A DNA stretch of 64,000 nucleotides from Cognatishimia activa (GTDB lineage: Bacteria > Pseudomonadota > Alphaproteobacteria > Rhodobacterales > Rhodobacteraceae), in contig NZ_CP096147.1 in NCBI RefSeq assembly GCF_026016445.1, positions 188,501 through 252,500 on the forward strand, in the 5' to 3' direction. Each line of letters opens with the position of its first letter. The first letter of the stretch is position 1. The notes beneath the pieces are model-generated. The model searched no databases, was not told the DNA's origin, and saw only the letters and a list, made by a program, of their open reading frames with translations. Both the position numbers and the translations under genes were made by a program. Shown one piece after another: positions 1 through 64,000 of the stretch.

Positions 1-130
1 CACTGCCCATGGCGTGTCCACCAAGTTTGATGACAACAATCGCACCGGTGTAGCGCTGCAGATAGGGCAGAGCTTGAGACAGGGTGCGGGCGGTGGCGAT
101 CCAATCGCGGTTCATGTTTTGCTTCTTCAT
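1..130 (-). CDS. argB: Acetylglutamate kinase, N-terminal part (runs off window)
   Basis: The complement of bases 130 to 1 reads an open frame from ATG with a start [17 protein letters not shown] and then a segment [12 protein letters not shown], which is the N-terminal phosphate-binding strand and glycine loop of acetylglutamate kinases. The family phosphorylates N-acetyl-L-glutamate in cytoplasmic arginine synthesis. Only about 43 codons are inside the window; the rest lies beyond base 1. It is the last visible gene of the minus-strand block yidC, MOSC, engB, argB, a common alphaproteobacterial order, which supports the call. Confidence 0.85.
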
Positions 131-208
131 ATGCTGGTCCTCTGGCTGCCCCTGTTAACGGGTTTGCCCAAGGTTGGCTATGGCTTTGAGGCCATCTTGT
201 TTTCCGCG

Positions 209-862
209 TCAGGTCAAATTCGCAATCAGCGCACGTAGGGTTGGAAGACCCCAGCCCTTTTCGCTGGAAGTAACAACAAGTTCTGGGAAAGCCGCTGGGT
301 GTTTGGACAGAGCTTGGCGCACCTGATCCATCGTCTTTTCGCGGTCTTTCTCTTTCACCTTATCGGCTTTGGTCATCACGACCTGAAATGTTACAGCAGA
401 GCTGTCCAGCAAAGACATGATCTCATCGTCCACGGCCTTCACACCGTGACGGCTGTCGATCAAAACAAAGGCGCGGCGCAGGCTCACGCGACCAGATAGG
501 TAGCGCTTCAATAGCTTTTGCCACTTTTCGATAACCGGCAGAGGCGCGTTTGCAAAACCATAGCCCGGCAGGTCGACCAGATAGTGGCTTTCCGCGAGGG
601 TGAAATAGTTGATTTCTTGCGTGCGACCCGGCGTGTTGGATGCGCGCGCAAGGCCCTTACGACCGGTCAAGGCATTGATCAAGCTGGATTTCCCAACGTT
701 TGATCGCCCTGCAAAACAGACCTCTATCCGGTCATCTCCAGGCAGGCCGTCCATGGCGACCACACCTTTCAGAAAGTCGGCATTGCTGCCAACAAAAAGT
801 TTGCGGCCTTTTTCGCGGCTTACATCGTCTGGTTCTTCGACCAGGGGGAAGGGGAGTTGCAT
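209..862 (-). CDS. engB: Ribosome biogenesis GTP-binding protein EngB (YsxC/YihA)
   Basis: A 217-residue TRAFAC-class GTPase that acts in large-subunit ribosome assembly in the cytoplasm. The GTPase motifs appear in order: G1 GRSNVGKSS (about 52-60), G2 region TPGRTQ (78-82), G3 DLPG (97-100), G4 TKAD (164-167) and G5-like SSEKG (199-203). The length is normal for the family. The start codon shares one base with the stop codon of the upstream MOSC gene (TGATG), so the two are probably translationally coupled. An argB start follows 79 bases downstream on the same strand. Confidence 0.96.
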   Translation of the reverse strand: MQLPFPLVEEPDDVSREKGRKLFVGSNADFLKGVVAMDGLPGDDRIEVCFAGRSNVGKSSLINALTGRKGLARASNTPGRTQEINYFTLAESHYLVDLPGYGFANAPLPVIEKWQKLLKRYLSGRVSLRRAFVLIDSRHGVKAVDDEIMSLLDSSAVTFQVVMTKADKVKEKDREKTMDQVRQALSKHPAAFPELVVTSSEKGWGLPTLRALIANLT

Positions 863-1608
863 CAGAGCACCTCAACAGTGTCGCCGCGCGCAATGTCACC
901 GGCTTTGGTTACATAGGCCTTTACGCCGAAGTCCAGATGCCCAAAGTTGTCGCGCAGACTTTTAAGTGTGTCGTAGTCATATTGGCCGGTCAGGGGATCA
1001 ACGGTTGTTGCTTTGCAGCGTTCGATCCGCTCACGGACTTCGAACTCTGCTGTGCCAACACGGATCGATTTGCCAACCAGATCAAATTCATCCCAGGGGG
1101 CCATACCATCCAGATGGATGTTGCCACGCCAGCGGTCCATCGACAGCTCTGCGTCAAAGGTCGCGCCAAGCGCTGCATTAGAGGCCAGATTCAGAAGGCT
1201 TATAGAAGGCCAGCTTGAATCGGTAAGGCCTACTCCAGGTACTTTCATAATGCCGGTCGATTGGCGCCGTTCGGCAGGCATGATCGGACGCACCCAATCC
1301 ACGAATTTCTGTGCATCTTCATCTGGATCAAATGTCAGATCCCACAATTCTGGGTGGCTCAAGGTCACTTTACCCGAAGCCTCATCCAGCTTTGCGGTCA
1401 GCGCCATCAAATGTGGTGAGCTTGCGCCGCGTGAAAAGTTGATACACCGGGCCCATTCGGACCCATCTGCTTTGGTTGCTTCGTGGGTCACGGCCCAATG
1501 GCGATCCCAAGGCATGCACTTGCCTGCCTCTAGCGCAGCGCGCTCAAGCGGTTCGCGGCCATGAGCCTTGATTGGATGGCGCCAGAGGGCCGCGACCGAA
1601 ATTGTCAC
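862..1608 (-). CDS. MOSC-domain protein
   Basis: A 248-residue protein opening with an MOSC N-terminal beta-barrel-like segment (AALWRHPIKAHGREPLERA) followed by a MOSC core. MOSC proteins relate to the molybdenum cofactor sulfurase C-terminus and the YiiM/YcbX group, and are thought to bind sulfur or molybdenum cofactor; the exact role here is unknown. A Cys in ERIERCKATTVDPLTGQ (roughly 192-208) is the conserved MOSC-type Cys. Its ATG overlaps the yidC stop by four bases (1605-1608) and its stop overlaps the engB start, so it is embedded in the yidC-engB operon. Confidence 0.85.
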   Translation of the reverse strand: MTISVAALWRHPIKAHGREPLERAALEAGKCMPWDRHWAVTHEATKADGSEWARCINFSRGASSPHLMALTAKLDEASGKVTLSHPELWDLTFDPDEDAQKFVDWVRPIMPAERRQSTGIMKVPGVGLTDSSWPSISLLNLASNAALGATFDAELSMDRWRGNIHLDGMAPWDEFDLVGKSIRVGTAEFEVRERIERCKATTVDPLTGQYDYDTLKSLRDNFGHLDFGVKAYVTKAGDIARGDTVEVL

Positions 1609-3413
1609 TTTTCTTCAGCCTTCGACTTGCGTTTGAAACCAGATTTGATGTTGCCAAAAACATCTGGTTTGTAGCCGTGAATTCGCATGATCGAATATTG
1701 CTGAATGAAGGTGATCGTGTTGTTCGCAATCCAGTAGACGACCAGACCTGACGCAAAGGTGCCCAGCATGAACATGAACACCCAAGGCATCCAAGCAAAG
1801 ATCATCTTCTGTGTCGGATCCGTTGGAGCTGGATTCAGCTTTTGTTGCAGCCACATAGAAACGCCCAACAGGATCGGTAGGATACCCAGCGAGAAGAAGG
1901 CGAAGATACCCAGATCAGGAACCGTGTAAGGCAGAGCACCAAACAGGTTGAAGATCGATGTTGGATCTGGTGCGGAAAGGTCTTTCAGCCAGCCCACCCA
2001 GGGTGCGTGACGCAGTTCCAGTGTGACGAAGATCACCTTATAGAGCGAGAAGAAGATCGGGATCTGCAGCAGGATTGGCAAACAACCTGCGGCCGGATTG
2101 ACCTTCTCTTTTTTGTATAGCTCCATCATGGATTGCTGCAGCTTCTGACGGTCATCGCCTGCCTTTTCCTTCAGCTTTTCCATTTCTGGCTGCAGCTCTT
2201 TCATCTTGGCCATAGAGGCATAAGATTTATAGGCCAATGGGAAAACGATGATCTTAATCAAAACCGTCAGACCAATGATGGCCCAGCCCATGTTGCCGAT
2301 CAGAGTGTTCAGCCAGTGCAGCACTGCGAACATTGGCTTGGTCAGGAAGAAGAACCAACCCCAATCAATGCTGTCCAGGAAGCCATTGATGCCGCCTTCG
2401 TTCTGATAGCTGCGGATTGCCGCCCAGTCTTTGGCGCCGGCAAAAAGTTGGCTATCAATAGTGACTGTTTGACCGTCAGCCAGTGTCTGTGTCGGCAGAA
2501 CAGCTTCGGTTTGATAGATGTCGCGGCGGTCATCGTACTTGGATACAGACTTAAATGCGCTTGTTTGGGATGGGATTAGAGTTGCCATCCAGTAGTGATC
2601 AGTAAAGCCGATCCAGCCGTTTTCAGTGACCTGGGTGACTTCGGCTTTCGCGCCCTCTGAGGCATTAAAATCGTAGTCAGTCAGATCACCGTAGCTCGAT
2701 TCTGTCAGCTCGCCATCGGACATGGCGATGAGGCCCTCGTGCAGAATGAAGAAATTCTTCAGATCCTGCGGCTCTCCGTGACGCGCGAGGATACCATAAG
2801 GCGCCAGTGAAACAGTGCCCGCGCCGTTGTTTTGAACGCTCTGTTTGATGGAGAACATGTAGTTTTCATCAATTGAGATCTCGCGCGAAAACACGAGGCC
2901 TGCTCCGTTGTCCCACGTCAGCGTAACCGGGCTGTTCTCTGTGAGGCGCGCCCCTTCTGCAGCAGCCCAAATGGTATTGGCACCGGGAACCGCGTCCAGG
3001 CCCAGGCCAGCGCCCGGCGCCCAGCCATAGAGGGCATAGTAGCTGCCTGCGGTACCGGTTGGGCGGAATAGGTGAACGATGTCAGAATTTTCGGCGAGTG
3101 TTTCGCGGTAGTTCTTGAGTGACAGGTCATCGATACGGCCACCTTGCAGTGAAATCGAACCCTTCAGCCGCTCGGTTTCAATGCTCAGACGAGGTGCATC
3201 TGTGACCTCAGCAACTTCAACAGTGTTGGGGGCAGTGGTCGCCGTCGCGTTCGCGACCGGCGTTGCCGCAACTGGTGTGTTTTCGGCTGTGGTGACTGCA
3301 TTTGGATCTTCAGTGACGACAGGCTCTGGTGGGGGGAAGAAATAAAACCACCCGATGAGTACGAGAACGCTGAGCGCTGTTGCAAGAATAAGGTTCTTGT
3401 TATTGTCGTCCAT
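1605..3413 (-). CDS. yidC: Membrane protein insertase YidC
   Basis: A 602-residue inner-membrane insertase of the YidC/Oxa1/Alb3 family. An N-terminal membrane segment (about residues 10-27) is followed by a low-complexity Pro/Ala/Thr linker (about 30-72), the periplasmic beta domain (about 75-340) and the C-terminal conserved membrane domain with the hallmark GCLPILLQIPIFFSLYKVI and a basic tail ending KSGFKRKSKAEEK. Length matches Gram-negative YidC. In many bacteria yidC lies directly after yidD-rnpA-rpmH; here about 3.6 kb of other genes separates them. MOSC and engB follow with overlapping ends. Confidence 0.97.
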   Translation of the reverse strand: MDDNNKNLILATALSVLVLIGWFYFFPPPEPVVTEDPNAVTTAENTPVAATPVANATATTAPNTVEVAEVTDAPRLSIETERLKGSISLQGGRIDDLSLKNYRETLAENSDIVHLFRPTGTAGSYYALYGWAPGAGLGLDAVPGANTIWAAAEGARLTENSPVTLTWDNGAGLVFSREISIDENYMFSIKQSVQNNGAGTVSLAPYGILARHGEPQDLKNFFILHEGLIAMSDGELTESSYGDLTDYDFNASEGAKAEVTQVTENGWIGFTDHYWMATLIPSQTSAFKSVSKYDDRRDIYQTEAVLPTQTLADGQTVTIDSQLFAGAKDWAAIRSYQNEGGINGFLDSIDWGWFFFLTKPMFAVLHWLNTLIGNMGWAIIGLTVLIKIIVFPLAYKSYASMAKMKELQPEMEKLKEKAGDDRQKLQQSMMELYKKEKVNPAAGCLPILLQIPIFFSLYKVIFVTLELRHAPWVGWLKDLSAPDPTSIFNLFGALPYTVPDLGIFAFFSLGILPILLGVSMWLQQKLNPAPTDPTQKMIFAWMPWVFMFMLGTFASGLVVYWIANNTITFIQQYSIMRIHGYKPDVFGNIKSGFKRKSKAEEK

Positions 3414-3616
3414 TACGCAGGGCCACCTGTCTGTCTCAAGCCGCTTTGGGCAGCGGTTTGATGTATCTGTTGTTCGTCGCGATCACTTTCAAGCGCGAAC
3501 AGCCCCAGAGGGGCTATGCAAAGAGATCGGTTCAGGGGAGGTTCAACAGAGGTCGACCGCAAAGGTCAAGAGGAATCGATGAATTGCCACCGGCGGAGGG
3601 CCGATAAGCGGCAAAC

Positions 3617-5170
3617 TCAAGTTCCAAGCCCTCTTTGACCCAGTATTTCAGGTGGTTTTTGCAAACCCTGATAGTAGTTCTTCAACCAGGGAATCGTTTC
3701 AGAAAACGGCATTGGGCGCGCAATTCCATAGCCCTGCACATGTGTACATCCAAGCTGCGCCAGCATTGAATGTTCATTTGCGGTCTCCACCCCCTCGGCC
3801 AGAGTTTCGACCCCCAGTCTTTCTGCCATTGTGACAATTGCGGATACCAGTTTCTGTTGCTCCGCATCTTGATCAATCTGGATTATGAAGGATCGATCGA
3901 TTTTTAACCGAGAGACCGCAAAGCGACGGATTGAACTGATCGAAGCATGCCCAGTGCCAAAATCATCAAGATCAACGTAGCAGCCAAGGTTGGCCAATCC
4001 ATTTACGTTGCGGGCAATCGCTCCATCCGCCGTGCCGGCAATGACGGATTCCAAGACTTCAATTGAAAGTCTGGCCGGGGCGAGTTCAAACCGATCCAAT
4101 TCCCAGTGGATTTTCTCTACCAGCATTGGATTGCGCAGCTCATCACCCGCGAAGTTTACGCCTACATGTGGAATGCGAAGCCCATGTCGATCCCATTCTT
4201 TCAGAGCCTCAAGGGAGTTTTTCAGCATATGGTCCGCCAAGCGTTCCAGTTGATTGGATCTTGTCAGCGCTTCCATAAAATGAACGGGGGCCAAAATGCC
4301 ACGTTCCGGGTGCTGCCAGCGAGCAAGCGCCTCAAAGCCTGTTATTTCGCCTGTTTCAGTAGAGACCTGTGGCTGGAACCATGCATGAATCTGGTCGAGC
4401 TGCAGCGCGTTTGAAGCCTCTGTGCAAAGCTGCGCATGAGATCGATCCCGATTCAGGAGCTTTTTCGAATAGGCACGAATTGAGGAGGCACCGTTTCGAT
4501 TGGCGTCCCGCAGGGCAATTTGGGCCGCCTTGTGCAATTCTTCAGCACCACCAGTATCGATTTGATCACTCCGGCAAAATCCGATGGAACAAGTGAGGCG
4601 CAGAGATGTGGCATCAATTGGGATCGGGCTTTCTACCGCTGACTTCAGTCGTGATGCGAGCTGAACACAGATTTCAAGATCCAAATGTCGCACAGGAGCC
4701 AGAGCAAACACATATTCGCCCTCATCGATCCGAGAAAGTCGATCATCTTCACGCATCGCGCGAAGTATACGTGCCCCAACTTTTTGCTGAATTTGTTGGG
4801 TTGCCACCTCACCGAATTTCGCCTGGAGTTGAGCAAATTCATCGATTTTGATCGAAAAACAGGCAAACCGGCGGTGATTGGTCGTCGCTTCCGAAGCCCA
4901 TTTGTCCGCTTCTTTCTTTAATTCTGTCAGAGGCATCATCCCAGTAGGTATTTTTTCAAGCTCCTCCGATCGCCGATTTACCTGTCTGGCGGCGGCGATA
5001 GCCAAAACTGGAATGACTATCGTACATGCCATGAGCAGGGTAACGCCGCCAATCGAAAAGGCGCAGAGGCACAAAAAACTATATACGATGCCCAGCCACT
5101 CAGGCCGCCTTAAAAGCTCACGAAAGCTTTTGCTGCCGGAGTCACCCTCCGCAGACTTGCGTGTCCACAT
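3617..5170 (-). CDS. Membrane-anchored GGDEF/EAL protein, probable c-di-GMP phosphodiesterase
   Basis: A 517-residue protein with two close hydrophobic segments near the N-terminus (about 27-60), a degenerate GGDEF domain and a C-terminal EAL domain. The diguanylate cyclase signature is replaced by RIDEGEY, so synthesis of c-di-GMP is unlikely. The EAL domain keeps FEALARW, a DDFGTG loop, KIDRSFI, the loop-6-type LAEGVET and the terminal VQGYGIARPM, so it probably hydrolyses c-di-GMP. No periplasmic sensor domain is visible. It stands alone between yidC and ttcA, and regulation is not evident. Confidence 0.9.
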   Translation of the reverse strand: MWTRKSAEGDSGSKSFRELLRRPEWLGIVYSFLCLCAFSIGGVTLLMACTIVIPVLAIAAARQVNRRSEELEKIPTGMMPLTELKKEADKWASEATTNHRRFACFSIKIDEFAQLQAKFGEVATQQIQQKVGARILRAMREDDRLSRIDEGEYVFALAPVRHLDLEICVQLASRLKSAVESPIPIDATSLRLTCSIGFCRSDQIDTGGAEELHKAAQIALRDANRNGASSIRAYSKKLLNRDRSHAQLCTEASNALQLDQIHAWFQPQVSTETGEITGFEALARWQHPERGILAPVHFMEALTRSNQLERLADHMLKNSLEALKEWDRHGLRIPHVGVNFAGDELRNPMLVEKIHWELDRFELAPARLSIEVLESVIAGTADGAIARNVNGLANLGCYVDLDDFGTGHASISSIRRFAVSRLKIDRSFIIQIDQDAEQQKLVSAIVTMAERLGVETLAEGVETANEHSMLAQLGCTHVQGYGIARPMPFSETIPWLKNYYQGLQKPPEILGQRGLGT

Positions 5171-5236
5171 AATTCACCCTTTCCGCCAATCGGGGACTTC
5201 CGGAAAGGAGATTAATACAGGAACCTGAGTGCTTAA

Positions 5237-6109
5237 TTAACGCAACATAGGAATGTCGTCGGAATTTTCGTCGAATTTTAGATTCTCGCGCGCCAATCCG
5301 ACAAAATCGAAGATTTTTGGGTCCAGCATGTGGCTCGGGCGAATGTTCATCAAAGACCGGAACATCACCTGACGACGACCCGGGCTGTTCTTTTCCCATT
5401 GATCCAGGATTTGCTTCACCTGCTGGCGCTGAAGCCCGTCCTGGCTGCCGCAGAGATCGCATGGGATGATCGGGTAATTCATTGCCTTGGCGAATTTTTC
5501 GCAATCTTCTTCAGCGACGTGAGCCAGAGGGCGGTAAACAAACAAGTCTTTTTCTTCATTTACCAGTTTTGGCGGCATCGTCGCCAAACGACCTCCGTGG
5601 AAGAGGTTCATGAAGAAAGTTTCCAAGATGTCATCCCGGTGGTGACCCAGCACAACAGCCGAACAGCCTTCTTCACGCGCAATCCGGTAAAGGTTACCGC
5701 GACGCAGGCGTGAGCAGAGCGCGCAATAGGTTCGTCCAGCCGGGACCTTATCTTTCACAATTGAATAAGTGTCTTGATATTCAATCCGGTGTGGTACGCC
5801 CATTTTTTCCAAGAAGGCCGGCAGCACTGTGGCCGGGAAGTTCGGCTGACCCTGATCCAGATTGCAGGCGAGCAGATCGACCGGCAGAAGGCCGCGCCAT
5901 TTCAGCTCATAAAGAACCGCAAGCAATGTGTAGCTGTCTTTGCCACCGGAAAGGCAGACAAGCCAACGCGCATCGCGTTCGATCATCCCGTATTGCTCAA
6001 TCGCTTCGCGCGTATAGCGCACAATCCGCTTACGCAGCTTCTTAAAGCTGGCAGAGGAGGGCGCGCCGTGAAACAGAGGGTGGATATCGTCGAGATCATC
6101 ATCAAGCAT
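5237..6109 (-). CDS. ttcA: tRNA 2-thiocytidine(32) synthetase TtcA
   Basis: A 290-residue PP-loop ATPase. The PP-loop SGGKDS is at about 54-59, and the Fe-S ligand cysteines are in YCALC (C129, C132) and PCDLC (C217, C220), the TtcA arrangement. The family thiolates cytidine 32 of some tRNAs using an Fe-S cluster and ATP. Length is typical. An ATG start is preceded by a purine-rich stretch (AGGGGCGG). The last codons carry an [10 protein letters not shown] tail. Confidence 0.94.
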
Positions 6110-6178
6110 GGCCGCCCCTATGCCACCGAATAGCCAATAGGAAAAGGGGCAAAGCGGCTTTCACACTTTGCCCCAGTG

Positions 6179-6421
6179 TTAGCGTTTCAGATCCCAGAAG
6201 TGATCAATTGGATCGTGGGGGCGTTCGGGTAGGCCAATATCCCTCCGCATCCGGTTGTCCAAATGATCGGCCCTGGGAGGGCTGGGTTTGAAACGAACCA
6301 CGGTTTTGATCGCCGTAGTCAGCAAGCGTCCGCGACCGAACTTATCGATCAGATTGGCTATTTCTTCATTCAAATCGGGGATAGGTTCATGAACTTCATC
6401 TTTTGTCATTGCTCTTCTCAA
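6179..6421 (-). CDS. DUF1127-type small protein, copy 1
   Basis: About 76-80 residues, depending on whether the start is the first codon or the ATG four codons later (MTKDEVHEP). The C-terminus carries NRMRRDIGLPE, the short arginine-rich signature of DUF1127-like proteins that are abundant in alphaproteobacteria. Some members of that group have been linked to RNA or phosphate metabolism; nothing here specifies the role. A second, similar gene lies about 95 bases upstream, sharing a body resembling LIxxFGRxRxLxxAIKT plus the same motif, so this is a tandem duplication. Confidence 0.7.
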   Translation of the reverse strand: MRRAMTKDEVHEPIPDLNEEIANLIDKFGRGRLLTTAIKTVVRFKPSPPRADHLDNRMRRDIGLPERPHDPIDHFWDLKR

Positions 6422-6515
6422 CTCAATTTAAGGTTGACAAAGGCGCAGCTCTTTTGGCCTGGCCACGGCATTAAACCGAGGTCAGTTGTTTCCGCTGCGT
6501 CGAAGTCTTTCGACG

Positions 6516-6746
6516 TTAGACTCTGTCAGACCAAAGGCGGCGTGAAGGCTCCGAGAGTTCCGGAAGTCCAATGTCGCGGCGCAGATGATTGTTCATCGAC
6601 ACCACTGAATCAGGCGGTCGACCTTTGCCTTTCCAAAAGGTTTTCAAAATCGCGAAGAGGGCGCGTCTGCGGCCAAATCTTGCGATCAGGTAGGTCACTT
6701 CAAACGTCAGTTCTTTTCGGGCGTTATAAGAAACGGCTTGATTCAT
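6516..6746 (-). CDS. DUF1127-type small protein, copy 2
   Basis: About 76 residues if translation starts at the internal ATG (MNQAVSYNARKEL). The frame is open 23 codons further upstream, but that extension does not resemble the neighbour. It shares with copy 1 an acidic N-terminal half, an RFGRRRALFAILKT segment and the C-terminal NHLRRDIGLPE motif of DUF1127-like proteins. The two genes run in the same direction and probably arose by tandem duplication. Function is not assigned. Confidence 0.68.
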   Translation of the reverse strand: MNQAVSYNARKELTFEVTYLIARFGRRRALFAILKTFWKGKGRPPDSVVSMNNHLRRDIGLPELSEPSRRLWSDRV

Positions 6747-6894
6747 TGGTGTTTCCACGTGCAAAGCGACGTGGTCCTCTGGTTTTGTAAGTTTAATGCA
6801 AAGCCAACAGATCAAACGGACTCCGCCTAGGCGGGAGTTATCGATTGCTGGTCAGAAAGCGTTCAGAGTGGAAACCTTGATTTCCAGGCGGGGA

Positions 6895-6951
6895 TCAGGC
6901 GTGATGCTGGGCCCAGCCGGCTCGGAGGCAAGTGGTCAGTGCATATTTCAT
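6895..6951 (-). CDS. Candidate 18-codon small ORF with a strong ribosome-binding site
   Basis: The complement reads ATG AAA TAT GCA and encodes MKYALTTCLRAGWAQHHA before TGA. The start is preceded by AAAGGAGGCAAATC, an almost ideal Shine-Dalgarno sequence with good spacing, which is the main support. It lies about 150 bases upstream of the second DUF1127-type gene on the same strand, so it could be a small protein or a leader peptide. No family is recognised, and coding has not been shown. Confidence 0.4.
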   Translation of the reverse strand: MKYALTTCLRAGWAQHHA

Positions 6952-7049
6952 GATTTGCCTCCTTTGTAGTGGTTGAACGTGTGCGCACACTAGCAGCGTG
7001 TAACGCTTCGCCAAGTAGGGAAATGCATACCCGTATTAGTTGTTGCGAC

Positions 7050-7304
7050 TCAGCAACAATCCGAGTTCTTCACTTGGTCTTTTTTATCTGGAACGGGGTC
7101 ATAGCCTTCTCCACCTAAGGGATGGCAACGCCCAATACGCCTGATTGTCAGAATGGTCCCTTTGACGGGACCGTGGTTCTCAAGCGCCTCAAGCGCATAG
7201 GCAGAACAGGTGGGTTGATACCGGCAATTGTGTCCAACCCAAGGGCTGAAGATCAGCCGATAGGCCCGAATGGGAAGGGCAATTATATGGGAGAGGGGAC
7301 TCAT
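7050..7304 (-). CDS. yidD: Membrane protein insertion efficiency factor YidD
   Basis: An 84-residue protein of the YidD (HlyA-like, UPF0161) family with [15 protein letters not shown], a HGPVKG turn and [14 protein letters not shown], all hallmarks of the family. It is a small peripheral inner-membrane protein that assists Sec/YidC-dependent insertion. Its ATG overlaps the rnpA stop by four bases, the usual arrangement, indicating translational coupling. The C-terminus ends in a Cys pair. Confidence 0.95.
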
Positions 7305-7744
7305 TTGGATTTGGCTGCGCGTTTGGGACCTGGGCTATGCAGTTTGTTCAGTGCATATTTAAGGTCACCTTTGAGATCTTCAAAGGGTCGGGCAGCAGTC
7401 GTTTCAGCTCTTCCAATCAGAACATAGTCCCAGCCGGGCTTCCCAAGAATAGGGAGCAAAGCGCGCGCAACTTCTCGCATACGCCGTTTCGCGCGGTTGC
7501 GGGCGACCGCATTCCCAACTTTCTTAGAGCAGGTAAATCCCACGCGGATCTGATCAGATTGTTCTGTTTCGCCCTCGCGCCTTTTGCGAGCCTGCACCAT
7601 CATTGATCCTACCCCTTGTTTGCGCGCGCGCGCGGCCAATAGGAAATCAGATCGTTTTTTTAATACCTGCAAACACGACGAAGCCGCCGGAGGTTTTTCC
7701 CTTCGGCTGGCGTTGCCATCCAATGGGGCCTCCGGCGGCGTCAT
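7301..7744 (-). CDS. rnpA: Ribonuclease P protein component
   Basis: A 147-residue basic protein. The family signature [15 protein letters not shown], the RNase P RNA-binding helix, lies in the middle (about 80-95), preceded by the [16 protein letters not shown] segment. It binds the RNase P RNA and helps mature tRNA 5' ends. The roughly 20-residue N-terminal extension ([15 protein letters not shown]) may mean the true start is further in. It sits between rpmH and yidD, the canonical order. Confidence 0.93.
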
Positions 7745-7770
7745 GTCTTAATTCGCAGTGCTGCTGAGGC

Positions 7771-7905
7771 TTACGCGCTCAGAGACTTACGGCCTTGCGC
7801 GCGACGCGCGTTGATGATCTTGCGACCAGCTTTTGTAGCCATGCGCGCACGGAAGCCGTGGCGGCGCTTGCGAACCAGGTTCGAGGGTTGGTAGGTGCGT
7901 TTCAT
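7771..7905 (-). CDS. rpmH: 50S ribosomal protein L34
   Basis: A 44-residue frame on the complement beginning [18 protein letters not shown], containing [20 protein letters not shown] and ending KSLSA. It is a complete, textbook L34, a small basic protein of the large ribosomal subunit. It is too short for ordinary ORF cut-offs. The rnpA start follows 26 bases downstream, and the two are normally co-transcribed. Confidence 0.98.
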
Positions 7906-8186
7906 CGCTCCGTCTCCGTACTTTAGTTAAACGCTCCGCGACTCACATCGGGTGCGTGATCTATTCGAAGCCCTGCTAATAGGGGTGACATTTGGATAAG
8001 TCAAACGCCCAAAGAGAGTTTTGCAACAAATATATGGGGAATTCCCTTGATATGTTTCAAAACTGTTGGATTCGACCTGTCTCGATCACGGAACGCGTGA
8101 AGATCATCAACCGCGCGTGAAGTCTATACCGATTTATTGCAAGCGCCCGCATCTTGGGGGAAACCAAGTATGACGAAAGACAAGAT

Positions 8187-8909
8187 ATGAGCGACATGAC
8201 CGACGTCACTAAAAGCGGATTTGCCAAGAACCTTCCTTTGATTGCCATTCTGATAGTGGCTGCAATCGGGGCATTCACACTGCGCGATTACCTGAGTTTT
8301 GAAACGCTTAGGGATAACCGAGAGGCCTTGTTGGCCTTCCGTGACGCGAATTTCGCATTGACGGTTGGTCTTTTTATGGCTGCATACATTGTTATTGTGG
8401 CTTTCAGCTTACCAGGCGCGACAATTGCCACCCTGACCGGCGGCTTTCTATTCGCAACCTTTCCGGGCGCTCTCTTTAATGTCACCGCGGCAACGATAGG
8501 TGCAGTGCTTATTTTCCTCGCGGCTCGGTGGGGTCTGGGAGAGAAGCTGGCTGCCAAGATGGAAGGCTCCGAGGGGGCGGTAAAGAAAATCAAAGACGGG
8601 ATCGATGAAAACCAATGGTCGATGCTGTTTCTGATCCGTCTGGTACCGGCAGTGCCATTCTTTGTAGCAAACCTCGTGCCTGCATTGGTCGGCGTACCGC
8701 TGCGCAGATTTGTGATCTCTACATTCCTGGGTATCATCCCAGGCGGTGTGGTTTACACATCGGTCGGCGCAGGTCTGGGTGAAGTCTTTGAACGGGGCGA
8801 AACACCAAACCTGGGCATTATCTTTGAGCCTCAAATTCTGCTGCCAATTCTGGGCCTTTGTGCTTTGGCTGCACTTCCCATTGCCATCAAAGCCATTCGC
8901 GGCAAGTAA
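8187..8909 (+). CDS. TVP38/TMEM64-family (DedA-like VTT domain) membrane protein
   Basis: About 240 residues with several hydrophobic segments. The central FSLPGATIATLTGGFLFA and the later RLVPAVPFFVANLVPALVGV with FxGxxPG-type IIPGGVVYTSVGAG are typical of the VTT/SNARE-associated (TVP38) family, predicted inner-membrane proteins of uncertain transport or lipid role. I chose the ATG at 8187 (MSDMTDVTK); the frame is also open from a TTG at 8154. The flavoprotein gene starts 12 bases downstream, a pairing seen in several phyla, so the two probably act together. Confidence 0.82.
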   Translation: MSDMTDVTKSGFAKNLPLIAILIVAAIGAFTLRDYLSFETLRDNREALLAFRDANFALTVGLFMAAYIVIVAFSLPGATIATLTGGFLFATFPGALFNVTAATIGAVLIFLAARWGLGEKLAAKMEGSEGAVKKIKDGIDENQWSMLFLIRLVPAVPFFVANLVPALVGVPLRRFVISTFLGIIPGGVVYTSVGAGLGEVFERGETPNLGIIFEPQILLPILGLCALAALPIAIKAIRGK

Positions 8910-8921
8910 GGACATAATCCC

Positions 8922-10340
8922 ATGAATAAGATTAAAACCGATTTGCTTGTCATTGGTGCAGGCTCTGGTGGGCTGTCTGTTGCTGCTGGTGCGGTCCAGA
9001 TGGGCGCGGATGTGACCTTGCTGGAAGGTCACAAGATGGGCGGCGACTGCCTGAACTTTGGTTGTGTTCCTTCCAAGGCGCTGATTGCGTCGGGCAAGGC
9101 CGCTTGGGCCCAGAGCAACGCCAGTAAATACGGCATCGCGAATGTCACGCCTAAGGTGGACTATGCCGCTGCGAAGGATCACGTCGCGGATGTGATTGCC
9201 GAAATTGAACCCAACGACTCGGTCGAGCGTTTCGAGGGGTTGGGTGTGCGTGTCATTCAGGAATTCGGCGAGTTTATCTCTCCGACAGAAGTGAAAGCAG
9301 GCGACAACATCATCACAGCACGCCGAGTTGTGATCTCAACCGGGTCTTCGCCCCTGGTTCCACCAATACCTGGTCTGGACAGCGTGCCATTTGAAACCAA
9401 CGAGACCCTGTTTGAGCTGCGTGAGCAGCCAGAGCACCTGTTGGTCATCGGGGGTGGTCCCATTGGCCTTGAGATGGCGCAGGCGCACCGTCGTCTGGGC
9501 AGCAAGGTGACTGTGATTGAAGGTCTTAAGGCGTTGGGCAAAGATGATCCAGAAATGGCCGCGATCGTGTTGGAAAACCTGCGTGCTGAAGGCATTGAGA
9601 TCGAAGAAGATGCGCTGGCACAGGAAATACGTGGCACCGCCGGGGCCATCGAAGTTGAGACCAAGGATGGCCGTATCTTCAAAGGCACGCATCTATTGAT
9701 AGCGGTTGGCCGCAAACCCAATATCGACAAGCTGAACCTCGAGGCTGCGGGCATTGAAACCTCGCGCACCGGTATTCAGGTCGATGCCGGGATGCGCACC
9801 ACCAATAAAAAGGTCTACGCGATTGGCGACGTGGCTGGTGGGCTGCAGTTCACCCATGTGGCGGGCTACCACGCCGGTCTGATCATTCGTTCGGCTTTGT
9901 TCGGTCTGCCGGCCAAGGAGCGTACTGACCATATCCCATGGGCCACCTATACAGAGCCAGAACTCGCGCAGGTCGGACTATCCGAAGCGCAAGCGCGGGA
10001 AATCCATGGCGACAAGCTTGAGGTCGCGCGCTTTCACTTCAATCACAATGACCGCGCCATCGCCGAACGCAAAACCGCGGGCCTGATCAAAGTCATGGTT
10101 GTGAAAGGCCGCCCCGTCGGGGCTTCCATCGCAGGCTATCAGGCCGGTGAACTCATTAACCTCTGGGCTCTGGTCATCGCCAACAAACTGAAAATGAGCG
10201 CTGTTGCCAATATGGTTGCGCCTTATCCGACAGTCGGTGAGTTGAACAAACGCGCCGCAGGTGCATATTTCTCGCCAAGGCTGTTTGAGAACCCTAAGGT
10301 GAAACGCGTGGTTGGATTTGTCCAACGATGGTTGCCGTAA
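8922..10340 (+). CDS. Mercuric-reductase-like/dihydrolipoamide dehydrogenase-family flavoprotein
   Basis: A 472-residue class I pyridine nucleotide-disulfide oxidoreductase. It has an FAD GAGSGG motif (12-17), a redox-active CLNFGC disulfide (C43, C48), an NAD(P) site GGGPIGLEMA (about 177-186), a second FAD motif AIGDVAGG, and a C-terminal dimerisation domain. It is not obviously MerA because there is no N-terminal heavy-metal domain and no terminal Cys pair, and it lies outside any lipoate complex. The substrate is unknown. It follows the TVP38 gene by 12 bases and is followed 17 bases later by a histidine kinase. Confidence 0.85.
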   Translation: MNKIKTDLLVIGAGSGGLSVAAGAVQMGADVTLLEGHKMGGDCLNFGCVPSKALIASGKAAWAQSNASKYGIANVTPKVDYAAAKDHVADVIAEIEPNDSVERFEGLGVRVIQEFGEFISPTEVKAGDNIITARRVVISTGSSPLVPPIPGLDSVPFETNETLFELREQPEHLLVIGGGPIGLEMAQAHRRLGSKVTVIEGLKALGKDDPEMAAIVLENLRAEGIEIEEDALAQEIRGTAGAIEVETKDGRIFKGTHLLIAVGRKPNIDKLNLEAAGIETSRTGIQVDAGMRTTNKKVYAIGDVAGGLQFTHVAGYHAGLIIRSALFGLPAKERTDHIPWATYTEPELAQVGLSEAQAREIHGDKLEVARFHFNHNDRAIAERKTAGLIKVMVVKGRPVGASIAGYQAGELINLWALVIANKLKMSAVANMVAPYPTVGELNKRAAGAYFSPRLFENPKVKRVVGFVQRWLP

Positions 10341-10357
10341 GAGTTAGGCGAGGGGCG

Positions 10358-11746
10358 ATGTTAAAGACACTCTCAGGGCGTTTCCTGTTTCTGACCATCA
10401 TCTTTGTGATGCTGGCCGAAATCCTGATCTTCGTTCCGTCCATTGCGCGTTTCCGCGAGGACTATTTGCTATCGCGACTTGAACGCGCACAGATCGCCTC
10501 GTTGGCTTTGTTGGCCGATGAAATGATTGACGAGGAGCTTGAGGCAGAGCTGCTTCGGAACGCAGAGGTCTACAACGTCGTACTTCGTCGCGATGAGGTG
10601 CGCCAATTGATGCTGTCATCCCCGATGCCAGCCCCAATCGATAAGTCTTTCGATCTCAGGGATCGTATGGCAACCAAACTGATAATGGACGCAATGGCGC
10701 GTCTGTTTAATCCTGAACCGGAAGTTATTCGCGTTATTGGCGCCCCGGTCCGCGATGCTGGTCTATTGATCGAAGTCACGATCTGGACCAAAGATTTACG
10801 CGCCGCGATGATTGATTATGGCCTTAATATTCTGCTGCTCTCTGCAGTGATCTCGATCTTTACGGCAACCCTCTTGTTTGTGGTTGTGCGGATGATCCTG
10901 GTGAAGCCTATCAAGGGCGTCGTCGGCTATATGCAAAGCTATGCAGCTGCCCCTGAAGACGCACGTCGTATCATCCAGCCAAGCGCAGGGGTTGTCGAAC
11001 TGCGTGAAGCCGAAGAAGCGCTTCAAACTCTACAGACTGAATTGACCGCTTCCTTGCGTCAAAAGGAACGTCTGGCTCAGCTTGGCGGCGCCGTAGCGAA
11101 GGTCAGTCACGACTTGCGCAACATCCTGACATCAGCTCAACTTTTCACCGACCGGATTGAGATGTCAGAAGATCCCACCGTAAAGCGCATGGCCCCCAAA
11201 CTTGTGAATTCCATCACACGCGCGGTGCATCTATGCGAGAGCACATTGGCCTATGGGAAAGCGGAGGAACCAGCGCCGCGTCTCACCGAAGTAAACCTTT
11301 CAGAACTCGTTGAGGATGTGCTCGCATCTGAACGTCTGGCGGTTGGTAACTTTGATCTGAGCCTCGCAGACAATGTGCCCAATGGCATGATGGTCCGGGC
11401 CGACTCAGAGCAGCTCTTCCGGGTGATCTCAAACCTTGTTCGCAACGCACGTCAGGCAATCGTGACATCAGGGAACCCCGCAGAGATCATGGTGTCTGCT
11501 GAAGAGCACGCTGAAAGCTGGAGCATTCAGATCAAAGACACCGGTCCTGGGCTTCCTCCCAAGGCGAAAGAACATTTGTTCCAACCTTTTCAAGGGGGTG
11601 CGCGTAAGGGCGGCACAGGCTTGGGGCTGGCGATTTCAGCGGAATTGATCAAGGGTCATGGCGGGATGCTCGAACTTTTGAGCAGTGACGACACGGGCAC
11701 AAGCTTTGGGATTTGTTTGCCGAAGGGCGATATCGCAGAAATCTGA
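10358..11746 (+). CDS. Orphan membrane sensor histidine kinase
   Basis: About 462 residues from the ATG MLKTLSGRF, which has a GAGGGGCG purine stretch before it. Two membrane segments (roughly 8-28 and 145-170) flank a short periplasmic domain. The kinase core has the H-box KVSHDLRNIL, N-box NLVRNARQAI, G1 DTGPGLP and G2 GGTGLGLAIS, so it should be catalytically complete. No response regulator gene is adjacent, so the partner must be encoded elsewhere. Spacing suggests co-transcription with the TVP38 and flavoprotein genes. Confidence 0.9.
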   Translation: MLKTLSGRFLFLTIIFVMLAEILIFVPSIARFREDYLLSRLERAQIASLALLADEMIDEELEAELLRNAEVYNVVLRRDEVRQLMLSSPMPAPIDKSFDLRDRMATKLIMDAMARLFNPEPEVIRVIGAPVRDAGLLIEVTIWTKDLRAAMIDYGLNILLLSAVISIFTATLLFVVVRMILVKPIKGVVGYMQSYAAAPEDARRIIQPSAGVVELREAEEALQTLQTELTASLRQKERLAQLGGAVAKVSHDLRNILTSAQLFTDRIEMSEDPTVKRMAPKLVNSITRAVHLCESTLAYGKAEEPAPRLTEVNLSELVEDVLASERLAVGNFDLSLADNVPNGMMVRADSEQLFRVISNLVRNARQAIVTSGNPAEIMVSAEEHAESWSIQIKDTGPGLPPKAKEHLFQPFQGGARKGGTGLGLAISAELIKGHGGMLELLSSDDTGTSFGICLPKGDIAEI

Positions 11747-11808
11747 TTTTTTTTGGATTTTGCTCTTGCGCCCATTTGGGGTTCACTTTAAACCGCCCCT
11801 CACACCGC

Positions 11809-11885
11809 GCTCTGGTAGCTCAGCTGGATAGAGTACTTGACTACGAATCAAGGGGTCGGGGGTTCGAATCCTCCCCAGAGCGCCA
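11809..11885 (+). tRNA. tRNA-Arg (anticodon ACG)
   Basis: Seventy-seven bases fold as a standard cloverleaf. The acceptor stem GCTCTGG pairs with CCAGAGC, the D arm begins GCTCAGCTGGATAGAG, the anticodon stem CTTGA/TCAAG carries loop CTACGAA with anticodon ACG, and the T arm is GGGGG TTCGAAT CCTCC. The discriminator G and a genomically encoded CCA end follow. It decodes CGN arginine codons after A34 deamination. A degenerate mobile-element repeat begins about 10 bases after it. Confidence 0.97.
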
Positions 11886-12387
11886 TTAAAAACTTGTGAG
11901 ACGTCAGATAACTTTGACCTTTGCGTCATAAACTGACCCAATTTCCCGATTTAATTTTCATTCAAGCGATTTCGTTTGATTTGACTTCCCTTTGAAAAAT
12001 AAAGGCTATTTAGCAGGTTTAGACGCGGTAGACGCCTTCACCTGTAAATCTGCCATGTGGTGAACGCGGATGGCGGCGAGGCAAAGTTATTCGACAAATG
12101 CGCTGCAGCCCGCAGCACAATGCCTGAGGGCACGGTTTGGTCTGTTCTGGTTGCCTGGGGGCAGGTAGCGCCTTCGCCCTGACATCCAGGGACGTTTGGT
12201 TTGCCTAAAACCACGGGTTTTCAATGAGGAGAAGCGTGGCCACTGGTTCCACAACAATTGTTCAGAACGGCCCAGAGCAGACTTTCAGCTTACTCGTCGC
12301 TTGCTGCGGTCGCAGCCTGGATTCCCGACATTCGCCGCGAACGTAAATACTATAGTGTTTTGAATGTCAGTTCAGCGAGGCAAGGGA
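11886..12387 (+). repeat. Gene-less stretch holding a dispersed degenerate repeat (copy A)
   Basis: I see no convincing gene here. From about 11896 to 12190 the sequence resembles 41490-41760: both contain (A)CGTCAGAyAACTTTGACC followed by TTTGCGTCATAAACTGACCCA, then further diverged matches such as TGGTGAACGCGG/TGGCGAACGCGG and GCGAGGCAA. The GTCA...TGAC units resemble the multiple terminal repeats of IS21-type elements, but no transposase remains. Its position right behind a tRNA gene fits an old insertion hot spot. Confidence 0.6.
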
Positions 12388-12433
12388 TAAACGCCCGGCA
12401 TAAAACCTTTGGTTTCGCTGGGCGAGTTTTTTT
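12388..12433. terminator. Hairpin terminator, possibly bidirectional
   Basis: CGCCCGGC (12392-12399) pairs with GCTGGGCG (12417-12424) with one G-T pair, and a T-run (12427-12433) follows on the plus strand. It ends just before the stop codon of the minus-strand gene at 12440, so it could also end that operon, although the minus-strand tract is only GTTTAT. Confidence 0.6.
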
Positions 12434-12439
12434 CACAGC

Positions 12440-12964
12440 TCAGTGGGCTGTGGACACCGGGGTAGCAAGCCTTGAGCCGACAACTTGCGCCACTGTCGCT
12501 GGGGTGCCGAGCTCTGCGTTGGGGGCCGGGCAATGCTCGACAGAGCAAGGCAGATAGTAGAGATCCGCTTCGGCTATGAAGGTGTCTGCGCCCTCCTGCA
12601 TCTCGCCGCGGTAAACGGTGATATTCATGCCTTTTGGGGTACCCGTCGCGGCATCTGCCAGAAAGGCAAACATGCGGATTTCAAAGCTGTTGCCGTCGGC
12701 TTTGGTGAGGCTGGCCGGGCTATCGGTAAACTTCACGCCACCCGCGCCGAACATCCAGCCACCCACGATGTCGGCGGTGCCGCCCGTATCCACATTCATA
12801 ATGTTCTGGTAGGCGCCGCCATCGGGCAGCACGCCGGTCACTTCGACAAACCAAGTGCCAACCAGTTGGTCGATAACAGGCTTACTGGTGTCAGCCGCAT
12901 GGCTGGCCGTTGCGGTCGCCAGGGCGAACACGGTTGCGATTGATTTGAGGATTGAGAGTTTCAT
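12440..12964 (-). CDS. Exported protein of unknown function
   Basis: A 174-residue protein with a clear Sec signal peptide (KLSILKSIATVFALATATA followed by a SHAA-type cleavage site). The mature part contains a lipocalin-like or beta-rich start (VDQLVGTWFVEVTG-type) and a GGTADIVGGWMFG segment; I cannot name a family. Two close cysteines (YLPCSVEHCPAP) near the C-terminus may form a periplasmic disulfide. It is the last gene of the minus-strand operon beginning with the haloalkane-dehalogenase-like gene and follows the SDR gene by 20 bases. Confidence 0.7.
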   Translation of the reverse strand: MKLSILKSIATVFALATATASHAADTSKPVIDQLVGTWFVEVTGVLPDGGAYQNIMNVDTGGTADIVGGWMFGAGGVKFTDSPASLTKADGNSFEIRMFAFLADAATGTPKGMNITVYRGEMQEGADTFIAEADLYYLPCSVEHCPAPNAELGTPATVAQVVGSRLATPVSTAH

Positions 12965-12984
12965 ATTGGGGTTCCTTTTCAGGT

Positions 12985-13584
12985 TCAGGCAAAATCGGGA
13001 GTGGACAGGATCTGCCCATGCATGTCGCCGGTCACGGCGGCGAGATAGCTTTTGGCCGTGTCGACAGCAGACAGGCCGCCATCGGTGGGCAGGCCGAACA
13101 GTTCCATGCTCTCCTTAACGAAGATCGGCGAGACCACGTTCAGTCGCACAGTTTCTACTTCGGTGGCTGCGGTGCTGGTGAATGCCTCGATCGCGGCGCA
13201 GGACGCAGCAATAGCGCTTGTGGAAGGCATGGGGTTCTGAGCCGCAACACCCGAAGTCAGAGTGATAGAGCCGCCTGGCGTGACGACATCAAGGCCAAGG
13301 CGCAATACGTTCAGCTGGCCTTTCATCTGCGTGTCCACAGTCCGGTTGAAATCGTCATCGCTCATCGTGGCAAGCGGGGCCATCACCCCGTCACCCGCCA
13401 CGCTGATGATCGCATCAAGCGGACCGGTCTTCGCAAATAGCGAGCGCAGGCTATCGGGGTCGGACATATCGACCTGAAGATCGCCTGATTTCCGTGAGGC
13501 GGTGTGGACCTCATGATCAGAGGACAAGGCATGCATCACCGCGCGTCCGATCACGCCGGACGCTCCAATAAGCAGAATTTTCAT
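12985..13584 (-). CDS. Short SDR-family oxidoreductase with atypical active site
   Basis: A 199-residue Rossmann protein. The cofactor motif is GASGVIG (7-13), the strand-4 NAG motif is replaced by SVAGDG, and a Ser is present in TLTSGVAAQ. The usual catalytic Tyr-x-x-x-Lys is absent: the equivalent stretch reads PSTSAIAASCAAIEAF. This fits the atypical short SDR subgroup rather than classical dehydrogenases, so activity is uncertain. The distal helix (RLNVVSPIFVKESMELFG) is normal. It lies between the DUF4336-like gene and the exported protein, probably in one operon. Confidence 0.8.
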   Translation of the reverse strand: MKILLIGASGVIGRAVMHALSSDHEVHTASRKSGDLQVDMSDPDSLRSLFAKTGPLDAIISVAGDGVMAPLATMSDDDFNRTVDTQMKGQLNVLRLGLDVVTPGGSITLTSGVAAQNPMPSTSAIAASCAAIEAFTSTAATEVETVRLNVVSPIFVKESMELFGLPTDGGLSAVDTAKSYLAAVTGDMHGQILSTPDFA

Positions 13585-13608
13585 GGGATTACTCCAAAGG
13601 TAGGGCGT

Positions 13609-14334
13609 TCAGTGCCCGAAAGTTGTCGAGAATGTTTCGCACAACGCCTCTTTGGCGCGGTGCAGCATCGGTGTGCCGTGTGAGGGCAGCAGGTGTTGGA
13701 AGTTTAGCGCAGCGACCCGGTCGAATTCACTCGAATCCGGTGCGCAGTAACGCAGCCATTCGGGGCCGATACTGGCGGGTTTGAAAAACCCGGCCTGCCC
13801 CATGCGTTCGGCCGCGATCTCGCTGAAATACGCGTCTGGTTCGGCCCAGTTCTGCAGGCTGTCAGCCGTAATCAGAATGCCACCTTCGCGGTCAAGCAGG
13901 AACATGCCCTCCGGCAGCTTTGAGCTCTCGTAAGTGAAGAGCGACAGGCCCGGGACTGGGAACTCGCCATCCAACCGCAGGAGATGGTCAGGGACCAAAC
14001 TGCCCTTGTGCTCCATGCCCTCAAGCGCCCAGAGTTTGGCCCCGTATCGCTGCACGTAAAACGGATCATCCAACCCGTTTTGTGCTCCGAGATGATAGCC
14101 TCCCAGTTTTACGATGTGCTCAACCTTGCCGAGGGTATCAAGCGCCGCCAGCCCATCGTCTGATAAGCGGATGGGGCTGATCAGGGTCAGCGCGTCGCGG
14201 TCGCGCAGGACGGTCATCGCGCGGCTGATCCGCATACCCGGCACCATGTCGACACTTCCGGTCACGTGAAAGATGTCAGGGAAAATCTCGGTGACCTCAC
14301 CATGTGGTGTGGCGTGGGGGAATTCATACGGCAT
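13609..14334 (-). CDS. DUF4336-like metallo-beta-lactamase-fold protein
   Basis: A 241-residue protein with the pattern of DUF4336: a strand TVLRDRDALTLISPIRL, then LDTLGKVEHIVKLGGYH, a KLWALEGM region, GGILITADSLQNW, and a C-terminal LLPSHGTPM. It looks like a metallo-beta-lactamase fold, but the canonical HxHxDH metal motif is missing, so a hydrolase function is doubtful. Its start overlaps the end of the dehalogenase-like gene by 11 bases, implying coupled expression. Confidence 0.68.
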   Translation of the reverse strand: MPYEFPHATPHGEVTEIFPDIFHVTGSVDMVPGMRISRAMTVLRDRDALTLISPIRLSDDGLAALDTLGKVEHIVKLGGYHLGAQNGLDDPFYVQRYGAKLWALEGMEHKGSLVPDHLLRLDGEFPVPGLSLFTYESSKLPEGMFLLDREGGILITADSLQNWAEPDAYFSEIAAERMGQAGFFKPASIGPEWLRYCAPDSSEFDRVAALNFQHLLPSHGTPMLHRAKEALCETFSTTFGH

Positions 14335-15241
14335 GACGTTCTCCTTCGGTTTGCGTGTTTTTCAAGTTCAGATACCAATCGGCCAAGGCGTGTCCGATCT
14401 CATACGGGTAATCCTCTTGCAGGAAATGGAGGCCTTCCCCCAGATCGACACTGGTCAGGTTTGGAAAATTTTCTTTGATCCAGACCACATCTTTCTGGCG
14501 GATCAACACGCCGGGATCGGCGTGGAAAAACAGCTTTGGAATGGGGGTTTCCGTGAGCCATTGCGAATAATCCGCCACTGCGCGCGAGATATGTTCGGGC
14601 TTACCCTCGACCGGCACGTCGCGCGGGAAGATGTAAACCGGCTTGCGGCTTTTGATCGTGGGAAACGGTGCGAGGTAGGCAGCCATTTCCTGTTGGCTCA
14701 GATCGCGCTTAATCCAATCGGGCAGCATGCGTTTCACGAAACTGTTCATAACGCCAAGCATCAGCCAGCTGGCGAAAGGCGCCCGGATCAAACGCATCAG
14801 CATCTTGTCGCTGCGCGCCATGGCTGCAAAGTCGATCTCGCGATGCATCGCCTCCATAAAGACGATGCCCTTGATCTTGTCGCGATGCAGATTGGCGAAA
14901 TGAAACCCCAGACCAGAGCCCCAATCCTGCACCACCAGGGTGATATTGGTCAGACCCAAAGCCTCGATGAACCCTTCGAGATAAGCGTAGCTATCGTCGA
15001 AACCGTAAGAAATGTCGGGCTTGTCTGATTTGCCGAACCCGATCAGATCCACCGCAATGGCGCGGGCATGTGACGTGACATGGGGAATGATGTTGCGCCA
15101 GATGTATGAAGAGGCCGGATTGCCGTGGATAAAGAGGATGGGATCGCCGGTGCCCTCTTCCACGTAATGGATCTGGCTACCCAACACCTCTACAAACCGC
15201 GAGGAGAAAGGGAAGTCAGCTGAGATGGTTGCTTTGGTCAT
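14324..15241 (-). CDS. dhaA: Haloalkane dehalogenase-like alpha/beta hydrolase
   Basis: A 305-residue alpha/beta hydrolase. The oxyanion/halide segment HGNP places N41, the nucleophile elbow VQDWGSG places D106 and W107, the acid is E130 in FMEAM, and the base is H272 in GLHFLQED. These positions coincide with the catalytic pentad remembered for Rhodococcus DhaA (N41, D106, W107, E130, H272), so hydrolytic cleavage of carbon-halogen bonds is likely. It is the first gene of a minus-strand operon, transcribed divergently from a LysR regulator 100 bases away. Confidence 0.85.
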   Translation of the reverse strand: MTKATISADFPFSSRFVEVLGSQIHYVEEGTGDPILFIHGNPASSYIWRNIIPHVTSHARAIAVDLIGFGKSDKPDISYGFDDSYAYLEGFIEALGLTNITLVVQDWGSGLGFHFANLHRDKIKGIVFMEAMHREIDFAAMARSDKMLMRLIRAPFASWLMLGVMNSFVKRMLPDWIKRDLSQQEMAAYLAPFPTIKSRKPVYIFPRDVPVEGKPEHISRAVADYSQWLTETPIPKLFFHADPGVLIRQKDVVWIKENFPNLTSVDLGEGLHFLQEDYPYEIGHALADWYLNLKNTQTEGERHAV

Positions 15242-15340
15242 GTCGGATGTCCGTGTCTCTGTCGAATAGCACTGAAATACGCGCGCAATACGTCAGTAAA
15301 AAGCATAGCTTTCCGAACATCTTCGTCATAATTTTAGACC

Positions 15341-16189
15341 ATGACGAATCTCGATCACCTCAATGTCGTTGCCACGATCTGCGACACCGGCAGTTTTCAA
15401 CTGGCCAGCGAAAAGCTGAACAAGGCGCGATCTGCTGTCTCCTATTCGGTCAAGCAGGTTGAAGATTTCTACCAGGTACAGATATTCGACCGTTCCACAT
15501 ATCGCCCCACGCTGACACGTGACGGTAAAGCTCTACTCGCGCAGATCCGCCATTTGCTGGGTCAGGCCCAGCAGTTCGAAGAATTTGTGCGGGACCTGAA
15601 GGGAGAGGTAGAGAGTGAGCTGCGCATTGGTGTTAGCAGCAACTTCCCCATTCCGCGGCTAGCCAGGTTGCTCAAGGAGCTGAAGCGCGATTTTCCTTCA
15701 ACCACCTTGCATCTGGAGATCGAAACGGCCTCAGGTGAACGGCAATTGATGGCTGAAAAGGTCGACATCGCAATATTCGCGGCTCCGACACGCAGCCCAT
15801 TTATTGACTATCGAGACATTGGCCGGATGGATTTCCCTCTGGTTGCGTCTCCTGAGTTGATTGGTTCGGAACCGGACCTTGTGAGCAAATCCGCTCTGGG
15901 GCGCCATCCGCAAGTCGTTGTCAAATCCAGTGATGAAAAGGCACCGGATACCGGGTTAATGAGTGAAGCACCAAAGTGGTTTGTCACCGATATGCCTACC
16001 AAGAAAGACTTGATTTTGCAGGGGTTGGGATGGGGTCGTTTACCTGATCACATGATTGAAAGAGAAATCTCTAGCGGAGCTCTGCTCAACTTACCGACTC
16101 TTGGCGCGCTATCATTGCCGTTATGCCTAACCAAACGCGCCGAACACCACCTCGGGCCGGTGGGCAGACGGATCTGGGAAAGTTTATAG
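15341..16189 (+). CDS. LysR-family transcriptional regulator
   Basis: A 282-residue regulator with an N-terminal winged helix-turn-helix (about 1-60: LNVVATICDTGSFQLASEKL, KARSAVSYSVKQVE) and a periplasmic-binding-protein-like effector domain (from about 90). The divergent position next to the haloalkane-dehalogenase-like operon makes that operon the likely target. The 99-base intergenic region between the two starts should contain the operator, but I found no convincing T-N11-A palindrome. Confidence 0.9.
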   Translation: MTNLDHLNVVATICDTGSFQLASEKLNKARSAVSYSVKQVEDFYQVQIFDRSTYRPTLTRDGKALLAQIRHLLGQAQQFEEFVRDLKGEVESELRIGVSSNFPIPRLARLLKELKRDFPSTTLHLEIETASGERQLMAEKVDIAIFAAPTRSPFIDYRDIGRMDFPLVASPELIGSEPDLVSKSALGRHPQVVVKSSDEKAPDTGLMSEAPKWFVTDMPTKKDLILQGLGWGRLPDHMIEREISSGALLNLPTLGALSLPLCLTKRAEHHLGPVGRRIWESL

Positions 16190-16353
16190 GTGTGAACATG
16201 GAGCGGGCTCAGTTGACCGATGTAGGTCGCTCACTGGGAAGTAGATCATTTTTCGGCCCTAAACGGCCATACGTGAAATTTGCGGCAAAGGACCGGTTTG
16301 AGCCCAAAGTGCATGATGCCGCGCACCGTACCAATGTCTGCATCGGTAGAGGG

Positions 16354-17586
16354 TCAGCGCGACTTAGATGAAATCACAGCAGCCGCGATAAACGACATCA
16401 GCATGGCCGTGCTGACCACTACCATCCCAATCATAAGACCAAGGTAGCTGCCAGTGATTGTCCAAGACAGCGCGGCCAGCGTCGGACCAAAAGCACTCAG
16501 AATAGCGATGGGAGTGTTCATCATCCCGTTGATCAGACCATATGAGCTCTTTGTCAGGAACTCCGGGACAGAAAGGCCTTTGACGATGGTCATCGTGCCC
16601 GCCGCCGCTCCGTAGGCGAGCGAGGCGACAATGAGGATGGGGTAGCTATGTGGAAAGAGGATCATGGCCAAAAATGCCAGTGGGAACATCGAGGCAATGA
16701 AGACCCCGACATAAGCGATACTGCGTGTCTTGAAGACCTTCATCAGCGCGCGACCTGCAACTTGCGCCGGTCCCAGCAGCGCCAGGATGAACACCGCGTC
16801 TTCACCTGACCAACCCCACTCGATCAGCATAGGATAGAGATGCGTCCGGAAGGACGTGGCCATGACCGAATAAAGCGCAAAGCAGATCAGCAACGCCCAG
16901 AATATTGGTTGCATGAGTGCCCATTTGGCATCCCGCTTCTGTGGCTCACTCTCTCCGTCGTCTTGGTCCTCAGTTTGCGTTCCCGTCCCAGACGGCAAGA
17001 AGGCATAGATCGGCGCACAGACCAGTACATTGATTGCCCCGAGAACCATAAGGGTCTGCCGCCAGTCCATGTAGCTCATCAAGAGTTCGATGAAGGGAAT
17101 GAAGACGGTGCTGGCAAAGCCGCCCCAGAGTGTCAGCGTGGTGATGTAATCCCGCACCTTCGACTTGTCGAAATACTTCGCGATCACCGCAAATGTCGCA
17201 CTGTAAAGCGTGGCCGATTGTAGAATCCCAAGTCCGGCTAGAACCGCATACAGCCAAAGCTGCGTTTGAGTTTGCGACCAGAGGAAGAACAGAACGCCCG
17301 CAAGGATAGCGCCGCCCGTCATGACATTCCGACCATGGCCATTGTCAATTGCAAGCCCGACCGGGACCGCTGTTGCAGCGGTAAAGAGCCAGCCAACGGT
17401 CATCGCGCCATATAGTTCGGATTTTGACCAGCCGAACTCTTCTTCCATGCCAAAAGCGATTTGGGGAAAGGCGTAATATAGCGTTCCAAACCCGCAAATT
17501 AGCGCAATGCCGATCAGGGACAGATAGGGAAAACTGAGCTTTGCCGGGCCGGATGATCCAGCCGGAGTATCAGGTGCAGATTGCAT
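16354..17586 (-). CDS. MFS transporter in the arsenic cluster, candidate arsenical exporter
   Basis: A 410-residue protein with about twelve hydrophobic segments and an MFS-type DNGHGRNVMTGG loop between segments 2 and 3. It is not ArsB, Acr3 or ArsJ-like in sequence. ArsK-type MFS proteins export trivalent arsenicals, and this gene lies 83 bases behind arsH on the same strand within an ArsR region, so arsenical export is a reasonable inference. An unrelated monocarboxylate (OFA-like) transporter remains possible. Confidence 0.75.
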   Translation of the reverse strand: MQSAPDTPAGSSGPAKLSFPYLSLIGIALICGFGTLYYAFPQIAFGMEEEFGWSKSELYGAMTVGWLFTAATAVPVGLAIDNGHGRNVMTGGAILAGVLFFLWSQTQTQLWLYAVLAGLGILQSATLYSATFAVIAKYFDKSKVRDYITTLTLWGGFASTVFIPFIELLMSYMDWRQTLMVLGAINVLVCAPIYAFLPSGTGTQTEDQDDGESEPQKRDAKWALMQPIFWALLICFALYSVMATSFRTHLYPMLIEWGWSGEDAVFILALLGPAQVAGRALMKVFKTRSIAYVGVFIASMFPLAFLAMILFPHSYPILIVASLAYGAAAGTMTIVKGLSVPEFLTKSSYGLINGMMNTPIAILSAFGPTLAALSWTITGSYLGLMIGMVVVSTAMLMSFIAAAVISSKSR

Positions 17587-17669
17587 TGGTTTTGGCTCTT
17601 ATGTCTGGCTGACGGGCCAGAGCCGAAGCCCTGACCCGCAGGTGTACCGTGATCGGTGACCGATTTAGT

Positions 17670-18506
17670 TCAGCAGCATTTCGAAGCACTTGCAGTGTTC
17701 GAACCGCAGCCCTGTGGACCACAGCAAGCCGCGCCAACTTCATTGGCGTTGGTGTGATCGAGCGCATCGGCTGGGATGCGCGTCGTGATCGCGGCGATTG
17801 CTGCCTCGTCACCTGCCTCCTGCGCCTTCTTCAGCTTCGCTTTGCGCTCGGAATACCGGTCAACCAAAAGCTCCTTGCGATCGCGAACCAGTAACGTGAA
17901 CTTCACCAGTTCTTCCATCACATCAACAAGGCGCTCGTAAAAGGACGAGTCCTTGATCCGATTATTCTCATCGAACTCATTGTAGGTCCGCGCAATAGAC
18001 GACTGGTTCGGGATCGTCAGCATCCGCATCCAGCGGCCCAGAATGCGCAGTTGGTTGACGGTGTTGAAGGACTGCGAGCCACCTTCGACTTGCATGATGG
18101 CCAGTGTCTTGCCTTGAGTTGGTCGCACAGCGCCGACGGAGAGCGGCAACCAGTCGATTTGGGTTTTCATCACGCCGGTCATGGCACCGTGGCGCTCTGG
18201 GGAACTCCAGACCTGCCCTTCGGACCAGATGACCAGATCGCGCAGTTCTTTTACCTTGGGATGGTCTTCGTCTTCGTCACTGACGAGCGGCAACCCGTGC
18301 GGATCAAAGGTTTTGACCTCACAGCCGAACTTTTCAAGGATGCGCGCGCATTCCTCGGTGACAAGACGGCTGAAGGAACGCTCACGCAAGGAACCATAAA
18401 GCAACAAGATGCGTGGCGGGTGAGAGGAAGGATTCGCAACTTCCATTTGCTCAAGAGTTGGGGTCTTCACAACGTCTTCAAGCAGGTGTGGTGTATCGTT
18501 AGTCAT
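17670..18506 (-). CDS. arsH: NADPH-dependent FMN reductase ArsH with Cys-rich tail
   Basis: About 278 residues from the ATG at 18506 ([12 protein letters not shown]), preceded by an AGAGAACC stretch. It has the flavodoxin-like ArsH core with [13 protein letters not shown] (phosphate-binding loop) and [20 protein letters not shown]. ArsH oxidises trivalent methyl or phenyl arsenicals and acts as a flavin reductase. An uncommon feature is the C-terminal extension after the usual end, [18 protein letters not shown], carrying five cysteines, which could bind metal or thiols. It is divergent from arsR, with a shared candidate operator between them. Confidence 0.9.
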
Positions 18507-18609
18507 TGGTTCTCTTTCAAAAAATCGAGTTTTCGAAGTGTGTTCCGCCGCGCTGTTCGTCAGCCTGACGTTATCACTTGAACACATAGATACACCCTTT
18601 TCTCAATAT

Positions 18610-18625
18610 CTCAAGACTTATTGAG
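18610..18625. promoter_or_regulatory. Candidate ArsR operator 1
   Basis: CTCAAGACTTATTGAG is an inverted repeat (CTCAA-N6-TTGAG) between the divergent arsH and arsR genes. The same sequence in reverse orientation recurs at 19073-19088 before gloB. This spacing and placement fit an ArsR-family operator; binding is inferred. Confidence 0.65.
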
Positions 18626-18679
18626 TTGTTGAATTGAGAGACCTATAGTAGCAACTGTACGAAACCCCGCTTTGGAGGC

Positions 18680-19015
18680 ATGAAACCGGTGGACGAACAG
18701 GTCGCTTTGAAAATGATGCAGGCATTGTCTGACTCAACGCGAGTCAACATCGTGCGCTTTCTTGTCCAGAAGCTTCCTGAAGGGGCTTCAGCCGGAGAAA
18801 TCGCATCTCATGTCGATGCAACCTCTTCACGTGCCTCCTTTCATTTGAACACGCTGGATCAGGCCGGACTCGTCTCATCCGAGAAGCAATCTCGCAGTGT
18901 TATCTACACGCTCGATAGCGCCAAGATGGGTGGTCTCGTGTCATTCTTGTTGAACGATTGCTGTGACGGTCATCCTGATATTCTAGCTTGTTGCACAAGC
19001 GGAAAATCCTGCTGA
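18680..19015 (+). CDS. arsR: ArsR/SmtB-family repressor
   Basis: A 111-residue winged-helix regulator: MKMMQALSDSTRVNIVRFLV-type first helices, then a recognition region SSRASFHLNTLDQAGLVSSEK. The C-terminus is cysteine-rich (DCCDG, ACC, GKSC; five Cys), resembling ArsR proteins whose C-terminal cysteines bind As(III). A good SD sequence (GGAGG) precedes ATG. It probably autoregulates and controls both arsH/MFS and gloB/CDO through the two CTCAA-N6-TTGAG sites. A persulfide-sensing role is possible but less likely beside arsH. Confidence 0.88.
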   Translation: MKPVDEQVALKMMQALSDSTRVNIVRFLVQKLPEGASAGEIASHVDATSSRASFHLNTLDQAGLVSSEKQSRSVIYTLDSAKMGGLVSFLLNDCCDGHPDILACCTSGKSC

Positions 19016-19072
19016 ACGCTCGCTTTTTGTTTACCACACAACTCCCAAAAACAACCAATCATCGCCATATAT

Positions 19073-19088
19073 CTCAATAAGTCTTGAT
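19073..19088. promoter_or_regulatory. Candidate ArsR operator 2
   Basis: CTCAATAAGTCTTGAT lies about 50 bases before gloB. Its complement is AT-CAAGACTTATTGAG, nearly identical to the site between arsH and arsR, so the gloB-CDO pair is probably in the same ArsR regulon. Confidence 0.6.
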
Positions 19089-19136
19089 ATGTTGAGGTGA
19101 TGAGTTTATGTCCTCCCCAACCCGAGAGGACTTCCT

Positions 19137-19904
19137 ATGCCATTTGAAATTGTCACCATCCCCTGTCTCGAACACAACTATGCGTTTCTTCTTCATGACG
19201 GTGAGAGCGACACGACAGTTGTCATCGACGTGCCAGAGGCCGCACTTGTTTCGGATGCCCTAAAGAGCCAGGGTTGGACCCTCACGCATGTTATGCTGAC
19301 CCACCACCACGGCGACCACACTGGCGGTGTTGCCGAACTCCTGTCTGAGTATCCAGCAACGGTGATCGGGGGTGCTGCCGATGAACACCGGCTTCCCCTT
19401 CTTGATCAGGCTGTCTCTGACGGTGATGTCATCACGCTTGGGGCGGAAAGCGTCGAAGTGTTAGATGTATCGGGGCATACACGCGGACATATTGCTTACT
19501 ATTTTCCCAAGACCGGAGCAGTGGCGACCGCCGACAGCCTCATGGCGCTTGGCTGTGGGCGCGTCTATGGCGACGGCCCCGAGCAAATGTATGCAAGTCT
19601 GCAAAAGCTGGCCGCCCTGCCGCCTGAAACGCTCGTGCTTTCGGGCCATGAGTTTACCGAAAAGAACGCCGCATTTGCCCTGACCATCGACAGCACCAAT
19701 GACACGCTCATTGCACGCGCCGCAGAAGTGAAAGAACTGCGTTCCAAGGGCCAGCCCACGATCCCGACCACATTGTCCGATGAGCTGGCAACGAACCCCT
19801 TCCTGCGCTGCGACAATGCGCAAATCAGGCAAACATTGGGCATGGAAGACGCCACCTCTGTCGAAGTTTTTGCCGAGATCCGAGAACGCAAGGACAAATT
19901 CTAA
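19137..19904 (+). CDS. gloB: Hydroxyacylglutathione hydrolase (glyoxalase II)
   Basis: A 255-residue metallo-beta-lactamase-fold enzyme: metal motif THHHGDH (55-61), VSGHTRGH (about 115-122), and the C-terminal HAGH domain ending ELATNPFLRC. It hydrolyses S-lactoylglutathione to lactate and glutathione. The complete C-terminal domain argues against a persulfide dioxygenase. It has a likely ArsR operator upstream and is followed 30 bases later by a cysteine-dioxygenase-like gene, placing it in a thiol-linked arsenic-response context. Confidence 0.92.
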   Translation: MPFEIVTIPCLEHNYAFLLHDGESDTTVVIDVPEAALVSDALKSQGWTLTHVMLTHHHGDHTGGVAELLSEYPATVIGGAADEHRLPLLDQAVSDGDVITLGAESVEVLDVSGHTRGHIAYYFPKTGAVATADSLMALGCGRVYGDGPEQMYASLQKLAALPPETLVLSGHEFTEKNAAFALTIDSTNDTLIARAAEVKELRSKGQPTIPTTLSDELATNPFLRCDNAQIRQTLGMEDATSVEVFAEIRERKDKF

Positions 19905-19934
19905 AATGAAGCACCAACCCAAGGGAGAAAGAGA

Positions 19935-20528
19935 ATGAGCCAAAGCTTGTTGAATACCTTCATTGCCGACTGTAACGGCGCATTAGAAAACAAAACCGAG
20001 CTTTCGGATGTTGTTGCCGTAATCGCGCCGCGAATGGCCAATCTGGTCAACCGCTCTGACGAGTTCTTAAAGCCGGAGCATTTCCAATCTGACCCTGATC
20101 ACTACGCGCGCAATCTGGTCTATGAGGACACGAAATCGGGCCTGTCGCTTTACACTCTAGTTTGGAACCCGGGCCAATGGACGCCTGTACATGATCACGG
20201 CACCTGGGGCGTTGTGGGTGTCATTGAAGGCCAGCTTCAGGAACAGGGGTACATGCGGCTGGACGCTGATCAGACCGCCGACCGCAACGATGGGATAGAC
20301 CTGCGCCGGGCCGGTCTAGTGCTGCTGACGCCGGGCGCAGTTTCAACTTTCGTTCCAAACCCGGATCACATCCATCAGACGGGTTGTCCGGAGAGCTTGC
20401 CGCGATGTGTTAGTCTTCATCTCTATGGCAGGGAAATGAACTCGTTCTTCTCTTACGATGTTGAAGCAGGCACCCGTGAGCTGATCGAGGTCGCCCATAC
20501 AGAGACCCAATTGGGAACATGCGAATAA
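19935..20528 (+). CDS. Cysteine dioxygenase-type cupin
   Basis: A 197-residue cupin. The iron ligands are seen in VHDHGTWG (H86, H88) and a third His in DHIHQTG (H145 or H147), the 3-His arrangement of thiol dioxygenases. The Tyr/Cys cross-link pair cannot be assigned with certainty. Family members oxidise cysteine, cysteamine or 3-mercaptopropionate to sulfinic acids. An SD GGGAGAAAGAGA precedes ATG. Position behind gloB under a putative ArsR site suggests a role in thiol turnover. Confidence 0.82.
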   Translation: MSQSLLNTFIADCNGALENKTELSDVVAVIAPRMANLVNRSDEFLKPEHFQSDPDHYARNLVYEDTKSGLSLYTLVWNPGQWTPVHDHGTWGVVGVIEGQLQEQGYMRLDADQTADRNDGIDLRRAGLVLLTPGAVSTFVPNPDHIHQTGCPESLPRCVSLHLYGREMNSFFSYDVEAGTRELIEVAHTETQLGTCE

Positions 20529-20553
20529 ACCACCCATACGAGTTACTTCGACG

Positions 20554-21126
20554 TTGCGGTACTTGTCGCGTGTTGAGGTAATGGATCTCATCGGGCAAGT
20601 TGAGCTGTTACCCGAAGTACTTCCTGGAAAATCGGTTGCGCCGCTAAATGCGTTTTGCCGAGAGAAAGGTATTCCGTTAGCCCATGTTGTTGATCTCTGG
20701 CGCAAGGGCGAATTGGACGGCCTGCTTTGTCGGGTAGAGGGCGTGGGTTTGAATGCTGTCGAGGTGGATTGGGACGCAATTTGCCCTAGGAGGAAAGTGC
20801 AGCTCAATCAAGACCTCTCGTTGCCTGAGACTGCCCGATATTTAAAAATCAATGTCATCTCGATCCGGCACCTCCGCGATAAAGGGTTCCTTTCGCAGGT
20901 CCGCGAACGCAATCCAGATACTAACCATCAAAAGCACTATATTTCAAAAGCGAGTATCGAAGCCTTTGAAAGGGCATATGTAACGCTTGGGCAGATGGCG
21001 GCAAAGCAAAGAGTGGCCCCATTTCACCTCGCGCGCAAACTGGATATCGAAGGTGTTTGCCCCATACCTTGTGGTGGGGAACTTGTTCGAGTGTACTACA
21101 AAAGAGAAATTGGTTGGGATGGTTGA
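20554..21126 (+). CDS. Tandem HTH-like protein, probable truncated C-terminal fragment
   Basis: A 190-residue frame starting at a TTG with no clear SD; the frame is open upstream to a TAA at 20527, right behind the dioxygenase stop. Two helix-turn-helix-like units are visible: SLPETARYLKINVISIRHLRD (about 86-106) and YVTLGQMAAKQRVAPFHLAR (about 141-160). Modules of this kind occur in the C-termini of TniQ-type and other transposon-associated proteins. I infer a decayed or 5'-truncated DNA-binding protein, but a free-standing gene is possible. A small ORF follows 18 bases later. Confidence 0.5.
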   Translation: MRYLSRVEVMDLIGQVELLPEVLPGKSVAPLNAFCREKGIPLAHVVDLWRKGELDGLLCRVEGVGLNAVEVDWDAICPRRKVQLNQDLSLPETARYLKINVISIRHLRDKGFLSQVRERNPDTNHQKHYISKASIEAFERAYVTLGQMAAKQRVAPFHLARKLDIEGVCPIPCGGELVRVYYKREIGWDG

Positions 21127-21144
21127 ACAGGAGAGTAGGGGCCA

Positions 21145-21342
21145 ATGATTAGGAAATCGGACGACGGTGTGGAGCACCCTGATCAGCATGCAATCGACGA
21201 CTGGTTTCTCTATGGGCCACAAAACCAGCAGATCGAACCACTTGTACGTCAGCTAGCAGTTGAGCATGGGATGCGTCTAGCTGAAGTTGAGGATGTGATT
21301 GTGGCGGCACTTCAGACAAAATTGCGTGCTCTAAAGCCTTAA
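21145..21342 (+). CDS. Small protein of unknown function (65 aa)
   Basis: A 65-residue acidic N-terminal/helical protein starting MIRKSDDGVEHPDQ and ending TKLRALKP. An SD-like GGAGAG and a GTAGGGGCC stretch precede ATG. No family is recognised. It follows the HTH-like frame closely, so the two may form one unit left by a mobile element. Confidence 0.5.
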   Translation: MIRKSDDGVEHPDQHAIDDWFLYGPQNQQIEPLVRQLAVEHGMRLAEVEDVIVAALQTKLRALKP

Positions 21343-21640
21343 CCCGAGATATTCGCTCACACGCCAGTTTAGTCTAATCGGGGGGGGCTGGCTTTTGGCT
21401 TTAGAAGTCTCGGTTAGGTCTTTAAGCAGCTCAGCAAAGGGACAAAAGGCTCCCGAGTGAGCCTGCAAAGCGCTGAGATGTTCGGGGTATTCAACTTTAA
21501 GGTTGTTAGCATAATGCCCCTTAGATGTTTCTCTAGTTCCGTTAAGACAAGTAATTCTGCTTTTGGTTGCATGATTTCTCTTTCAATCACCCTTGTCTGC
21601 GCGTTGTAATGTAAAATGCAGCAATTTTTAATTTGACTTT

Positions 21641-21652
21641 TGGAACGTTCCA
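21641..21652. promoter_or_regulatory. LacI-type operator, site 1
   Basis: A perfect 12-bp palindrome TGGAACGTTCCA with the central CG typical of LacI-family operators, 58 bases before the first Gfo/Idh/MocA gene. An identical site lies 30 bases downstream, a spacing of nearly three helical turns, which suits cooperative binding. The likely ligand is the LacI protein encoded at 34446. Confidence 0.8.
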
Positions 21653-21670
21653 TATTTATTTTGCGCCCAA

Positions 21671-21682
21671 TGGAACGTTCCA
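21671..21682. promoter_or_regulatory. LacI-type operator, site 2
   Basis: A second TGGAACGTTCCA, followed directly by AAAGGAGG, the SD of the gene at 21699. Binding here would overlap the translation start region and probably block transcription. In the 350-base gap before it (21343-21640) I see no gene. Confidence 0.8.
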
Positions 21683-21698
21683 AAGGAGGATTCGCGAG

Positions 21699-22700
21699 AT
21701 GGATTGGGGATTGATCGGAGCCAGCACAATTGCTGCTGAACACATGATCGGCGCGATCCGTGCTCAGAAGGGGCATGAGGTCACGTCTGTCCTGAGTTCA
21801 GGCGCAGATCGCGGTGCTTCTTATGCCGCCATTCATGGCATCAAGACCTCTACAACCTCTCTGGAAGAAATCCTGGCGGACGATCAGATTGGTGCGGTCT
21901 ATATTTCGACCACCAATGAAAAACACCTCTCGCAAGCCTTGGCGGCCTTTGCGGCAGGCAAACACGTCATGTGTGAAAAGCCCTTGGCCATGTCAGCAGC
22001 CGACGCAGCGACGATGGTGAAAGCAGCGGCAGAAGCTGGCGTTGTGTTGGGCACCAATCACCACCTGCGTTCTGCCGGCACTCATCTTGCGATGAAACAG
22101 CTGATCACCGATGGCGTGATCGGTGAGGTATTGAGCCTGCGGGTGTTCCACGCTGGTCTGCTGCCTGAACACTTGCGTGGCTGGCGTCTTAGTGATCCTG
22201 CTGCTGGGGGCGGCGTGATCCCGGATCTTGTGGTGCATGATGCGGATACCGTTCGCTTTTACCTCGACGAAGACCCGAAATCCGTGGTCGCAATGGAATC
22301 GCATGGTTCGATGTCTCAAGGCGTTGAAGATGGTGCGATGTCTGTCTGGAAAATGCCGTCCGGCGTTCAGGTCATGACCCATGAAAGCTTTACCCATCCG
22401 TTTTCCCAATCCGGTTTGGAAATCTATGGCACCAAAGGATCTTTGGTCGCGCGCAATGTGATGACCCAATTGCCTGTGGGCGAGATCACTCTGACCACAG
22501 CCGCCGGTTCCCAACCGGTGACCTACAGTGATCATGGTCTTTATGACCGCACGATGGCGCAGTTTGCAGCCGCGATCGACGGCAAAGGCCAGCCATCTGC
22601 CACCGGTGTTGATGGTGTGAAATCCCTGGCCGTGGCTGAAGCCGTGAAACAGGCGGCGGTCTCTGGCCAAGCCACCAAAGTTGACTATTGCGGAGTGTGA
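21699..22700 (+). CDS. Gfo/Idh/MocA-family NAD(P)-dependent oxidoreductase 1
   Basis: A 333-residue Rossmann enzyme: GLIGAST (cofactor loop, about 4-10), CEKPLAMS in the middle (the EKP motif with catalytic Lys) and TNHHLRS. The family oxidises sugars, inositols or sugar derivatives at a secondary hydroxyl. I chose the ATG at 21699 because it has AAAGGAGG at good spacing. It begins a plus-strand gene run controlled by the two LacI-type sites. A second family member starts at the far end of the island. Confidence 0.88.
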   Translation: MDWGLIGASTIAAEHMIGAIRAQKGHEVTSVLSSGADRGASYAAIHGIKTSTTSLEEILADDQIGAVYISTTNEKHLSQALAAFAAGKHVMCEKPLAMSAADAATMVKAAAEAGVVLGTNHHLRSAGTHLAMKQLITDGVIGEVLSLRVFHAGLLPEHLRGWRLSDPAAGGGVIPDLVVHDADTVRFYLDEDPKSVVAMESHGSMSQGVEDGAMSVWKMPSGVQVMTHESFTHPFSQSGLEIYGTKGSLVARNVMTQLPVGEITLTTAAGSQPVTYSDHGLYDRTMAQFAAAIDGKGQPSATGVDGVKSLAVAEAVKQAAVSGQATKVDYCGV

Positions 22701-22702
22701 TC

Positions 22703-24274
22703 ATGTCTAAAATTGTCTCTGCATCTGAAGCCGTGTCCCGGATTGAAGACGGGCAGGTTGTCTCTGTGTCCTCTTCTTCGGGATTGGGCTGCCCCGATCT
22801 AGTTCTGCAAGCCTTGGGGGAGCGGTTTGACGCAACGGGTGAACCCCGCAATCTGACCACGCTGCACCCGATTGCCGCAGGGGACATGTTTGGCATCAAA
22901 GGTATTGACCATATTGCCAAAGACGGCCTGCTAAGCCGCGTGTTGGCGGGTAGCTACCCTTCGGGCCCATCCTCCAAGGAAATGCCTGAAATCTGGAAGA
23001 TGATCGTGGAGGACCGGATTGCGGCCTACAATGTGCCGTCCGGCATTATGTTTGACATGCACCGTGACGTCGCTGCACGCCGCCCGGGTGTGTTGACCAA
23101 AGTGGGCATGGAAACTTTTGCGGACCCGATCCGCGAAGGTTGCGCTATGAACGACAAAGCGGCGGAAGCGCCAATTGTGTTCCGTCAGGAGCTTGCAGGC
23201 GAAACCTGGCTGCATTTCCCCAACATCGTTCCAAATGTGGCCATCCTTCGGGCGACCACCGCAGATGAACACGGCAACCTGACGTATGAACACGAGGGTG
23301 CGTATCTTGGCGGACTGGAACAGGCCATCGCTGCACGTAATCATGGTGGTCTGGTGATTGCACAGGTCAAACGTGTCACCACTCATGGAAGTCTGAACCC
23401 ACATGACGTGCGTGTGCCGGGCCATCTGGTGGATTTGATTGTGATCGATCCCGACCAAAAACAGACCACAGAAACACAAAATGATCCCGCGATTTCAGGT
23501 GAGATCATGCGCCCGCTTGATGGATTTTCCATCCCGGAGATGTCTGTCGAAAAAGTTCTAGCGCGCCGCGCTGCGCTGGAACTCAATGCAGGCCAGACGG
23601 CCAATCTGGGTTTTGGCATCTCAGCGCAAGTGCCACGTATTCTGATCGAAGAGGGGCAGGCGCAGGCGGTGACCTGGGCCATTGAACAAGGCGCCGTGGG
23701 CGGTGTCCCATTGACAGGGTTTGCCTTTGGCTGCGCGTCCAATGCAGATGCCTATGTACCATCACCTCAGCAGTTCACCTATTTTCAGGGTGGAGGCTTT
23801 GACGTCACCTTCCTGTCCTTCCTCGAGGTGGATGTCGAAGGCAATGTGAATGTTTCCAAGCTTGGTAAAAAACCTTACCTGACAGCCGGTTGCGGTGGCT
23901 TTGTCGATATTGTCGCCAATGCAAAGAAAATCGTTTTCTCTGGCTATTTCGAAGCTGGTGCAAAACTGGATATCACCGAAGATGGTCTGACGATTAGCCA
24001 GCCAGGCAAGTTCACCAAGATGGTAGAGCAAGTCGAGCATGTCACCTTCTCTGGTAAACGTGCTCTGGAGCTGGGGCAGGAGGTGATCTACATCACCGAA
24101 CGCTGTGCGATGCGCTTGACGGAACAAGGATTGGAAGCCTTTGAAATCATGCCTGGAATTGATCCGGCGCGGGATATCGTTGCCGCATCCCACGGCCGTG
24201 TTCAGATCGCGGAAAACGCGACAGTGATGTCCATGGTGTTATTGCAGGAGGCCCCGATGGGGCTGTCGCTATGA
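22703..24274 (+). CDS. Family I CoA-transferase (YdiF/propionate CoA-transferase-like)
   Basis: A 523-residue fused alpha-beta CoA-transferase of family I. The glycine-rich loop is SSSSGLGCPD (about 23-32), and the catalytic glutamate that forms the gamma-glutamyl-CoA intermediate is probably E328 in EQGAVGG. The enzyme moves CoA between carboxylic acids, for example from acetyl-CoA to a pathway acid. Its stop overlaps the crotonase ATG (ATGA). It is a paralogue of the gene at 58811, sharing GSL(N/D)PHxVRVP and RRAALE. The context is sugar catabolism, which is unusual for this family. Confidence 0.87.
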   Translation: MSKIVSASEAVSRIEDGQVVSVSSSSGLGCPDLVLQALGERFDATGEPRNLTTLHPIAAGDMFGIKGIDHIAKDGLLSRVLAGSYPSGPSSKEMPEIWKMIVEDRIAAYNVPSGIMFDMHRDVAARRPGVLTKVGMETFADPIREGCAMNDKAAEAPIVFRQELAGETWLHFPNIVPNVAILRATTADEHGNLTYEHEGAYLGGLEQAIAARNHGGLVIAQVKRVTTHGSLNPHDVRVPGHLVDLIVIDPDQKQTTETQNDPAISGEIMRPLDGFSIPEMSVEKVLARRAALELNAGQTANLGFGISAQVPRILIEEGQAQAVTWAIEQGAVGGVPLTGFAFGCASNADAYVPSPQQFTYFQGGGFDVTFLSFLEVDVEGNVNVSKLGKKPYLTAGCGGFVDIVANAKKIVFSGYFEAGAKLDITEDGLTISQPGKFTKMVEQVEHVTFSGKRALELGQEVIYITERCAMRLTEQGLEAFEIMPGIDPARDIVAASHGRVQIAENATVMSMVLLQEAPMGLSL

Positions 24275-25038
24275 GCCGCGTTGATCTGAAAATCGAAGGC
24301 GCGATTGCACACCTTCTGGTCTCCAATCCGACCAAACTGAACGCATTGACGCCCGATATGCTAGCGCAGCTCATAGCACATTGCGATGCGTTGGATGTGA
24401 ATCCGGATGTGCGCGTTGTGTTGATTTCGGGCGACCATCCAAAGGCATTCTGTGTTGGGGCAGATATCGCTGCCTGGGCCAAGTTACCTCCCGCGCGTTT
24501 TGCGCGCTCCTGGGTGCGGGGCGGTCATCGTATTTTTGATCGTCTCGCCCGCCTTTCCAAACCCACAATTGCCGTTTTGAACGGACATGCTTTTGGTGGC
24601 GGCTTGGAACTGGCCACCGCCTGCGACATTCGCGTGATGGCGCCAAAAGCCCGCATTGCCCTGCCCGAAGCGCAGGTTGGCGTGGTGCCCGGTTGGTCCG
24701 GCACGCAACGGCTGCAACGTCTGATCCCGGAAGGTATTATGAAGGAAATGGCGTTGTTTGGACGCCAGCTAAGTGCCGAACGTGCGCATCAGATTGGGTT
24801 TGTGTCCGAGGTGGCAGATGATCCGATGTCTGTCGCATTGGACATGGCCGCAAGCGCGGCGAAACTGTCTCCACGCGCGACCGAAATCAGCAAAAACATG
24901 ATCCATGCCGGCGCCGGTGAAGACAGCGCCGCAATGATCGAAGCGATTGGTGGTGGCCTGATTGCCACCTCTGACGACAAATCCGAAGGCGTCGACGCCT
25001 TCTTGGAAAAACGCTCTCCAGATTTCTCGGGAAAATGA
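24271..25038 (+). CDS. Enoyl-CoA hydratase/isomerase (crotonase) 1
   Basis: A 255-residue crotonase: oxyanion-hole segments AFCVGADIAAW (about 54-64) and GHAFGGGLELATACD (about 107-121), and the catalytic region PEAQVGVVPGWSGTQRL. Family members hydrate enoyl-CoA, isomerise it, or cleave beta-diketones. Its start overlaps the CoA-transferase stop, so the acid activated by the transferase is probably its substrate. A second crotonase follows the paralogous CoA-transferase at 60413. Confidence 0.88.
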   Translation: MSRVDLKIEGAIAHLLVSNPTKLNALTPDMLAQLIAHCDALDVNPDVRVVLISGDHPKAFCVGADIAAWAKLPPARFARSWVRGGHRIFDRLARLSKPTIAVLNGHAFGGGLELATACDIRVMAPKARIALPEAQVGVVPGWSGTQRLQRLIPEGIMKEMALFGRQLSAERAHQIGFVSEVADDPMSVALDMAASAAKLSPRATEISKNMIHAGAGEDSAAMIEAIGGGLIATSDDKSEGVDAFLEKRSPDFSGK

Positions 25039-25039
25039 C

Positions 25040-26560
25040 ATGACTGCTCACGATTACACCCTTATTGCCGCCAGCCAGTCGCCAGATGATGCGCTGAATG
25101 AAGTGCGCCATTTGGTTAATGGCGCTTGGATCGACAGCGCAGACGGGGCGACCTTTGAGCGCCTGTCTCCAGCGCACGGCACTCTGGTGTCTCGGATTGC
25201 ACTTGGCGGCGCGCCTGAAACGGAAGCCGCCGTTGCAGCTGCGCGCAAAGCTTTCGACGAGCGCGTCTGGTCAACCATGTCCGGCAAAGATCGCGCGACA
25301 GTTCTGCTGAAGGTCGCTGATCTGATTGACGCAAACAGCGCGCGTATTGCGCGGCTTGAAGTCTTGGAAAGCGGCAAGCCGATTTCCCAAGCAGGAGCCG
25401 AGATCATGGGGGCGGCCGACCTCTGGCGTTATGCCGCTGCATTGGCCCGCACCCTGCATGGGGACAGCCACAATACGCTGGGCAGCGACATGCTGGGCGT
25501 CGTGTTGAAAGAGCCGATTGGCGTTGTTTCAATTATCTGCCCTTGGAACTTCCCGTTTCTGATCGTCAGCCAGAAGTTGCCTTTTGCCCTGGCGGCAGGG
25601 TGCACCTGCGTGGTGAAACCATCAGAACTGACTCCTTCAACAACCGCCATCTTGGGCGAGCTGCTGATCGAGGCCGGCATCCCTGCCGGCGTAGTGAATA
25701 TCGTCCAAGGGTTCGGCGATCCGGTGGGCAGTATCATGACTACACATGAAGCCGTCGATATGGTCAGCTTCACTGGCTCAACGGCCGTTGGTAAAGCCAT
25801 TGAAAAAGCCACCGCGGATACTTTGAAAAAAGTATCCTCCGAACTGGGTGGCAAGAACCCTCAGGTTCTTTTCCCGGATGCTGATCTGGACAGCGCGATC
25901 GACGCGATTGTGTTTGGCATCTACTTCAACGCGGGCGAATGCTGTAATTCTGGATCTCGTATCATCGTGCATGAAGACATCGCAGAAGAGGTCACACGTC
26001 GCGTTGTAGAGTTGAGCCGCAAAGTGCCGTTTGGTGATCCACTGCACCCCGATACCAAGGTCGGGGCGATCATTCACCAAGGTCATTTCGACAAGATCAG
26101 CAGCTATGTTGAAGATGCCGTTGCCGCTGGCGCGAAGGTTGAAATTGGCGGCGCTGCGCTATCTGTTGATGGCATGGATGGCGCATTCTTTGCGCCGACC
26201 GTGGTCAGCAACCTTACACCGGATATGCCCATCGCCCGCGAAGAAGTCTTTGGCCCGGTTCTGTCGGTTCTGACCTTCAAAACCATGGATCAGGCGCTCG
26301 ATCTGGCGAATGGTGCTTCTTACGGTCTGTCCGCAGGGGTTTGGAGCGAAAATATCCATACTTGTCTGGAGTTTAGCCGCCGTGTTCAGGCTGGCACCGT
26401 TTGGACCAACACCTGGATGGATGGCTTTCCCGAAATGCCGTTTGGCGGCGTGAAAGAAAGCGGTCAAGGCCGCGAGTTGGGGCGCTACGGACTGGAAGAG
26501 TTTCTTGAAGTGAAGACCGTGCAAATGCGGATTGGCCGCACGCGCGCAAACTGGATTTGA
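25040..26560 (+). CDS. NAD(P)-dependent aldehyde dehydrogenase 1
   Basis: A 506-residue ALDH: N170 in PWNFPFL, the E268 general base in SSELGGKNP, and C301/C302 in NAGECCNSG. The start ATG at 25040 is two bases after the crotonase stop. It oxidises an aldehyde to an acid, which fits a step before CoA activation by the upstream transferase. Substrate cannot be told from the sequence. Confidence 0.9.
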
Positions 26561-26603
26561 TCCGCAACGACGGATCAGAATTAACGCAAACTGGGAGGAT
26601 ACC

Positions 26604-27854
26604 ATGCGTAAGACAATCCTGAAACTATCGACCGCTTTGGTCATTGGCGGCATGTCCGCAAACGTGGCAGCTGCCGGGGACGTTGAAGTTCTGCACTGGT
26701 GGACGTCTGGCGGTGAAGCTTCCGCTCTGAATGTGCTTAAGCAAGACCTGGAAGGTCAGGGCATCGGCTGGAATGACATGCCTGTCGCGGGCGGCGGTGG
26801 CGAAAGCGCCATGACCGTTCTGCGTGCCCGCGTCACAGCTGGCAACGCACCAACCGCGGTTCAAATGCTGGGTTTTGACATCCTGGATTGGGCCGGTGAA
26901 GGCGCTTTGGCTGACCTAAACGCTGTGGCCGAAGCCGAGGGCTGGGACGCGGTTGTTCCAGAAGCTCTGCAAGCCTTTGCCAAACACGATGGCAAGTGGG
27001 TTTCTGCGCCAGTGAACGTGCACTCCACAAACTGGGTCTGGGCCAACAAATCTGTTCTGGACGCCAATGGCATCGCTGTTCCGACCACTTGGGAAGAATT
27101 CGAAGCGGCGCTGGCGACCCTGTCTGCGGCTGGCGTGACACCAATCGCGCATGGCGGTCAGGCATGGCAGGAGGCCACCGTATTTGATGCCATCGCCATG
27201 TCCACCGGTGGTCCGGACTTCTACAAGTCTGCTTTCATCGATCTGGACGAAGGTGCCCTTGGGTCTGACACCATGGTTGAAGCCTTCCGTCGCATGGACG
27301 TGATCCGTGCAAACGTTGACGAAAACTTCTCTGGTCGTGATTGGAACCTGGCAACTGCCATGGTCATCAACGGCGACGCTGCGTTCCAGCTGATGGGCGA
27401 TTGGGCGAAGGGCGAGTTCATCAACGCAGGCAAGGTTCCTGGTGAAGACTTTCTCTGCTTCCGTTTCCCTGGCACGGCGGATCAGGTGACCTTCAACGCG
27501 GACCAGTTTGCGCTGTTTGACCAAGGTGGCGATGTGTCATCTGAACAGGCATCTCTGGCGAGTGCGATCCTGTCGCCTTCCTTCCAGTCGGCATTCAACG
27601 TTGTGAAAGGCTCTGCGCCTGCGCGGACCGACGTAAGCGACGAAGCGTTTGACGCCTGCGGTAAGAAAGCAATTTCCGATCTGGCCACTGCGGCGGAATC
27701 CGGCAACCTGTTTGGCTCGATGGCCCATGGCCACGCAGCTCCTGCCAGCATCAAAAACGCGCTTTATGACGTTGTGACTGCTCACTTCAACGGTGAGTTT
27801 GATGCCGCAACTGCAGCGGAAGAGCTGGTCGACGCGGTTGCCATCGCAAAATGA
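26604..27854 (+). CDS. Sugar ABC transporter substrate-binding protein
   Basis: A 416-residue cluster-B type binding protein. A signal peptide ([19 protein letters not shown], cleavage after AAA) is followed by [16 protein letters not shown], typical of glucose/mannose-type sugar binding proteins. An SD GGGAGGA precedes ATG at 26604. It probably delivers the island's sugar substrate to the two permeases behind it. A stem-loop after its stop separates it from the permeases. Confidence 0.92.
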
Positions 27855-27864
27855 CGCTACACTA

Positions 27865-27888
27865 GGTTGGGGCCTGATGGCCCCAACC
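27865..27888 (+). terminator. Intercistronic stem-loop after the binding-protein gene
   Basis: GGTTGGGGCC-TGAT-GGCCCCAACC is a perfect 10-bp stem with a 4-base loop and no T-run. Such hairpins usually protect the binding-protein mRNA 3' end and lower downstream expression. Confidence 0.7.
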
Positions 27889-27919
27889 ATTCCAAATACC
27901 AACCTAAGAGGGGGATGCT

Positions 27920-28846
27920 ATGACAATGCAGATCACCGATCCTGCTGTCAGACGCTCGGCGGCAACAAAGCCCGATTTTCGAACCCGACTTCAAAACTGG
28001 ATCCCGAAACTGGTGCTGTCACCGTCCTTGGCTCTGATTATCGTTTTTGTCTACGGGTTCATCTTTTTCTCGGTTTATCTTAGCTTCACCGACAGTCGCA
28101 TCCTGCCAAGCTATGGTTGGGTGGGGTTTGAAAACTACGATAAGCTTTTCCGACTGCGCCATTGGGATATCGCGGTCAGTAATTTGGTCGTATTCTCAAG
28201 CCTTTACATTATTTTCTGTACCGTCATTGGTCTGCTGCTCGCGATCTTTTTGGACCAGAAAATTCGCGGCGAAAGTATCTTGCGCCCGATCTACCTCTAT
28301 CCAATGGCGCTGAGTTTTATCGTGACCGGGACCGCGTGGAAGTGGTTCCTCGATCCGGGTATCGGCCTTGAGCACACCATGCATCTTTGGGGCTGGGAGA
28401 GTTTCAGCTTTGACTGGATTAAAAACCGAGACTTTGCGATTTACACAGTCGTATTGGCAGCTGTTTGGCAATCCTCGGGATTTGTGATGGCGATGTTCCT
28501 TGCAGGTCTGCGTGGCATCGACAATGAGATGCTGAAAGCGGCGCAGATGGATGGCGCCAGCAACTTCCAACTTTATCGCCGTATCATCATTCCACAGCTG
28601 CGCCCCGCCTTTCTGTCGGCCTTTGTGATCCTCAGCCACCTTGCGATTAAGTCTTATGACCTAGTGGTCGCATTGACCGGTGGCGGTCCTGGGCGTGCCA
28701 CGGAAGTTCCGGCCACGTTCATGTATTCCTACACCTTTACCCGTAACCAAATGGGGATCGGTGCAAGCTCTGCTGTGATCATGCTGCTAACCATCGTCGC
28801 GATCATGGTGCCTTACCTTTACTCTGAATTGCGGGAGAAGAAATAA
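27920..28846 (+). CDS. Sugar ABC transporter permease (MalF type)
   Basis: A 308-residue inner-membrane permease with about six hydrophobic segments and the EAA loop GLRGIDNEMLKAAQMDGAS before LRPAFLSAF. It is a carbohydrate uptake-1 (CUT1) type subunit. Its stop overlaps the start of the next permease by one base. The hydrophilic N-terminus (RRSAATKPDFRTRLQNWIP) is cytoplasmic. Confidence 0.92.
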   Translation: MTMQITDPAVRRSAATKPDFRTRLQNWIPKLVLSPSLALIIVFVYGFIFFSVYLSFTDSRILPSYGWVGFENYDKLFRLRHWDIAVSNLVVFSSLYIIFCTVIGLLLAIFLDQKIRGESILRPIYLYPMALSFIVTGTAWKWFLDPGIGLEHTMHLWGWESFSFDWIKNRDFAIYTVVLAAVWQSSGFVMAMFLAGLRGIDNEMLKAAQMDGASNFQLYRRIIIPQLRPAFLSAFVILSHLAIKSYDLVVALTGGGPGRATEVPATFMYSYTFTRNQMGIGASSAVIMLLTIVAIMVPYLYSELREKK

Positions 28847-29727
28847 TGGCTGTCGCAAGCTCTGATACTGCGATCCGCACTGGACGCATCACCCGCACCT
28901 TCCTCTATCTTGTCCTGCTGCTTTTTGCGCTGTTCTATCTGTTGCCCTTCGGCGTGATGGTGGTGAACTCGGTCAAACCGCTGTCTGAAATCACCGGCGG
29001 CAATATGATGGCATTGCCAAAAGTTTGGACCTTTGAACCCTGGCGCGAAGCCTGGGCCACAGCCCAGATCGGCGTTGAGCCAACCGGACTGCGCCCTTAC
29101 TTCTGGAACTCCATCAAGATGGTTGTGCCAGCGGTTGCGATCTCGACCATTCTGGGGGCGCTGAACGGCTATGTTCTAACCAAATGGCGGTTCAAATATG
29201 ACACGATGATCTTCGGCTTCATGCTGTTTGCCTGCTTCATTCCGTTCCAGATCGTTCTGATCCCTATGGCACGCGTTCTGGGCCTGACTGGCATGGCGGG
29301 TTCCACCCCGGGTCTGGTTTTTGTGCACGTCATCTTTGGTCTTGGCTTCACCACGCTCTACTTCAAGAACTACTATCAAGTTTTCCCAACTGAGCTGATC
29401 CGAGCGGCGCAGATTGATGGCGCTGGCTTCTTCCGCATCTTCCAGCGCATCTTGCTGCCAAGTTCCGGACCAATCATCGTTGTGAGCGTCATTTGGCAGT
29501 TCACAAACATCTGGAATGACTTCTTGTTTGGTGCATCCTTTGCCGATTTGGACAGTCAACCCATGACGGTCGCGCTGAACAACTTGGTGAATTCCTCGCA
29601 CGGGGTGAAGCAATACAACGTCCACTTTGCCGGGGCCATTCTCGCGGCGCTGCCAACCTTGCTCGTCTACATCGTCGCCGGTCGATACTTCGTCCGTGGT
29701 CTGATGGCTGGATCGGTCAAGGGTTAA
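28846..29727 (+). CDS. Sugar ABC transporter permease (MalG type)
   Basis: A 293-residue permease of CUT1 type with about six membrane segments and an EAA loop ELIRAAQIDGAGFFRIF. It pairs with the MalF-like protein encoded directly upstream. The ATG shares a base with the previous stop codon. Confidence 0.92.
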   Translation: MAVASSDTAIRTGRITRTFLYLVLLLFALFYLLPFGVMVVNSVKPLSEITGGNMMALPKVWTFEPWREAWATAQIGVEPTGLRPYFWNSIKMVVPAVAISTILGALNGYVLTKWRFKYDTMIFGFMLFACFIPFQIVLIPMARVLGLTGMAGSTPGLVFVHVIFGLGFTTLYFKNYYQVFPTELIRAAQIDGAGFFRIFQRILLPSSGPIIVVSVIWQFTNIWNDFLFGASFADLDSQPMTVALNNLVNSSHGVKQYNVHFAGAILAALPTLLVYIVAGRYFVRGLMAGSVKG

Positions 29728-29747
29728 AGAAACCAAATACTTACACG

Positions 29748-29765
29748 CCGACGCCTTCGCGTCGG
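29748..29765 (+). terminator. Small intercistronic hairpin
   Basis: CCGACGC-CTTC-GCGTCGG forms a 7-bp stem with a stable loop between the permease and the ATPase gene. No T-run follows, so it is probably an mRNA-stability element. Confidence 0.55.
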
Positions 29766-29796
29766 GTTCAATGAGATACAATTCAGGAGAAACCTC

Positions 29797-30912
29797 ATGG
29801 GCTTTCTTGACATCAATAACGCCACCAAATCTTACGGAACCGTTGAGGTCCTGCACAATGTCGATATTCAGGTAGAGGAAGGGGAATTCCTCGTTCTGGT
29901 TGGCCCATCTGGCTGCGGAAAATCGACACTTCTGAACATGATCGCGGGCCTTGAAGACATCACCACCGGTGAGATTGCGATCAAAGGCACTGCCATGAAC
30001 GGGGTGCACCCGTCCAATCGTAACATCGCCATGGTGTTCCAATCCTACGCGCTTTATCCGAACATGTCGGTTGGCCAGAACATCACATTTGGCCTGGAAA
30101 TGCATGGCGTTCCGAAGGCAGAACGCGAGACGGCGATGGCCGAAGTGGCAAAACTGCTGCAAATTGAACCTCTGCTGGATCGCAAACCGGGCCAATTGTC
30201 CGGTGGTCAACGTCAACGTGTTGCCATGGGCCGCGCGCTGGTGCGGGATCCGGACGTGTTCCTGTTTGACGAACCACTGTCCAACCTCGATGCTAAGCTG
30301 CGCGTGGATATGCGCACAGAAATCAAAAAGCTGCACCAGAAACTGGGCACCACCATTGTCTATGTGACGCACGACCAAATCGAGGCGCTGACGCTCTCGA
30401 CTCGGATTGCGGTCATGAACGGCGGTTATGTGCAGCAGCTAGGCACCCCGAAAGAGATCTATGACACGCCGGCAAACCTGTTTGTGGCAACCTTCATGGG
30501 CTCGCCATCTATGAACCTGGTGTCCGTCAAGATCGTTGAAACCGATCAGGGCATTGCTGCCGAGACCACAAACGGCCATGGCAAAACCATTCTGCTGCCG
30601 TTCCTGAACGCCTCTGCAGAATTGAAGTCTTATGCCGGTCAAACTGTCACTCTGGGCGTGCGCCCAGAAGCGCTGACCGATCCAGGTGGTGCTGATCGTG
30701 ACGCAGCCAATGTCGTTGAGTTTGATAGCCGCGTTTTGGTAACCGAACCAGCTGGGTCCGACACCTTTGTGACCACGACGCTTGGCGGCACAGAATGCAA
30801 CGCGCGGATGCGTGCAGACGTGCAGGTGCGTCCAGGAGACGATGTGCGGTTTGCCATCAATATGGACAAAGCTGTCGTTTTTGATCCGAAAACCGAGATG
30901 CGTATTTCCTAA
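29797..30912 (+). CDS. Sugar ABC transporter ATPase (UgpC/MsmK type)
   Basis: A 371-residue ATPase: Walker A GPSGCGKST (36-44), signature LSGGQRQRVAMGRALV (about 134-149), Walker B FLFDEPLSNLD, H-loop YVTHDQ, and a C-terminal TOBE/OB regulatory domain. It energises the CUT1 importer formed with the two permeases. An SD CAGGAGA precedes ATG. The next gene starts within its stop codon. Confidence 0.94.
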   Translation: MGFLDINNATKSYGTVEVLHNVDIQVEEGEFLVLVGPSGCGKSTLLNMIAGLEDITTGEIAIKGTAMNGVHPSNRNIAMVFQSYALYPNMSVGQNITFGLEMHGVPKAERETAMAEVAKLLQIEPLLDRKPGQLSGGQRQRVAMGRALVRDPDVFLFDEPLSNLDAKLRVDMRTEIKKLHQKLGTTIVYVTHDQIEALTLSTRIAVMNGGYVQQLGTPKEIYDTPANLFVATFMGSPSMNLVSVKIVETDQGIAAETTNGHGKTILLPFLNASAELKSYAGQTVTLGVRPEALTDPGGADRDAANVVEFDSRVLVTEPAGSDTFVTTTLGGTECNARMRADVQVRPGDDVRFAINMDKAVVFDPKTEMRIS

Positions 30913-32414
30913 TGACGCAATCCGCGGATATCGTGATCATCGGCTCAGGGATGGGTGGCGCGACCATTGCGTCAGCGCTCGCTCCTTCCGGTCGCCGGAT
31001 CGTTATCCTCGAGCGCGGCGAGGCCCTTGCGGATACGCCCGCAGCGCGGGATGATATCGCGATTTTCCGTGACGGGGTTTTCCGCCCTGAAGAAACCTGG
31101 CTGGATGGAAACAACCGGCCATTTAATCCCGGCAACTACTATGTTGTGGGTGGGAATTCTAAATTTTATGGCGCTGTGCTGCTGCGCTATCGCGCTGAAG
31201 ATTTTCAAGAGATGCAGCACCTAGAAGGTGTCTCTCCTGCCTGGCCGATGTCCTATGAAGACTTGGAGCCTTGGTATCAGAAAGCTGAAGAGCTGTTTGA
31301 GGTGTCAGGTGATGCGTCGCAAGATCCCTCCGAGCCTCAGCATTCCGGATCATACCCCCATGCACCGATCGCCGATGAGGCCAGCATCTCCGATGTGCGC
31401 CGATACCTTAAGCGCGCTGGAGTGACCCCATCGTCGCTGCCTTTGGGTATAGATGTCGACGCTTGGTCCAATCGCGCGGCGACTCCTTGGGATGCCTATC
31501 CAGACACCACCGGCGCCAAACATGATGCACAGACGATTTCCCTGACGAAAGCAATGCAAAGCGCAAATGTAACCTTGGAAACAGGGTGTCTGGTGCAAGG
31601 TTTGGAAACCGGTCAGGATGGCCGCATTTCCAAAGTGATCTTTGTGCAGGGCGGCGTTGCGAAATCTGTAGCGCCTCAACAGGTTATCCTTGCGGCGGGT
31701 GCTGTGAATACCGCGGCCTTGCTTTTGAAATCCGCCAATGAAAACCACCCGACGGGATTGGCCAACCGGTCGGACATGGTCGGGCGCAATTTCATGAATC
31801 ACAATTGCACGGCCGTCATGGCGATCCACCCGTTTCGGCGTAACACATCCATCTACCAAAAGACGCTGCAATTCAATGATTTCTACCTGTCTGGCGGCCC
31901 GCAGGATGCCCCTTTGGGCAACGTGCAGCTGCTGGGAAAGATTTCTGGAAACATCTTAGCAGCGCAATCTGGCTTACCGCTTTGGATGGCCAACCAAATC
32001 GCGCGCCACTCGGTGGATTGGTACGTCATGAGCGAGGATCTTCCACAGTTTGACAGCCGCGTCACCGTGACCAAAGGGCAGATCAAACTGGATTGGAAAC
32101 GCACCAATTGGCGCACGCATGAGGCGCTGGTGAAACGTGCCAAAACTGTCTTCCGCAAAGCAGGCTATCCATTAGTTTTGTCACGTGCCTTTGATCGCCG
32201 CACCCCGTCGCACCAATGTGGGACCGCCCGCTTCGGGGTCGATCCAATGCAGTCTGTGCTCGACTTGCATTGCCGCGCACATGATCATCCAAATCTCTAT
32301 GTTATGGATGCCAGCTTTTTGCCGACATCAGCGGCGGTGAACCCCGCACTGACCATCGCAGCACAGGCGTTGCGCGTCGGCGACCATATCAATCAAGAAC
32401 GAAAGGCTGCTTAG
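30912..32414 (+). CDS. GMC-family oxidoreductase 1
   Basis: A 500-residue flavoprotein: FAD motif GSGMGGATIA (about 12-21), a YVVGGNSKFYGAVLLRYR segment typical of sugar-oxidising GMC enzymes, the catalytic His in SHQCGTARFG, and a terminal NPALTIAAQAL motif. It resembles the pyranose oxidase/gluconate dehydrogenase side of the GMC superfamily, so it may oxidise the imported sugar. It overlaps the ATPase stop by one base. Confidence 0.85.
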   Translation: MTQSADIVIIGSGMGGATIASALAPSGRRIVILERGEALADTPAARDDIAIFRDGVFRPEETWLDGNNRPFNPGNYYVVGGNSKFYGAVLLRYRAEDFQEMQHLEGVSPAWPMSYEDLEPWYQKAEELFEVSGDASQDPSEPQHSGSYPHAPIADEASISDVRRYLKRAGVTPSSLPLGIDVDAWSNRAATPWDAYPDTTGAKHDAQTISLTKAMQSANVTLETGCLVQGLETGQDGRISKVIFVQGGVAKSVAPQQVILAAGAVNTAALLLKSANENHPTGLANRSDMVGRNFMNHNCTAVMAIHPFRRNTSIYQKTLQFNDFYLSGGPQDAPLGNVQLLGKISGNILAAQSGLPLWMANQIARHSVDWYVMSEDLPQFDSRVTVTKGQIKLDWKRTNWRTHEALVKRAKTVFRKAGYPLVLSRAFDRRTPSHQCGTARFGVDPMQSVLDLHCRAHDHPNLYVMDASFLPTSAAVNPALTIAAQALRVGDHINQERKAA

Positions 32415-32454
32415 ATGATTTGGCATCTACACGGCTTGCATCGAGGAAAGTGAC

Positions 32455-34059
32455 ATGTCTCAGGGTTTTGATTTCATCATCATCGGCGGCGGTTCTGCGG
32501 GGTCGGTTTTGGCAGGGCGCCTGTCAGAAGATCCAGCAGTCAATGTCTTGCTGCTGGAAGCTGGTGGCAGTGACCGGCATCCGTTTTACCATCTGCCAGC
32601 CGGTTTTGCGAAGATGACGAAGGGGATCGGGTCCTGGGGATGGGACACGGTGCCTCAGAAACATATGCAAAACAAAGTGTTCCGCTACACGCAGGCCAAA
32701 GTGATCGGGGGTGGGTCCGCCATCAACGCCCAGATCTACACACGCGGCAACGCGCAGGACTATGACGACTGGCGTCAAATGGGCTGTGACGGTTGGGGCT
32801 ATGAGGATGTACTACCGTACTTCCGCAAGGCCGAAGACAACGAGACCTACGAAAATCGCTACCATGGCAAAGGTGGCCCGCTTGGGGTCAGCGAGCCAAG
32901 CGCCCCCTTGCCGATTTGTGAAGCCTACTTTGATGCGGCAGCTGAGATTGGCATTCCTCGGAACATGGACATCAATGGCGAAAAACAAGACGGCGTCTGC
33001 TACTACCAGCTGACTCAACGCAATGTGCGCCGCTCTTCCGCAGCAATGGCCTATGTGGCGCCAAACAAACACCGCAAAAACCTGACCGTTAAGCTCGGGG
33101 CGCAGGTGAGGCGCATCATTGTTGAATTTGGCCGCGCAGTTGGTGTCGAGATGCTGAATGGCACAAAGCTGCATGCAGATCGCGAAGTGCTACTGTGTTC
33201 AGGCGCCATTGGCTCTCCGCGACTGTTGCAATTGTCGGGCATTGGGCCAGCGGATCATCTGCGGTCACTGGACATTGATGTAGTACAAGATCAATCCGAG
33301 ATCGGCGCCAACTTACAGGACCATCTTGATCTTTATTGTATCAGCGAGCTGAACGGCCCCTTTAGCTACGATCGCTACGCGAAACCGCAATGGGCGGCTT
33401 ATGCCGGGCTGCAATACCTCTTTGCTCGGAAGGGGCCGGTTGCCTCTTCGCTGTTTGAAACCGGCGGCTTTTGGTATGCCGATCCAGACGCACGTTCCCC
33501 GGATATTCAATTCCATCTTGGACTGGGCACCGGGATCGAACATGGGGTCGCAACAATGCCGCAGGGCGGAGTCACACTGAATTCCTGCTACCTACGGCCC
33601 AGATCGCGTGGCTCGGTGCGGCTACAAAGTGCTGATCCAGCCAAGGCGCCGCTGATCGACCCGAACTATTTGCAAGACCCGTTGGATCGCGAAATGTCGA
33701 TCCGGGGCCTGAAGTTGACGCAGGAGATCTTGTCCCAATCTCCGCTGAGCAAATACATTATGGCCGAGCGCTTGCCCGGACCGGATGTGAAGTCCGACCA
33801 AGACTACTTTGACTTTATTTCGGAACACTCCAAGACCTCGCACCATTGTGCCGGAACGTGCCGCATGGGCGTTGACGATAATGCCGTTGTGGACACGCGT
33901 CTGCGCATGAACGGGATTGATGGTCTGCGCGTCGTCGATAATTCGATCATGCCAACAGTGATTTCCTCTAACACCAATGCTGCCGCAATCATGATCAGTG
34001 AAAAGGCGGCTGACATGATCAAAAGTGACCACAAAATGCAAATGGGAGAAGCCGCATGA
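32455..34059 (+). CDS. GMC-family oxidoreductase 2 (choline dehydrogenase-like)
   Basis: A 534-residue GMC flavoprotein: GGGSAGSVLAGRLSE (FAD loop, about 11-25), GGGSAINAQIYTRG, the GMC signature GAIGSPRLLQLSGIGP, and the catalytic region HHCAGTCRMG. It resembles AlkJ/choline dehydrogenase alcohol oxidoreductases. Two GMC enzymes side by side in a sugar cluster suggest two oxidation steps. Its stop overlaps the Dabb gene start. Confidence 0.87.
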   Translation: MSQGFDFIIIGGGSAGSVLAGRLSEDPAVNVLLLEAGGSDRHPFYHLPAGFAKMTKGIGSWGWDTVPQKHMQNKVFRYTQAKVIGGGSAINAQIYTRGNAQDYDDWRQMGCDGWGYEDVLPYFRKAEDNETYENRYHGKGGPLGVSEPSAPLPICEAYFDAAAEIGIPRNMDINGEKQDGVCYYQLTQRNVRRSSAAMAYVAPNKHRKNLTVKLGAQVRRIIVEFGRAVGVEMLNGTKLHADREVLLCSGAIGSPRLLQLSGIGPADHLRSLDIDVVQDQSEIGANLQDHLDLYCISELNGPFSYDRYAKPQWAAYAGLQYLFARKGPVASSLFETGGFWYADPDARSPDIQFHLGLGTGIEHGVATMPQGGVTLNSCYLRPRSRGSVRLQSADPAKAPLIDPNYLQDPLDREMSIRGLKLTQEILSQSPLSKYIMAERLPGPDVKSDQDYFDFISEHSKTSHHCAGTCRMGVDDNAVVDTRLRMNGIDGLRVVDNSIMPTVISSNTNAAAIMISEKAADMIKSDHKMQMGEAA

Positions 34060-34370
34060 TCCGACATATTGTGCTAATAAAATTCAAACCAGAGATCACC
34101 GAAGACCGCGTTAAAGAGCTGTTTGAAGAATTGGCATCCGTGCAATCGCAACTGCCGGGCATGCGCGCTATTTCTAGCGGTCTCAGCGAAAGCCCCGAGA
34201 AAATGGAACGTGGTTTCATGCATGGGTTTGTAGCGGATTTTGCTGATTGGGATGCTTTGGAGGCTTATCAAGACAATGCCGACCATCAGACCCTGGGGGC
34301 CAAGCTGACCGAAGCGGCCGTCGGTGGCAAAGACGGGATTCTTTGTTTCGACTACGAATTTGAAGCGTAA
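34056..34370 (+). CDS. Dabb (stress-responsive A/B barrel) protein
   Basis: A 104-residue ferredoxin-like barrel: MIRHIVLIKFKPEITEDRV at the start and ADFADWDALEAYQDNADHQ in the middle, the Dabb pattern. Such proteins are dimeric and often accompany Gfo/Idh/MocA and sugar genes; some act as small enzymes. The exact role is unknown. Its ATG overlaps the GMC stop (ATGA). Confidence 0.85.
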   Translation: MIRHIVLIKFKPEITEDRVKELFEELASVQSQLPGMRAISSGLSESPEKMERGFMHGFVADFADWDALEAYQDNADHQTLGAKLTEAAVGGKDGILCFDYEFEA

Positions 34371-34445
34371 GCCTTCCGTCGTGATTGCAACCTTGCAGCA
34401 TGAATGAAATAGTCATGGGTTAACAATAGGTGAACTGGCGTAGGC

Positions 34446-35447
34446 ATGGCAAAGAGCAGACCAACCATCATTGATGTTGCGAAAAAGGCGGGCGTGTCGA
34501 AATCAACCGTGTCGCTTGTTTTGCAGAACAGCTCGACCGTGCGGGAGGAAACACGCAAGCAGGTGCGCACAGCGATGCGGGATCTGGGCTACGTTTACAA
34601 TCGCTCCGCAGCCAATATGCGCAAGTCAAATGCAGCTTTGATCGGCTTGGTGATCAATAACCTGCGCAACCCGTTCTTCACCGAGTTTGCGACATCCCTT
34701 CAAATGGCGCTTTCAGAGAAAGGCTATGCGGTGGTCATTGCCAACACTGATGAAAGAGCTGATCTGCAAGATCAGGTTGTCCTGTCGATGATTGAACATG
34801 GTGTTTCGGCTTTCATCCTGTGCCCAGCTTATGGCGACACTAAGGACACCTTTGATGCCATCGAGCGGGCAGGATTGCCTGCATTGCAGGTCTTGCGGCG
34901 CGTTGACGAAAGGGTTGAGACGTTCCCGTTCATAGCGCCAGATTACAGGACCGGAAGTGTGGCCGCGACGGAACATATGATCCGGGCTGGTGCCAAAAAC
35001 ATCGCCTTTATCGGAGGGCGAGCAGGGCTTTCCGTTACGGACGAACGCATGTCAGGGTATCTGGCAGTCCTTCAGCGGGAAGGACAGCAGCCCACTATCA
35101 TAACCGGGGACTCAACTCGTGAATTCGGGCGCAAGACGGCCAGGGACATCCAGCAGAACCATCCGGAGCTTGATGCCGCAGTATGCTTCAACGATTTGGT
35201 TGCCCTTGGATTGAACAGCGGGATGCGCGAAGCGGGCAAGGCCGTGGGCAAGGATTTCTTGATCGTTGGTTTTGACGATATTGAAGACGCTGCGCAGGCC
35301 TATCCGGCCATTTCATCAGTCAGCTGCGGCATTGATGCCATTGGCAAACGGTCCGCAGAGACCATCGTGCACTGGATTGAACAGGGGAATGCACCGGTTG
35401 TGAAACATCGGACGCCGGTCGAACTTATTCTCAGGGACTCCAGCTAG
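34446..35447 (+). CDS. LacI-family transcriptional repressor
   Basis: A 333-residue LacI regulator: N-terminal helix-turn-helix IDVAKKAGVSKSTVSLVLQ (about 10-28), hinge region, and a ribose-binding-protein-like sensor domain (GLVINNLRNPFF, then FVGFDDIEDAA-type). No TGGAACGTTCCA is seen before its own gene, so it may not be tightly autoregulated. The three palindromes at 21641, 21671 and 40584 are its likely operators, and the inducer is probably an intermediate of the island. Confidence 0.92.
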   Translation: MAKSRPTIIDVAKKAGVSKSTVSLVLQNSSTVREETRKQVRTAMRDLGYVYNRSAANMRKSNAALIGLVINNLRNPFFTEFATSLQMALSEKGYAVVIANTDERADLQDQVVLSMIEHGVSAFILCPAYGDTKDTFDAIERAGLPALQVLRRVDERVETFPFIAPDYRTGSVAATEHMIRAGAKNIAFIGGRAGLSVTDERMSGYLAVLQREGQQPTIITGDSTREFGRKTARDIQQNHPELDAAVCFNDLVALGLNSGMREAGKAVGKDFLIVGFDDIEDAAQAYPAISSVSCGIDAIGKRSAETIVHWIEQGNAPVVKHRTPVELILRDSS

Positions 35448-35560
35448 CGGCATAACCCAACCCAAGACCTCCTGTGGAATGATTTCCAGGGCGCGTGACA
35501 CGCGACCCGACCAGGTCATGCTGCGCGGGGGGTACCTAGACAATAGAAAGAAGGCGAGCC

Positions 35561-36196
35561 ATGAGTGTATTTGACGAGATTGCCAAAATCGGGGTCGTTC
35601 CGGTCATCGTGCTGGATGATCCAGGTCACGCGCTGCCACTTGCGGATGCGTTGATCGCTGGCGGGCTGCCGATAGCGGAAATCACTTTCCGCACCGAGGC
35701 GGCAGCAAAGGCGATTTCGGAAATCACAATTCATCGCCCAGAGATGATTGTCGGGGCAGGCACCGTGCTGACAGAAGATCAGCTTGATGCAGCAGCGGAT
35801 GCCGGTGCGCGGTTTGCATTGTCACCGGGCATAGACAAAGACGTGCTGGCACGTGCGGCCAAGCGCGATCTGCCTTTCGCCCCGGGCATCATGACACCCT
35901 CTGACTTGCAGCTGGCCCTGCGAGCCAATTGTAAGTTGGTGAAGTTCTTCCCCGCGATGGCCGCCGGAGGGCTGAAGATGCTGCAAAACATCGCTGGGCC
36001 ATATTTGCACACCGGAATTGGCTTTAACCCAACCGGGGGTGTGTCACTGGACAACATGCAGGACTGGTTGTCTTTTGGGCCGGTCAAAGCCGTCGGAGGC
36101 AGCTGGATTGCCACGCGCTCTGATATTGCGTCGCAGAACTGGTCGCAGATCACGGCAAATGCCAAAGAAGCTTTGGAGCTTGCGCAGCACGCATAA
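35561..36196 (+). CDS. eda: KDPG/KHG aldolase
   Basis: A 211-residue class I aldolase: E40 and R44 in AEITFRT, the GAGTVLT loop (about 65-71), Schiff-base K128 in KLVKFFPA, and the PTGGVS phosphate-site loop. It splits 2-keto-3-deoxy-6-phosphogluconate to pyruvate and glyceraldehyde 3-phosphate. Together with the convergent KDG kinase it supplies the end of a sugar-acid pathway inside the island. It ends at a strong terminator. Confidence 0.93.
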   Translation: MSVFDEIAKIGVVPVIVLDDPGHALPLADALIAGGLPIAEITFRTEAAAKAISEITIHRPEMIVGAGTVLTEDQLDAAADAGARFALSPGIDKDVLARAAKRDLPFAPGIMTPSDLQLALRANCKLVKFFPAMAAGGLKMLQNIAGPYLHTGIGFNPTGGVSLDNMQDWLSFGPVKAVGGSWIATRSDIASQNWSQITANAKEALELAQHA

Positions 36197-36204
36197 ACAA
36201 ATTC

Positions 36205-36230
36205 GCCCCCGCCTTCGGAAAGGCAGGGGC
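36205..36230. terminator. Bidirectional terminator between convergent eda and kdgK
   Basis: GCCCCCGCCTT-CGGA-AAGGCAGGGGC forms a long GC stem with an AAATT/AAATTT flank on both sides, so it can end both the plus-strand eda transcript and the minus-strand kdgK transcript. Confidence 0.85.
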
Positions 36231-36259
36231 AAAATTTGCGTTCTTGACCGCTGAAAACG

Positions 36260-37195
36260 CTAATTTTGGGTGAGCTTCGCCAGGTCCGGATTCGGGATTC
36301 GCGCTCCGAAATGCTGGATCACTTCCCCGGCGACCAGCTGCCCACGCCGGATGGCCTCAACTGGGTCGCTGCCCAGCAGTCGCGCGCTCAGATACCCCGC
36401 GTTAAAAGCATCACCTGCGCCGGATGTGTCTCGCAAGCTGGTGACCTCGGGGGTGGAAACCAGGTACGGCGTGCCATCGATCAACGCCGCGACAGATTCT
36501 GCGCCATTTTTAAGGACAACTTCAGACACCCCCGCCGCCGCAAACCTTTTGAGCGTGTCCTCTGGGGTTTGATCCCCCCAATTGGTCTGTTCATCGTCAA
36601 AGCTGGGCAGGGCGATGTCACATTGACCCAGGAACCTGGCGACGGTTTCTTGAATTTCAGTCTTTGAAGCCCAAAGACGCGGGCGAATATTCGGATCAAA
36701 TGACACCCGAGTCCCTGCTGCACGGGCATCGCCGAGGGCTGCCAGTAGTGTCTCACGTGCTGCGTCGTTGAGGACGGCAAGCGTGATGCCACTCAGGTGG
36801 ATAAGGCCAGCACCAATCAGTTGAGATGTCAGCCAGGCCTGATCTTCGGCAAGCCCGCGGGCCGCAGAGCTGTCGCGCCAATAGTGAAAACTACGCTCCA
36901 CGCCATCAAGCTCTATCATATACATGCCCATGGTTCGCGCCGGGTCGCGGCCGATCATGGCTACGTCCAAACCGTCATTTTGCAGTTCCGAAACAAACGC
37001 ATCTGATAGGGAATCCTGCCCCACCTTGGTGAGAAATCCGATGGACGACCGCCCATCAAGCAGCTGCGCCATCTGCCAGACGGTGTTGAACGTGTCTCCT
37101 GCAAAACGCTGCTTAAACATACCAGCGCCCATCGGAGCCATCTCGATCATGGCTTCCCCAATGGCGACGGCATTCTGGGATTGAAATTCTAACAA
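36260..37195 (-). CDS. kdgK: 2-keto-3-deoxygluconate kinase (PfkB family)
   Basis: A 311-residue ribokinase-like enzyme: GGRSSIGFLTKVGQDSLSD near residues 48-66 and the PfkB signature DTSGAGDAFNAGYL near the C-terminus with the catalytic Asp. It phosphorylates 2-keto-3-deoxygluconate for the KDPG aldolase. The start is a TTG four bases after the flavoprotein stop; the next ATG is at residue 16, which would cut the first strand. It shares the minus-strand operon with the flavoprotein and Gfo/Idh genes. Confidence 0.9.
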   Translation of the reverse strand: MLEFQSQNAVAIGEAMIEMAPMGAGMFKQRFAGDTFNTVWQMAQLLDGRSSIGFLTKVGQDSLSDAFVSELQNDGLDVAMIGRDPARTMGMYMIELDGVERSFHYWRDSSAARGLAEDQAWLTSQLIGAGLIHLSGITLAVLNDAARETLLAALGDARAAGTRVSFDPNIRPRLWASKTEIQETVARFLGQCDIALPSFDDEQTNWGDQTPEDTLKRFAAAGVSEVVLKNGAESVAALIDGTPYLVSTPEVTSLRDTSGAGDAFNAGYLSARLLGSDPVEAIRRGQLVAGEVIQHFGARIPNPDLAKLTQN

Positions 37196-37198
37196 GGT

Positions 37199-39286
37199 TT
37201 AACTTTCTTTTTCGACGATGTCGTAGATCGCGCCGGTCAACCAAGCAGGCCAATCGCGTTCAAAAAACGCCTTTGCGTCTTCGTCAAACACCCGGTTTGG
37301 ACGTTCGGACATCACCATCTGGGTGCCATCAAGATGCACAAGAACCTGCTTTTCTTTGTCCGCATCATTTTCAACACGGAAACGAACATCGCCCAGCGGT
37401 CCACTGCGCGCTTGGGGTAGGGCTGATCCTGCCGGGTCACACACGGCACGAGCGCCACGGCTACCGCCACCATTTGCGATGAAATGTTCAAGTGCGGCCA
37501 GCACGGCCTCGGAGGCCAACGCCATTTGCTGCCACTGCAGAACGCGCGCAATTTCGCTGGGGCGGTCATAGGTCAGCCCGGTGTCGCGAATGCGCGCGTT
37601 CAATGCGCAGGCTGCCTCAAAGGCGGTTTTCACCTCATCTTGCGTGCAGAGAATGCCCGCGTAATCGCTCATGCGGGCTTGGACTTCTTCACGCACGGAT
37701 TTGGCGTCCAGAGTGCTGTCAGGTTGCAGCAAGGTTTTGATCTGATCGAGAACATCGGCCGCACTGCGCTCTAGCGCTGCGCCCTCCATCGGTGATCCCG
37801 TCTGGCTGGCGGCGATATGTTCGGCAACGCGGGTGCCAAACACTTGCCCAGCATTGAGCGCCGACCCTCCGGGGCGTGTGACGCCGTGGGTGCCTGCGGC
37901 CTCGCCAATGGCGTAGATCCCGGAAACATTGCTGCGGCCCCAGGTGTCAACCGCAATGCCGCCGTTCATATGCTGATTGTTCACCGCAAATTCCAGCGGT
38001 TCTTCTGCAATATCAATCTTATAGCGACGATAGAGTTCGATCGCGAGCGGGTTCATGTGGCGCAAACGGTCGATTGGCATTTCGTGCTCTGCACCGGCAT
38101 TTGTCAGATAGGTGCGTACGTCCTCATCCAGCCGCTCCAAGCTGAATTCCAAGTCGCCAGGCACCGCAAGTGGGTTCCGGTTGAAATCCATAAAGACGCG
38201 GCGGCCCTTTTGGCTTTCCCGGAATATCGCCAGATCGACGAGGCTCGATCCAAAATCCAACATCCGCGTCGCATGGAATGGCCATTGGTAGCCCTTGCGG
38301 AACACGTTTGAGGCCAGCTCTTGTGTGGTCCGGTAGTATTCGGCCAGGAAATGGTGTTCTTCACCGGCGTCATCGACGGAATAGATATGCGGAATGACCT
38401 GCACATAGGTGCCAGACAGGTTCCATGGGAAACCTTCGCGGCGGGTACCGATCCCAAATTGGCTTTCGGTGATGTTTGTCAGCTCAAGGCCGCTTTCCAG
38501 CGCCATGCCCAGCGTGCCAAAACAACCATTTGGAAAAACGCTGTCTCGGTACAATTCACCGGGCCCGCCCGCTGCAATCACGCAGGACTTAAATTGGAAG
38601 AGCACAAGACCATAAGGGTTGGCGTCGGATTGCTCTTTGGCACGGATCGCCAGCAACCCAATGGTCTTGCGTTCATCCCCATGTCCTGAGGTCAGAATTT
38701 TGACCGCCGTCGTGCGGTTAAAGAAGGCCATGTTCTGATGGATCGCCTCTTTTGCCAAAACCTGCACCATCAAGCGTGATGTTCGAGGGCCACAGCTGGT
38801 GGCGCGCCCAATTTCGTCATGGTCTGTTTTGTACCGCAGCGTGCCGCCCAAATCGTCTTGCGGCAAAGGCAGACCAAGAAACTGCAAAGACGCCATGGCG
38901 CGCGCAGACCCGACGGCTTCGATATAAGCGGTGTCTTCATCCATCGCGCCACCAGCGCGAATGGCCCGCGCCATATCTTTGAAATTGTCACCCTGATCAG
39001 CGGTGTTTGCCGTGTGCAGCGTTTGTTTGTCAGAACCAGAGCAGGCAGATGTGCCGCCCCAGGCGCTTTGGCTGACAATGGCAACATCGACGTCGCGCCG
39101 CTTGAGTTCAACGGCGGCGCGCAGCCCGGCAGCGCCGCTTCCGACCACGAGGCTTTCACAGCGATACAGCGGCAAACGGTGGCCATCTATGTCGATGTGC
39201 GCGGGGAACTCCGGCTCGGGTTGAAGATGTGGCATCTCCACATCGGTGAGCGCATCAAGGATATGCTGAGGGATTGGCTGAGGCAC
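37199..39286 (-). CDS. Fumarate-reductase/succinate-dehydrogenase-type flavoprotein 1
   Basis: A 695-residue FAD protein with SLVVGSGAAGLRAAVEL (FAD loop, about 45-61), GGTSACSGSDKQTLHT, a HMNGG segment and a C-terminal EAAGTHGVTRPGGSALNAG. It is a soluble relative of the SdhA/FrdA/aspartate oxidase group, without neighbouring iron-sulfur or membrane anchor genes. It may desaturate or reduce a sugar-acid or enoyl intermediate. The GTG start at 39286 lacks a good SD; ATG at 39235 is an alternative. It lies between Gfo/Idh 2 and kdgK. A second such flavoprotein is at 57073. Confidence 0.83.
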   Translation of the reverse strand: MPQPIPQHILDALTDVEMPHLQPEPEFPAHIDIDGHRLPLYRCESLVVGSGAAGLRAAVELKRRDVDVAIVSQSAWGGTSACSGSDKQTLHTANTADQGDNFKDMARAIRAGGAMDEDTAYIEAVGSARAMASLQFLGLPLPQDDLGGTLRYKTDHDEIGRATSCGPRTSRLMVQVLAKEAIHQNMAFFNRTTAVKILTSGHGDERKTIGLLAIRAKEQSDANPYGLVLFQFKSCVIAAGGPGELYRDSVFPNGCFGTLGMALESGLELTNITESQFGIGTRREGFPWNLSGTYVQVIPHIYSVDDAGEEHHFLAEYYRTTQELASNVFRKGYQWPFHATRMLDFGSSLVDLAIFRESQKGRRVFMDFNRNPLAVPGDLEFSLERLDEDVRTYLTNAGAEHEMPIDRLRHMNPLAIELYRRYKIDIAEEPLEFAVNNQHMNGGIAVDTWGRSNVSGIYAIGEAAGTHGVTRPGGSALNAGQVFGTRVAEHIAASQTGSPMEGAALERSAADVLDQIKTLLQPDSTLDAKSVREEVQARMSDYAGILCTQDEVKTAFEAACALNARIRDTGLTYDRPSEIARVLQWQQMALASEAVLAALEHFIANGGGSRGARAVCDPAGSALPQARSGPLGDVRFRVENDADKEKQVLVHLDGTQMVMSERPNRVFDEDAKAFFERDWPAWLTGAIYDIVEKES

Positions 39287-39317
39287 GTTTAAGGTCCAAT
39301 TTTAGGAGAAACAGCGA

Positions 39318-40481
39318 TTAAGTCAGATCGACCCAGCTCTTTTTGCGTGAAGATTCCATGCAAGCGTCGACCATTTGGCAAATGTGGTGACCCGTTTCAA
39401 AGGTTGGCCACATGGGCTGGTTTGAAACGATGGACTTTACCACTTCGGCCACTTCGATGATCTTGCTTTCATTGTATCCAAGCGCAAAGTTCGGCAATGG
39501 CAGGAAGGATCGGAAGGTTTCGTTTTCCGGACCGACGTCAATTTCACGATAGCCACGGCGTCCATTGGCATCTTCGTTGGAATAAAAGCGGATCCGGTTC
39601 ACCTCATCATAGGTGTACACCAGGCTGCCTTTGGTGCCATAAATCTCATAAGTCTGCATAAATTTTCGACCGGTCGCGATGCGGCTGAAATCCACAATGC
39701 CGCGGGCGCCGTTTTCAAAGGAACACAACAGGTTAGTTCCGTCAGGATTGGTGATGTCGGCCCATTCTTCTTGGCCGGTCAGCTTGGTTTCCTCGCCATA
39801 AGCCAAGCCGTCCACAACCGGACGTTTGTCAGTGACGATAAAGTTGTCTGCGATCAATGAGCTGACGCGGCCAACGAGGAATTCCATAAAGCTGAAGATG
39901 TGACTTCCTGTGTCTCCGACGATCCCGGTTGGGGCTAGCTCGCCGTTTGCCCGCCACATATAAGGTGCCAATGGATCACCATACATATCGATGTGCTGGC
40001 AGCCTTTGAACATCTTGATTTCGCCGATCTCACCCGCGTCGATGATTTCCTTCGCCAGATCATGTACAGGGTTGCGTGGGAAGGCATGGCCCACGCGGGT
40101 AATTACGCCTTTCGCTTTGGCGATATCAGCCAGCTCGCGCGCTTCGGCGGCGGTATCTGCCAGCGGTTTTTCACAATAGACATGTTTGCCAGCCAACAGC
40201 GCGGCTTTCGCAACTTCGTAGTGCAGGCTATCTGGCAGACAGATGTCGATCAGGTCGATGTCTGGGTCGGCAATGGCTGCCTTCCAATCGTTCAAGATCT
40301 TTGCTTCAGGCGCGCGGAATGCCAACTCTTTGGCGGCTTCGGGATTTGCCTCGACCAAAGCGACCACTTTGGCTGTGCCCGACTCTGCGCCTAGAAAATG
40401 CGGAAAGGTCTGATAGGCCATCGTATGAACCTTGCCCATCCAACCCGAAGCGCCAAGAACTGCGACCCTGACTTGCGTCAT
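39318..40481 (-). CDS. Gfo/Idh/MocA-family oxidoreductase 2
   Basis: About 387 residues from ATG at 40481, after an SD TTGGGAGA. The frame is open 132 codons further upstream, but that extension shows no family sequence. It has VLGASGWMGK (cofactor loop), CEKPLADT (EKP motif), and a substrate domain with GDTGSHIFSFMEFL. It probably oxidises a cyclic sugar or derivative, as does the enzyme at the other end of the island. It is the first gene of the minus-strand operon and has a LacI-type palindrome about 100 bases before it. Confidence 0.88.
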   Translation of the reverse strand: MTQVRVAVLGASGWMGKVHTMAYQTFPHFLGAESGTAKVVALVEANPEAAKELAFRAPEAKILNDWKAAIADPDIDLIDICLPDSLHYEVAKAALLAGKHVYCEKPLADTAAEARELADIAKAKGVITRVGHAFPRNPVHDLAKEIIDAGEIGEIKMFKGCQHIDMYGDPLAPYMWRANGELAPTGIVGDTGSHIFSFMEFLVGRVSSLIADNFIVTDKRPVVDGLAYGEETKLTGQEEWADITNPDGTNLLCSFENGARGIVDFSRIATGRKFMQTYEIYGTKGSLVYTYDEVNRIRFYSNEDANGRRGYREIDVGPENETFRSFLPLPNFALGYNESKIIEVAEVVKSIVSNQPMWPTFETGHHICQMVDACMESSRKKSWVDLT

Positions 40482-40583
40482 CTTTATATCTCCCAACCTA
40501 ACTCTGGCATAATGTCCAAACCATCCGCATTGCTTCGCAAGGCAGGTCTTTTTGGATCGTTCCAGTTTGGATTGGTAGATATG

Positions 40584-40595
40584 TGGAACGTTCCA
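40584..40595. promoter_or_regulatory. LacI-type operator, site 3
   Basis: TGGAACGTTCCA, identical to the two sites at 21641 and 21671 but here before the minus-strand Gfo/Idh 2 gene. It makes the minus-strand operon part of the same LacI regulon and marks the right edge of the island. Confidence 0.8.
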
Positions 40596-40713
40596 AATTG
40601 TCAACGGCTCGTTTAACGTGGGTTGGTAAATGGTGCTGGCGGACATGGTGTTAAAGTGGCCCTGGCTGTGGGCTTGTGACCGCGGAGTGTATTTGCTTGA
40701 GGGGAGCTTCCTG

Positions 40714-41109
40714 CTAACTTGGGTGGCTTTCGTAGAGCTCGATTGGCAAATCGTCTGGGTCAGCAAAGAAGGTAAAGCGCGCGCCAGTGAATTCATCCAC
40801 CCGCAGCGGTTCGACCTCGACATTCGCAGCCTCAAGTTCAGCGACAGCTGCATCCATGTCTTCGACAGCAAATGCAATATGGCGAAGTCCGCAAGCTTCA
40901 GGGCGTGAAGTGCGTTCAGGCGGGTTAGGAAACGAAAACAATTCTAATTGACTACCGTCGGGCAGAGCGAGGTCAAGCTTCCAACTATCGCGCGATTGGC
41001 GATAGTTTTCCGCAATAACTTTGAAGCCAAGCAGGTCCACATAGAAGGCTTTGGACCGTTGGTAATCTGCGCATATCAATGCGGTATGATGAATTCGACT
41101 TAGCTTCAA
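40714..41109 (-). CDS. VOC-family protein (YaeR-like, glyoxalase/bleomycin-resistance fold)
   Basis: A 131-residue VOC protein: IHHTALICADYQRSKAFY at the N-terminus, DGSQLELFSFP, LRHIAFAVEDMD and a final LPIELYE, giving the His/Glu metal-binding layout of the YaeR/GloA2 group. Substrate unknown. The start is a TTG with an AAGGGGAA SD-like sequence. It lies just outside the LacI-type site. Confidence 0.85.
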   Translation of the reverse strand: MKLSRIHHTALICADYQRSKAFYVDLLGFKVIAENYRQSRDSWKLDLALPDGSQLELFSFPNPPERTSRPEACGLRHIAFAVEDMDAAVAELEAANVEVEPLRVDEFTGARFTFFADPDDLPIELYESHPS

Positions 41110-41381
41110 CTTGTTTGATTCCCCTTGTTAAAATCCAAACCTCAAAAATCAGAAACTCCTAGGCTATATTGTGAAGACTTGACCCGTTGCCTCGGATAGG
41201 TGCTTTCTATCCAGCTCAGTAAAAAATACTCTAGGAAAAAGACCGGTAAGGCAATATTGCTAAAAATGGGATTTTGTCGGTAGGGAGAAATTCCTTCATT
41301 TGATATCGGTTCGCGAATATCAAATATCGCCCTGACATTCAGGGCGCATAAATCCTATTTAAATGACTGCAATTCAAATTG
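41110..41381. other. Gene-less stretch with small hairpins
   Basis: I see no gene. It contains a hairpin GATATCGGTTCGCGAATATC and a second, CGCCCTGACATTCAGGGCG (about 41330-41348), and is AT-rich. It leads into the mobile-element relics at 41382. Confidence 0.4.
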
Positions 41382-41535
41382 GGTCAGAAATGCTTGACGT
41401 TTGGGTCAAAATTGAATGACGCTATTCATGAATTTCCTAAAGTTTTGGCAGGCAAAAGAGTCAAAGGCTTGTGACGTTCCACAAACATGTTGTACGTCAG
41501 ACAACTTTGACCTTTGCGTCATAAACTGACCCAAC
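41382..41535 (+). repeat. Paired inverted GTCA/TGAC repeats (IS-end-like relics)
   Basis: GGGTCAGAAATGCTTGACG...GTCAAAATTGAATGACG (41382-41423) and CGTCAGACAACTTTGACC...GTCATAAACTGACCCA (about 41493-41534) are imperfect inverted copies of one another, about 70 bases apart. The first matches 61352-61393 and the second matches 11897-11938. Two GTCA-N-TGAC units per end resemble the multiple terminal repeats of IS21-like elements. Confidence 0.6.
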
Positions 41536-41767
41536 ACTCCCATTTCATGCTCCCGCAGGCTGTTTCAATTGATCTGACTTCCTTTTGGAAAATCAGGGCT
41601 GATTTGCAGGTTCAGTCGGCGAAGCCGCCTGTTCCTGCTGATCTGCCACGTGGCGAACGCGGGAGGGGGCGAGGCAATGCTATTCGACAGGGGTGGTGCG
41701 GCCCGCAGGCGCAGCCGAGGACACGGCCCTGTCTAATAGGGTTGCCCGAGGGATCGATGATTGGATT
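41536..41767 (+). repeat. Dispersed repeat copy B (matches 11940-12190)
   Basis: Diverged similarity to the segment behind tRNA-Arg, for example TCTGCCACGTGGCGAACGCGG here against TCTGCCATGTGGTGAACGCGG there, and GCGAGGCAATGCTATTCGACA against GCGAGGCAAAGTTATTCGACA. No intact gene is visible. Confidence 0.6.
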
Positions 41768-41949
41768 GCGTTAAGCGCATTAATCTCAAGTGGATTTGCA
41801 TTTTGCTAGAATGATTTAGTGGCGATAGAATATTCGGATTATGAATTTGGAACTAGTCGCGCCGCCCAGAAATCACTATTGGAAAAGGCGAATGCATAGG
41901 GAGACGATCTGGCTACCGAGCAAGTTCCATTCCGCATTGTGGAACCTAG
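41768..41949 (+). pseudogene. Decayed small gene, copy 1
   Basis: Reading from GCG at 41768, the translation aligns with the gene relic at 61651: EYSDYEFGTSRAAQKSLL here against EYSDYELGISRAAQKSLL there. It has an in-frame TAG at 41807 in the same place as the other copy and a second TAG at about 41897. The alignment ends near 41950, where an IS end remnant starts. No family is recognised. Confidence 0.6.
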
Positions 41950-41999
41950 GTCGATCATGAACTAACATTCAAACTGGCCCACTTAGGTGGGGCTGATCA
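41950..41999 (+). mobile_element. Right-end remnant of an IS3-family element
   Basis: CGATCATGAACTAACATTCAAACTGG and GGGGCTGATCA align with the end of the IS at 63610-63655 (CAATCATGCACTAACAATCAACTTGG and GAGGCTGCTCA). Only the terminal 50 bases remain; the transposase region is gone. Confidence 0.6.
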
Positions 42000-42090
42000 A
42001 GGGGGCGAGCTGTGTGTTCACATACTTTGTTGATTGAGGATAGATGACAACTTGGTTCTTTGGGGTTGGGCTAGGGGTGAAGGAGTGGCG

Positions 42091-43029
42091 ATGATATCCC
42101 GCATTAAGCTCACTCAGTTGCGGACATATCTGGCGCTGCATAAAACGGGCAGTGTGACGGGTGCTGCCCATTATCTGAACCTAAGCCAACCTGCGGTCAG
42201 TCGTCAGCTTGCGTTGCTGGAAGAGGCCTTGGATATCCGGCTGTTTGACCGCAAGAGTGGCGGACGCATTGTTGCGACGCGACTTGGCGAGCAGCTTTTT
42301 GATGAGTTGGAAAGCACGCTGACAACGCTGGAAAACCTGGGCGACCTGACACAAGCGGTTGTGAACCATCAGATCAATCGTCTGAAAATTGTGGCCACCA
42401 CACCAGTTATGAATTCAGAAATGTTCATCAAAAGCGTGGCGCGTCTGAGAGAGAGCCACCCTAGAACAATCATCGCTTTAGAACGAAGCCGACGAGAAAA
42501 CATTGAAGCCCTTGTTGCAGGGCATCGCGCCGATATTGGATTGAGTGCGCTGCCACTTAGAGATCCGGCGCTGTCCTACTCGTCATTTCTGAGAACGGAA
42601 GCTGTAGCGGCAGTGTCCCGGGATGACCCGCTCAGTGAGAAGGAAGTTCTAACCAAATCGGATTTCCCAAGAGAGCGACTTTTGACCACACGTGCTGGGC
42701 GTCTTTTTGGCGGGCTTGGTAAACCAGAAGGGCCTTGGGAGAACCAGCCACCTCCGGCGATCGAAGTATTTTTGGTGCAGACAGGTCTGCGATTTGCCGC
42801 AGAGGGACTTGGCGTCGCTGTCTGCGATCAACTGACCTTCAGTGCTGACCCCACCGAAAACCTAGCCATTCTCAAGTGGCGCCCAAAGCTGCCCATCGAA
42901 TATGCTTGGTTTACGGCCAAAGACAGGCATATGAGCCCGGCGTTGGAGAGTTTTACCAATTACTTGGCACTCGAAGCAGGTCTTTGGCAGGATCAATTTA
43001 CACAGCAGTTTCCACAATTTGCCCAGTAA
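42091..43029 (+). CDS. LysR-family regulator of the TctCBA-sulfatase cluster
   Basis: About 312 residues from ATG at 42091 (MISRIKLTQLRTYLAL), which has a GAAGGAGTG SD; a 19-codon extension to 42034 is less likely. The helix-turn-helix GSVTGAAHYLNLSQPAVSRQ (about 19-38) is clear, followed by an effector-binding domain. It is in the same direction as tctC, 147 bases upstream, so it probably senses the acid taken up by that transporter. Confidence 0.9.
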   Translation: MISRIKLTQLRTYLALHKTGSVTGAAHYLNLSQPAVSRQLALLEEALDIRLFDRKSGGRIVATRLGEQLFDELESTLTTLENLGDLTQAVVNHQINRLKIVATTPVMNSEMFIKSVARLRESHPRTIIALERSRRENIEALVAGHRADIGLSALPLRDPALSYSSFLRTEAVAAVSRDDPLSEKEVLTKSDFPRERLLTTRAGRLFGGLGKPEGPWENQPPPAIEVFLVQTGLRFAAEGLGVAVCDQLTFSADPTENLAILKWRPKLPIEYAWFTAKDRHMSPALESFTNYLALEAGLWQDQFTQQFPQFAQ

Positions 43030-43176
43030 CAAAGTGCCTGCGCAGTAAATATATTACAATTTGCTATCTTTCCGGTCAGTAATTCAATTTTATTATGTTT
43101 TGGATGAACGGTAGAAATTTCCTACGGACGAATCCGCCGGTTGGGAGGCCGCGGAGCTCTTGGAGGAGACACTCGT

Positions 43177-44157
43177 ATGTTTATGAAAAAGATGATGGCG
43201 GCTGCGGCGGCGCTTGTGACAGGCTTTGCGGCGTTTACAGGGTCAGCTACTGCAGAAGACTGGCCAACAAAACCGATCACTGTGATCGTAACCTATGCCG
43301 CAGGTGGAAATGCGGATCTGCAAACACGCATCGAAGCCAAATATCTAGAACCTATTCTTGGGCAACCAATCAAAGTGGTGAATGTCCCCGGTGGGGGTCA
43401 TATTCCTGGCGTTGTTAAATTTTTGAAAGAACCGGCCGACGGTTACACTTGGCTGCGCTTTGCGTCGCCGTCCACCGTCATTGGGCCACTGGTCAGAAAT
43501 ACGCCGTTTGATCCGGTCGAAGACTTTGTCCCAGCTTGGATGGCGACCCAGGGTTCTACGGTTCTGTACGTGCCAAAGGACAGCCCAATCCAAACCTTTG
43601 ACGATTTTCTGGCAGCGGCCAGAGAAAAAGACCTCGTTATGGGCGTGAACAACATTGGCGCACCGCCGCATCTGTCTGCGGTTGCCCTGACGCAGTCCTT
43701 TGATACCAAATTCAAAATTCTTGCGATGAAAACACATGGCGCTGCATTGAATGCCATGATTGGCGGCAACGTTGATGTGGTCATCGCTCTGACAACACAT
43801 GGCAAACAGTTCTCTGATGACGTGCGTGCCATTGCAATCTTGGACGAGCGTAAAGACTTCTTTGAGGCGCACCTGCCAGGTGTTCCAACACTTCCAGAAG
43901 TGTATCCCGACGTGCAGGTCGGCAATTGGATCAAATCCGGTCTGACCGCCAAGCAGGGCATTGATCCGGCGATTATCGACAAACTGGTAGATGCGACTCG
44001 TCAGGTGTTTGAGAACCCGGATTTTCAAGAGGAATATGCGGTCGTGAACACTTTGGTGCCGGTCTATGGAACCGAAGAAGTCATGGCTGACATCAAGAAA
44101 GGCATCGCGTTTTATACACCGATCCTTTCTGAACTCGGATTGCTGAAATCAAAGTAA
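43177..44157 (+). CDS. tctC: Tripartite tricarboxylate transporter binding protein (TctC/Bug type) 1
   Basis: A 326-residue periplasmic binding protein: signal peptide (KKMMAAAAALVTGFAAFTG, cleavage near ATA-ED), then WPTKPITVIVTYAAGG and VVNVPGGGHIPG, the TctC/Bug hallmark. The start ATG at 43177 follows GGAGGAGACAC. It binds an organic acid or an uncommon anionic substrate and delivers it to TctAB. A sulfatase at the end of the operon suggests a sulfated ligand. Confidence 0.92.
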   Translation: MFMKKMMAAAAALVTGFAAFTGSATAEDWPTKPITVIVTYAAGGNADLQTRIEAKYLEPILGQPIKVVNVPGGGHIPGVVKFLKEPADGYTWLRFASPSTVIGPLVRNTPFDPVEDFVPAWMATQGSTVLYVPKDSPIQTFDDFLAAAREKDLVMGVNNIGAPPHLSAVALTQSFDTKFKILAMKTHGAALNAMIGGNVDVVIALTTHGKQFSDDVRAIAILDERKDFFEAHLPGVPTLPEVYPDVQVGNWIKSGLTAKQGIDPAIIDKLVDATRQVFENPDFQEEYAVVNTLVPVYGTEEVMADIKKGIAFYTPILSELGLLKSK

Positions 44158-44162
44158 TATCA

Positions 44163-44185
44163 TTGGGGCGCGTCGAGCGCCCCAA
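44163..44185 (+). terminator. Stem-loop after tctC
   Basis: TTGGGGCG-CGTCGAG-CGCCCCAA, an 8-bp stem without a T-run, similar in place and shape to the hairpin after the ABC binding-protein gene at 27865. It probably stabilises tctC mRNA. Confidence 0.65.
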
Positions 44186-44211
44186 CAATAACCAGATGTA
44201 GGGGAATGGTC

Positions 44212-44664
44212 ATGTCAAACCGGCTGGCTAATATTCTGTTCAGTTTGGCGATCATTATCGCTGGCATTGTTTTCATAAAGATGGCCGCTGGTTTTGAGAA
44301 CTTAACCGCCTTGGCTGGGGCGCAGGTTCCCACTCAGATGTTTCCAATCGCCGTGCTGTGCATTCTGATCTTCTGCTCAACGATCAACTTGGTGAAATAT
44401 GTCATGCCCAATGGTGCAGCTGACGCCAATGATCAGCTGGATATGAACCTTGCGATGTTCATACGCGTGGCGTTGATCCTCGCGATTTTGATCACCACGA
44501 TTGCGATTTGGGATCGGTTCGGTTTCTTACCTGCGTCTGTTTTTTCTTCTTTAACCATCGCTGTCGTTCTGCAAGTGCGTTCGCCCCTGATCTATCTGGG
44601 TCTCGCGCTTTACGGACCAGCAACCTGGGCGTTCTTCCGCTACGCCGTCGCCGTGAATATCTAG
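44212..44664 (+). CDS. tctB: Tripartite tricarboxylate transporter small subunit TctB 1
   Basis: A 150-residue protein with four hydrophobic segments (first about 6-22, last ending in FFRYAVAVNI). Length and position between tctC and tctA identify the small membrane subunit. ATG at 44212 has an AGGGGAATGG stretch before it; the ATG two codons upstream is too close to that SD. Confidence 0.85.
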   Translation: MSNRLANILFSLAIIIAGIVFIKMAAGFENLTALAGAQVPTQMFPIAVLCILIFCSTINLVKYVMPNGAADANDQLDMNLAMFIRVALILAILITTIAIWDRFGFLPASVFSSLTIAVVLQVRSPLIYLGLALYGPATWAFFRYAVAVNI

Positions 44665-44675
44665 AGGGCTAGGAC

Positions 44676-46196
44676 GTGGGATCTTTCGAAGCATTTGCAT
44701 CGGCCGTAAGCCAATTGGTTGACCCGTTCAGCGTGGTTTTATTGCTGGGTGGTGTTCTATTGGGCACGATCATCGGAGTATTGCCCGGTCTTGGGGCACC
44801 GATCGCGATCACCATCGCATTGCCATTCACACTGTACATGGAGCCAGTGCCAGCCTTTGTGCTGCTCTTGGCGATCTATTCCGCCGCGACCTACGGCGGG
44901 TCAATCTCTGCGATTACGTTGGGAATACCCGGAACAGGATCGGCTGCGGCCACGGTGGAAGATGGACATAAGATGTTCAAGTCAGGCCGGGGCGGTGAAG
45001 CGCTTGGCCTTTCGTTGACGGCCTCGATCATTGGCGGATTGTTTTCAACAGTTGCATTGGCTCTCCTTGCACCCATGCTGGCGCGCATCGCGGTTGAGTT
45101 TGGACCGCTTGAGTATCTTGCGATCTCGGTCTTTGGCATCATCGTTGTTGTACGCGTTGCCGAAAAGAGCTTGGTCAAAGGCCTGGTCTCGGCCTGTATT
45201 GGGATTTGGCTGACAACCTGGGGCATCGACAATATCAGCGGTGCAGAGCGCTATATCTTCAACAACTACAATCTTTACGAAGGCCTGCCGTTTGTTGCGG
45301 TTCTGGTTGGGGTATTTGCGGTCTCCGAACTGCTAATGAGCTCAGAGCGCACGCTGCCGCCTGTCGACTTTGGTGCCAAAAGCTTGAAAGCGTCACTGCC
45401 TACTTTGGGCATCTTGAAAAAGTTCCGAGCGACCCTCGCGCGTTCCTCTGTCTTGGGGACTATTATCGGAATTCTGCCGGGCGAGGGTGCCGCGGTTGGT
45501 GCCTTCTTCAGCTATGCTGAGGCAAAGCGCCGGTCCGATACACCGGAGAAATTTGGAACAGGCATTCCCGAAGGTGTTGTGGCACCTGAGGCTGCAAACA
45601 ATGCAACGGTTGGCGGGGCCTTGGTCCCAACGCTGACACTCGGGATCCCCGGAAGTCCGGCGGCGGCTGTTCTCTTGGGGGCCTTTTTGATCCAAGGACT
45701 CGCGCCTGGCCCCAAGCTGTTCTCCGAAGCGCCAGACCTGATGTATGCGATCTTCATCAGCCTGTTTGTCATCAACATCGTGATGCTGTTCACAGGGCTT
45801 CTGACGATCCGTGCCGCGGCCCGCATTATCACCATTCCACAACAAGTGATTGTCCCAACGGTGATGCTTCTCTGTCTGATTGGTGTCTTCAGTGTGAAAA
45901 ACGATCTCTTCGGAGTGACTGTCCTAATCTGTGTCGGTGCCTTCGGCTATGTCTTGCGCAAGCTCAAATATGCGATCGCACCCTTCACGATAGGCTTTGT
46001 TCTTGGCCCGATTTTGGAGCGGTCCTTCCGCCAAAGTTATTTGCTAGGCGACGGCACTCTTATCGGTTTCTTTGAAAGCTGGATCGCAGTGTTGATTTAC
46101 GGCCTCTTGGTGCTGACGGTCGCAGGTGGCCCGGTATTGAACTTCATTCGGAAACAGCGTGGCGCCGCTTCCAGTCGAGGTCAGAACAATGTTTGA
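44676..46196 (+). CDS. tctA: Tripartite tricarboxylate transporter large subunit TctA 1
   Basis: A 506-residue membrane protein with about twelve segments: GVLPGLGAPIAITIALPFT and YGGSISAITLGIPGTGSAAATVEDG near the N-terminus, and PGEGAAVGAFFSYAEAKR and EAANNATVGGALVPTLTLGIPGS later, both repeat-type TctA motifs. GTG start with an AGGAC SD-like sequence. It forms the sodium- or proton-coupled channel with TctB. The sulfatase ATG lies inside its last codons. Confidence 0.93.
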   Translation: MGSFEAFASAVSQLVDPFSVVLLLGGVLLGTIIGVLPGLGAPIAITIALPFTLYMEPVPAFVLLLAIYSAATYGGSISAITLGIPGTGSAAATVEDGHKMFKSGRGGEALGLSLTASIIGGLFSTVALALLAPMLARIAVEFGPLEYLAISVFGIIVVVRVAEKSLVKGLVSACIGIWLTTWGIDNISGAERYIFNNYNLYEGLPFVAVLVGVFAVSELLMSSERTLPPVDFGAKSLKASLPTLGILKKFRATLARSSVLGTIIGILPGEGAAVGAFFSYAEAKRRSDTPEKFGTGIPEGVVAPEAANNATVGGALVPTLTLGIPGSPAAAVLLGAFLIQGLAPGPKLFSEAPDLMYAIFISLFVINIVMLFTGLLTIRAAARIITIPQQVIVPTVMLLCLIGVFSVKNDLFGVTVLICVGAFGYVLRKLKYAIAPFTIGFVLGPILERSFRQSYLLGDGTLIGFFESWIAVLIYGLLVLTVAGGPVLNFIRKQRGAASSRGQNNV

Positions 46197-47697
46197 TCGG
46201 ACTGAAAACGCAAAACGGCCCAACATCCTCTGGTTCTGTGCTGATCAGATGCGTCACGACACGATTGCGGCGCTGGGGAATACAGAAATCTCTACCCCGA
46301 ATATCGACCGACTAGTACGCATGGGGACTGCGTTCGAGAATTGCTATGTTCAAAATCAGGTTTGCACACCAAGCCGTGCTAGCTTTCTGACGGGGCGGTA
46401 TCCCGCTGCGCATCAGGTTTACCGCAACAACAACACATTCTTTCCGCCAGACGAAAAGCTTGTGACCAAAACGCTTGCTGACGCAGGATACGATTGTGGT
46501 TTGATTGGCAAGTTACATCTGTCCACTGCCACACGGTTAGAGGCACGAAATGACGATGGGTATCGCGTTTACGAGTGGTGCCAAAACCCGGGGTGGGAAC
46601 GTGTCGAGGGATCAAACGCCTATTGGAATTGGCTGCGCGAGAAAGGCCATGTTCCAGAAGAGATTTTCCCTGATAAACCACCCTATCTTTCGACAAGTGT
46701 GCCCACAGAAATTCATCAGGCGGAATGGATCGCTGATCGTGCCATTTCCTTCATAGATGAAGAGCGGTCGGGCCCATGGCTCTTGAGTTTGAACCCGTTT
46801 GATCCTCATCCGCCGTTTGATCCACCGGAAGACCTTTATCAGAAATACTCTGAAGCTGATCTAACGCCCCCGCTGTTCAAGGAAAGCGACGTCGCCCATC
46901 AGCAGAAGTTCCGCAATGTTCGGAACCAGATGCGAGATGCGGTCAATCCGGTCTTAACTGAGCAGGAACGACAGCAATTCGCACCCAAACCGGGTGATCC
47001 GCTGGGTGCAAAACCGCCCAAGCGGTTTGATGGGATGGCCGTGAAGGCCGCCTACTACGCGATGATCGAAAATCTGGACAAGGCGTTTGGCAAGATCCTC
47101 GATCATCTGGAGCATCGAGGCTTGCTCGACAACACAGTGGTCATATTCACCTCTGATCATGGTGAAATGCTTGGGGACCATGGGCTGCTGTACAAAGGCT
47201 GCCGGTTCTTTGAGGGCCTTGTGCATGTTCCGCTGATCATGAGCGGACCCGGTATTGAGGCGGGGCAACGCCGCAAAGCCTTGGTTGAAACCATTGATAT
47301 TGCGCCGACGTTGTTGGAATACGCGGGAATTGACCAGAGCCATGACATGCAGGGCTTGTCGCTTTCACCTGTTTTGGGCAAGGGCTTGGACTTCCACAAA
47401 GAAACGGTTGTGACGGACTTCAACGACAGCGTCGCGACCAGCGAGGCGAAGGATGACACACAAGCGTCGATGACCTTTGATGGTCGCTACAAACTTGTCG
47501 TCTACCATTCTCATCCCGGACTCGGAGAGCTTTTTGATCTGCAAGACGATCCCAATGAATTCACCTGCCGCTGGGATGATCCTGAATATCAAGGCCTCAA
47601 AGTTGAATTGCTGCAACGGCACATGGACAGAATGATGGGAACAATTTGTGCAGGCCCTGAGCGCGCACCAATGCCCAACATAGTACGCCCCGGCTAA
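46189..47697 (+). CDS. Cys-type sulfatase
   Basis: A 502-residue alkaline-phosphatase-superfamily sulfatase: RPNILWFCADQMRHD (metal Asp near 19), the formylglycine motif CTPSRASFLTGR with Cys59, IGKLHL, and a GDHGLL-type metal site (FTSDHGEMLGDHGLLYKG). The Cys needs oxidation by a formylglycine-generating enzyme encoded elsewhere. No signal peptide is seen, so it is probably cytoplasmic and acts on an imported sulfate ester. Start overlaps tctA by eight bases, a strong sign of functional coupling. Choline sulfatase is not supported. Confidence 0.87.
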   Translation: MFDRTENAKRPNILWFCADQMRHDTIAALGNTEISTPNIDRLVRMGTAFENCYVQNQVCTPSRASFLTGRYPAAHQVYRNNNTFFPPDEKLVTKTLADAGYDCGLIGKLHLSTATRLEARNDDGYRVYEWCQNPGWERVEGSNAYWNWLREKGHVPEEIFPDKPPYLSTSVPTEIHQAEWIADRAISFIDEERSGPWLLSLNPFDPHPPFDPPEDLYQKYSEADLTPPLFKESDVAHQQKFRNVRNQMRDAVNPVLTEQERQQFAPKPGDPLGAKPPKRFDGMAVKAAYYAMIENLDKAFGKILDHLEHRGLLDNTVVIFTSDHGEMLGDHGLLYKGCRFFEGLVHVPLIMSGPGIEAGQRRKALVETIDIAPTLLEYAGIDQSHDMQGLSLSPVLGKGLDFHKETVVTDFNDSVATSEAKDDTQASMTFDGRYKLVVYHSHPGLGELFDLQDDPNEFTCRWDDPEYQGLKVELLQRHMDRMMGTICAGPERAPMPNIVRPG

Positions 47698-47731
47698 GGA
47701 ATGGATCCTCCCCACGATGCTGCCGGGCAAA

Positions 47732-47767
47732 AAAACCGAGCAAGGCCTGACTGCTTTGCTCGGTTTA
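47732..47767 (+). terminator. Rho-independent terminator of the tct-sulfatase operon
   Basis: ACCGAGCAA (47735-47743) pairs with TTGCTCGGT (47756-47764), with an A-run before and TTTATATTTT after, giving a clean terminator just downstream of the sulfatase stop. Confidence 0.85.
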
Positions 47768-47826
47768 TATTTTGCAACTAACTTTGAAATAATCTGGGGA
47801 AGCGGGAATAGCCCCCCAAGCAGATT

Positions 47827-48549
47827 TCATCGATTTTTGGTGAGCTCAGAAAGCAGGGTCGGGAAATCATCCACATAGAGATCAAAGTCTGGGTTTGGCA
47901 CGGGTTCTGGTGGTTCTTCGTCACCCCATTCGCGCGGGCGCCGAACAAAGGCCGTTTTGAACCCACAAGCTTTGGCGGCATTCAGATCAAAGTTATGCGC
48001 CGCGACCATGCAGATTTCTGAAGGTTGTAATTGCAGGAATTCCGCGCCGCGGTTGTAGACGTAGGGGGCTGGCTTATAGGCCCCGATAGCCTCACAGGAA
48101 AACACCGCATCCCAAGAGATATCGTTCGCACGTGCAGTGTCTGTGACAATGCGGAAACTAAGGATGGTCAACGGGCAACACAGGAAATGTTTGCGCAATT
48201 CACGTTGGACCTTGGGGAAATCAGGCCAGCATTGGAAAGCATGGGGCGCAACATAGGAAATGTAGTAGCGCTCCGCTTCAGTAAACATTTCCAATTGTTC
48301 GTCCCGCAGCAAGGAGTCCAGAGCATCACGGTGCCCATTATCAAAATTGTAATTCGGGTCAGGTTTTACACCAAACTCTTTCATGATTTTCAGAGACCTG
48401 CGACGAAGATCATTGGCAAGGCGTGGCCAGTCTCGCACTTGCCCATGTCGCTCACCAATTTTAGACAGGGCCTCTGTGAAACCTGTGTGCCAATCCAATA
48501 CGGTTCCACCGGTATCGAATGTTAAAGCTCTGACTCTGCTGAAATCCAT
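47827..48549 (-). CDS. HAD-superfamily haloacid-dehalogenase-like protein
   Basis: A 240-residue protein of the type II haloacid dehalogenase-like fold: motif I TFDTGGTVLDW (about 9-19), motif II LTILSF, motif III AYKPAPYVY, and motif IV AAHNFDLNAAKACGF. The second conserved acid of motif I is replaced (DTGGT instead of DxYGT), so dehalogenase activity is uncertain. It could be a phosphatase-like relative. It stands alone, pointing away from the IclR island. Confidence 0.78.
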   Translation of the reverse strand: MDFSRVRALTFDTGGTVLDWHTGFTEALSKIGERHGQVRDWPRLANDLRRRSLKIMKEFGVKPDPNYNFDNGHRDALDSLLRDEQLEMFTEAERYYISYVAPHAFQCWPDFPKVQRELRKHFLCCPLTILSFRIVTDTARANDISWDAVFSCEAIGAYKPAPYVYNRGAEFLQLQPSEICMVAAHNFDLNAAKACGFKTAFVRRPREWGDEEPPEPVPNPDFDLYVDDFPTLLSELTKNR

Positions 48550-48823
48550 GGGTGTACCCTTTTGGTAGGACCAATATATAATTATGGTGTATTTGTATAG
48601 ACCAGATAGCCTACCTTCTGACCAAGGAGGAGATACGGGAATCTGGACTGGTCAATTGCTGGATCACATCGGTCACACCACGTGATGCCTTTAAGACAAC
48701 CGGTTTCACGCCCTCCATTTTGTCTTAAGGCTTATCCGGAAACGTACGGGAGTGATGCCGCCCTTGAAAGGAAAACGCGGCTCCCCACAAATGGATCTAC
48801 AAAACACCCGAAATGGGCTGAGT
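48550..48823. other. Intergenic region with an inverted repeat
   Basis: I see no gene. It holds an inverted repeat GCCTTTAAGACAA (48688-48700) / TTGTCTTAAGGC (48720-48731), about 90 bases after the end of the minus-strand aldehyde dehydrogenase, which may be its terminator hairpin, though no T-run is present. Confidence 0.45.
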
Positions 48824-50269
48824 TCAAACGGTTTCGGTCACCAACCTTGTGCGCAGGAAGGCTTGAACACCTTCAACGCTGCCCTCAGAACCATAACCGC
48901 TGTAGTCAACACCTCCAAATGGCGTTTCAGGACTGGCAATGTTAAAGGAGTTCAGACCAAGCATGCCCGCATTTATTTGATCAGCGATTGCCGCACTGGT
49001 TTTCTGATTGGTCGTGAAGGCATAGGCCGCAAGACCGAAAGGCAATCTATTCGCTTCTGCCAAAGCTTCCTCCAGATCGTGGAACGCAATCATTGGAGCA
49101 ATGGGCCCAAAGGGTTCTTCTTGCATGATGCGCGCGCCGTGCGAGACGCGACCCAATACCGTTGGTGCGAAGAAGTTTCCGATGTTTCCGATCTGCTCGC
49201 CACCTGTCAGTAGCTCCGCTCCATTTGATTTAGCATCGTCGACGATTTCTTTTATGGCGGAAAGGCGGCGATCAGAGGCAAGTGGGCCCATGTTCACTCC
49301 GGCGATCAGGCCATTTCCAACAGTCAATTCCTTAGCATTTGCAACGAATTTCTCAACGAATTCGTCATAGACACGTTCCTGGATGATGAAGCGGGTTGGC
49401 GAAACACAGACCTGGCCTGCGTTTCTAAATTTACTGGCAACTGAGGCCGCGGCGGCTGCGTTAATATCACTGTCTTCAAACACCAAAACCGGCCCGTGGC
49501 CGCCAAGTTCCATGGTGCAGCGCTTTAGCGTGTCAGCCGCCAGTTTCAACAAGTGCTGGCCTACTGGGACGCTGCCGGTGAAGGAGACTTTCCGGGCCAC
49601 TGGTGACGCCATCAAGTGGCTCGAAACCTCGGAGGGGACACCAAAAACGATATTGAGGACGCCCGGTGGCAGTCCAGCATCGAGAAAGGCTTGGGCAATC
49701 GCCGTGGCGGTGGCCGGTGTTTCCTCGCTGGGCTTGATGATGATTGAACAGCCAGCAGCAAGCGCTGCACCTACCTTTCGCATGAAGTTTAGAGCTGGAA
49801 AATTCCAAGCAATGAAGGCAAGTGCCGGTCCGACTGGCTCTTGAATGACTGTCTGACGCATATTGGGCAGACGAGAAGGGATTTGGCGCCCGTAGGTGCG
49901 TTTGCCTTCTTCTCCGAACCATTTGAGAACGCCGATTGACGCCCCTAATTCCTGATTGGCCTCGGCAATCGGCTTGCCCTGTTCCAGCGTTAGGATCATC
50001 GCAATTTGATCAGCTCGCCCGTTCAAAAGCGCGACTGCGCGATCAATCACCTGCTGTCGTTCCGCTGCAGGCGTTGCTCGCCATACCGCGAAGCCTTGTT
50101 GACTGCTTTCCAATGCATCGTCGAGATTTTGTTGCGATGCATGCTGAACGGTGCCCAGGATTTCGCCATCGGCTGGATTGAACACCGATTCAGACACATT
50201 GTCGGAGCCTTTGACCCATTCTCCGTGAATGAGCAGGTCGATAGATTGAGGATAGATGTCACGCGACAT
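48824..50269 (-). CDS. NAD(P)-dependent aldehyde dehydrogenase 2 (semialdehyde type)
   Basis: A 481-residue ALDH: N156 in AWNFPALN, E254 in MELGGHGP, and C288 in NAGQVCVSP. The VCVSPTRF segment resembles succinate-semialdehyde or ketoglutarate-semialdehyde dehydrogenases. In a sugar-acid cluster it may oxidise a semialdehyde from a dehydrated sugar acid. It is the last gene of the minus-strand arm, 17 bases after the dehydratase. Confidence 0.9.
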   Translation of the reverse strand: MSRDIYPQSIDLLIHGEWVKGSDNVSESVFNPADGEILGTVQHASQQNLDDALESSQQGFAVWRATPAAERQQVIDRAVALLNGRADQIAMILTLEQGKPIAEANQELGASIGVLKWFGEEGKRTYGRQIPSRLPNMRQTVIQEPVGPALAFIAWNFPALNFMRKVGAALAAGCSIIIKPSEETPATATAIAQAFLDAGLPPGVLNIVFGVPSEVSSHLMASPVARKVSFTGSVPVGQHLLKLAADTLKRCTMELGGHGPVLVFEDSDINAAAAASVASKFRNAGQVCVSPTRFIIQERVYDEFVEKFVANAKELTVGNGLIAGVNMGPLASDRRLSAIKEIVDDAKSNGAELLTGGEQIGNIGNFFAPTVLGRVSHGARIMQEEPFGPIAPMIAFHDLEEALAEANRLPFGLAAYAFTTNQKTSAAIADQINAGMLGLNSFNIASPETPFGGVDYSGYGSEGSVEGVQAFLRTRLVTETV

Positions 50270-50286
50270 AGATTTAGATCCCAGAG

Positions 50287-51405
50287 TTAGTCAAAAAAAG
50301 AGGCCATCAGGTCCGGGTCCACTCCCAACCCGGGTTGGTCGGTGAGAGTGATAACTCCCTCCTGTGGACGTATCGGAAAGATGTCTTCGCGCAGCGGATT
50401 TGGGTTGCCATCCACTTCGAGAATACCGGGTTGGTTACTGGCGGCGAGCAGGTGTGCGGAAGCCGCGAGGGCGATGCCTGCACCAAGTGAATGCGGGCAC
50501 ATGGTGCTTCCTTGATTGGCTGCATGTCGAGCGACTTCCAAACATCCCGTCATGCCGCCCCATTTGCAGATATCGGGTTGAACAAAGTCTAGAAACCCGA
50601 TTTCCGTTGCGGTCTTGTACTGTTCCATCGTGTCGTAGTTTTCACCACCTGCAATCTTCAGATTGTGGCGGGATTTGAGCTCTAACCAGCTTTCAATTGG
50701 GCTGTCCGCAGGTAAGGGTTCTTCGACCCATTTCGGAGAAAATTCTTCAATCTGCGTAAGGGCTTCGCGCGCCAACTGGAGGGACCAAGCCTGATTGGCG
50801 TCAACCATGAACTCATCCTGAGGACGCAACTGCTCCACGAGGTATTTTACGTTTTCCGTGTCACGTTCAGCGCTAAAACCAACCTTTAGTTTGAATTTTG
50901 TGTATCCTTCGGACTGAAGCCGCTGGACGGTGTGCACAACGCCTTCAGGGTTAATGCCGCTCCCGTAGACCTGCATTTTCGGAGAATTGCCGCCCAACAC
51001 TTGATAGAGGGGTTTGCCTGCCCGCCGGGCTATCATATCCCAAATCGCTATATCCGCTGCCGCAATGGCCTGACAAATCGGCCCAACTTCACCGGTTTGC
51101 AATTTTAAGACGCGCAGCGATTTTTCCATATGCGCCAACGCGCTCTGTGGGGAAGTAAACTCTAGGTCTCTGATCCGAGGGGCAATCTCTGTCTCAAATA
51201 GTGCGGCACGATGCTCCGCGCCGCAGGACGGAAAATTGCACCAGATTTCGCCGTAGCCCTGAGTGCCAGATTGATCTGTGACCCTCACAAACACCGCTGG
51301 TCGCGATGTCATAACTCCGAAAGATGTCCTGACCGGCGTTTCCAGCTGGTGCCGTTTGACAGCAACCTCAAGCCGGGTGAGCTTAAACCCGAAATCGATT
51401 CTCAT
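50287..51405 (-). CDS. Enolase-superfamily (mandelate racemase group) sugar-acid dehydratase
   Basis: A 372-residue protein of the MR/MLE subgroup: KxK in KFKLKVG (K172, K174), metal ligands D202 (VDANQAW), E228/E229 (VEEPL) and E255 (GGENYD), the D278-H305 dyad (QPDICKW, CPHSLGAG). Most close relatives dehydrate aldonic or aldaric acids to 2-keto-3-deoxy acids. The start at 51405 overlaps the aldolase stop; the longer frame upstream has no family sequence. It feeds the neighbouring KDPGal aldolase. Confidence 0.87.
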   Translation of the reverse strand: MRIDFGFKLTRLEVAVKRHQLETPVRTSFGVMTSRPAVFVRVTDQSGTQGYGEIWCNFPSCGAEHRAALFETEIAPRIRDLEFTSPQSALAHMEKSLRVLKLQTGEVGPICQAIAAADIAIWDMIARRAGKPLYQVLGGNSPKMQVYGSGINPEGVVHTVQRLQSEGYTKFKLKVGFSAERDTENVKYLVEQLRPQDEFMVDANQAWSLQLAREALTQIEEFSPKWVEEPLPADSPIESWLELKSRHNLKIAGGENYDTMEQYKTATEIGFLDFVQPDICKWGGMTGCLEVARHAANQGSTMCPHSLGAGIALAASAHLLAASNQPGILEVDGNPNPLREDIFPIRPQEGVITLTDQPGLGVDPDLMASFFD

Positions 51406-52052
51406 ACGTTTGCTCCGCGCGCCATGATGCTCCGCATCAAGTCCGCAAAAGCGCTCGCGTCCTGACGGATGTCTTCTATTGCTTTGCCAGGTTGATAGAG
51501 ATTCAGCCCCAATCCAAACCCAGTTGCCCCCGACGCCCAATAGTCAGGCATGTTGTGAGGGCCGACACTTCCGACCGGGACCAAAGTGACATCTGTTGGC
51601 AATACAGCCCGCATCGCCTGCACAACTTTGGGTGCAATGGCTTCGGCCGGGAAGAGCTTCAGGGCGTCAGCGCCGTGTTTCAGCGCAGCAAAACCTTCAG
51701 TTGGCGTTTGAATCCCTGGGCAATAATAAAGCCCACGATCTTTTGCTTCGCGTGCAACGTCTGCATCGAAATTTGGGGAAATAATGATGTTGCCACCTGC
51801 GCTGGCAACGTTTGCCACGTCTTCCTTGGTTAAGACAGTCCCGGCTCCAATCATCATTTTTTTTCCGAACTCGCTTGAGAGGTTTGCGATGCTATCCAAT
51901 GCGCCGGGTCGGTTTAGGGGCACTTCAGCAACGCGAAACCCAGCGTCAAACAGGGTTTGAACGACTGGGACTGCGTCAGTCGCGGGCAATCCACGCAAGA
52001 TTGCGATCAAAGGCATTTCGGCCAGGCAATTGTCTAGAGTCGGACGAGGCAT
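51402..52052 (-). CDS. dgoA: 2-dehydro-3-deoxy-6-phosphogalactonate aldolase
   Basis: A 216-residue KDPGal/KDPG aldolase: E43 in VAEVPLNRPG, GAGTVL loop (69-74), Schiff-base K132 in ALKLFPAEA, and the GSVG phosphate site. The LNRPG pattern is typical of DgoA rather than Eda. It splits the phosphorylated deoxy keto acid to pyruvate and glyceraldehyde 3-phosphate. No kinase for this sugar is in this arm; the KDG kinase at 36260 could serve. Its stop overlaps the dehydratase start. Confidence 0.87.
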   Translation of the reverse strand: MPRPTLDNCLAEMPLIAILRGLPATDAVPVVQTLFDAGFRVAEVPLNRPGALDSIANLSSEFGKKMMIGAGTVLTKEDVANVASAGGNIIISPNFDADVAREAKDRGLYYCPGIQTPTEGFAALKHGADALKLFPAEAIAPKVVQAMRAVLPTDVTLVPVGSVGPHNMPDYWASGATGFGLGLNLYQPGKAIEDIRQDASAFADLMRSIMARGANV

Positions 52053-52991
52053 TTATGTCTCCTTTTGCATCCAGCTCACAAAGGAGCGAATGCCGTCATT
52101 CAATGTAAAATTGGGTTCAAACCCGGTGTCGGATTTCAGTCGTTCGCCGACGAAAGGTGGTCGCGCGACGAGGGATTTTCCCCATGGTGCTGTTCCGCGT
52201 CCAAGGCGGATGCACGTTTGGGGAAGGATGCCTTCGATGATCCGAGCAATCGTATCTGCCGTTTCGCTTTGCCCCGACGTGAGATGGTATGTCGTGTGCC
52301 TAAGGGCGGGTGCGTTGAATGCTGCCAAAAGACCTTCGGCCGCATCATCAACATAGGTGTAGGTATTCGCCCAATCGCCGCCGCTGTTCAGATCAACACT
52401 TTCACTGTTCAGCGCTAGTCGAAGCAGGTCGGGTATCGGGTTCGCGCGCGGCGATTCTGGCACGCGTGGTGGCCCGTATACGCCTGTCAATCTGACACTG
52501 GCCGTCTCCAGCACAAAGCTGTCGTTGTACATGCTGACTAAAAGTTCGCCGCATCGTTTCGTCAGTGCATAGGTCTGCAGCGGCGAAGGCGGCGTGTCTT
52601 CTCGCAGTTCGCTCACATCCTTGCCAACGTCCTGAAACACCGATGCAGTTGAGGCAAAGATAAACCGCTTCCATTGCATCTCTCGACCCATTTCCAATAA
52701 CCGCTGGGTGCCAGCGATGTTTACCTGACTAGCCAAGGTCGGGCTGCGCTGTGCGGCGGTTTCTGTGGAGATCGCGGCAAGGTGGATACAACCTGTGATA
52801 CCCTCTACGTTTCTAAGATGTGCAATGTCATCTTCGCTTGCTAAATCAAGTTTCAGGTAGCGGACATGTTTCAAATCCACCGCGAGTTCGCGGTCGTTAT
52901 CGGTGGCAACGGTCTCAATGCCTTTGGAATTGGCAATTTCAACCAATCGCCGACCGACAAGCCCATTTGCTCCTGTAACGAGTAGGGGCAT
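52053..52991 (-). CDS. NAD-dependent epimerase/dehydratase (extended SDR)
   Basis: A 312-residue extended SDR: TGANGLVGRR (about 5-14), a Ser in FASTASVF and the catalytic Tyr-Lys pair YALTKRCGE. It resembles sugar or uronate dehydrogenases of the extended SDR group, so it may oxidise or epimerise the transported sugar. I chose ATG at 52991 (MPLLVTG), which overlaps the tctA stop; the longer frame to 53036 lies in tctA. Confidence 0.82.
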   Translation of the reverse strand: MPLLVTGANGLVGRRLVEIANSKGIETVATDNDRELAVDLKHVRYLKLDLASEDDIAHLRNVEGITGCIHLAAISTETAAQRSPTLASQVNIAGTQRLLEMGREMQWKRFIFASTASVFQDVGKDVSELREDTPPSPLQTYALTKRCGELLVSMYNDSFVLETASVRLTGVYGPPRVPESPRANPIPDLLRLALNSESVDLNSGGDWANTYTYVDDAAEGLLAAFNAPALRHTTYHLTSGQSETADTIARIIEGILPQTCIRLGRGTAPWGKSLVARPPFVGERLKSDTGFEPNFTLNDGIRSFVSWMQKET

Positions 52992-54472
52992 CAGGCTGTC
53001 TCTTCTTTTAAGACTCTGCTGCGAACCCAAGGCCAAAGAAGGAACGCGAGGGTCAGAAGGAAGAAGCCTACCGCTATTGGGTGCTGGAAAAAAGCCCAGA
53101 AGTTTTCTCGAGACAGGACTAGACCCTGACGCAGCCCGACTTCAATGATCGGACTTAAGACATAGCCAATTACGACCGGTGCCAAGGGGAACCCATATAC
53201 ACGGAGCGAGAATCCAAGGAGAGCTGCGCACATGCAGATCACCAAGTCGAACCAACTGTTGTTCACGCTATAAGTACCAACCATGACCAGAACCACAATC
53301 AGGCCCATGAACAAAGGTTCAGGCACGCGCAGAATCCGCGTGAAAGCAGGGGCAAGAATGCGTGCCAGGATCAACATCGAGATATTGGCAAGCAGCAGGC
53401 AAAGCAAAATCGTGTAAACGACGTCGGTGTTTTCTGTGAACAGACGCGGCCCGGGGATGACGCCCTGAATAACCAAAGCGCCCAGCATGACGGCTGTTGA
53501 CGCATCTCCCGGAACACCCAGTGCCAGCGTTGGCACCAATGCACCGCCTGTGGTTGCGTTATTGGCAGACTCAGCCGCGATGATGCCATCTGGCTCGCCG
53601 GTTCCGAACTTCTCACGGTTTGGGGATGTTCGCTTGGCCTCAACATAGCTGACCAAAGCGGCCGCCGTGGCGCCAACGCCAGGCAATGTTCCAATCCATG
53701 TGCCGATCAAGGATGATTTGATCAACAGCCAGATGCGACCTCGCCATTCTGAGAAAGGTGCCAGCGTAAACCCTGCCTTTGTCGAAACCTCTTCTGCCGG
53801 GGTGCGAATGGAAACACGCCACAGCACTTCAGAGAGGGCAAAGATGCCGACCAGCAAAGGCACAATTCCAATTCCAGATGAGAGTTCGAATATTCCAAAA
53901 TCAAACCGAACATCTCCTGCCGCGGGATCCTGGCCAATCGTCGCGATGAACAATCCCAGAAGGCCCGAAAGGATGCCCTTGATCATGTTTCCTTTGGATA
54001 CGGAAATGATGCAGGTGAGGGAGAAGATTCCAAGGGCGAAATATTCTACTGGACCAAAGACCAAGGCGAATTTGGCGAGTGGCGCAGCTGCAAAGAACAG
54101 CACTACAACTGAAATCATTCCGCCCACAAAGGACGCAATCGTAGCCCATCCCAACGCGCGATCCGCGCCGCCTTTTTGTGCCATTGGATAGCCATCAAGC
54201 AAGGTCGCGGCGGATTGAGGCGTGCCAGGTGTGTTCACGAGAATTGCAGAAATCGATCCACCAAAAATCGATGCGCCGTATACCGAAACGAGCAGCCCCA
54301 GACTGGTTGCCTGATCAAGGACAAACGTGAACGGTAGCAGGATCGAAAGTGCCAGAATGGTGCCAAGACCCGGCAGGGCTCCAATGACGATTCCAAGCGC
54401 GGTTCCTCCAAACACAGCCAGGATTGTGGTTGGGGCGGAAACGGCTTGGAGGGCAGCCAGGAAGTGTTCCAT
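52991..54472 (-). CDS. tctA: Tripartite tricarboxylate transporter large subunit TctA 2
   Basis: A 493-residue membrane protein: GALPGLGTILALSILLPFT, YGASIFGGSISAILVNTPGTP and a second PGVGATAAALVSYVEAKR with ESANNATTGGALVPTLALGVPG, the TctA repeat motifs. It is a paralogue of the gene at 44676. It lies between tctB and the epimerase, overlapping the epimerase start by one base. Confidence 0.93.
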   Translation of the reverse strand: MEHFLAALQAVSAPTTILAVFGGTALGIVIGALPGLGTILALSILLPFTFVLDQATSLGLLVSVYGASIFGGSISAILVNTPGTPQSAATLLDGYPMAQKGGADRALGWATIASFVGGMISVVVLFFAAAPLAKFALVFGPVEYFALGIFSLTCIISVSKGNMIKGILSGLLGLFIATIGQDPAAGDVRFDFGIFELSSGIGIVPLLVGIFALSEVLWRVSIRTPAEEVSTKAGFTLAPFSEWRGRIWLLIKSSLIGTWIGTLPGVGATAAALVSYVEAKRTSPNREKFGTGEPDGIIAAESANNATTGGALVPTLALGVPGDASTAVMLGALVIQGVIPGPRLFTENTDVVYTILLCLLLANISMLILARILAPAFTRILRVPEPLFMGLIVVLVMVGTYSVNNSWFDLVICMCAALLGFSLRVYGFPLAPVVIGYVLSPIIEVGLRQGLVLSRENFWAFFQHPIAVGFFLLTLAFLLWPWVRSRVLKEETA

Positions 54473-54497
54473 AAAAGTGAATCCTAGTCGTTAGATT

Positions 54498-54947
54498 TCA
54501 GAACGAAATCGGCATTTCAGGCAGGAAAATGTGGAGGAGGTTGGTGAATATCCACCAGATCGCAGAGGTCCCAACGATGGCAATCAAAGCCACGGTCAGC
54601 CGCGAGCGATAGCCGAGTGCAAATGGGAAACTGCCCAAAAACACCAGAGTGGCTGGGATGAATCCAATCACAAACATGGCTGTGACATACGCTGCGACCA
54701 TTGCCCCACAGAGCAGGCTGCGACTGATCCGAATTTCAGCCAGGGAATGGCGCATTCGACCAAGAGCACTGCCTGCGAGCAGTGTTGCAGAGAAGAGAGT
54801 CATCATCCCAAACAGAATTTGGGGAAACAGCATCGGATTTTGAGATGGGGCCTGCGCCGATTGGCCTGCCATTGAATACACCATCAAAAAGACGGATGCG
54901 GCTAAGAAGCCGCACCCCCCTAGGTTTTCCTTGAGAAAGTTCATCAT
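54498..54947 (-). CDS. tctB: Tripartite tricarboxylate transporter small subunit TctB 2
   Basis: A 149-residue protein with four membrane segments (KENLGGCGFLAASVFLMVY first, NLLHIFLPEM last). Position between tctC and tctA identifies it. Two adjacent ATG codons could start it. Confidence 0.83.
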   Translation of the reverse strand: MMNFLKENLGGCGFLAASVFLMVYSMAGQSAQAPSQNPMLFPQILFGMMTLFSATLLAGSALGRMRHSLAEIRISRSLLCGAMVAAYVTAMFVIGFIPATLVFLGSFPFALGYRSRLTVALIAIVGTSAIWWIFTNLLHIFLPEMPISF

Positions 54948-54969
54948 AGTTTTTCTCGTTTCGCGAAGT

Positions 54970-55938
54970 TTACTTCGCGCTCAGACCCATGCTTTCAAAC
55001 AATTCGCCATTGGATGAGGACATTTCGCGGATGAAGGCTTCGTATTCATCACCGTCTTTGAAGACTGCCGGGATGCCGAGTTTCTCCATGGAATTTGAAT
55101 ATTCTGTAGATTCCACAACGGCACCACAGGAGGACCCCAACGCCGCGCGAATTTCGGGATCAAGACCAGCAGGTGCAACGATCCCGCCCCCAACACCGAC
55201 TTGAACGTCGTAGCCAAGTTCCTTGGCGGTTGGCAGGTCAGGCAGAATTGGCAGACGCTCATCTGTTAGTGAGGCCAGCTTTTTCGCATCTTTCAGGCCA
55301 GCAACCGAAGGGCTAGCGAACATCATGGTCAAATGGCCACCAAGCAACATTGGGGTCGCTTTAGCGTCGCCCGCGCCACCAACGTGAGTCAGCACATTAC
55401 CGCCCAAGAGGGAGTCAAAATACGCGCCAGCCAAGTGTGGGAAAGAACCAACCGCAGGGGATGCCCAAGATAGGGATTCAGGGTCTGCCTTTGCAGCATC
55501 CATCAGCTCGCCAAGGGAGTCATACTCGGAATCAGGTTTTACGTAGACCAGATAGGGTGCGTAAAAAGTGTGGCACACGAAATCAAAGGACTCGATGTTG
55601 TACGGCACTTTGCGCAAGTGAATTTGGTTGGCAATTGGCGCATAGGGAGAGAAAAGGATCGTGTGACCATCCGCCTTCGCTTTAGCAGCCTCGGCTGCAC
55701 CAATGGTGCCACCACCGCCACCTTTGTTAACAACCACGATGTCGACGCCGAGTTTCTTTGATAGCTGATCTGCTGTTACGCGGGCCGCTGTGTCGGTAAG
55801 CCCGCCAGCTCCAAACGGAACGATCATGCGGATCGGCTTATCAGGAAACGCTTGCGCGGCTCCGACCGTCATCATGCATACCGCGCCGGCGACAACGCCG
55901 CGCGCAATTGATTTCAGACTGTTTGATTTGTTGGTCAT
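54970..55938 (-). CDS. tctC: Tripartite tricarboxylate transporter binding protein TctC 2
   Basis: A 322-residue periplasmic binding protein with a signal peptide (RGVVAGAVCMMTVGAAQA, cleaved before FPDKP) and a FPDKPIRMIVPFGAGG start, the TctC/Bug pattern. I chose ATG at 55938, preceded by a GGAG sequence; the frame extends two codons to a TTG. It begins the minus-strand arm controlled by IclR. About 90 bases upstream lies an IclR-type palindrome. Confidence 0.92.
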   Translation of the reverse strand: MTNKSNSLKSIARGVVAGAVCMMTVGAAQAFPDKPIRMIVPFGAGGLTDTAARVTADQLSKKLGVDIVVVNKGGGGGTIGAAEAAKAKADGHTILFSPYAPIANQIHLRKVPYNIESFDFVCHTFYAPYLVYVKPDSEYDSLGELMDAAKADPESLSWASPAVGSFPHLAGAYFDSLLGGNVLTHVGGAGDAKATPMLLGGHLTMMFASPSVAGLKDAKKLASLTDERLPILPDLPTAKELGYDVQVGVGGGIVAPAGLDPEIRAALGSSCGAVVESTEYSNSMEKLGIPAVFKDGDEYEAFIREMSSSNGELFESMGLSAK

Positions 55939-56026
55939 TCCCAATCTCCGTCATTTCAGTTCGATCTCAGTCTGTGAAATCTTCCTTGACGGCACCTCCC
56001 GCTCGCTAAGAAAGCGATCTCACTAA

Positions 56027-56044
56027 TACGAACATATATTCGTA
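56027..56044. promoter_or_regulatory. Candidate IclR operator 1
   Basis: TACGAA-CATATA-TTCGTA, a perfect 6-bp inverted repeat with a 6-bp spacer, 89 bases before tctC. It recurs as AACGAA-TTATAG-TTCGTA at 56994-57011, and both sites are followed by ATAGCG. IclR-family operators are palindromes of this size; binding is inferred. Confidence 0.75.
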
Positions 56045-56137
56045 ATAGCGGAAACAAGTCAAATTTTTTGGTTAGACCAGATAAACATTAGCGCGAAATT
56101 GGATTAAACTCCAACAAAAACAGGATGATCGTGTTGG

Positions 56138-56923
56138 TCAGGCGGATTCATTGTCCGGTGTCCATCCGAGTGCTGCGGATACATTTGCTGCGGAGATGAC
56201 CACTTCTTTGCCCCATTGGCGAATCTTGTCATCGTCTGCCCGGAAGCGTGGGGCGGAGATACCTAGAGCGCCGCGCAACGTGCCGCGAAAATCGCGAATT
56301 GCAGCAGCGACGCAGCGTACGTCAGGATTATTTTCGCCGTTGTCTATGGCGTATCCGCGGTCTCGTATGATTTCGATTTCCTGCCGAAACTCTGCCGCGC
56401 TTCCGATCGTTGTGTCGGTGCGTTTCTCATATTCCATGGAGTTTATGAGCCCTTCAGCTTCGGCGTCATTCATCGAGGCAACAATGGCTTTTCCCATGCT
56501 GGAACAATACATTGGGGAGCGGTCGCCAATAGAAGATCGCATGCTGATTGCCTTCGCGCTTTCTACGCGATCTGCGTAAATTATATGGCCGCCTTCTCTG
56601 GTGGCTGTATGCACATTTTCGCCAGAGAGATCTGAAAGGCGTTTCAGCTCAGAGGCGCCTGCATTGCGAATATCCAGATTGTACCAGGTCTGAAAAGACA
56701 GGCTCGCGAGCCGCATTCCGGAGCGATAGGTGTGTGTGTCAGGGTCAAATTGGACCATGTCTTCGTTTGTTAGGATCGTAAGGAGCCGGTGGCCAGTGCT
56801 CTTTGGAATGTCTGATTGCAGCATGATTTCGCTGAATGTCATCGGTTTTCCGGATCTCGCTAAAAGCTCCAGAATCGCCAGGCTGCGCGTGAGTGTTGTG
56901 CTGTTAAAGGTGCGTTTCGTCAT
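56138..56923 (-). CDS. IclR-family transcriptional regulator
   Basis: A 261-residue IclR protein: an N-terminal winged helix-turn-helix (LTRSLAILELLARSGKPMT, then SDIPKSTGHRLLTIL) and an effector-binding domain (RSSIGDRSPMYCSSMGKAI, DNGENNPDVRCVAAAI). It sits between the two arms of the island, with one operator candidate on each side, so it most likely controls tctCBA-to-ALDH and the flavoprotein-to-crotonase operon. Being minus strand, its promoter is near the second operator. Confidence 0.93.
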   Translation of the reverse strand: MTKRTFNSTTLTRSLAILELLARSGKPMTFSEIMLQSDIPKSTGHRLLTILTNEDMVQFDPDTHTYRSGMRLASLSFQTWYNLDIRNAGASELKRLSDLSGENVHTATREGGHIIYADRVESAKAISMRSSIGDRSPMYCSSMGKAIVASMNDAEAEGLINSMEYEKRTDTTIGSAAEFRQEIEIIRDRGYAIDNGENNPDVRCVAAAIRDFRGTLRGALGISAPRFRADDDKIRQWGKEVVISAANVSAALGWTPDNESA

Positions 56924-56993
56924 TCTTATTGCTCTTTCATACCCCGAGAGGCGGCGGCTTGACTCAGGCTGCCGCGGTGCTATGTTCCGTCAA

Positions 56994-57011
56994 AACGAAT
57001 TATAGTTCGTA
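56994..57011. promoter_or_regulatory. Candidate IclR operator 2
   Basis: AACGAA-TTATAG-TTCGTA, between the iclR start (56923) and the flavoprotein start (57073). It matches the site before tctC including the ATAGCG that follows, and could control both divergent genes. Confidence 0.75.
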
Positions 57012-57072
57012 ATAGCGAAACTGGTAAATGTGCCACTTTTGCTCCAAGTCGATACCATAGCGGACCCAAGTG

Positions 57073-58803
57073 ATGCAAATGCCCCCTGATTTAACAGTAG
57101 AACCAAACCAAAGACTAACGTGCGATGTTGTGGTTGTGGGTGGTGGTGGCGCAGGATTGCGCGCTGCACTAGCTGCATCACACGCAGGTGCGGATGTCAT
57201 CGTCGTCAACAAGGGCAAAGTAACTTCGAGTGGTGCCACGGCTGTTGGCATCGCATCACATGCTGGATTTGCCGTCCCTGATGGGGCGGCTGACCCGACT
57301 GACAACCCTGATACATTCTTTGACGAAGTCATGGATGCGGGTGCCGGCTGCGCCGACCCAAACCTTGTTCGGACGCTCGCAGAGGATGCGGTATCAGCGG
57401 CTGAGAAACTTGAGGCCTTGGGTGTGGAATTTATGTCTGACCCGGAAACCGGAAAAACGCTGGTGAACCAGGGCGACTATGCTAATCGCGCGCGCAATCG
57501 AAAAATTTTTGGACATGGTAAATCGATAACGGTTGGCCTGAAACGCGAGCTTGATGTCACCGATACTCGCTTTCTTGAACATATGACGGTTGCCGATCTG
57601 ACTTACGATGACAACGGAAGGATTTGTGGTGTTCTGTGTCTCTCCCATAATAACGAACTGATTGATATCACCGCCGGCGCCGTGGTGCTCGCAACCGGTG
57701 GCGCTGGTCAGCTTTTCGGCAAGAGTCTGATGCCGACCGACATTATGGGTGACGGTTACGGTTTGGGCCTGAAAGCAGGCGCTCGGCTCGCGAATATGGA
57801 ATTCGTTCAGTGTGGGTTTGGACTGGTTGGTAGTATTCGTGGAATGGTTATGCCCTGGACCTGGTGGCTGGACCTGAAACTCACAGACCGCGAAGGCCGT
57901 TCCATTCTCGATGGCTATGTCCCGGCCGGGAAAACTGAAGCAGACCTATTCCGGGACAAGGCGCGCCATTACCCGTTCTCGACGATTGATTCATCCATGT
58001 GGATCGAAATTGCTGCCAAGAAAGCCTTGGATGAAGGCCGCCTGACAGAAGATGGCTTGATGGACATGGACATGACCCATGTTAAACATTCCGACTTCGA
58101 GCCCGGTACCATCGTTTCCCAGATGTGGCCTTCCACCAAGGATTGGTTCGCAGAGCGCAGAGTCGATGTCACACAGGAGCGCGTGCAAGTGGGCCTCTTT
58201 GGGCACGCAATTAATGGCGGCATCGTCATTTCCCCTGATGGCGAGACAGAGATTGATGGTTTGTTTGCTGTTGGCGAAGCGGCCGCGGGTCCGTATGGCG
58301 CCGATCGGCTAGGCGGGCACATGCTGCTGACCACGCAGGTCTTTGGGGAACGTGCAGGGCGGCGTGCAGCGGAAATCGCTCGGGTTCGTTCGCGTAAGCC
58401 AGGACGACCAAGGGCTGGTCCCAAGTTCAATGAAGCGGGTGCTTCTGTCGATGAAGTTCACGCTCGTATCAAAGCCACAATGGACCGTGATGTTCTCATC
58501 GTTCGCAGCGAGGCAACTTTGGAACGTGCGAGCCGTGAAATGCAAAACATTCGAGACGAGGTTTCAGAGCGCGGACTGGCAGCCAATACCATCAAGCATC
58601 AACACAAAGCGTTCTCCATCGAGAATTTGATCCTTTCAGGACAGGCATTGGTGGCTGCCGCTGCTCAGCGACGTGAAACGCGCGGGACGCATTATCGAGA
58701 AGATTTCCCGCACCAAGATCCAAACTCGGCACGTCCGATATTTGTCACCAATGCAGAAACCGGACCCTTCGCTGCGTTCGGCTCCTATAAAGATAAGAAT
58801 TGA
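57073..58803 (+). CDS. Fumarate-reductase/succinate-dehydrogenase-type flavoprotein 2
   Basis: About 576 residues: FAD loop VVVVGGGGAGLRAALAA (about 19-35), SSGATAVGIASHAG, LATGGAGQLF and a VGEAAAGPYGADRLGG segment. It is a soluble SdhA/FrdA/aspartate oxidase relative without adjacent iron-sulfur subunit. Related in fold to the flavoprotein at 37199, but in a different operon. It starts the IclR-controlled plus-strand arm; several start codons at 57070-57079 are possible. The CoA-transferase follows 7 bases later. A desaturation or reduction of an enoyl or sugar-acid intermediate is plausible. Confidence 0.86.
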   Translation: MQMPPDLTVEPNQRLTCDVVVVGGGGAGLRAALAASHAGADVIVVNKGKVTSSGATAVGIASHAGFAVPDGAADPTDNPDTFFDEVMDAGAGCADPNLVRTLAEDAVSAAEKLEALGVEFMSDPETGKTLVNQGDYANRARNRKIFGHGKSITVGLKRELDVTDTRFLEHMTVADLTYDDNGRICGVLCLSHNNELIDITAGAVVLATGGAGQLFGKSLMPTDIMGDGYGLGLKAGARLANMEFVQCGFGLVGSIRGMVMPWTWWLDLKLTDREGRSILDGYVPAGKTEADLFRDKARHYPFSTIDSSMWIEIAAKKALDEGRLTEDGLMDMDMTHVKHSDFEPGTIVSQMWPSTKDWFAERRVDVTQERVQVGLFGHAINGGIVISPDGETEIDGLFAVGEAAAGPYGADRLGGHMLLTTQVFGERAGRRAAEIARVRSRKPGRPRAGPKFNEAGASVDEVHARIKATMDRDVLIVRSEATLERASREMQNIRDEVSERGLAANTIKHQHKAFSIENLILSGQALVAAAAQRRETRGTHYREDFPHQDPNSARPIFVTNAETGPFAAFGSYKDKN

Positions 58804-58810
58804 GAGACCA

Positions 58811-60412
58811 ATGGCCCGTAAATGTATAACCGCCGCGCAAGCCGCTGAACTGGTTGGTCAAAACGACACTGTTGTTATTCATGGTTCCGGTGGTGTTTTA
58901 GTGCCTGACACAATTTTAAAAGCTGTCGAAGCGCGTTATCTGGAAACACAGGCGCCCGGAAATTTGAAGCTTGTCGTGCCCATCATCCCAGGAACCCGTG
59001 CTGAGATGAATGGGATGAACCGATTTGCGCACAAGGGTATGTTGCGTGAAATTATGGGCACCTGTTTTGACCCCATTCGTCATCCTGAATTGATCCGCAT
59101 GATCAATGACGGTGAAATCGAGGGTTATGAGGCGTCGATCGGCACAATTGTTCACCTTTGTCGTGCAATTGGGTCCAATCAACCAGGTCATTTCACTCGT
59201 GCCGGGCTGGGGTCTTATCTTGATCCACGAGATCAGGGTGGTCGGATGAACGACCGCTCAGACAATCTTCCTGTTCGCGTCGAAGAGGTCGCTGGTCAAG
59301 AATATTTGTTTTACCCGTCTTTCCCAATCGATGTCGCCATTATTCGGGGCAGCACGGCCGATGAAGCGGGTAATATCAGTTTTGAAGATGATCCGAACAC
59401 GCTCGGAGCTGTGGAGTATGCACTGGCAGCGCGGGCGAGCGGAGGCAAAGTCATCGTTCAAGTGAAACGTCTGGCGCGATCTGGTAGTCTGGACCCGCAC
59501 AAGGTGCGCGTCCCTGCGGCCTTAGTTGACCACATTGTGGTTGAACCTTTCCAACAGCAGATTTCCGGGTTCAAACAGGACCCGCTGGCCGGCGTCGACC
59601 CGTTCTTGAATGGTCAACTCCGCATGCCTTTGGACGGTTTGCCGCCAATTCCGCAAACGCCGATGCGTATGGTTCTGCGCCGCGCGGCCTTGGAAATGAA
59701 GCGGGGACAGTCAATCAATCTGGGGCAGGGCATGCCAACCAACTTGCCACGCGTTGCATTGGAAGAAGGGGTACTGGATGACCTGTCATTTAACAATGAA
59801 CATGGTGCTTTCGGCGGTCTGACAGCCGAAGGATATGTTGGAAACTTCCTGCCTGCAGTCAACGTTGAGGCGATCATGGATTCCTCGTTCACGTTCAACT
59901 ACTACGACGGTGGCTGTTTGGATATGACCTACCTCGGCTTTGGTGAGGTTGACCAATATGGCAACATCAACGTCAACCGCTTTGGCAAACTGTGGAATGG
60001 GTCTGGCGGGTTTACCAACATTGTCGAAAAGACCCCGCAGGTGGTGTTTTGTGGCACACTGACGGCGGGCGGGCTGCAGACCGAATTTGTGGACGGCGAG
60101 CTGAAGATCGTTGTCGAAGGCCGTAACAAACGGTTTGTGCCCAAGGTCAGCCATATCTGTTTCAACGGTTCGCGTGCGCACGCAAAAGGCCAAAAAGCGC
60201 TTTATATTACGGAGCGCGCCGTATTCGAGCTGGGGCCTAACGGGATCGAGCTGATTGAAGTCGCCCCAGGCATCGATATCGAAATGCAGATCAAGCCATT
60301 CGTGGATTTTGATCTTCAGGTTTCTGAACATCTGAAACTGATGCCAATGGATGTCTTTAAGGATGTGCCGCTTAACCTTTCGCACCGGTTCGAGAAAACG
60401 GAGGCTGCTTAA
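58811..60412 (+). CDS. Family I CoA-transferase, paralogue of 22703
   Basis: A 533-residue fused CoA-transferase: HGSGGVLVPD glycine loop (about 24-33), SGSLDPHKVRVP, RRAALEMKRGQ, and the catalytic glutamate E330 in NEHGAFGG. The equivalent of E328 in the first copy lies at almost the same position. The annotated longer frame upstream (from 58673) overlaps the flavoprotein, so I start at ATG 58811. The crotonase ATG follows directly after its TAA. The same transferase-crotonase pair occurs in the LacI island. Confidence 0.87.
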   Translation: MARKCITAAQAAELVGQNDTVVIHGSGGVLVPDTILKAVEARYLETQAPGNLKLVVPIIPGTRAEMNGMNRFAHKGMLREIMGTCFDPIRHPELIRMINDGEIEGYEASIGTIVHLCRAIGSNQPGHFTRAGLGSYLDPRDQGGRMNDRSDNLPVRVEEVAGQEYLFYPSFPIDVAIIRGSTADEAGNISFEDDPNTLGAVEYALAARASGGKVIVQVKRLARSGSLDPHKVRVPAALVDHIVVEPFQQQISGFKQDPLAGVDPFLNGQLRMPLDGLPPIPQTPMRMVLRRAALEMKRGQSINLGQGMPTNLPRVALEEGVLDDLSFNNEHGAFGGLTAEGYVGNFLPAVNVEAIMDSSFTFNYYDGGCLDMTYLGFGEVDQYGNINVNRFGKLWNGSGGFTNIVEKTPQVVFCGTLTAGGLQTEFVDGELKIVVEGRNKRFVPKVSHICFNGSRAHAKGQKALYITERAVFELGPNGIELIEVAPGIDIEMQIKPFVDFDLQVSEHLKLMPMDVFKDVPLNLSHRFEKTEAA

Positions 60413-61174
60413 ATGGAGGCCCCGGTTTTTAAAACGCTTCTGGTTGAGGTGCGCGAGGAAGTCGCCCTTGTTACCCTAAACCGCCCTTGGGTCCTGAACG
60501 CGATTTCTACCCAGTGTAACCGAGAGATTATTTCGGCTATCGAATGGGCCGAGGACAATGACGAAGTTAAAGCGGTTATTTTTAACGGCGCGGGACGGGC
60601 TTTTTGCGCGGGCGCCGACGTTAAAGAAATCAGGGAATTCAAAAAGGAGTCCATTCGTCGATATATCGAGCTGGATTTTCGAACAAAGAACGCCGTCGCT
60701 GAATGTCGTAAGCCAACGATTGCTGCCATTCACAGCCATTGCGCTGGTGGCGGGTTCGAACTCGCGCTTGCTTGTGACATTCGGTTTGCAAGCGAGGATG
60801 CCTTGATGTCCTTGCCCGAAGTACGTCTGGGCGCGATGCCGGGTTCCGGTGGATTGCAGCGGTTGGCGCCAATTGTCGGTCTGGGCGTTGCAAAGGAAAT
60901 GGCTTTTACCGGAAAGCCTGTCACTGCCGAACGTGCTGAGCGGATTGGTTTGGTCAATCGAGTAACGACGGCTGAGGTGTTGGAGGCTGAGGCTTTTGAA
61001 TTTGCAAAAGAGCTGACCCAGATCAACCCGATCGCCATTCGCTGCGCAAAAGTGGCTTTGGAACCTGACCCACTGCCAACACGGGGTCAGGTTGGTGTAT
61101 TCCATCAGCTATTTTCAACAGTTATCCGTGACGACCCTTGGTATTCAAATCAGACAAAGAAATTTGGAGCCTAA
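60413..61174 (+). CDS. Enoyl-CoA hydratase/isomerase (crotonase) 2
   Basis: A 253-residue crotonase: AFCAGADVKEI (about 63-73), HCAGGGFELALACD (about 105-118) and PEVRLGAMPGSGGLQRL. ATG directly abuts the CoA-transferase stop, a sign of coupled translation. It probably acts on the CoA thioester made by that transferase. It is a distant paralogue of the crotonase at 24271. Confidence 0.88.
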   Translation: MEAPVFKTLLVEVREEVALVTLNRPWVLNAISTQCNREIISAIEWAEDNDEVKAVIFNGAGRAFCAGADVKEIREFKKESIRRYIELDFRTKNAVAECRKPTIAAIHSHCAGGGFELALACDIRFASEDALMSLPEVRLGAMPGSGGLQRLAPIVGLGVAKEMAFTGKPVTAERAERIGLVNRVTTAEVLEAEAFEFAKELTQINPIAIRCAKVALEPDPLPTRGQVGVFHQLFSTVIRDDPWYSNQTKKFGA

Positions 61175-61351
61175 AATAGATGTTGAAATTGGTCGTAATG
61201 GCGACGGTAGGGGCTGATCTTTCGGCAAGACAACTGAAAAAGGTCGGCACCGGCTGAATAACGGCTCATACTAGGTCTCGTACACTGAACCAGCGATCCC
61301 AGGCGGTACGCTCCGGTACTTTGTCTCGGCGAATGATTTTGGTTCAGCCTA
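61175..61351. other. Gene-less stretch after crotonase 2
   Basis: Only a 25-codon frame (61180-61257, MLKLVVMATVGADL start) is open, with no family similarity that I recognise. An inverted pair CTGAACC (about 61285) / GGTTCAG (about 61342) and a direct repeat CTAGGTC suggest insertion relics. Confidence 0.35.
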
Positions 61352-61450
61352 GGTCAGAATTGCTTGACGTTTGGGTCAGAGTTGAATGACGCGATTTGCG
61401 AATTTCCTGAGGTTTTAAAACTCGATTGAGTCAAAGGTTTGTGACGTTCA
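61352..61450 (+). repeat. Dispersed GTCA/TGAC repeat, copy C
   Basis: GGTCAGAATTGCTTGACG-TTTGG-GTCAGAGTTGAATGACG followed by ATTTGCGAATTTCCTGAGGTTT and GAGTCAAAGGTTTGTGACGTTC. It matches 41383-41475 over about 95 bases with scattered changes. It is the left-end type of the paired repeat described at 41382. Confidence 0.65.
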
Positions 61451-61480
61451 GCAAAAACAAATGTCAGATGTCATATGAAA

Positions 61481-61517
61481 CTACCTTTTGCATCAGGTAG
61501 TGCCTTTTGTTTTTTTC
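61481..61517 (+). terminator. Possible terminator
   Basis: CTACCT-TTTGCATC-AGGTAG followed within 10 bases by a TTTTTTT run. It lies about 310 bases beyond crotonase 2 and could end read-through from that operon, but the stem is short. Confidence 0.4.
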
Positions 61518-61650
61518 AAAAATTCTGCGTCTAAACAAATTTCCGTTCGTGACAATTATTATTGATGAGATCCGCGAGAAACCGGGGTCGCCTAAATCAA
61601 TCCGACACATTCACCCAGAGTATATATCCAGCTGAATTGAAGGTTGAATT

Positions 61651-61887
61651 GTGCTAAGTGCTCTAAATCCAGATGCACGTGCATATTTTTAGAAGGATTT
61701 AGAGACGAAAGAATATTCTGATTATGAACTGGGAATTAGTCGCGCCGCCCAGAAATCGCTATTAGACATTGCGTATGCATCTGAAGACGATCTGGCTATC
61801 GAACAAGCTCTATTCCGTATTACGGAAGCAAGGCGCATGAAAAAGTGCGGGATTTTGGAGTGGTTCAAACTAATCAATGACGAATAG
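61651..61887 (+). pseudogene. Decayed small gene, copy 2
   Basis: A frame from GTG at 61651 (VLSALNPDARAYF) meets TAG at 61690, then continues for 65 codons (KDLETKEYSDYELGIS..., ...LEWFKLINDE) to TAG. The downstream part has normal codon usage and a helical, charged character. The copy at 41768 has a TAG at the same codon. A broken ancestral gene duplicated after breaking explains both; no family recognised. Confidence 0.55.
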
Positions 61888-62096
61888 GATCAGCACTTAA
61901 GGAATAGATCGAAGTATACTCTTCCGAGACGCTAGCTCTAGAAAGTGCACAAATCACGCAAACACAAATTTAGCCGGAATTCGTTTGTTGCAAACGGCCC
62001 AAAGCTGCCGTCTGTCAAAGACGAGACAAATGTCTGCTCACAACCAATTTCGGTCGTTTATCTGGCTTTGATGATGGTTCTTACCAATCCAAATAA

Positions 62097-62397
62097 CTAT
62101 TCGTAACGCACGATATCGCATTTATTATTTTCCTCCAGAGTGGCGATCAAGCTGGACAAATGTTTGCCGTACCTTTCCCATTTAGCGACTGAAGTGGTGT
62201 AAATTGGCTCGCGCACTTGTGTGATGCTCGCTGTGCGGATACGGCGTTTGGATTTGTGAGAATGCAGGCAAGCGTCTTCCCACTCCAATCCGCAGTGTTC
62301 TAGCAAAGATTGTACCTGTGATTCCCGATCTGCCACCAACTCTTCGTAGTTGATCGTGTGGAAAGCACGGGATGGAAGACTTGCTTCCCAATGGTTC
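62097..62397 (-). pseudogene. Sulfotransferase C-terminal fragment cut by the IS
   Basis: The complement from 62396 reads NHWEASLPSRAFHTINYEEL, then LVADRESQVQSLLEHCGLEW, and ends with RTASITQVREPIYTTSVAKW plus RYGKHLSSLIATLEE. These match the C-terminus of Sulfotransfer_3/TPR-linked sulfotransferases (PAPS-dependent), including TASITQVREPIY. The frame runs without stop into the left end of the IS at 62398, and no N-terminal part is found on the other side. It is a truncated, non-functional remnant. Confidence 0.72.
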
Positions 62398-62453
62398 TGA
62401 GCCTCCCTATCTGAACTGGTCCACCGCTATGTTTAGGAAACGGAGGACCAAGA

Positions 62454-62732
62454 ATGACAAACAAGCGACCGAAGCCCGAGGAGATTGTCTCGAAGTTACG
62501 GCAGGTTGAAGTTCTGATGGGGCAAGGCATGCCTCGTCTGGATGCGATCAGACAGATTGGCGTTGTTGAACAGACCTGTTACCGCTGGCGCAAGCAATAC
62601 GGTGGAATGGGCGTGGATCAGTTGAAGGAACTGAAGCGACTACAGAAGGAGAACGATCGGCTGAGACGAGCAGTATCGGACCTGACGCTCGACAAGTTGA
62701 TCCTCACGGAAGCAGCAAAGGGAAACTTCTGA
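62454..62732 (+). CDS. IS3-family transposase OrfA
   Basis: A 92-residue protein: KPEEIVSKLRQVEVLMGQGM and a CYRWRKQYGG helix-turn-helix, then a leucine-zipper-like LKELKRLQKENDRLRRAV (about 59-76), ending in LILTEAAKGNF. It is the DNA-binding half of the transposase, joined to OrfB by -1 frameshifting near the end, where a CAAAGGGAAAC stretch is a possible slippery site. Confidence 0.92.
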   Translation: MTNKRPKPEEIVSKLRQVEVLMGQGMPRLDAIRQIGVVEQTCYRWRKQYGGMGVDQLKELKRLQKENDRLRRAVSDLTLDKLILTEAAKGNF

Positions 62733-62764
62733 GCCCCGCTCGCCGTCGTGCCTGCATCGAACAT

Positions 62765-63646
62765 GTGCGCCGCCAGTGCAAAGTATCTGAGCGCAGGGCC
62801 TGCCGTGTGCTGGGACAACATCGCTCGACACAGAGGCACGTCCCGAGGGGTCGTGCTGATGAAGAGCAGTTGGTTGCGGATATGATTGAACTGACCAGGC
62901 AATATGGTCGATATGGCTACCGTCGGATTGCGGCTTTGCTGAGGGAGGCGGGTTGGTCAGTCAGCGATGGGCGCATCGAACGACTATGGCGACGAGAGGG
63001 GCTAAAGGTTCCGCATAAGCAACCAAAGAAGGGGCGGCTCTGGCGGAATGATGGATCATGCGTGCGGCTGCGACCAGAGTATCGCAATCACGTCTGGTCC
63101 TATGACTTCGTTCATTGCCGGACAGATGACGGCAAGGTCTTCCGGACGCTGAACATCATTGATGAGCACAGCCGGGAATGCTTGGCGATCAAGGTAAAGC
63201 GGAAGTTGAACTCTGTAGACGTGATTGATGCACTGACAGATCTGTTCATCATGCGCGGGGCGCCTGCCTTCATCCGCTCAGACAATGGCCCTGAGTTCGT
63301 GGCTCAAGCTGTCCGGGACTGGATCGCGGCCGTGGGCTCCAAGACCGCCTATATCGAGCCTGGCTCACCCTGGGAGAACGGATACTGCGAAAGCTTCAAT
63401 GGCCGGTTCCGGGACGAACTGCTCAACGGGGAGATTTTCTATACCCTGCGGGAAGCCCAAATCCTGATCGAAGAATGGAACCTCTCGGGACATTGCGATG
63501 CAATGCCCTGCCAGTCAGTGGAAAACACTACAACACAAAACGACCACACAGTGCATTGGGCTACCGCCCACCGGCACCAGAGGCCATCATCCCGATGGAA
63601 AGCAGGCCAATCATGCACTAACAATCAACTTGGACCAGTCAGATGA
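62765..63646 (+). CDS. IS3-family transposase OrfB (integrase), C-terminus out of frame
   Basis: The frame is open upstream to about 62720 (SPARRRACIEHVRRQ). It contains the rve integrase core: HVWSYDFVHCRTDDG (first Asp), FIRSDNGPEFVA (second Asp) and ENGYCESFNGRFRDELL (Glu), a full DDE triad. After EEW the sequence departs from the family. The expected HYNTKRPHSALGYRPPAP tail exists at about 63525-63585 but in another frame, because about 44 extra bases lie at 63478-63521. The element is likely defective. Confidence 0.88.
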   Translation: MRRQCKVSERRACRVLGQHRSTQRHVPRGRADEEQLVADMIELTRQYGRYGYRRIAALLREAGWSVSDGRIERLWRREGLKVPHKQPKKGRLWRNDGSCVRLRPEYRNHVWSYDFVHCRTDDGKVFRTLNIIDEHSRECLAIKVKRKLNSVDVIDALTDLFIMRGAPAFIRSDNGPEFVAQAVRDWIAAVGSKTAYIEPGSPWENGYCESFNGRFRDELLNGEIFYTLREAQILIEEWNLSGHCDAMPCQSVENTTTQNDHTVHWATAHRHQRPSSRWKAGQSCTNNQLGPVR

Positions 63647-63655
63647 GGCTGCTCA

Positions 63656-64000
63656 AGGCTGTTCCTTTTTTGTTGGCGGGCAAGAAAACATAGACCCACT
63701 TACTGCTTGCGCAGTTGGGGTGGCACGATAGGTAATGAGAAAATTAAGGGCTAACGAATATAATTTGTCGTTTGCATCGAAAAATTCGATAGTGTTTTGC
63801 GAACAGACGTAAAGCGTAAGCAAACTCAGGGGTTAAACCTTGTTGTTGCGATGGGGCGCTCTAGTGAACCGCCTGCTCAACCACAAGCCGATTCATATAA
63901 TATTCTGCCAGCGAGGTCCGCAATTTGTTGTTGCGTAAAGAAATAGCCAAAGGTTGCTAATGTCAGAGTGCCGTGATGGACCAAAGGCTAACAATGCAAT
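63656..64000. other. Right flank of the IS, no supported gene
   Basis: I see no gene with start, SD and family similarity. On the minus strand near 63880-63990 a short frame LVHHGTLTLATFGYF reads open but cannot be assigned. The region may be part of a longer gene outside the window or decayed sequence. Confidence 0.4.

Follow-up and report, generated by a model that had tools for sequence, protein, structure and literature searches.

In the window, a stretch of 64,000 nucleotides of the Cognatishimia activa genome (contig NZ_CP096147.1, positions 188,501 to 252,500), two convergent operons constitute an island whose limits as a regulon can be refined to the operators starting at 21641 and those located 5' of Gfo2 and ending at 40595. 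All gene classes which a preliminary description of this region had named are recovered in their places by Pfam. In window coordinates, the following features are present:

21633..21662, +, sigma-70-like promoter (9/12 matches), overlapped by an operator
21641..21652, +, LacI-type operator TGGAACGTTCCA, copy 1, exact
21671..21682, +, LacI-type operator, copy 2, 30 bp from copy 1
21699..22700, +, Gfo1, 1,5-anhydro-D-fructose reductase (AFR)-like Gfo/Idh/MocA protein (Pfam, PDB-chain comparison)
22703..24274, +, YdiF/FadX-like single-chain family I CoA-transferase, CoAT (Pfam)
24271..25038, +, crotonase of the enoyl-CoA hydratase type, ECH (Pfam)
25040..26560, +, aldehyde dehydrogenase, ALDH (Pfam)
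26604..27854, +, glucose-type (GtsA/GltB) solute-binding protein, SBP, with Lys92 replaced by Leu
27920..28846, +, CUT1 permease (Pfam)
28846..29727, +, CUT1 permease (Pfam)
29797..30912, +, MalK-type ATPase (Pfam)
30912..32414, +, GMC1, FAD-glucose-dehydrogenase-like sugar dehydrogenase (Pfam)
32455..34059, +, GMC2, choline-dehydrogenase/alcohol-oxidase-like (Pfam)
34056..34370, +, Dabb protein (Pfam, 73.7 bits)
34446..35447, +, LacI-family regulator (Pfam)
35561..36196, +, KDPG aldolase, Eda (TIGR01182, above cut-off)
36202..36233, -, terminator-like stem between the two convergent operons (14 pairs)
36260..37195, -, KDG kinase-like PfkB protein, KdgK (258 bits, below the curated cut-off of 400)
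37199..39286, -, fumarate-reductase/aspartate-oxidase-like flavoprotein (FAD; Pfam)
39318..40481, -, Gfo2, levoglucosan-dehydrogenase-like Gfo/Idh/MocA protein
40553..40564, +, operator copy with one mismatch, 5' of the Gfo2 operon
40584..40595, +, exact operator 5' of the Gfo2 operon, 31 bp from the preceding copy

The palindrome TGGAACGTTCCA occurs in three exact copies in the 3.2-Mb genome, all of which lie within the island, 5' of both operons, and KdgK and Eda sit in these two operator-flanked operons. If up to one mismatch is tolerated, seven genomic sites are found while the reversed pattern also yields seven; the signal resides in the exact copies and in their clustering. At the same tolerance the operator is present 5' of the first gene in 107 of 109 related loci. 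The promoter-like site at 21633..21662 is not significant on its own, the region containing six such sites versus 10.8 in shuffled sequences; terminator-like sites number 28 versus 21.4 in shuffles. That the island is real and represents one regulon is solid.

Both Rhodobacterales and Rhizobiales share the gene order Gfo1-CoAT-crotonase-ALDH-CUT1 importer-GMC1. The preliminary description would have been contradicted by a gene order not conserved elsewhere, yet both order and operator are conserved across loci. The grouping exceeds what chance would give: of the 80 named loci, which are the top ones of 585 retrieved, 71 have Gfo1, CoAT and ECH adjacent among the matched genes, and the exact operator copies of the genome are confined to the island. 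In locus L260, with a Gfo1 sharing 98% identity with Mesorhizobium proteins, the order is LacI-Gfo1-CoAT-ECH-ALDH-SBP-permeases-ATPase, and the same order is seen in L262, which belongs to a genome from a further family. The name “1,5-anhydro-D-fructose reductase”, automatically assigned as all of these names are, is carried by 16 of 120 listed homologues of the L260 Gfo1. The island is common to many sea and soil bacteria.

In a comparison with PDB chains, Gfo1 matches 2glx with 373 bits (9.6e-111) and 4koa with 359 bits (1.5e-106), both of which are named 1,5-anhydro-D-fructose reductase, while the next enzyme kind reaches 83 bits (2.6e-22). Among characterised Gfo/Idh/MocA enzymes, AFR is clearly the one that Gfo1 resembles most in sequence. 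Lys94 and His180, which we take to be catalytic-type residues, are present in 90/90 aligned sequences, not all of which are distinct. Provided that the alignment (3-329 on 3-329) is gapless, Gfo1 has the same Ala13 and Ser33 as AFR, positions at which, according to an excerpt of PMC5817062, an exchange allows the use of NADH. The predicted activity of Gfo1 would be the NADPH-dependent reduction of anhydrofructose to anhydromannitol. AFR also accepts other 2-keto aldoses for reduction.

The SBP retains 11 of the 12 glucose contacts taken from an excerpt of PMC7927077, Lys92 being the exception, and the full set of twelve of the GtsA/GltB glucose-binding protein is not present in it. All 92 aligned SBPs show Leu in place of Lys92, two sequences deviating at one further contact each. 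Since structure 4r2b, presumably solved with glucose, has the same Leu as the island SBP, this residue is no proof of a 1-deoxy ligand. Because Gfo1 is closest to AFR and the glucose-type pocket carries the Lys92 to Leu exchange, the substrate is likely a 1,5-anhydro sugar. It had been described as unknown; the membership of Gfo1 in the AFR subfamily allows it to be narrowed down.

CoAT is a family I (YdiF type) enzyme whose single chain of some 520 aa carries a CoA_trans domain and matches 2ahu with 328 bits; its catalytic-type Glu is present in 133/133 sequences. Against FadX (NCBIfam NF052271) it scores 329 bits, below the curated equivalog cut-off of 750. Both catalytic-type Glu residues of the crotonase, to which we assign roles by comparison with the rat enzyme, are found in 113/113 sequences at each position, as are the catalytic-type Cys and Glu of ALDH (103/103) and the His/Asn pair of GMC1 (96/96); 3 of 40 loci yielded no ALDH. 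In the HGVTRPGG motif of the flavoprotein, His and Arg are present in 14/14. A putative succession of the kind formerly suggested, in which an aldehyde would be oxidised, converted to a CoA thioester and then hydrated or dehydrated, fits these invariant residues, the conserved order and the common operator. The findings likewise agree with the view that the island does not follow ordinary Entner-Doudoroff routes. The earlier interpretation is supported in part; besides the narrower choice of substrate, it had overlooked that the two GMC proteins differ in kind and that the flavoprotein belongs, together with Gfo2 and KdgK, to one of a pair of alternative modules.

We tentatively read the island, with not quite an even chance of being right, as a regulon under LacI control that serves the breakdown of 1,5-anhydro-hexitol sugars (1,5-anhydro-D-glucitol, 1,5-anhydro-D-fructose, 1,5-anhydro-D-mannitol), including the following CoA-dependent route. 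The glucose-type ABC importer, its pocket short of one lysine, would bring in the anhydro sugar. GMC1 would oxidise C2 of 1,5-anhydroglucitol to give anhydrofructose, which Gfo1 would reduce to 1,5-anhydromannitol, so that C2 would become manno. GMC2 and ALDH would convert C6 to an anhydro-uronic acid and CoAT would form the C6 thioester, which would acidify H5. The crotonase could then remove H5 and the OH group at C4, located on the same ring face, to yield an enol-ether thioester. Hydration of the enol ether, for which the Dabb protein is a candidate, would open the ring to 2-keto-3-deoxy-D-gluconate (KDG), CoA being passed back to the next acid, and KdgK and Eda would finally produce pyruvate and glyceraldehyde 3-phosphate. 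We know of no enzyme for this ring-opening step. Crotonases perform syn eliminations and KDG has the D-erythro configuration; counted from the other end, C3 and C2 of the manno compound would become C4 and C5, and the stereochemistry of the proposed route fits. What we infer here are the substrate, the CoA-dependent dehydration and ring opening, the site of oxidation and the parts played by the Dabb protein, the flavoprotein and Gfo2.

In related operons, SDR/DUF993 takes the place of flavoprotein/Gfo2, and no locus was found in which DUF993 and the flavoprotein occur together. DUF993, which lies outside the window, is assigned to the DHDPS TIM-barrel fold; Lys229 of its GIK motif is invariant (26/26), its match to the Schiff-base lysine of DHDPS on strand 6 being a reading of the motif. 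DUF993 would be a candidate aldolase of the alternative end, with a 2-keto acid as its predicted substrate. Among 57 DUF993 loci, 32 have CoAT, 12 an enolase-superfamily/IlvD-type protein, none both and 13 neither, as expected if CoAT and crotonase replace a dehydratase. This argument is weaker than the totals suggest, however, since most of the CoAT-bearing loci were retrieved because of CoAT. Among the 30 loci retrieved by DUF993 itself, 12 have the dehydratase type, five CoAT/ECH, none both and 13 neither, a lack of overlap with a chance probability of 0.06. It is conceivable, though less likely than not, that bacteria open the ring of 1,5-anhydro sugars via a CoA thioester, in that a sugar acid activated by CoAT undergoes syn dehydration at C4-C5 by crotonase and the resulting enol ether is hydrated to KDG, which would be a third way of sugar-acid dehydration beside those of Fe-S (IlvD/Edd) and enolase-superfamily enzymes, within an aerobic 1,5-anhydroglucitol pathway in which DUF993 acts as aldolase of the alternative end.

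Instead of a 1,5-anhydro sugar, the CoA-dependent dehydration might concern another glucose-derived acid, be it aldonic, uronic or formed from a 2-keto aldose. This appears unlikely, even though the SBP is of the glucose type, GMC1 resembles FAD-glucose dehydrogenase and GMC2-ALDH-CoAT-ECH also occurs in AFR-less operons with different importers; L177 has CoAT-ECH-flavoprotein together with a TRAP importer, and many loci of the flavoprotein type are devoid of Gfo1, which is missing from 2/9 named and 8/11 further loci carrying the module of the window. In a class-wide sample, 6/8 genomes with a close CoAT had no AFR-like protein at 1e-70 and 3/5 with an AFR-like protein had no close CoAT; hence, AFR and CoAT are separable. 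An AFR-like Gfo1 is nevertheless present in all 40 named SDR/DUF993-type loci and in 71 of the 80 named loci, and free gluconate would hardly need the island genes since the genome contains three ILVD_EDD homologues.

According to an excerpt of the review PMC12441222, 1,5-anhydro-D-fructose catabolism in Sinorhizobium morelense (Kuhn et al. 2006) starts with reduction by AFR to anhydromannitol, and hydroxylation of C1 then gives mannose. We consider it improbable that the same happens here and that CoAT, crotonase, ALDH and GMC2 act on a different substrate under a shared regulator: three P450 loci do exist elsewhere in the genome, the C1 hydroxylase being expected to be P450-like, yet Pfam detects no P450 in the island genes, CoAT and ECH directly follow Gfo1 among the matched genes of those 71 loci, and KdgK and Eda would be superfluous for mannose. 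Finally, it is most improbable that the sugar genes release the aglycone or side chain of a conjugate which GMC2-ALDH-CoAT-ECH then degrade in the manner of acrylate/3-hydroxypropionate or beta-oxidation, for despite the resemblance of these genes (plus an acyl-CoA dehydrogenase in the second operon class) to an alcohol-to-enoyl-CoA oxidation, Pfam detects neither a glycosidase nor a thiolase in the island, acyl-CoA dehydrogenase is full-length and strong only in L177 of the 80 named loci (partial in L119, weak in L185), and both modules end in sugar-acid fashion with KdgK/Eda or the DHDPS-fold DUF993.

The regulon is a concrete candidate for aerobic 1,5-anhydroglucitol (1,5-AG) degradation with importer, sensor and enzymes, and makes the existence of such a pathway testable; we would predict a carbon source for many Roseobacter-type marine bacteria. 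CoA activation of a sugar acid for dehydration and ring opening would, if true, be a novel kind of reaction in the breakdown of sugars, and it would point to first functions of DUF993 and of the Dabb protein of the island. As stated in the excerpted 2025 review (PMC12441222), 1,5-AG is one of the principal polyols in humans, and in GSDIb and G6PC3 deficiency neutrophils build up its 6-phosphate. The review calls an oxidative 1,5-AG pathway undescribed and holds that a probiotic approach would need a 1,5-AG-degrading enzyme working in air.

The literature searched yielded no known pathway with the whole of this gene set. As in our proposal, the 3,6-anhydro-L-galactose and alginate/pectin uronate routes open an anhydro or unsaturated sugar acid to a 2-keto-3-deoxy acid which is passed to KdgK/Eda; unlike it, they employ an enolase-superfamily cycloisomerase or a polysaccharide lyase on free acids, without CoA. 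The L-glucose route of Paracoccus leads to KDG by means of a dehydratase which to our knowledge is not CoA dependent, and its scyllo-inositol dehydrogenase resembles Gfo2 (5ya8, 169 bits). The first enzyme of that pathway, too, is a Gfo/Idh/MocA protein (PMC5969746, excerpt). A sugar acid is likewise proposed to be degraded as a CoA thioester, with a CoA-transferase and a glycerate kinase, when Klebsiella michiganensis uses deoxyribonate (Price et al. 2019, PMC6365646, excerpt); in contrast to the island, that route as excerpted deals with a deoxy pentonate and comprises a CoA synthetase, a hydroxyacyl-CoA dehydrogenase and a thiolase but no ring opening. The anaerobic gut 1,5-AG/1,5-AM pathway (YbiW/PflD glycyl radical enzymes; PMC12441222, excerpt) acts on the same substrate class, relying on phosphorylation by a PTS and on a radical enzyme sensitive to oxygen where the island has ABC import, oxidation and CoA genes. 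Whereas the published Rhizobiaceae route ends, in the excerpted review, in an unidentified C1 hydroxylase (PMC12441222) and the island holds GMC2, ALDH, CoAT, crotonase and KDG genes without a P450 Pfam hit, the S. morelense system and the island share the subfamily of their first enzyme, as judged by sequence, and originate from related bacterial groups.

Pfam recovers every gene class that the preliminary description had named, each at the position assigned to it there. The genes form two convergent operons preceded by copies of a common operator:

21641 and 21671: exact copies of the operator TGGAACGTTCCA, before Gfo1
21699-36196, plus strand: operon for Gfo1 (21699-22700, Gfo/Idh/MocA protein resembling 1,5-anhydro-D-fructose reductase, AFR), CoAT (family I CoA-transferase), ECH (crotonase), ALDH, SBP (glucose-type solute-binding protein), two permeases, ATPase, the GMC proteins GMC1 and GMC2, Dabb, LacI and Eda (KDPG aldolase)
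36202-36233: terminator-like stem of 14 pairs between the convergent operon ends, of a kind not clearly commoner than in shuffles
40481-36260, minus strand: operon for Gfo2 (39318-40481, levoglucosan-dehydrogenase-like), then a flavoprotein, then KdgK (KDG kinase-like PfkB)
40584: exact operator copy before Gfo2, partnered by a one-mismatch copy 31 bp off

Overlaps of 1 to 4 bases are present at four neighbour pairs of the plus-strand operon. The three exact operator copies are the only ones in the 3,211,994-base genome. With up to one mismatch, the window contains four sites versus 0.30 expected, a number reached by 0 of 100 shuffles; genome-wide there are seven, four of them in the island, but a reversed control pattern yields seven as well, so that the operator signal resides in the exact copies and in their clustering alone. 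Adjoining Gfo2, beyond the operator pair, 40714-41109 encodes a VOC protein (SMU1112c/YaeR family); a relative precedes CoAT in several loci devoid of Gfo1. An rve-domain ORF of integrase/transposase type lies near the window end (62765-63646).

Compared with the PDB, Gfo1 matches AFR (2glx, 9.6e-111; 4koa, 1.5e-106), the next other entry following at 2.6e-22. According to the accessible part of PMC5969746, 2glx is the AFR of Sinorhizobium morelense, and positions 13 and 33, linked to the use of NADPH by AFR in the portion of PMC5817062 available to us, are identical in Gfo1 provided that the alignment is gap-free. The Gfo1 of a related locus, L260, is 55% identical to that of the window; among the 120 homologues listed for it, 16 go under the name of 1,5-anhydro-D-fructose reductase, the rest being called Gfo/Idh/MocA protein or fructose reductase or bearing no name. 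SBP groups with glucose-binding proteins (4r2b at 573 bits), 4r2b being 65% identical to the SBP of the window and up to 78% to those of such operons. Eleven of the twelve glucose contacts listed for the P. putida glucose-binding protein in the available part of PMC7927077 are kept in the SBP of the window, and Lys92 is replaced by Leu in 92 of 92 aligned sequences (90 of 93 distinct before length filtering, the window and repeats included). The AFR-like Gfo1 together with the altered glucose-type pocket thus points to a glucopyranose-like sugar other than glucose. Judged by sequence, anhydrofructose and anhydroglucitol are the best candidates, and we consider it probable that the island serves a 1,5-anhydro sugar. 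As no match to GH31, an intracellular source of anhydrofructose, was obtained in the genome, we assume uptake of the anhydro sugar. Its degradation may follow the published route via mannose, in favour of which P450 genes are found elsewhere in the genome; the gene content of the operon, however, is ill-suited to the mannose step. Levoglucosan was rejected as substrate since Gfo2 scores 298 bits against the levoglucosan dehydrogenase model, the cut-off of which is 650, and Gfo1 is the more constant Gfo enzyme. An acrylate/3-hydroxypropionate pathway, as GMC, CoAT, crotonase and ALDH might be read, is rated low because each of the two end modules is of a sugar-acid kind, and importer and Gfo1 are of sugar type.

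For a 1,5-anhydro sugar we propose that C6 of 1,5-anhydromannitol would be converted to a carboxyl group and then to a thioester, whereby H5 would become acidified. Crotonases carry out syn elimination, and H5 and OH4, being located on the same ring face in the gluco and manno series, would suit such a reaction. Opening of the enol ether ring would afford a 2-keto-3-deoxyhexonate in which, the chain being read backwards, C3 and C2 of the manno compound become C4 and C5 with D-erythro configuration, which is that of 2-keto-3-deoxygluconate (KDG). Anhydroglucitol not inverted at C2 would yield the C5 epimer; C2 inversion by GMC1 and Gfo1 would hence account for KdgK and Eda downstream. Loci lacking Gfo1 might, as a speculation, correct C5 later via Gfo2 and the flavoprotein or via SDR. 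To our knowledge there is no enzyme for the enol-ether hydration step, for which Dabb is a candidate. GMC1, for which bacterial FAD glucose dehydrogenase is the nearest match (146 bits; pyranose oxidases are further off at 36 bits), appears fit for oxidation of a ring hydroxyl, and GMC2, by sequence of the choline dehydrogenase/alcohol oxidase kind, for that of the C6 alcohol. Catalytic-type residues are invariant in alignments which include the window and repeats (distinct sequences before length filtering in brackets): the CoAT Glu in 133/133 (126 of 133), two crotonase Glu in 113/113 (121 of 127), Cys and Glu of ALDH in 103/103 (102 of 107) and His and Asn of GMC1 in 96/96 (90 of 95); for Gfo1, 84 of 90 sequences are distinct. 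No NCBIfam family exceeds its cut-off for Gfo1, CoAT, crotonase, ALDH, GMC1, GMC2, KdgK, the flavoprotein or Gfo2. The pathway of the preliminary description, in which a sugar-derived aldehyde is oxidised, activated to a CoA thioester and then hydrated or cleaved, is partly supported and has been extended as described; CoA-dependent dehydration with ring opening to KDG is put forward tentatively, as a somewhat doubtful proposal.

Gene order in other loci, on which the preliminary description had made its reading depend, proved to be conserved. Among 80 named loci on genome contigs (Ruegeria, Roseibium, Paracoccus, Rhizobium, Ciceribacter and others; the best 80 of 585 found), Gfo1, CoAT and ECH are adjacent among the matched genes in 71, and CoAT is present in 80, ECH in 80, ALDH in 73, SBP in 70 and GMC1 in 73, absences being upper bounds as many loci end early. 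The operator, with up to one mismatch, occurs within 450 bp upstream of the first operon gene in 107 of 109 related loci with sufficient upstream sequence (103 distinct CoATs; background 0.007 per stretch), in 83 as two sites; it precedes Gfo2 in 7 of 10 other loci, and in L252 and L260 copies are located between DUF993, a DHDPS-fold protein, and the operon of LacI and Gfo1. That the island is a single, conserved regulon is near certain, and, order and operator being conserved, the notion of passenger genes was dropped. Within the family, 32 of 248 genomes encode a close CoAT (at least 74% identity) and 27 a CoAT of a second class (56-63%), which is partial in two cases; one genome has both. 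In a genome of another family (L262) the order LacI-Gfo1-CoAT-ECH-ALDH-SBP-PermF-PermG-ATPase-GMC1-SDR is present at 40-69% identity. Among 385 genomes sampled class-wide, five encode an AFR-like protein (1e-70) and eight a close CoAT (1e-150). Both occur in the genome of the window and in G826, where the genes are adjacent; G301, G986 (a 3.3-kb contig) and G987 have only the former and G055, G783, G813, G925, G976 and G1001 only the latter. The operon is also present, at 76-93% identity to the window, on a contig (L117) whose title names the actinobacterium Nocardioides marinus; the coordinates are those of G238, placed in the family of the window, and the title is probably wrong. Operons of a second class (L065-L075, L106-L115; CoAT about 60%) combine to varying extents a ribose-type importer, ALDH, GMC2, AKR, CoAT, crotonase, Dabb, acyl-CoA dehydrogenase, SDR, DUF993, a TIM barrel and glycerate kinase, a few of them with Zn-alcohol dehydrogenase.

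Loci of the window's class end either in SDR and DUF993 or in the flavoprotein module; the island belongs to the latter kind, DUF993 being absent from its genome. In the unnamed set, which partly overlaps the named one, 31 class-1 contigs comprise 11 with DUF993, 11 with the flavoprotein, none with both and nine with neither, several of which end close to the operon. In G152 (L053, L089) GMC2 and LacI follow downstream, with neither module within the stretch read. MOFRL glycerate kinase accompanies 4 of 11 loci of the SDR and DUF993 kind; the stretches read of the 11 flavoprotein loci contain Gfo2 in nine, KdgK in seven, Eda in one, Gfo1 in only three and SDR in one. In the named set (50 of the 80 loci, longer contigs chosen), a first count gave 40 loci with DUF993 only, eight with the flavoprotein only, one with both and one with neither. 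DUF993 was placed by coordinate rather than contig name, 40 of 41 distances amounting to 5.5-14.9 kb and that of L187 to 35 kb. Since in L187 DUF993 and flavoprotein lie on separate contigs (C41, C34), it was counted as flavoprotein kind, resulting in 40 versus nine, none with both and one with neither (L162, whose DUF993 sits 110 kb away). SDR is present in 40/40 of the DUF993 kind and 0/9 of the flavoprotein kind, Gfo1 in 40/40 and 7/9. Of the genes searched, L061 (7645-13476) holds only flavoprotein, CoAT, ECH and LacI, a reduced version without sugar genes. L177 (Mameliella, 10001-19765) likewise shows CoAT-crotonase-acyl-CoA dehydrogenase-TRAP transporter-flavoprotein-LacI without the sugar genes searched for. 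The window contains a second trio at 57070-61174, made up of a fumarate-reductase-like flavoprotein, a CoAT 37% identical to that of the island and a crotonase. In the same stretch are Tct importer genes, an enolase-superfamily protein, ALDH and a sulfatase (43141-55944), so that the three-gene combination recurs in an acid-uptake setting.

DUF993 tracks these CoATs, being present in 45 of 58 genomes with one of them versus 8 of 190 without. A first table of 61 DUF993 loci (12 kb for all genes, pieces unmerged) lists dehydratase-type genes in 12, CoAT/ECH in 28, both in none and neither in 21; a second of 57 (merged coordinates, 12 kb for dehydratases and 20 kb for CoAT, the wider span chosen after the first table) lists 12, 32 with CoAT, none and 13. 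Most CoAT-bearing loci had been sampled through CoAT itself; the 30 sampled via DUF993 divide into 12 dehydratase-type, five CoAT/ECH, none with both and 13 with neither, the chance of zero overlap being 0.06. Because CoAT-based sampling weakens these counts as an indication that CoAT and crotonase replace a dehydratase, our confidence in the main reading was set slightly below even, and that in CoA-dependent ring opening as a new kind of route somewhat lower still. For the enolase-superfamily protein beside DUF993 the PDB yields nothing at 1e-3, and a dehydratase role is therefore suggested at family level. An operon of the order enolase-superfamily protein, Gfo/Idh/MocA, DUF993 and TIM-barrel protein occurs with ABC or Tct importers (various loci in L199-L261), which by its predicted functions is a sugar-acid type pathway of its own.

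With regard to known systems, literature searches for the gene set of the island returned only matches unrelated by title and abstract, and none of the papers searched names DUF993. The part of the main text of a LacI regulon survey available to us (PMC4052901) contains no such motif or sugar. The anaerobic gut route relies, according to the accessible part of PMC12441222, on glycyl radical enzymes. A search for gluconyl-CoA, aldonyl-CoA and further terms matched glyceryl-CoA only, and within the literature searched the sole case in print of a sugar acid carried on CoA is the proposed one of Klebsiella deoxyribonate, as described in the available portion of PMC6365646.
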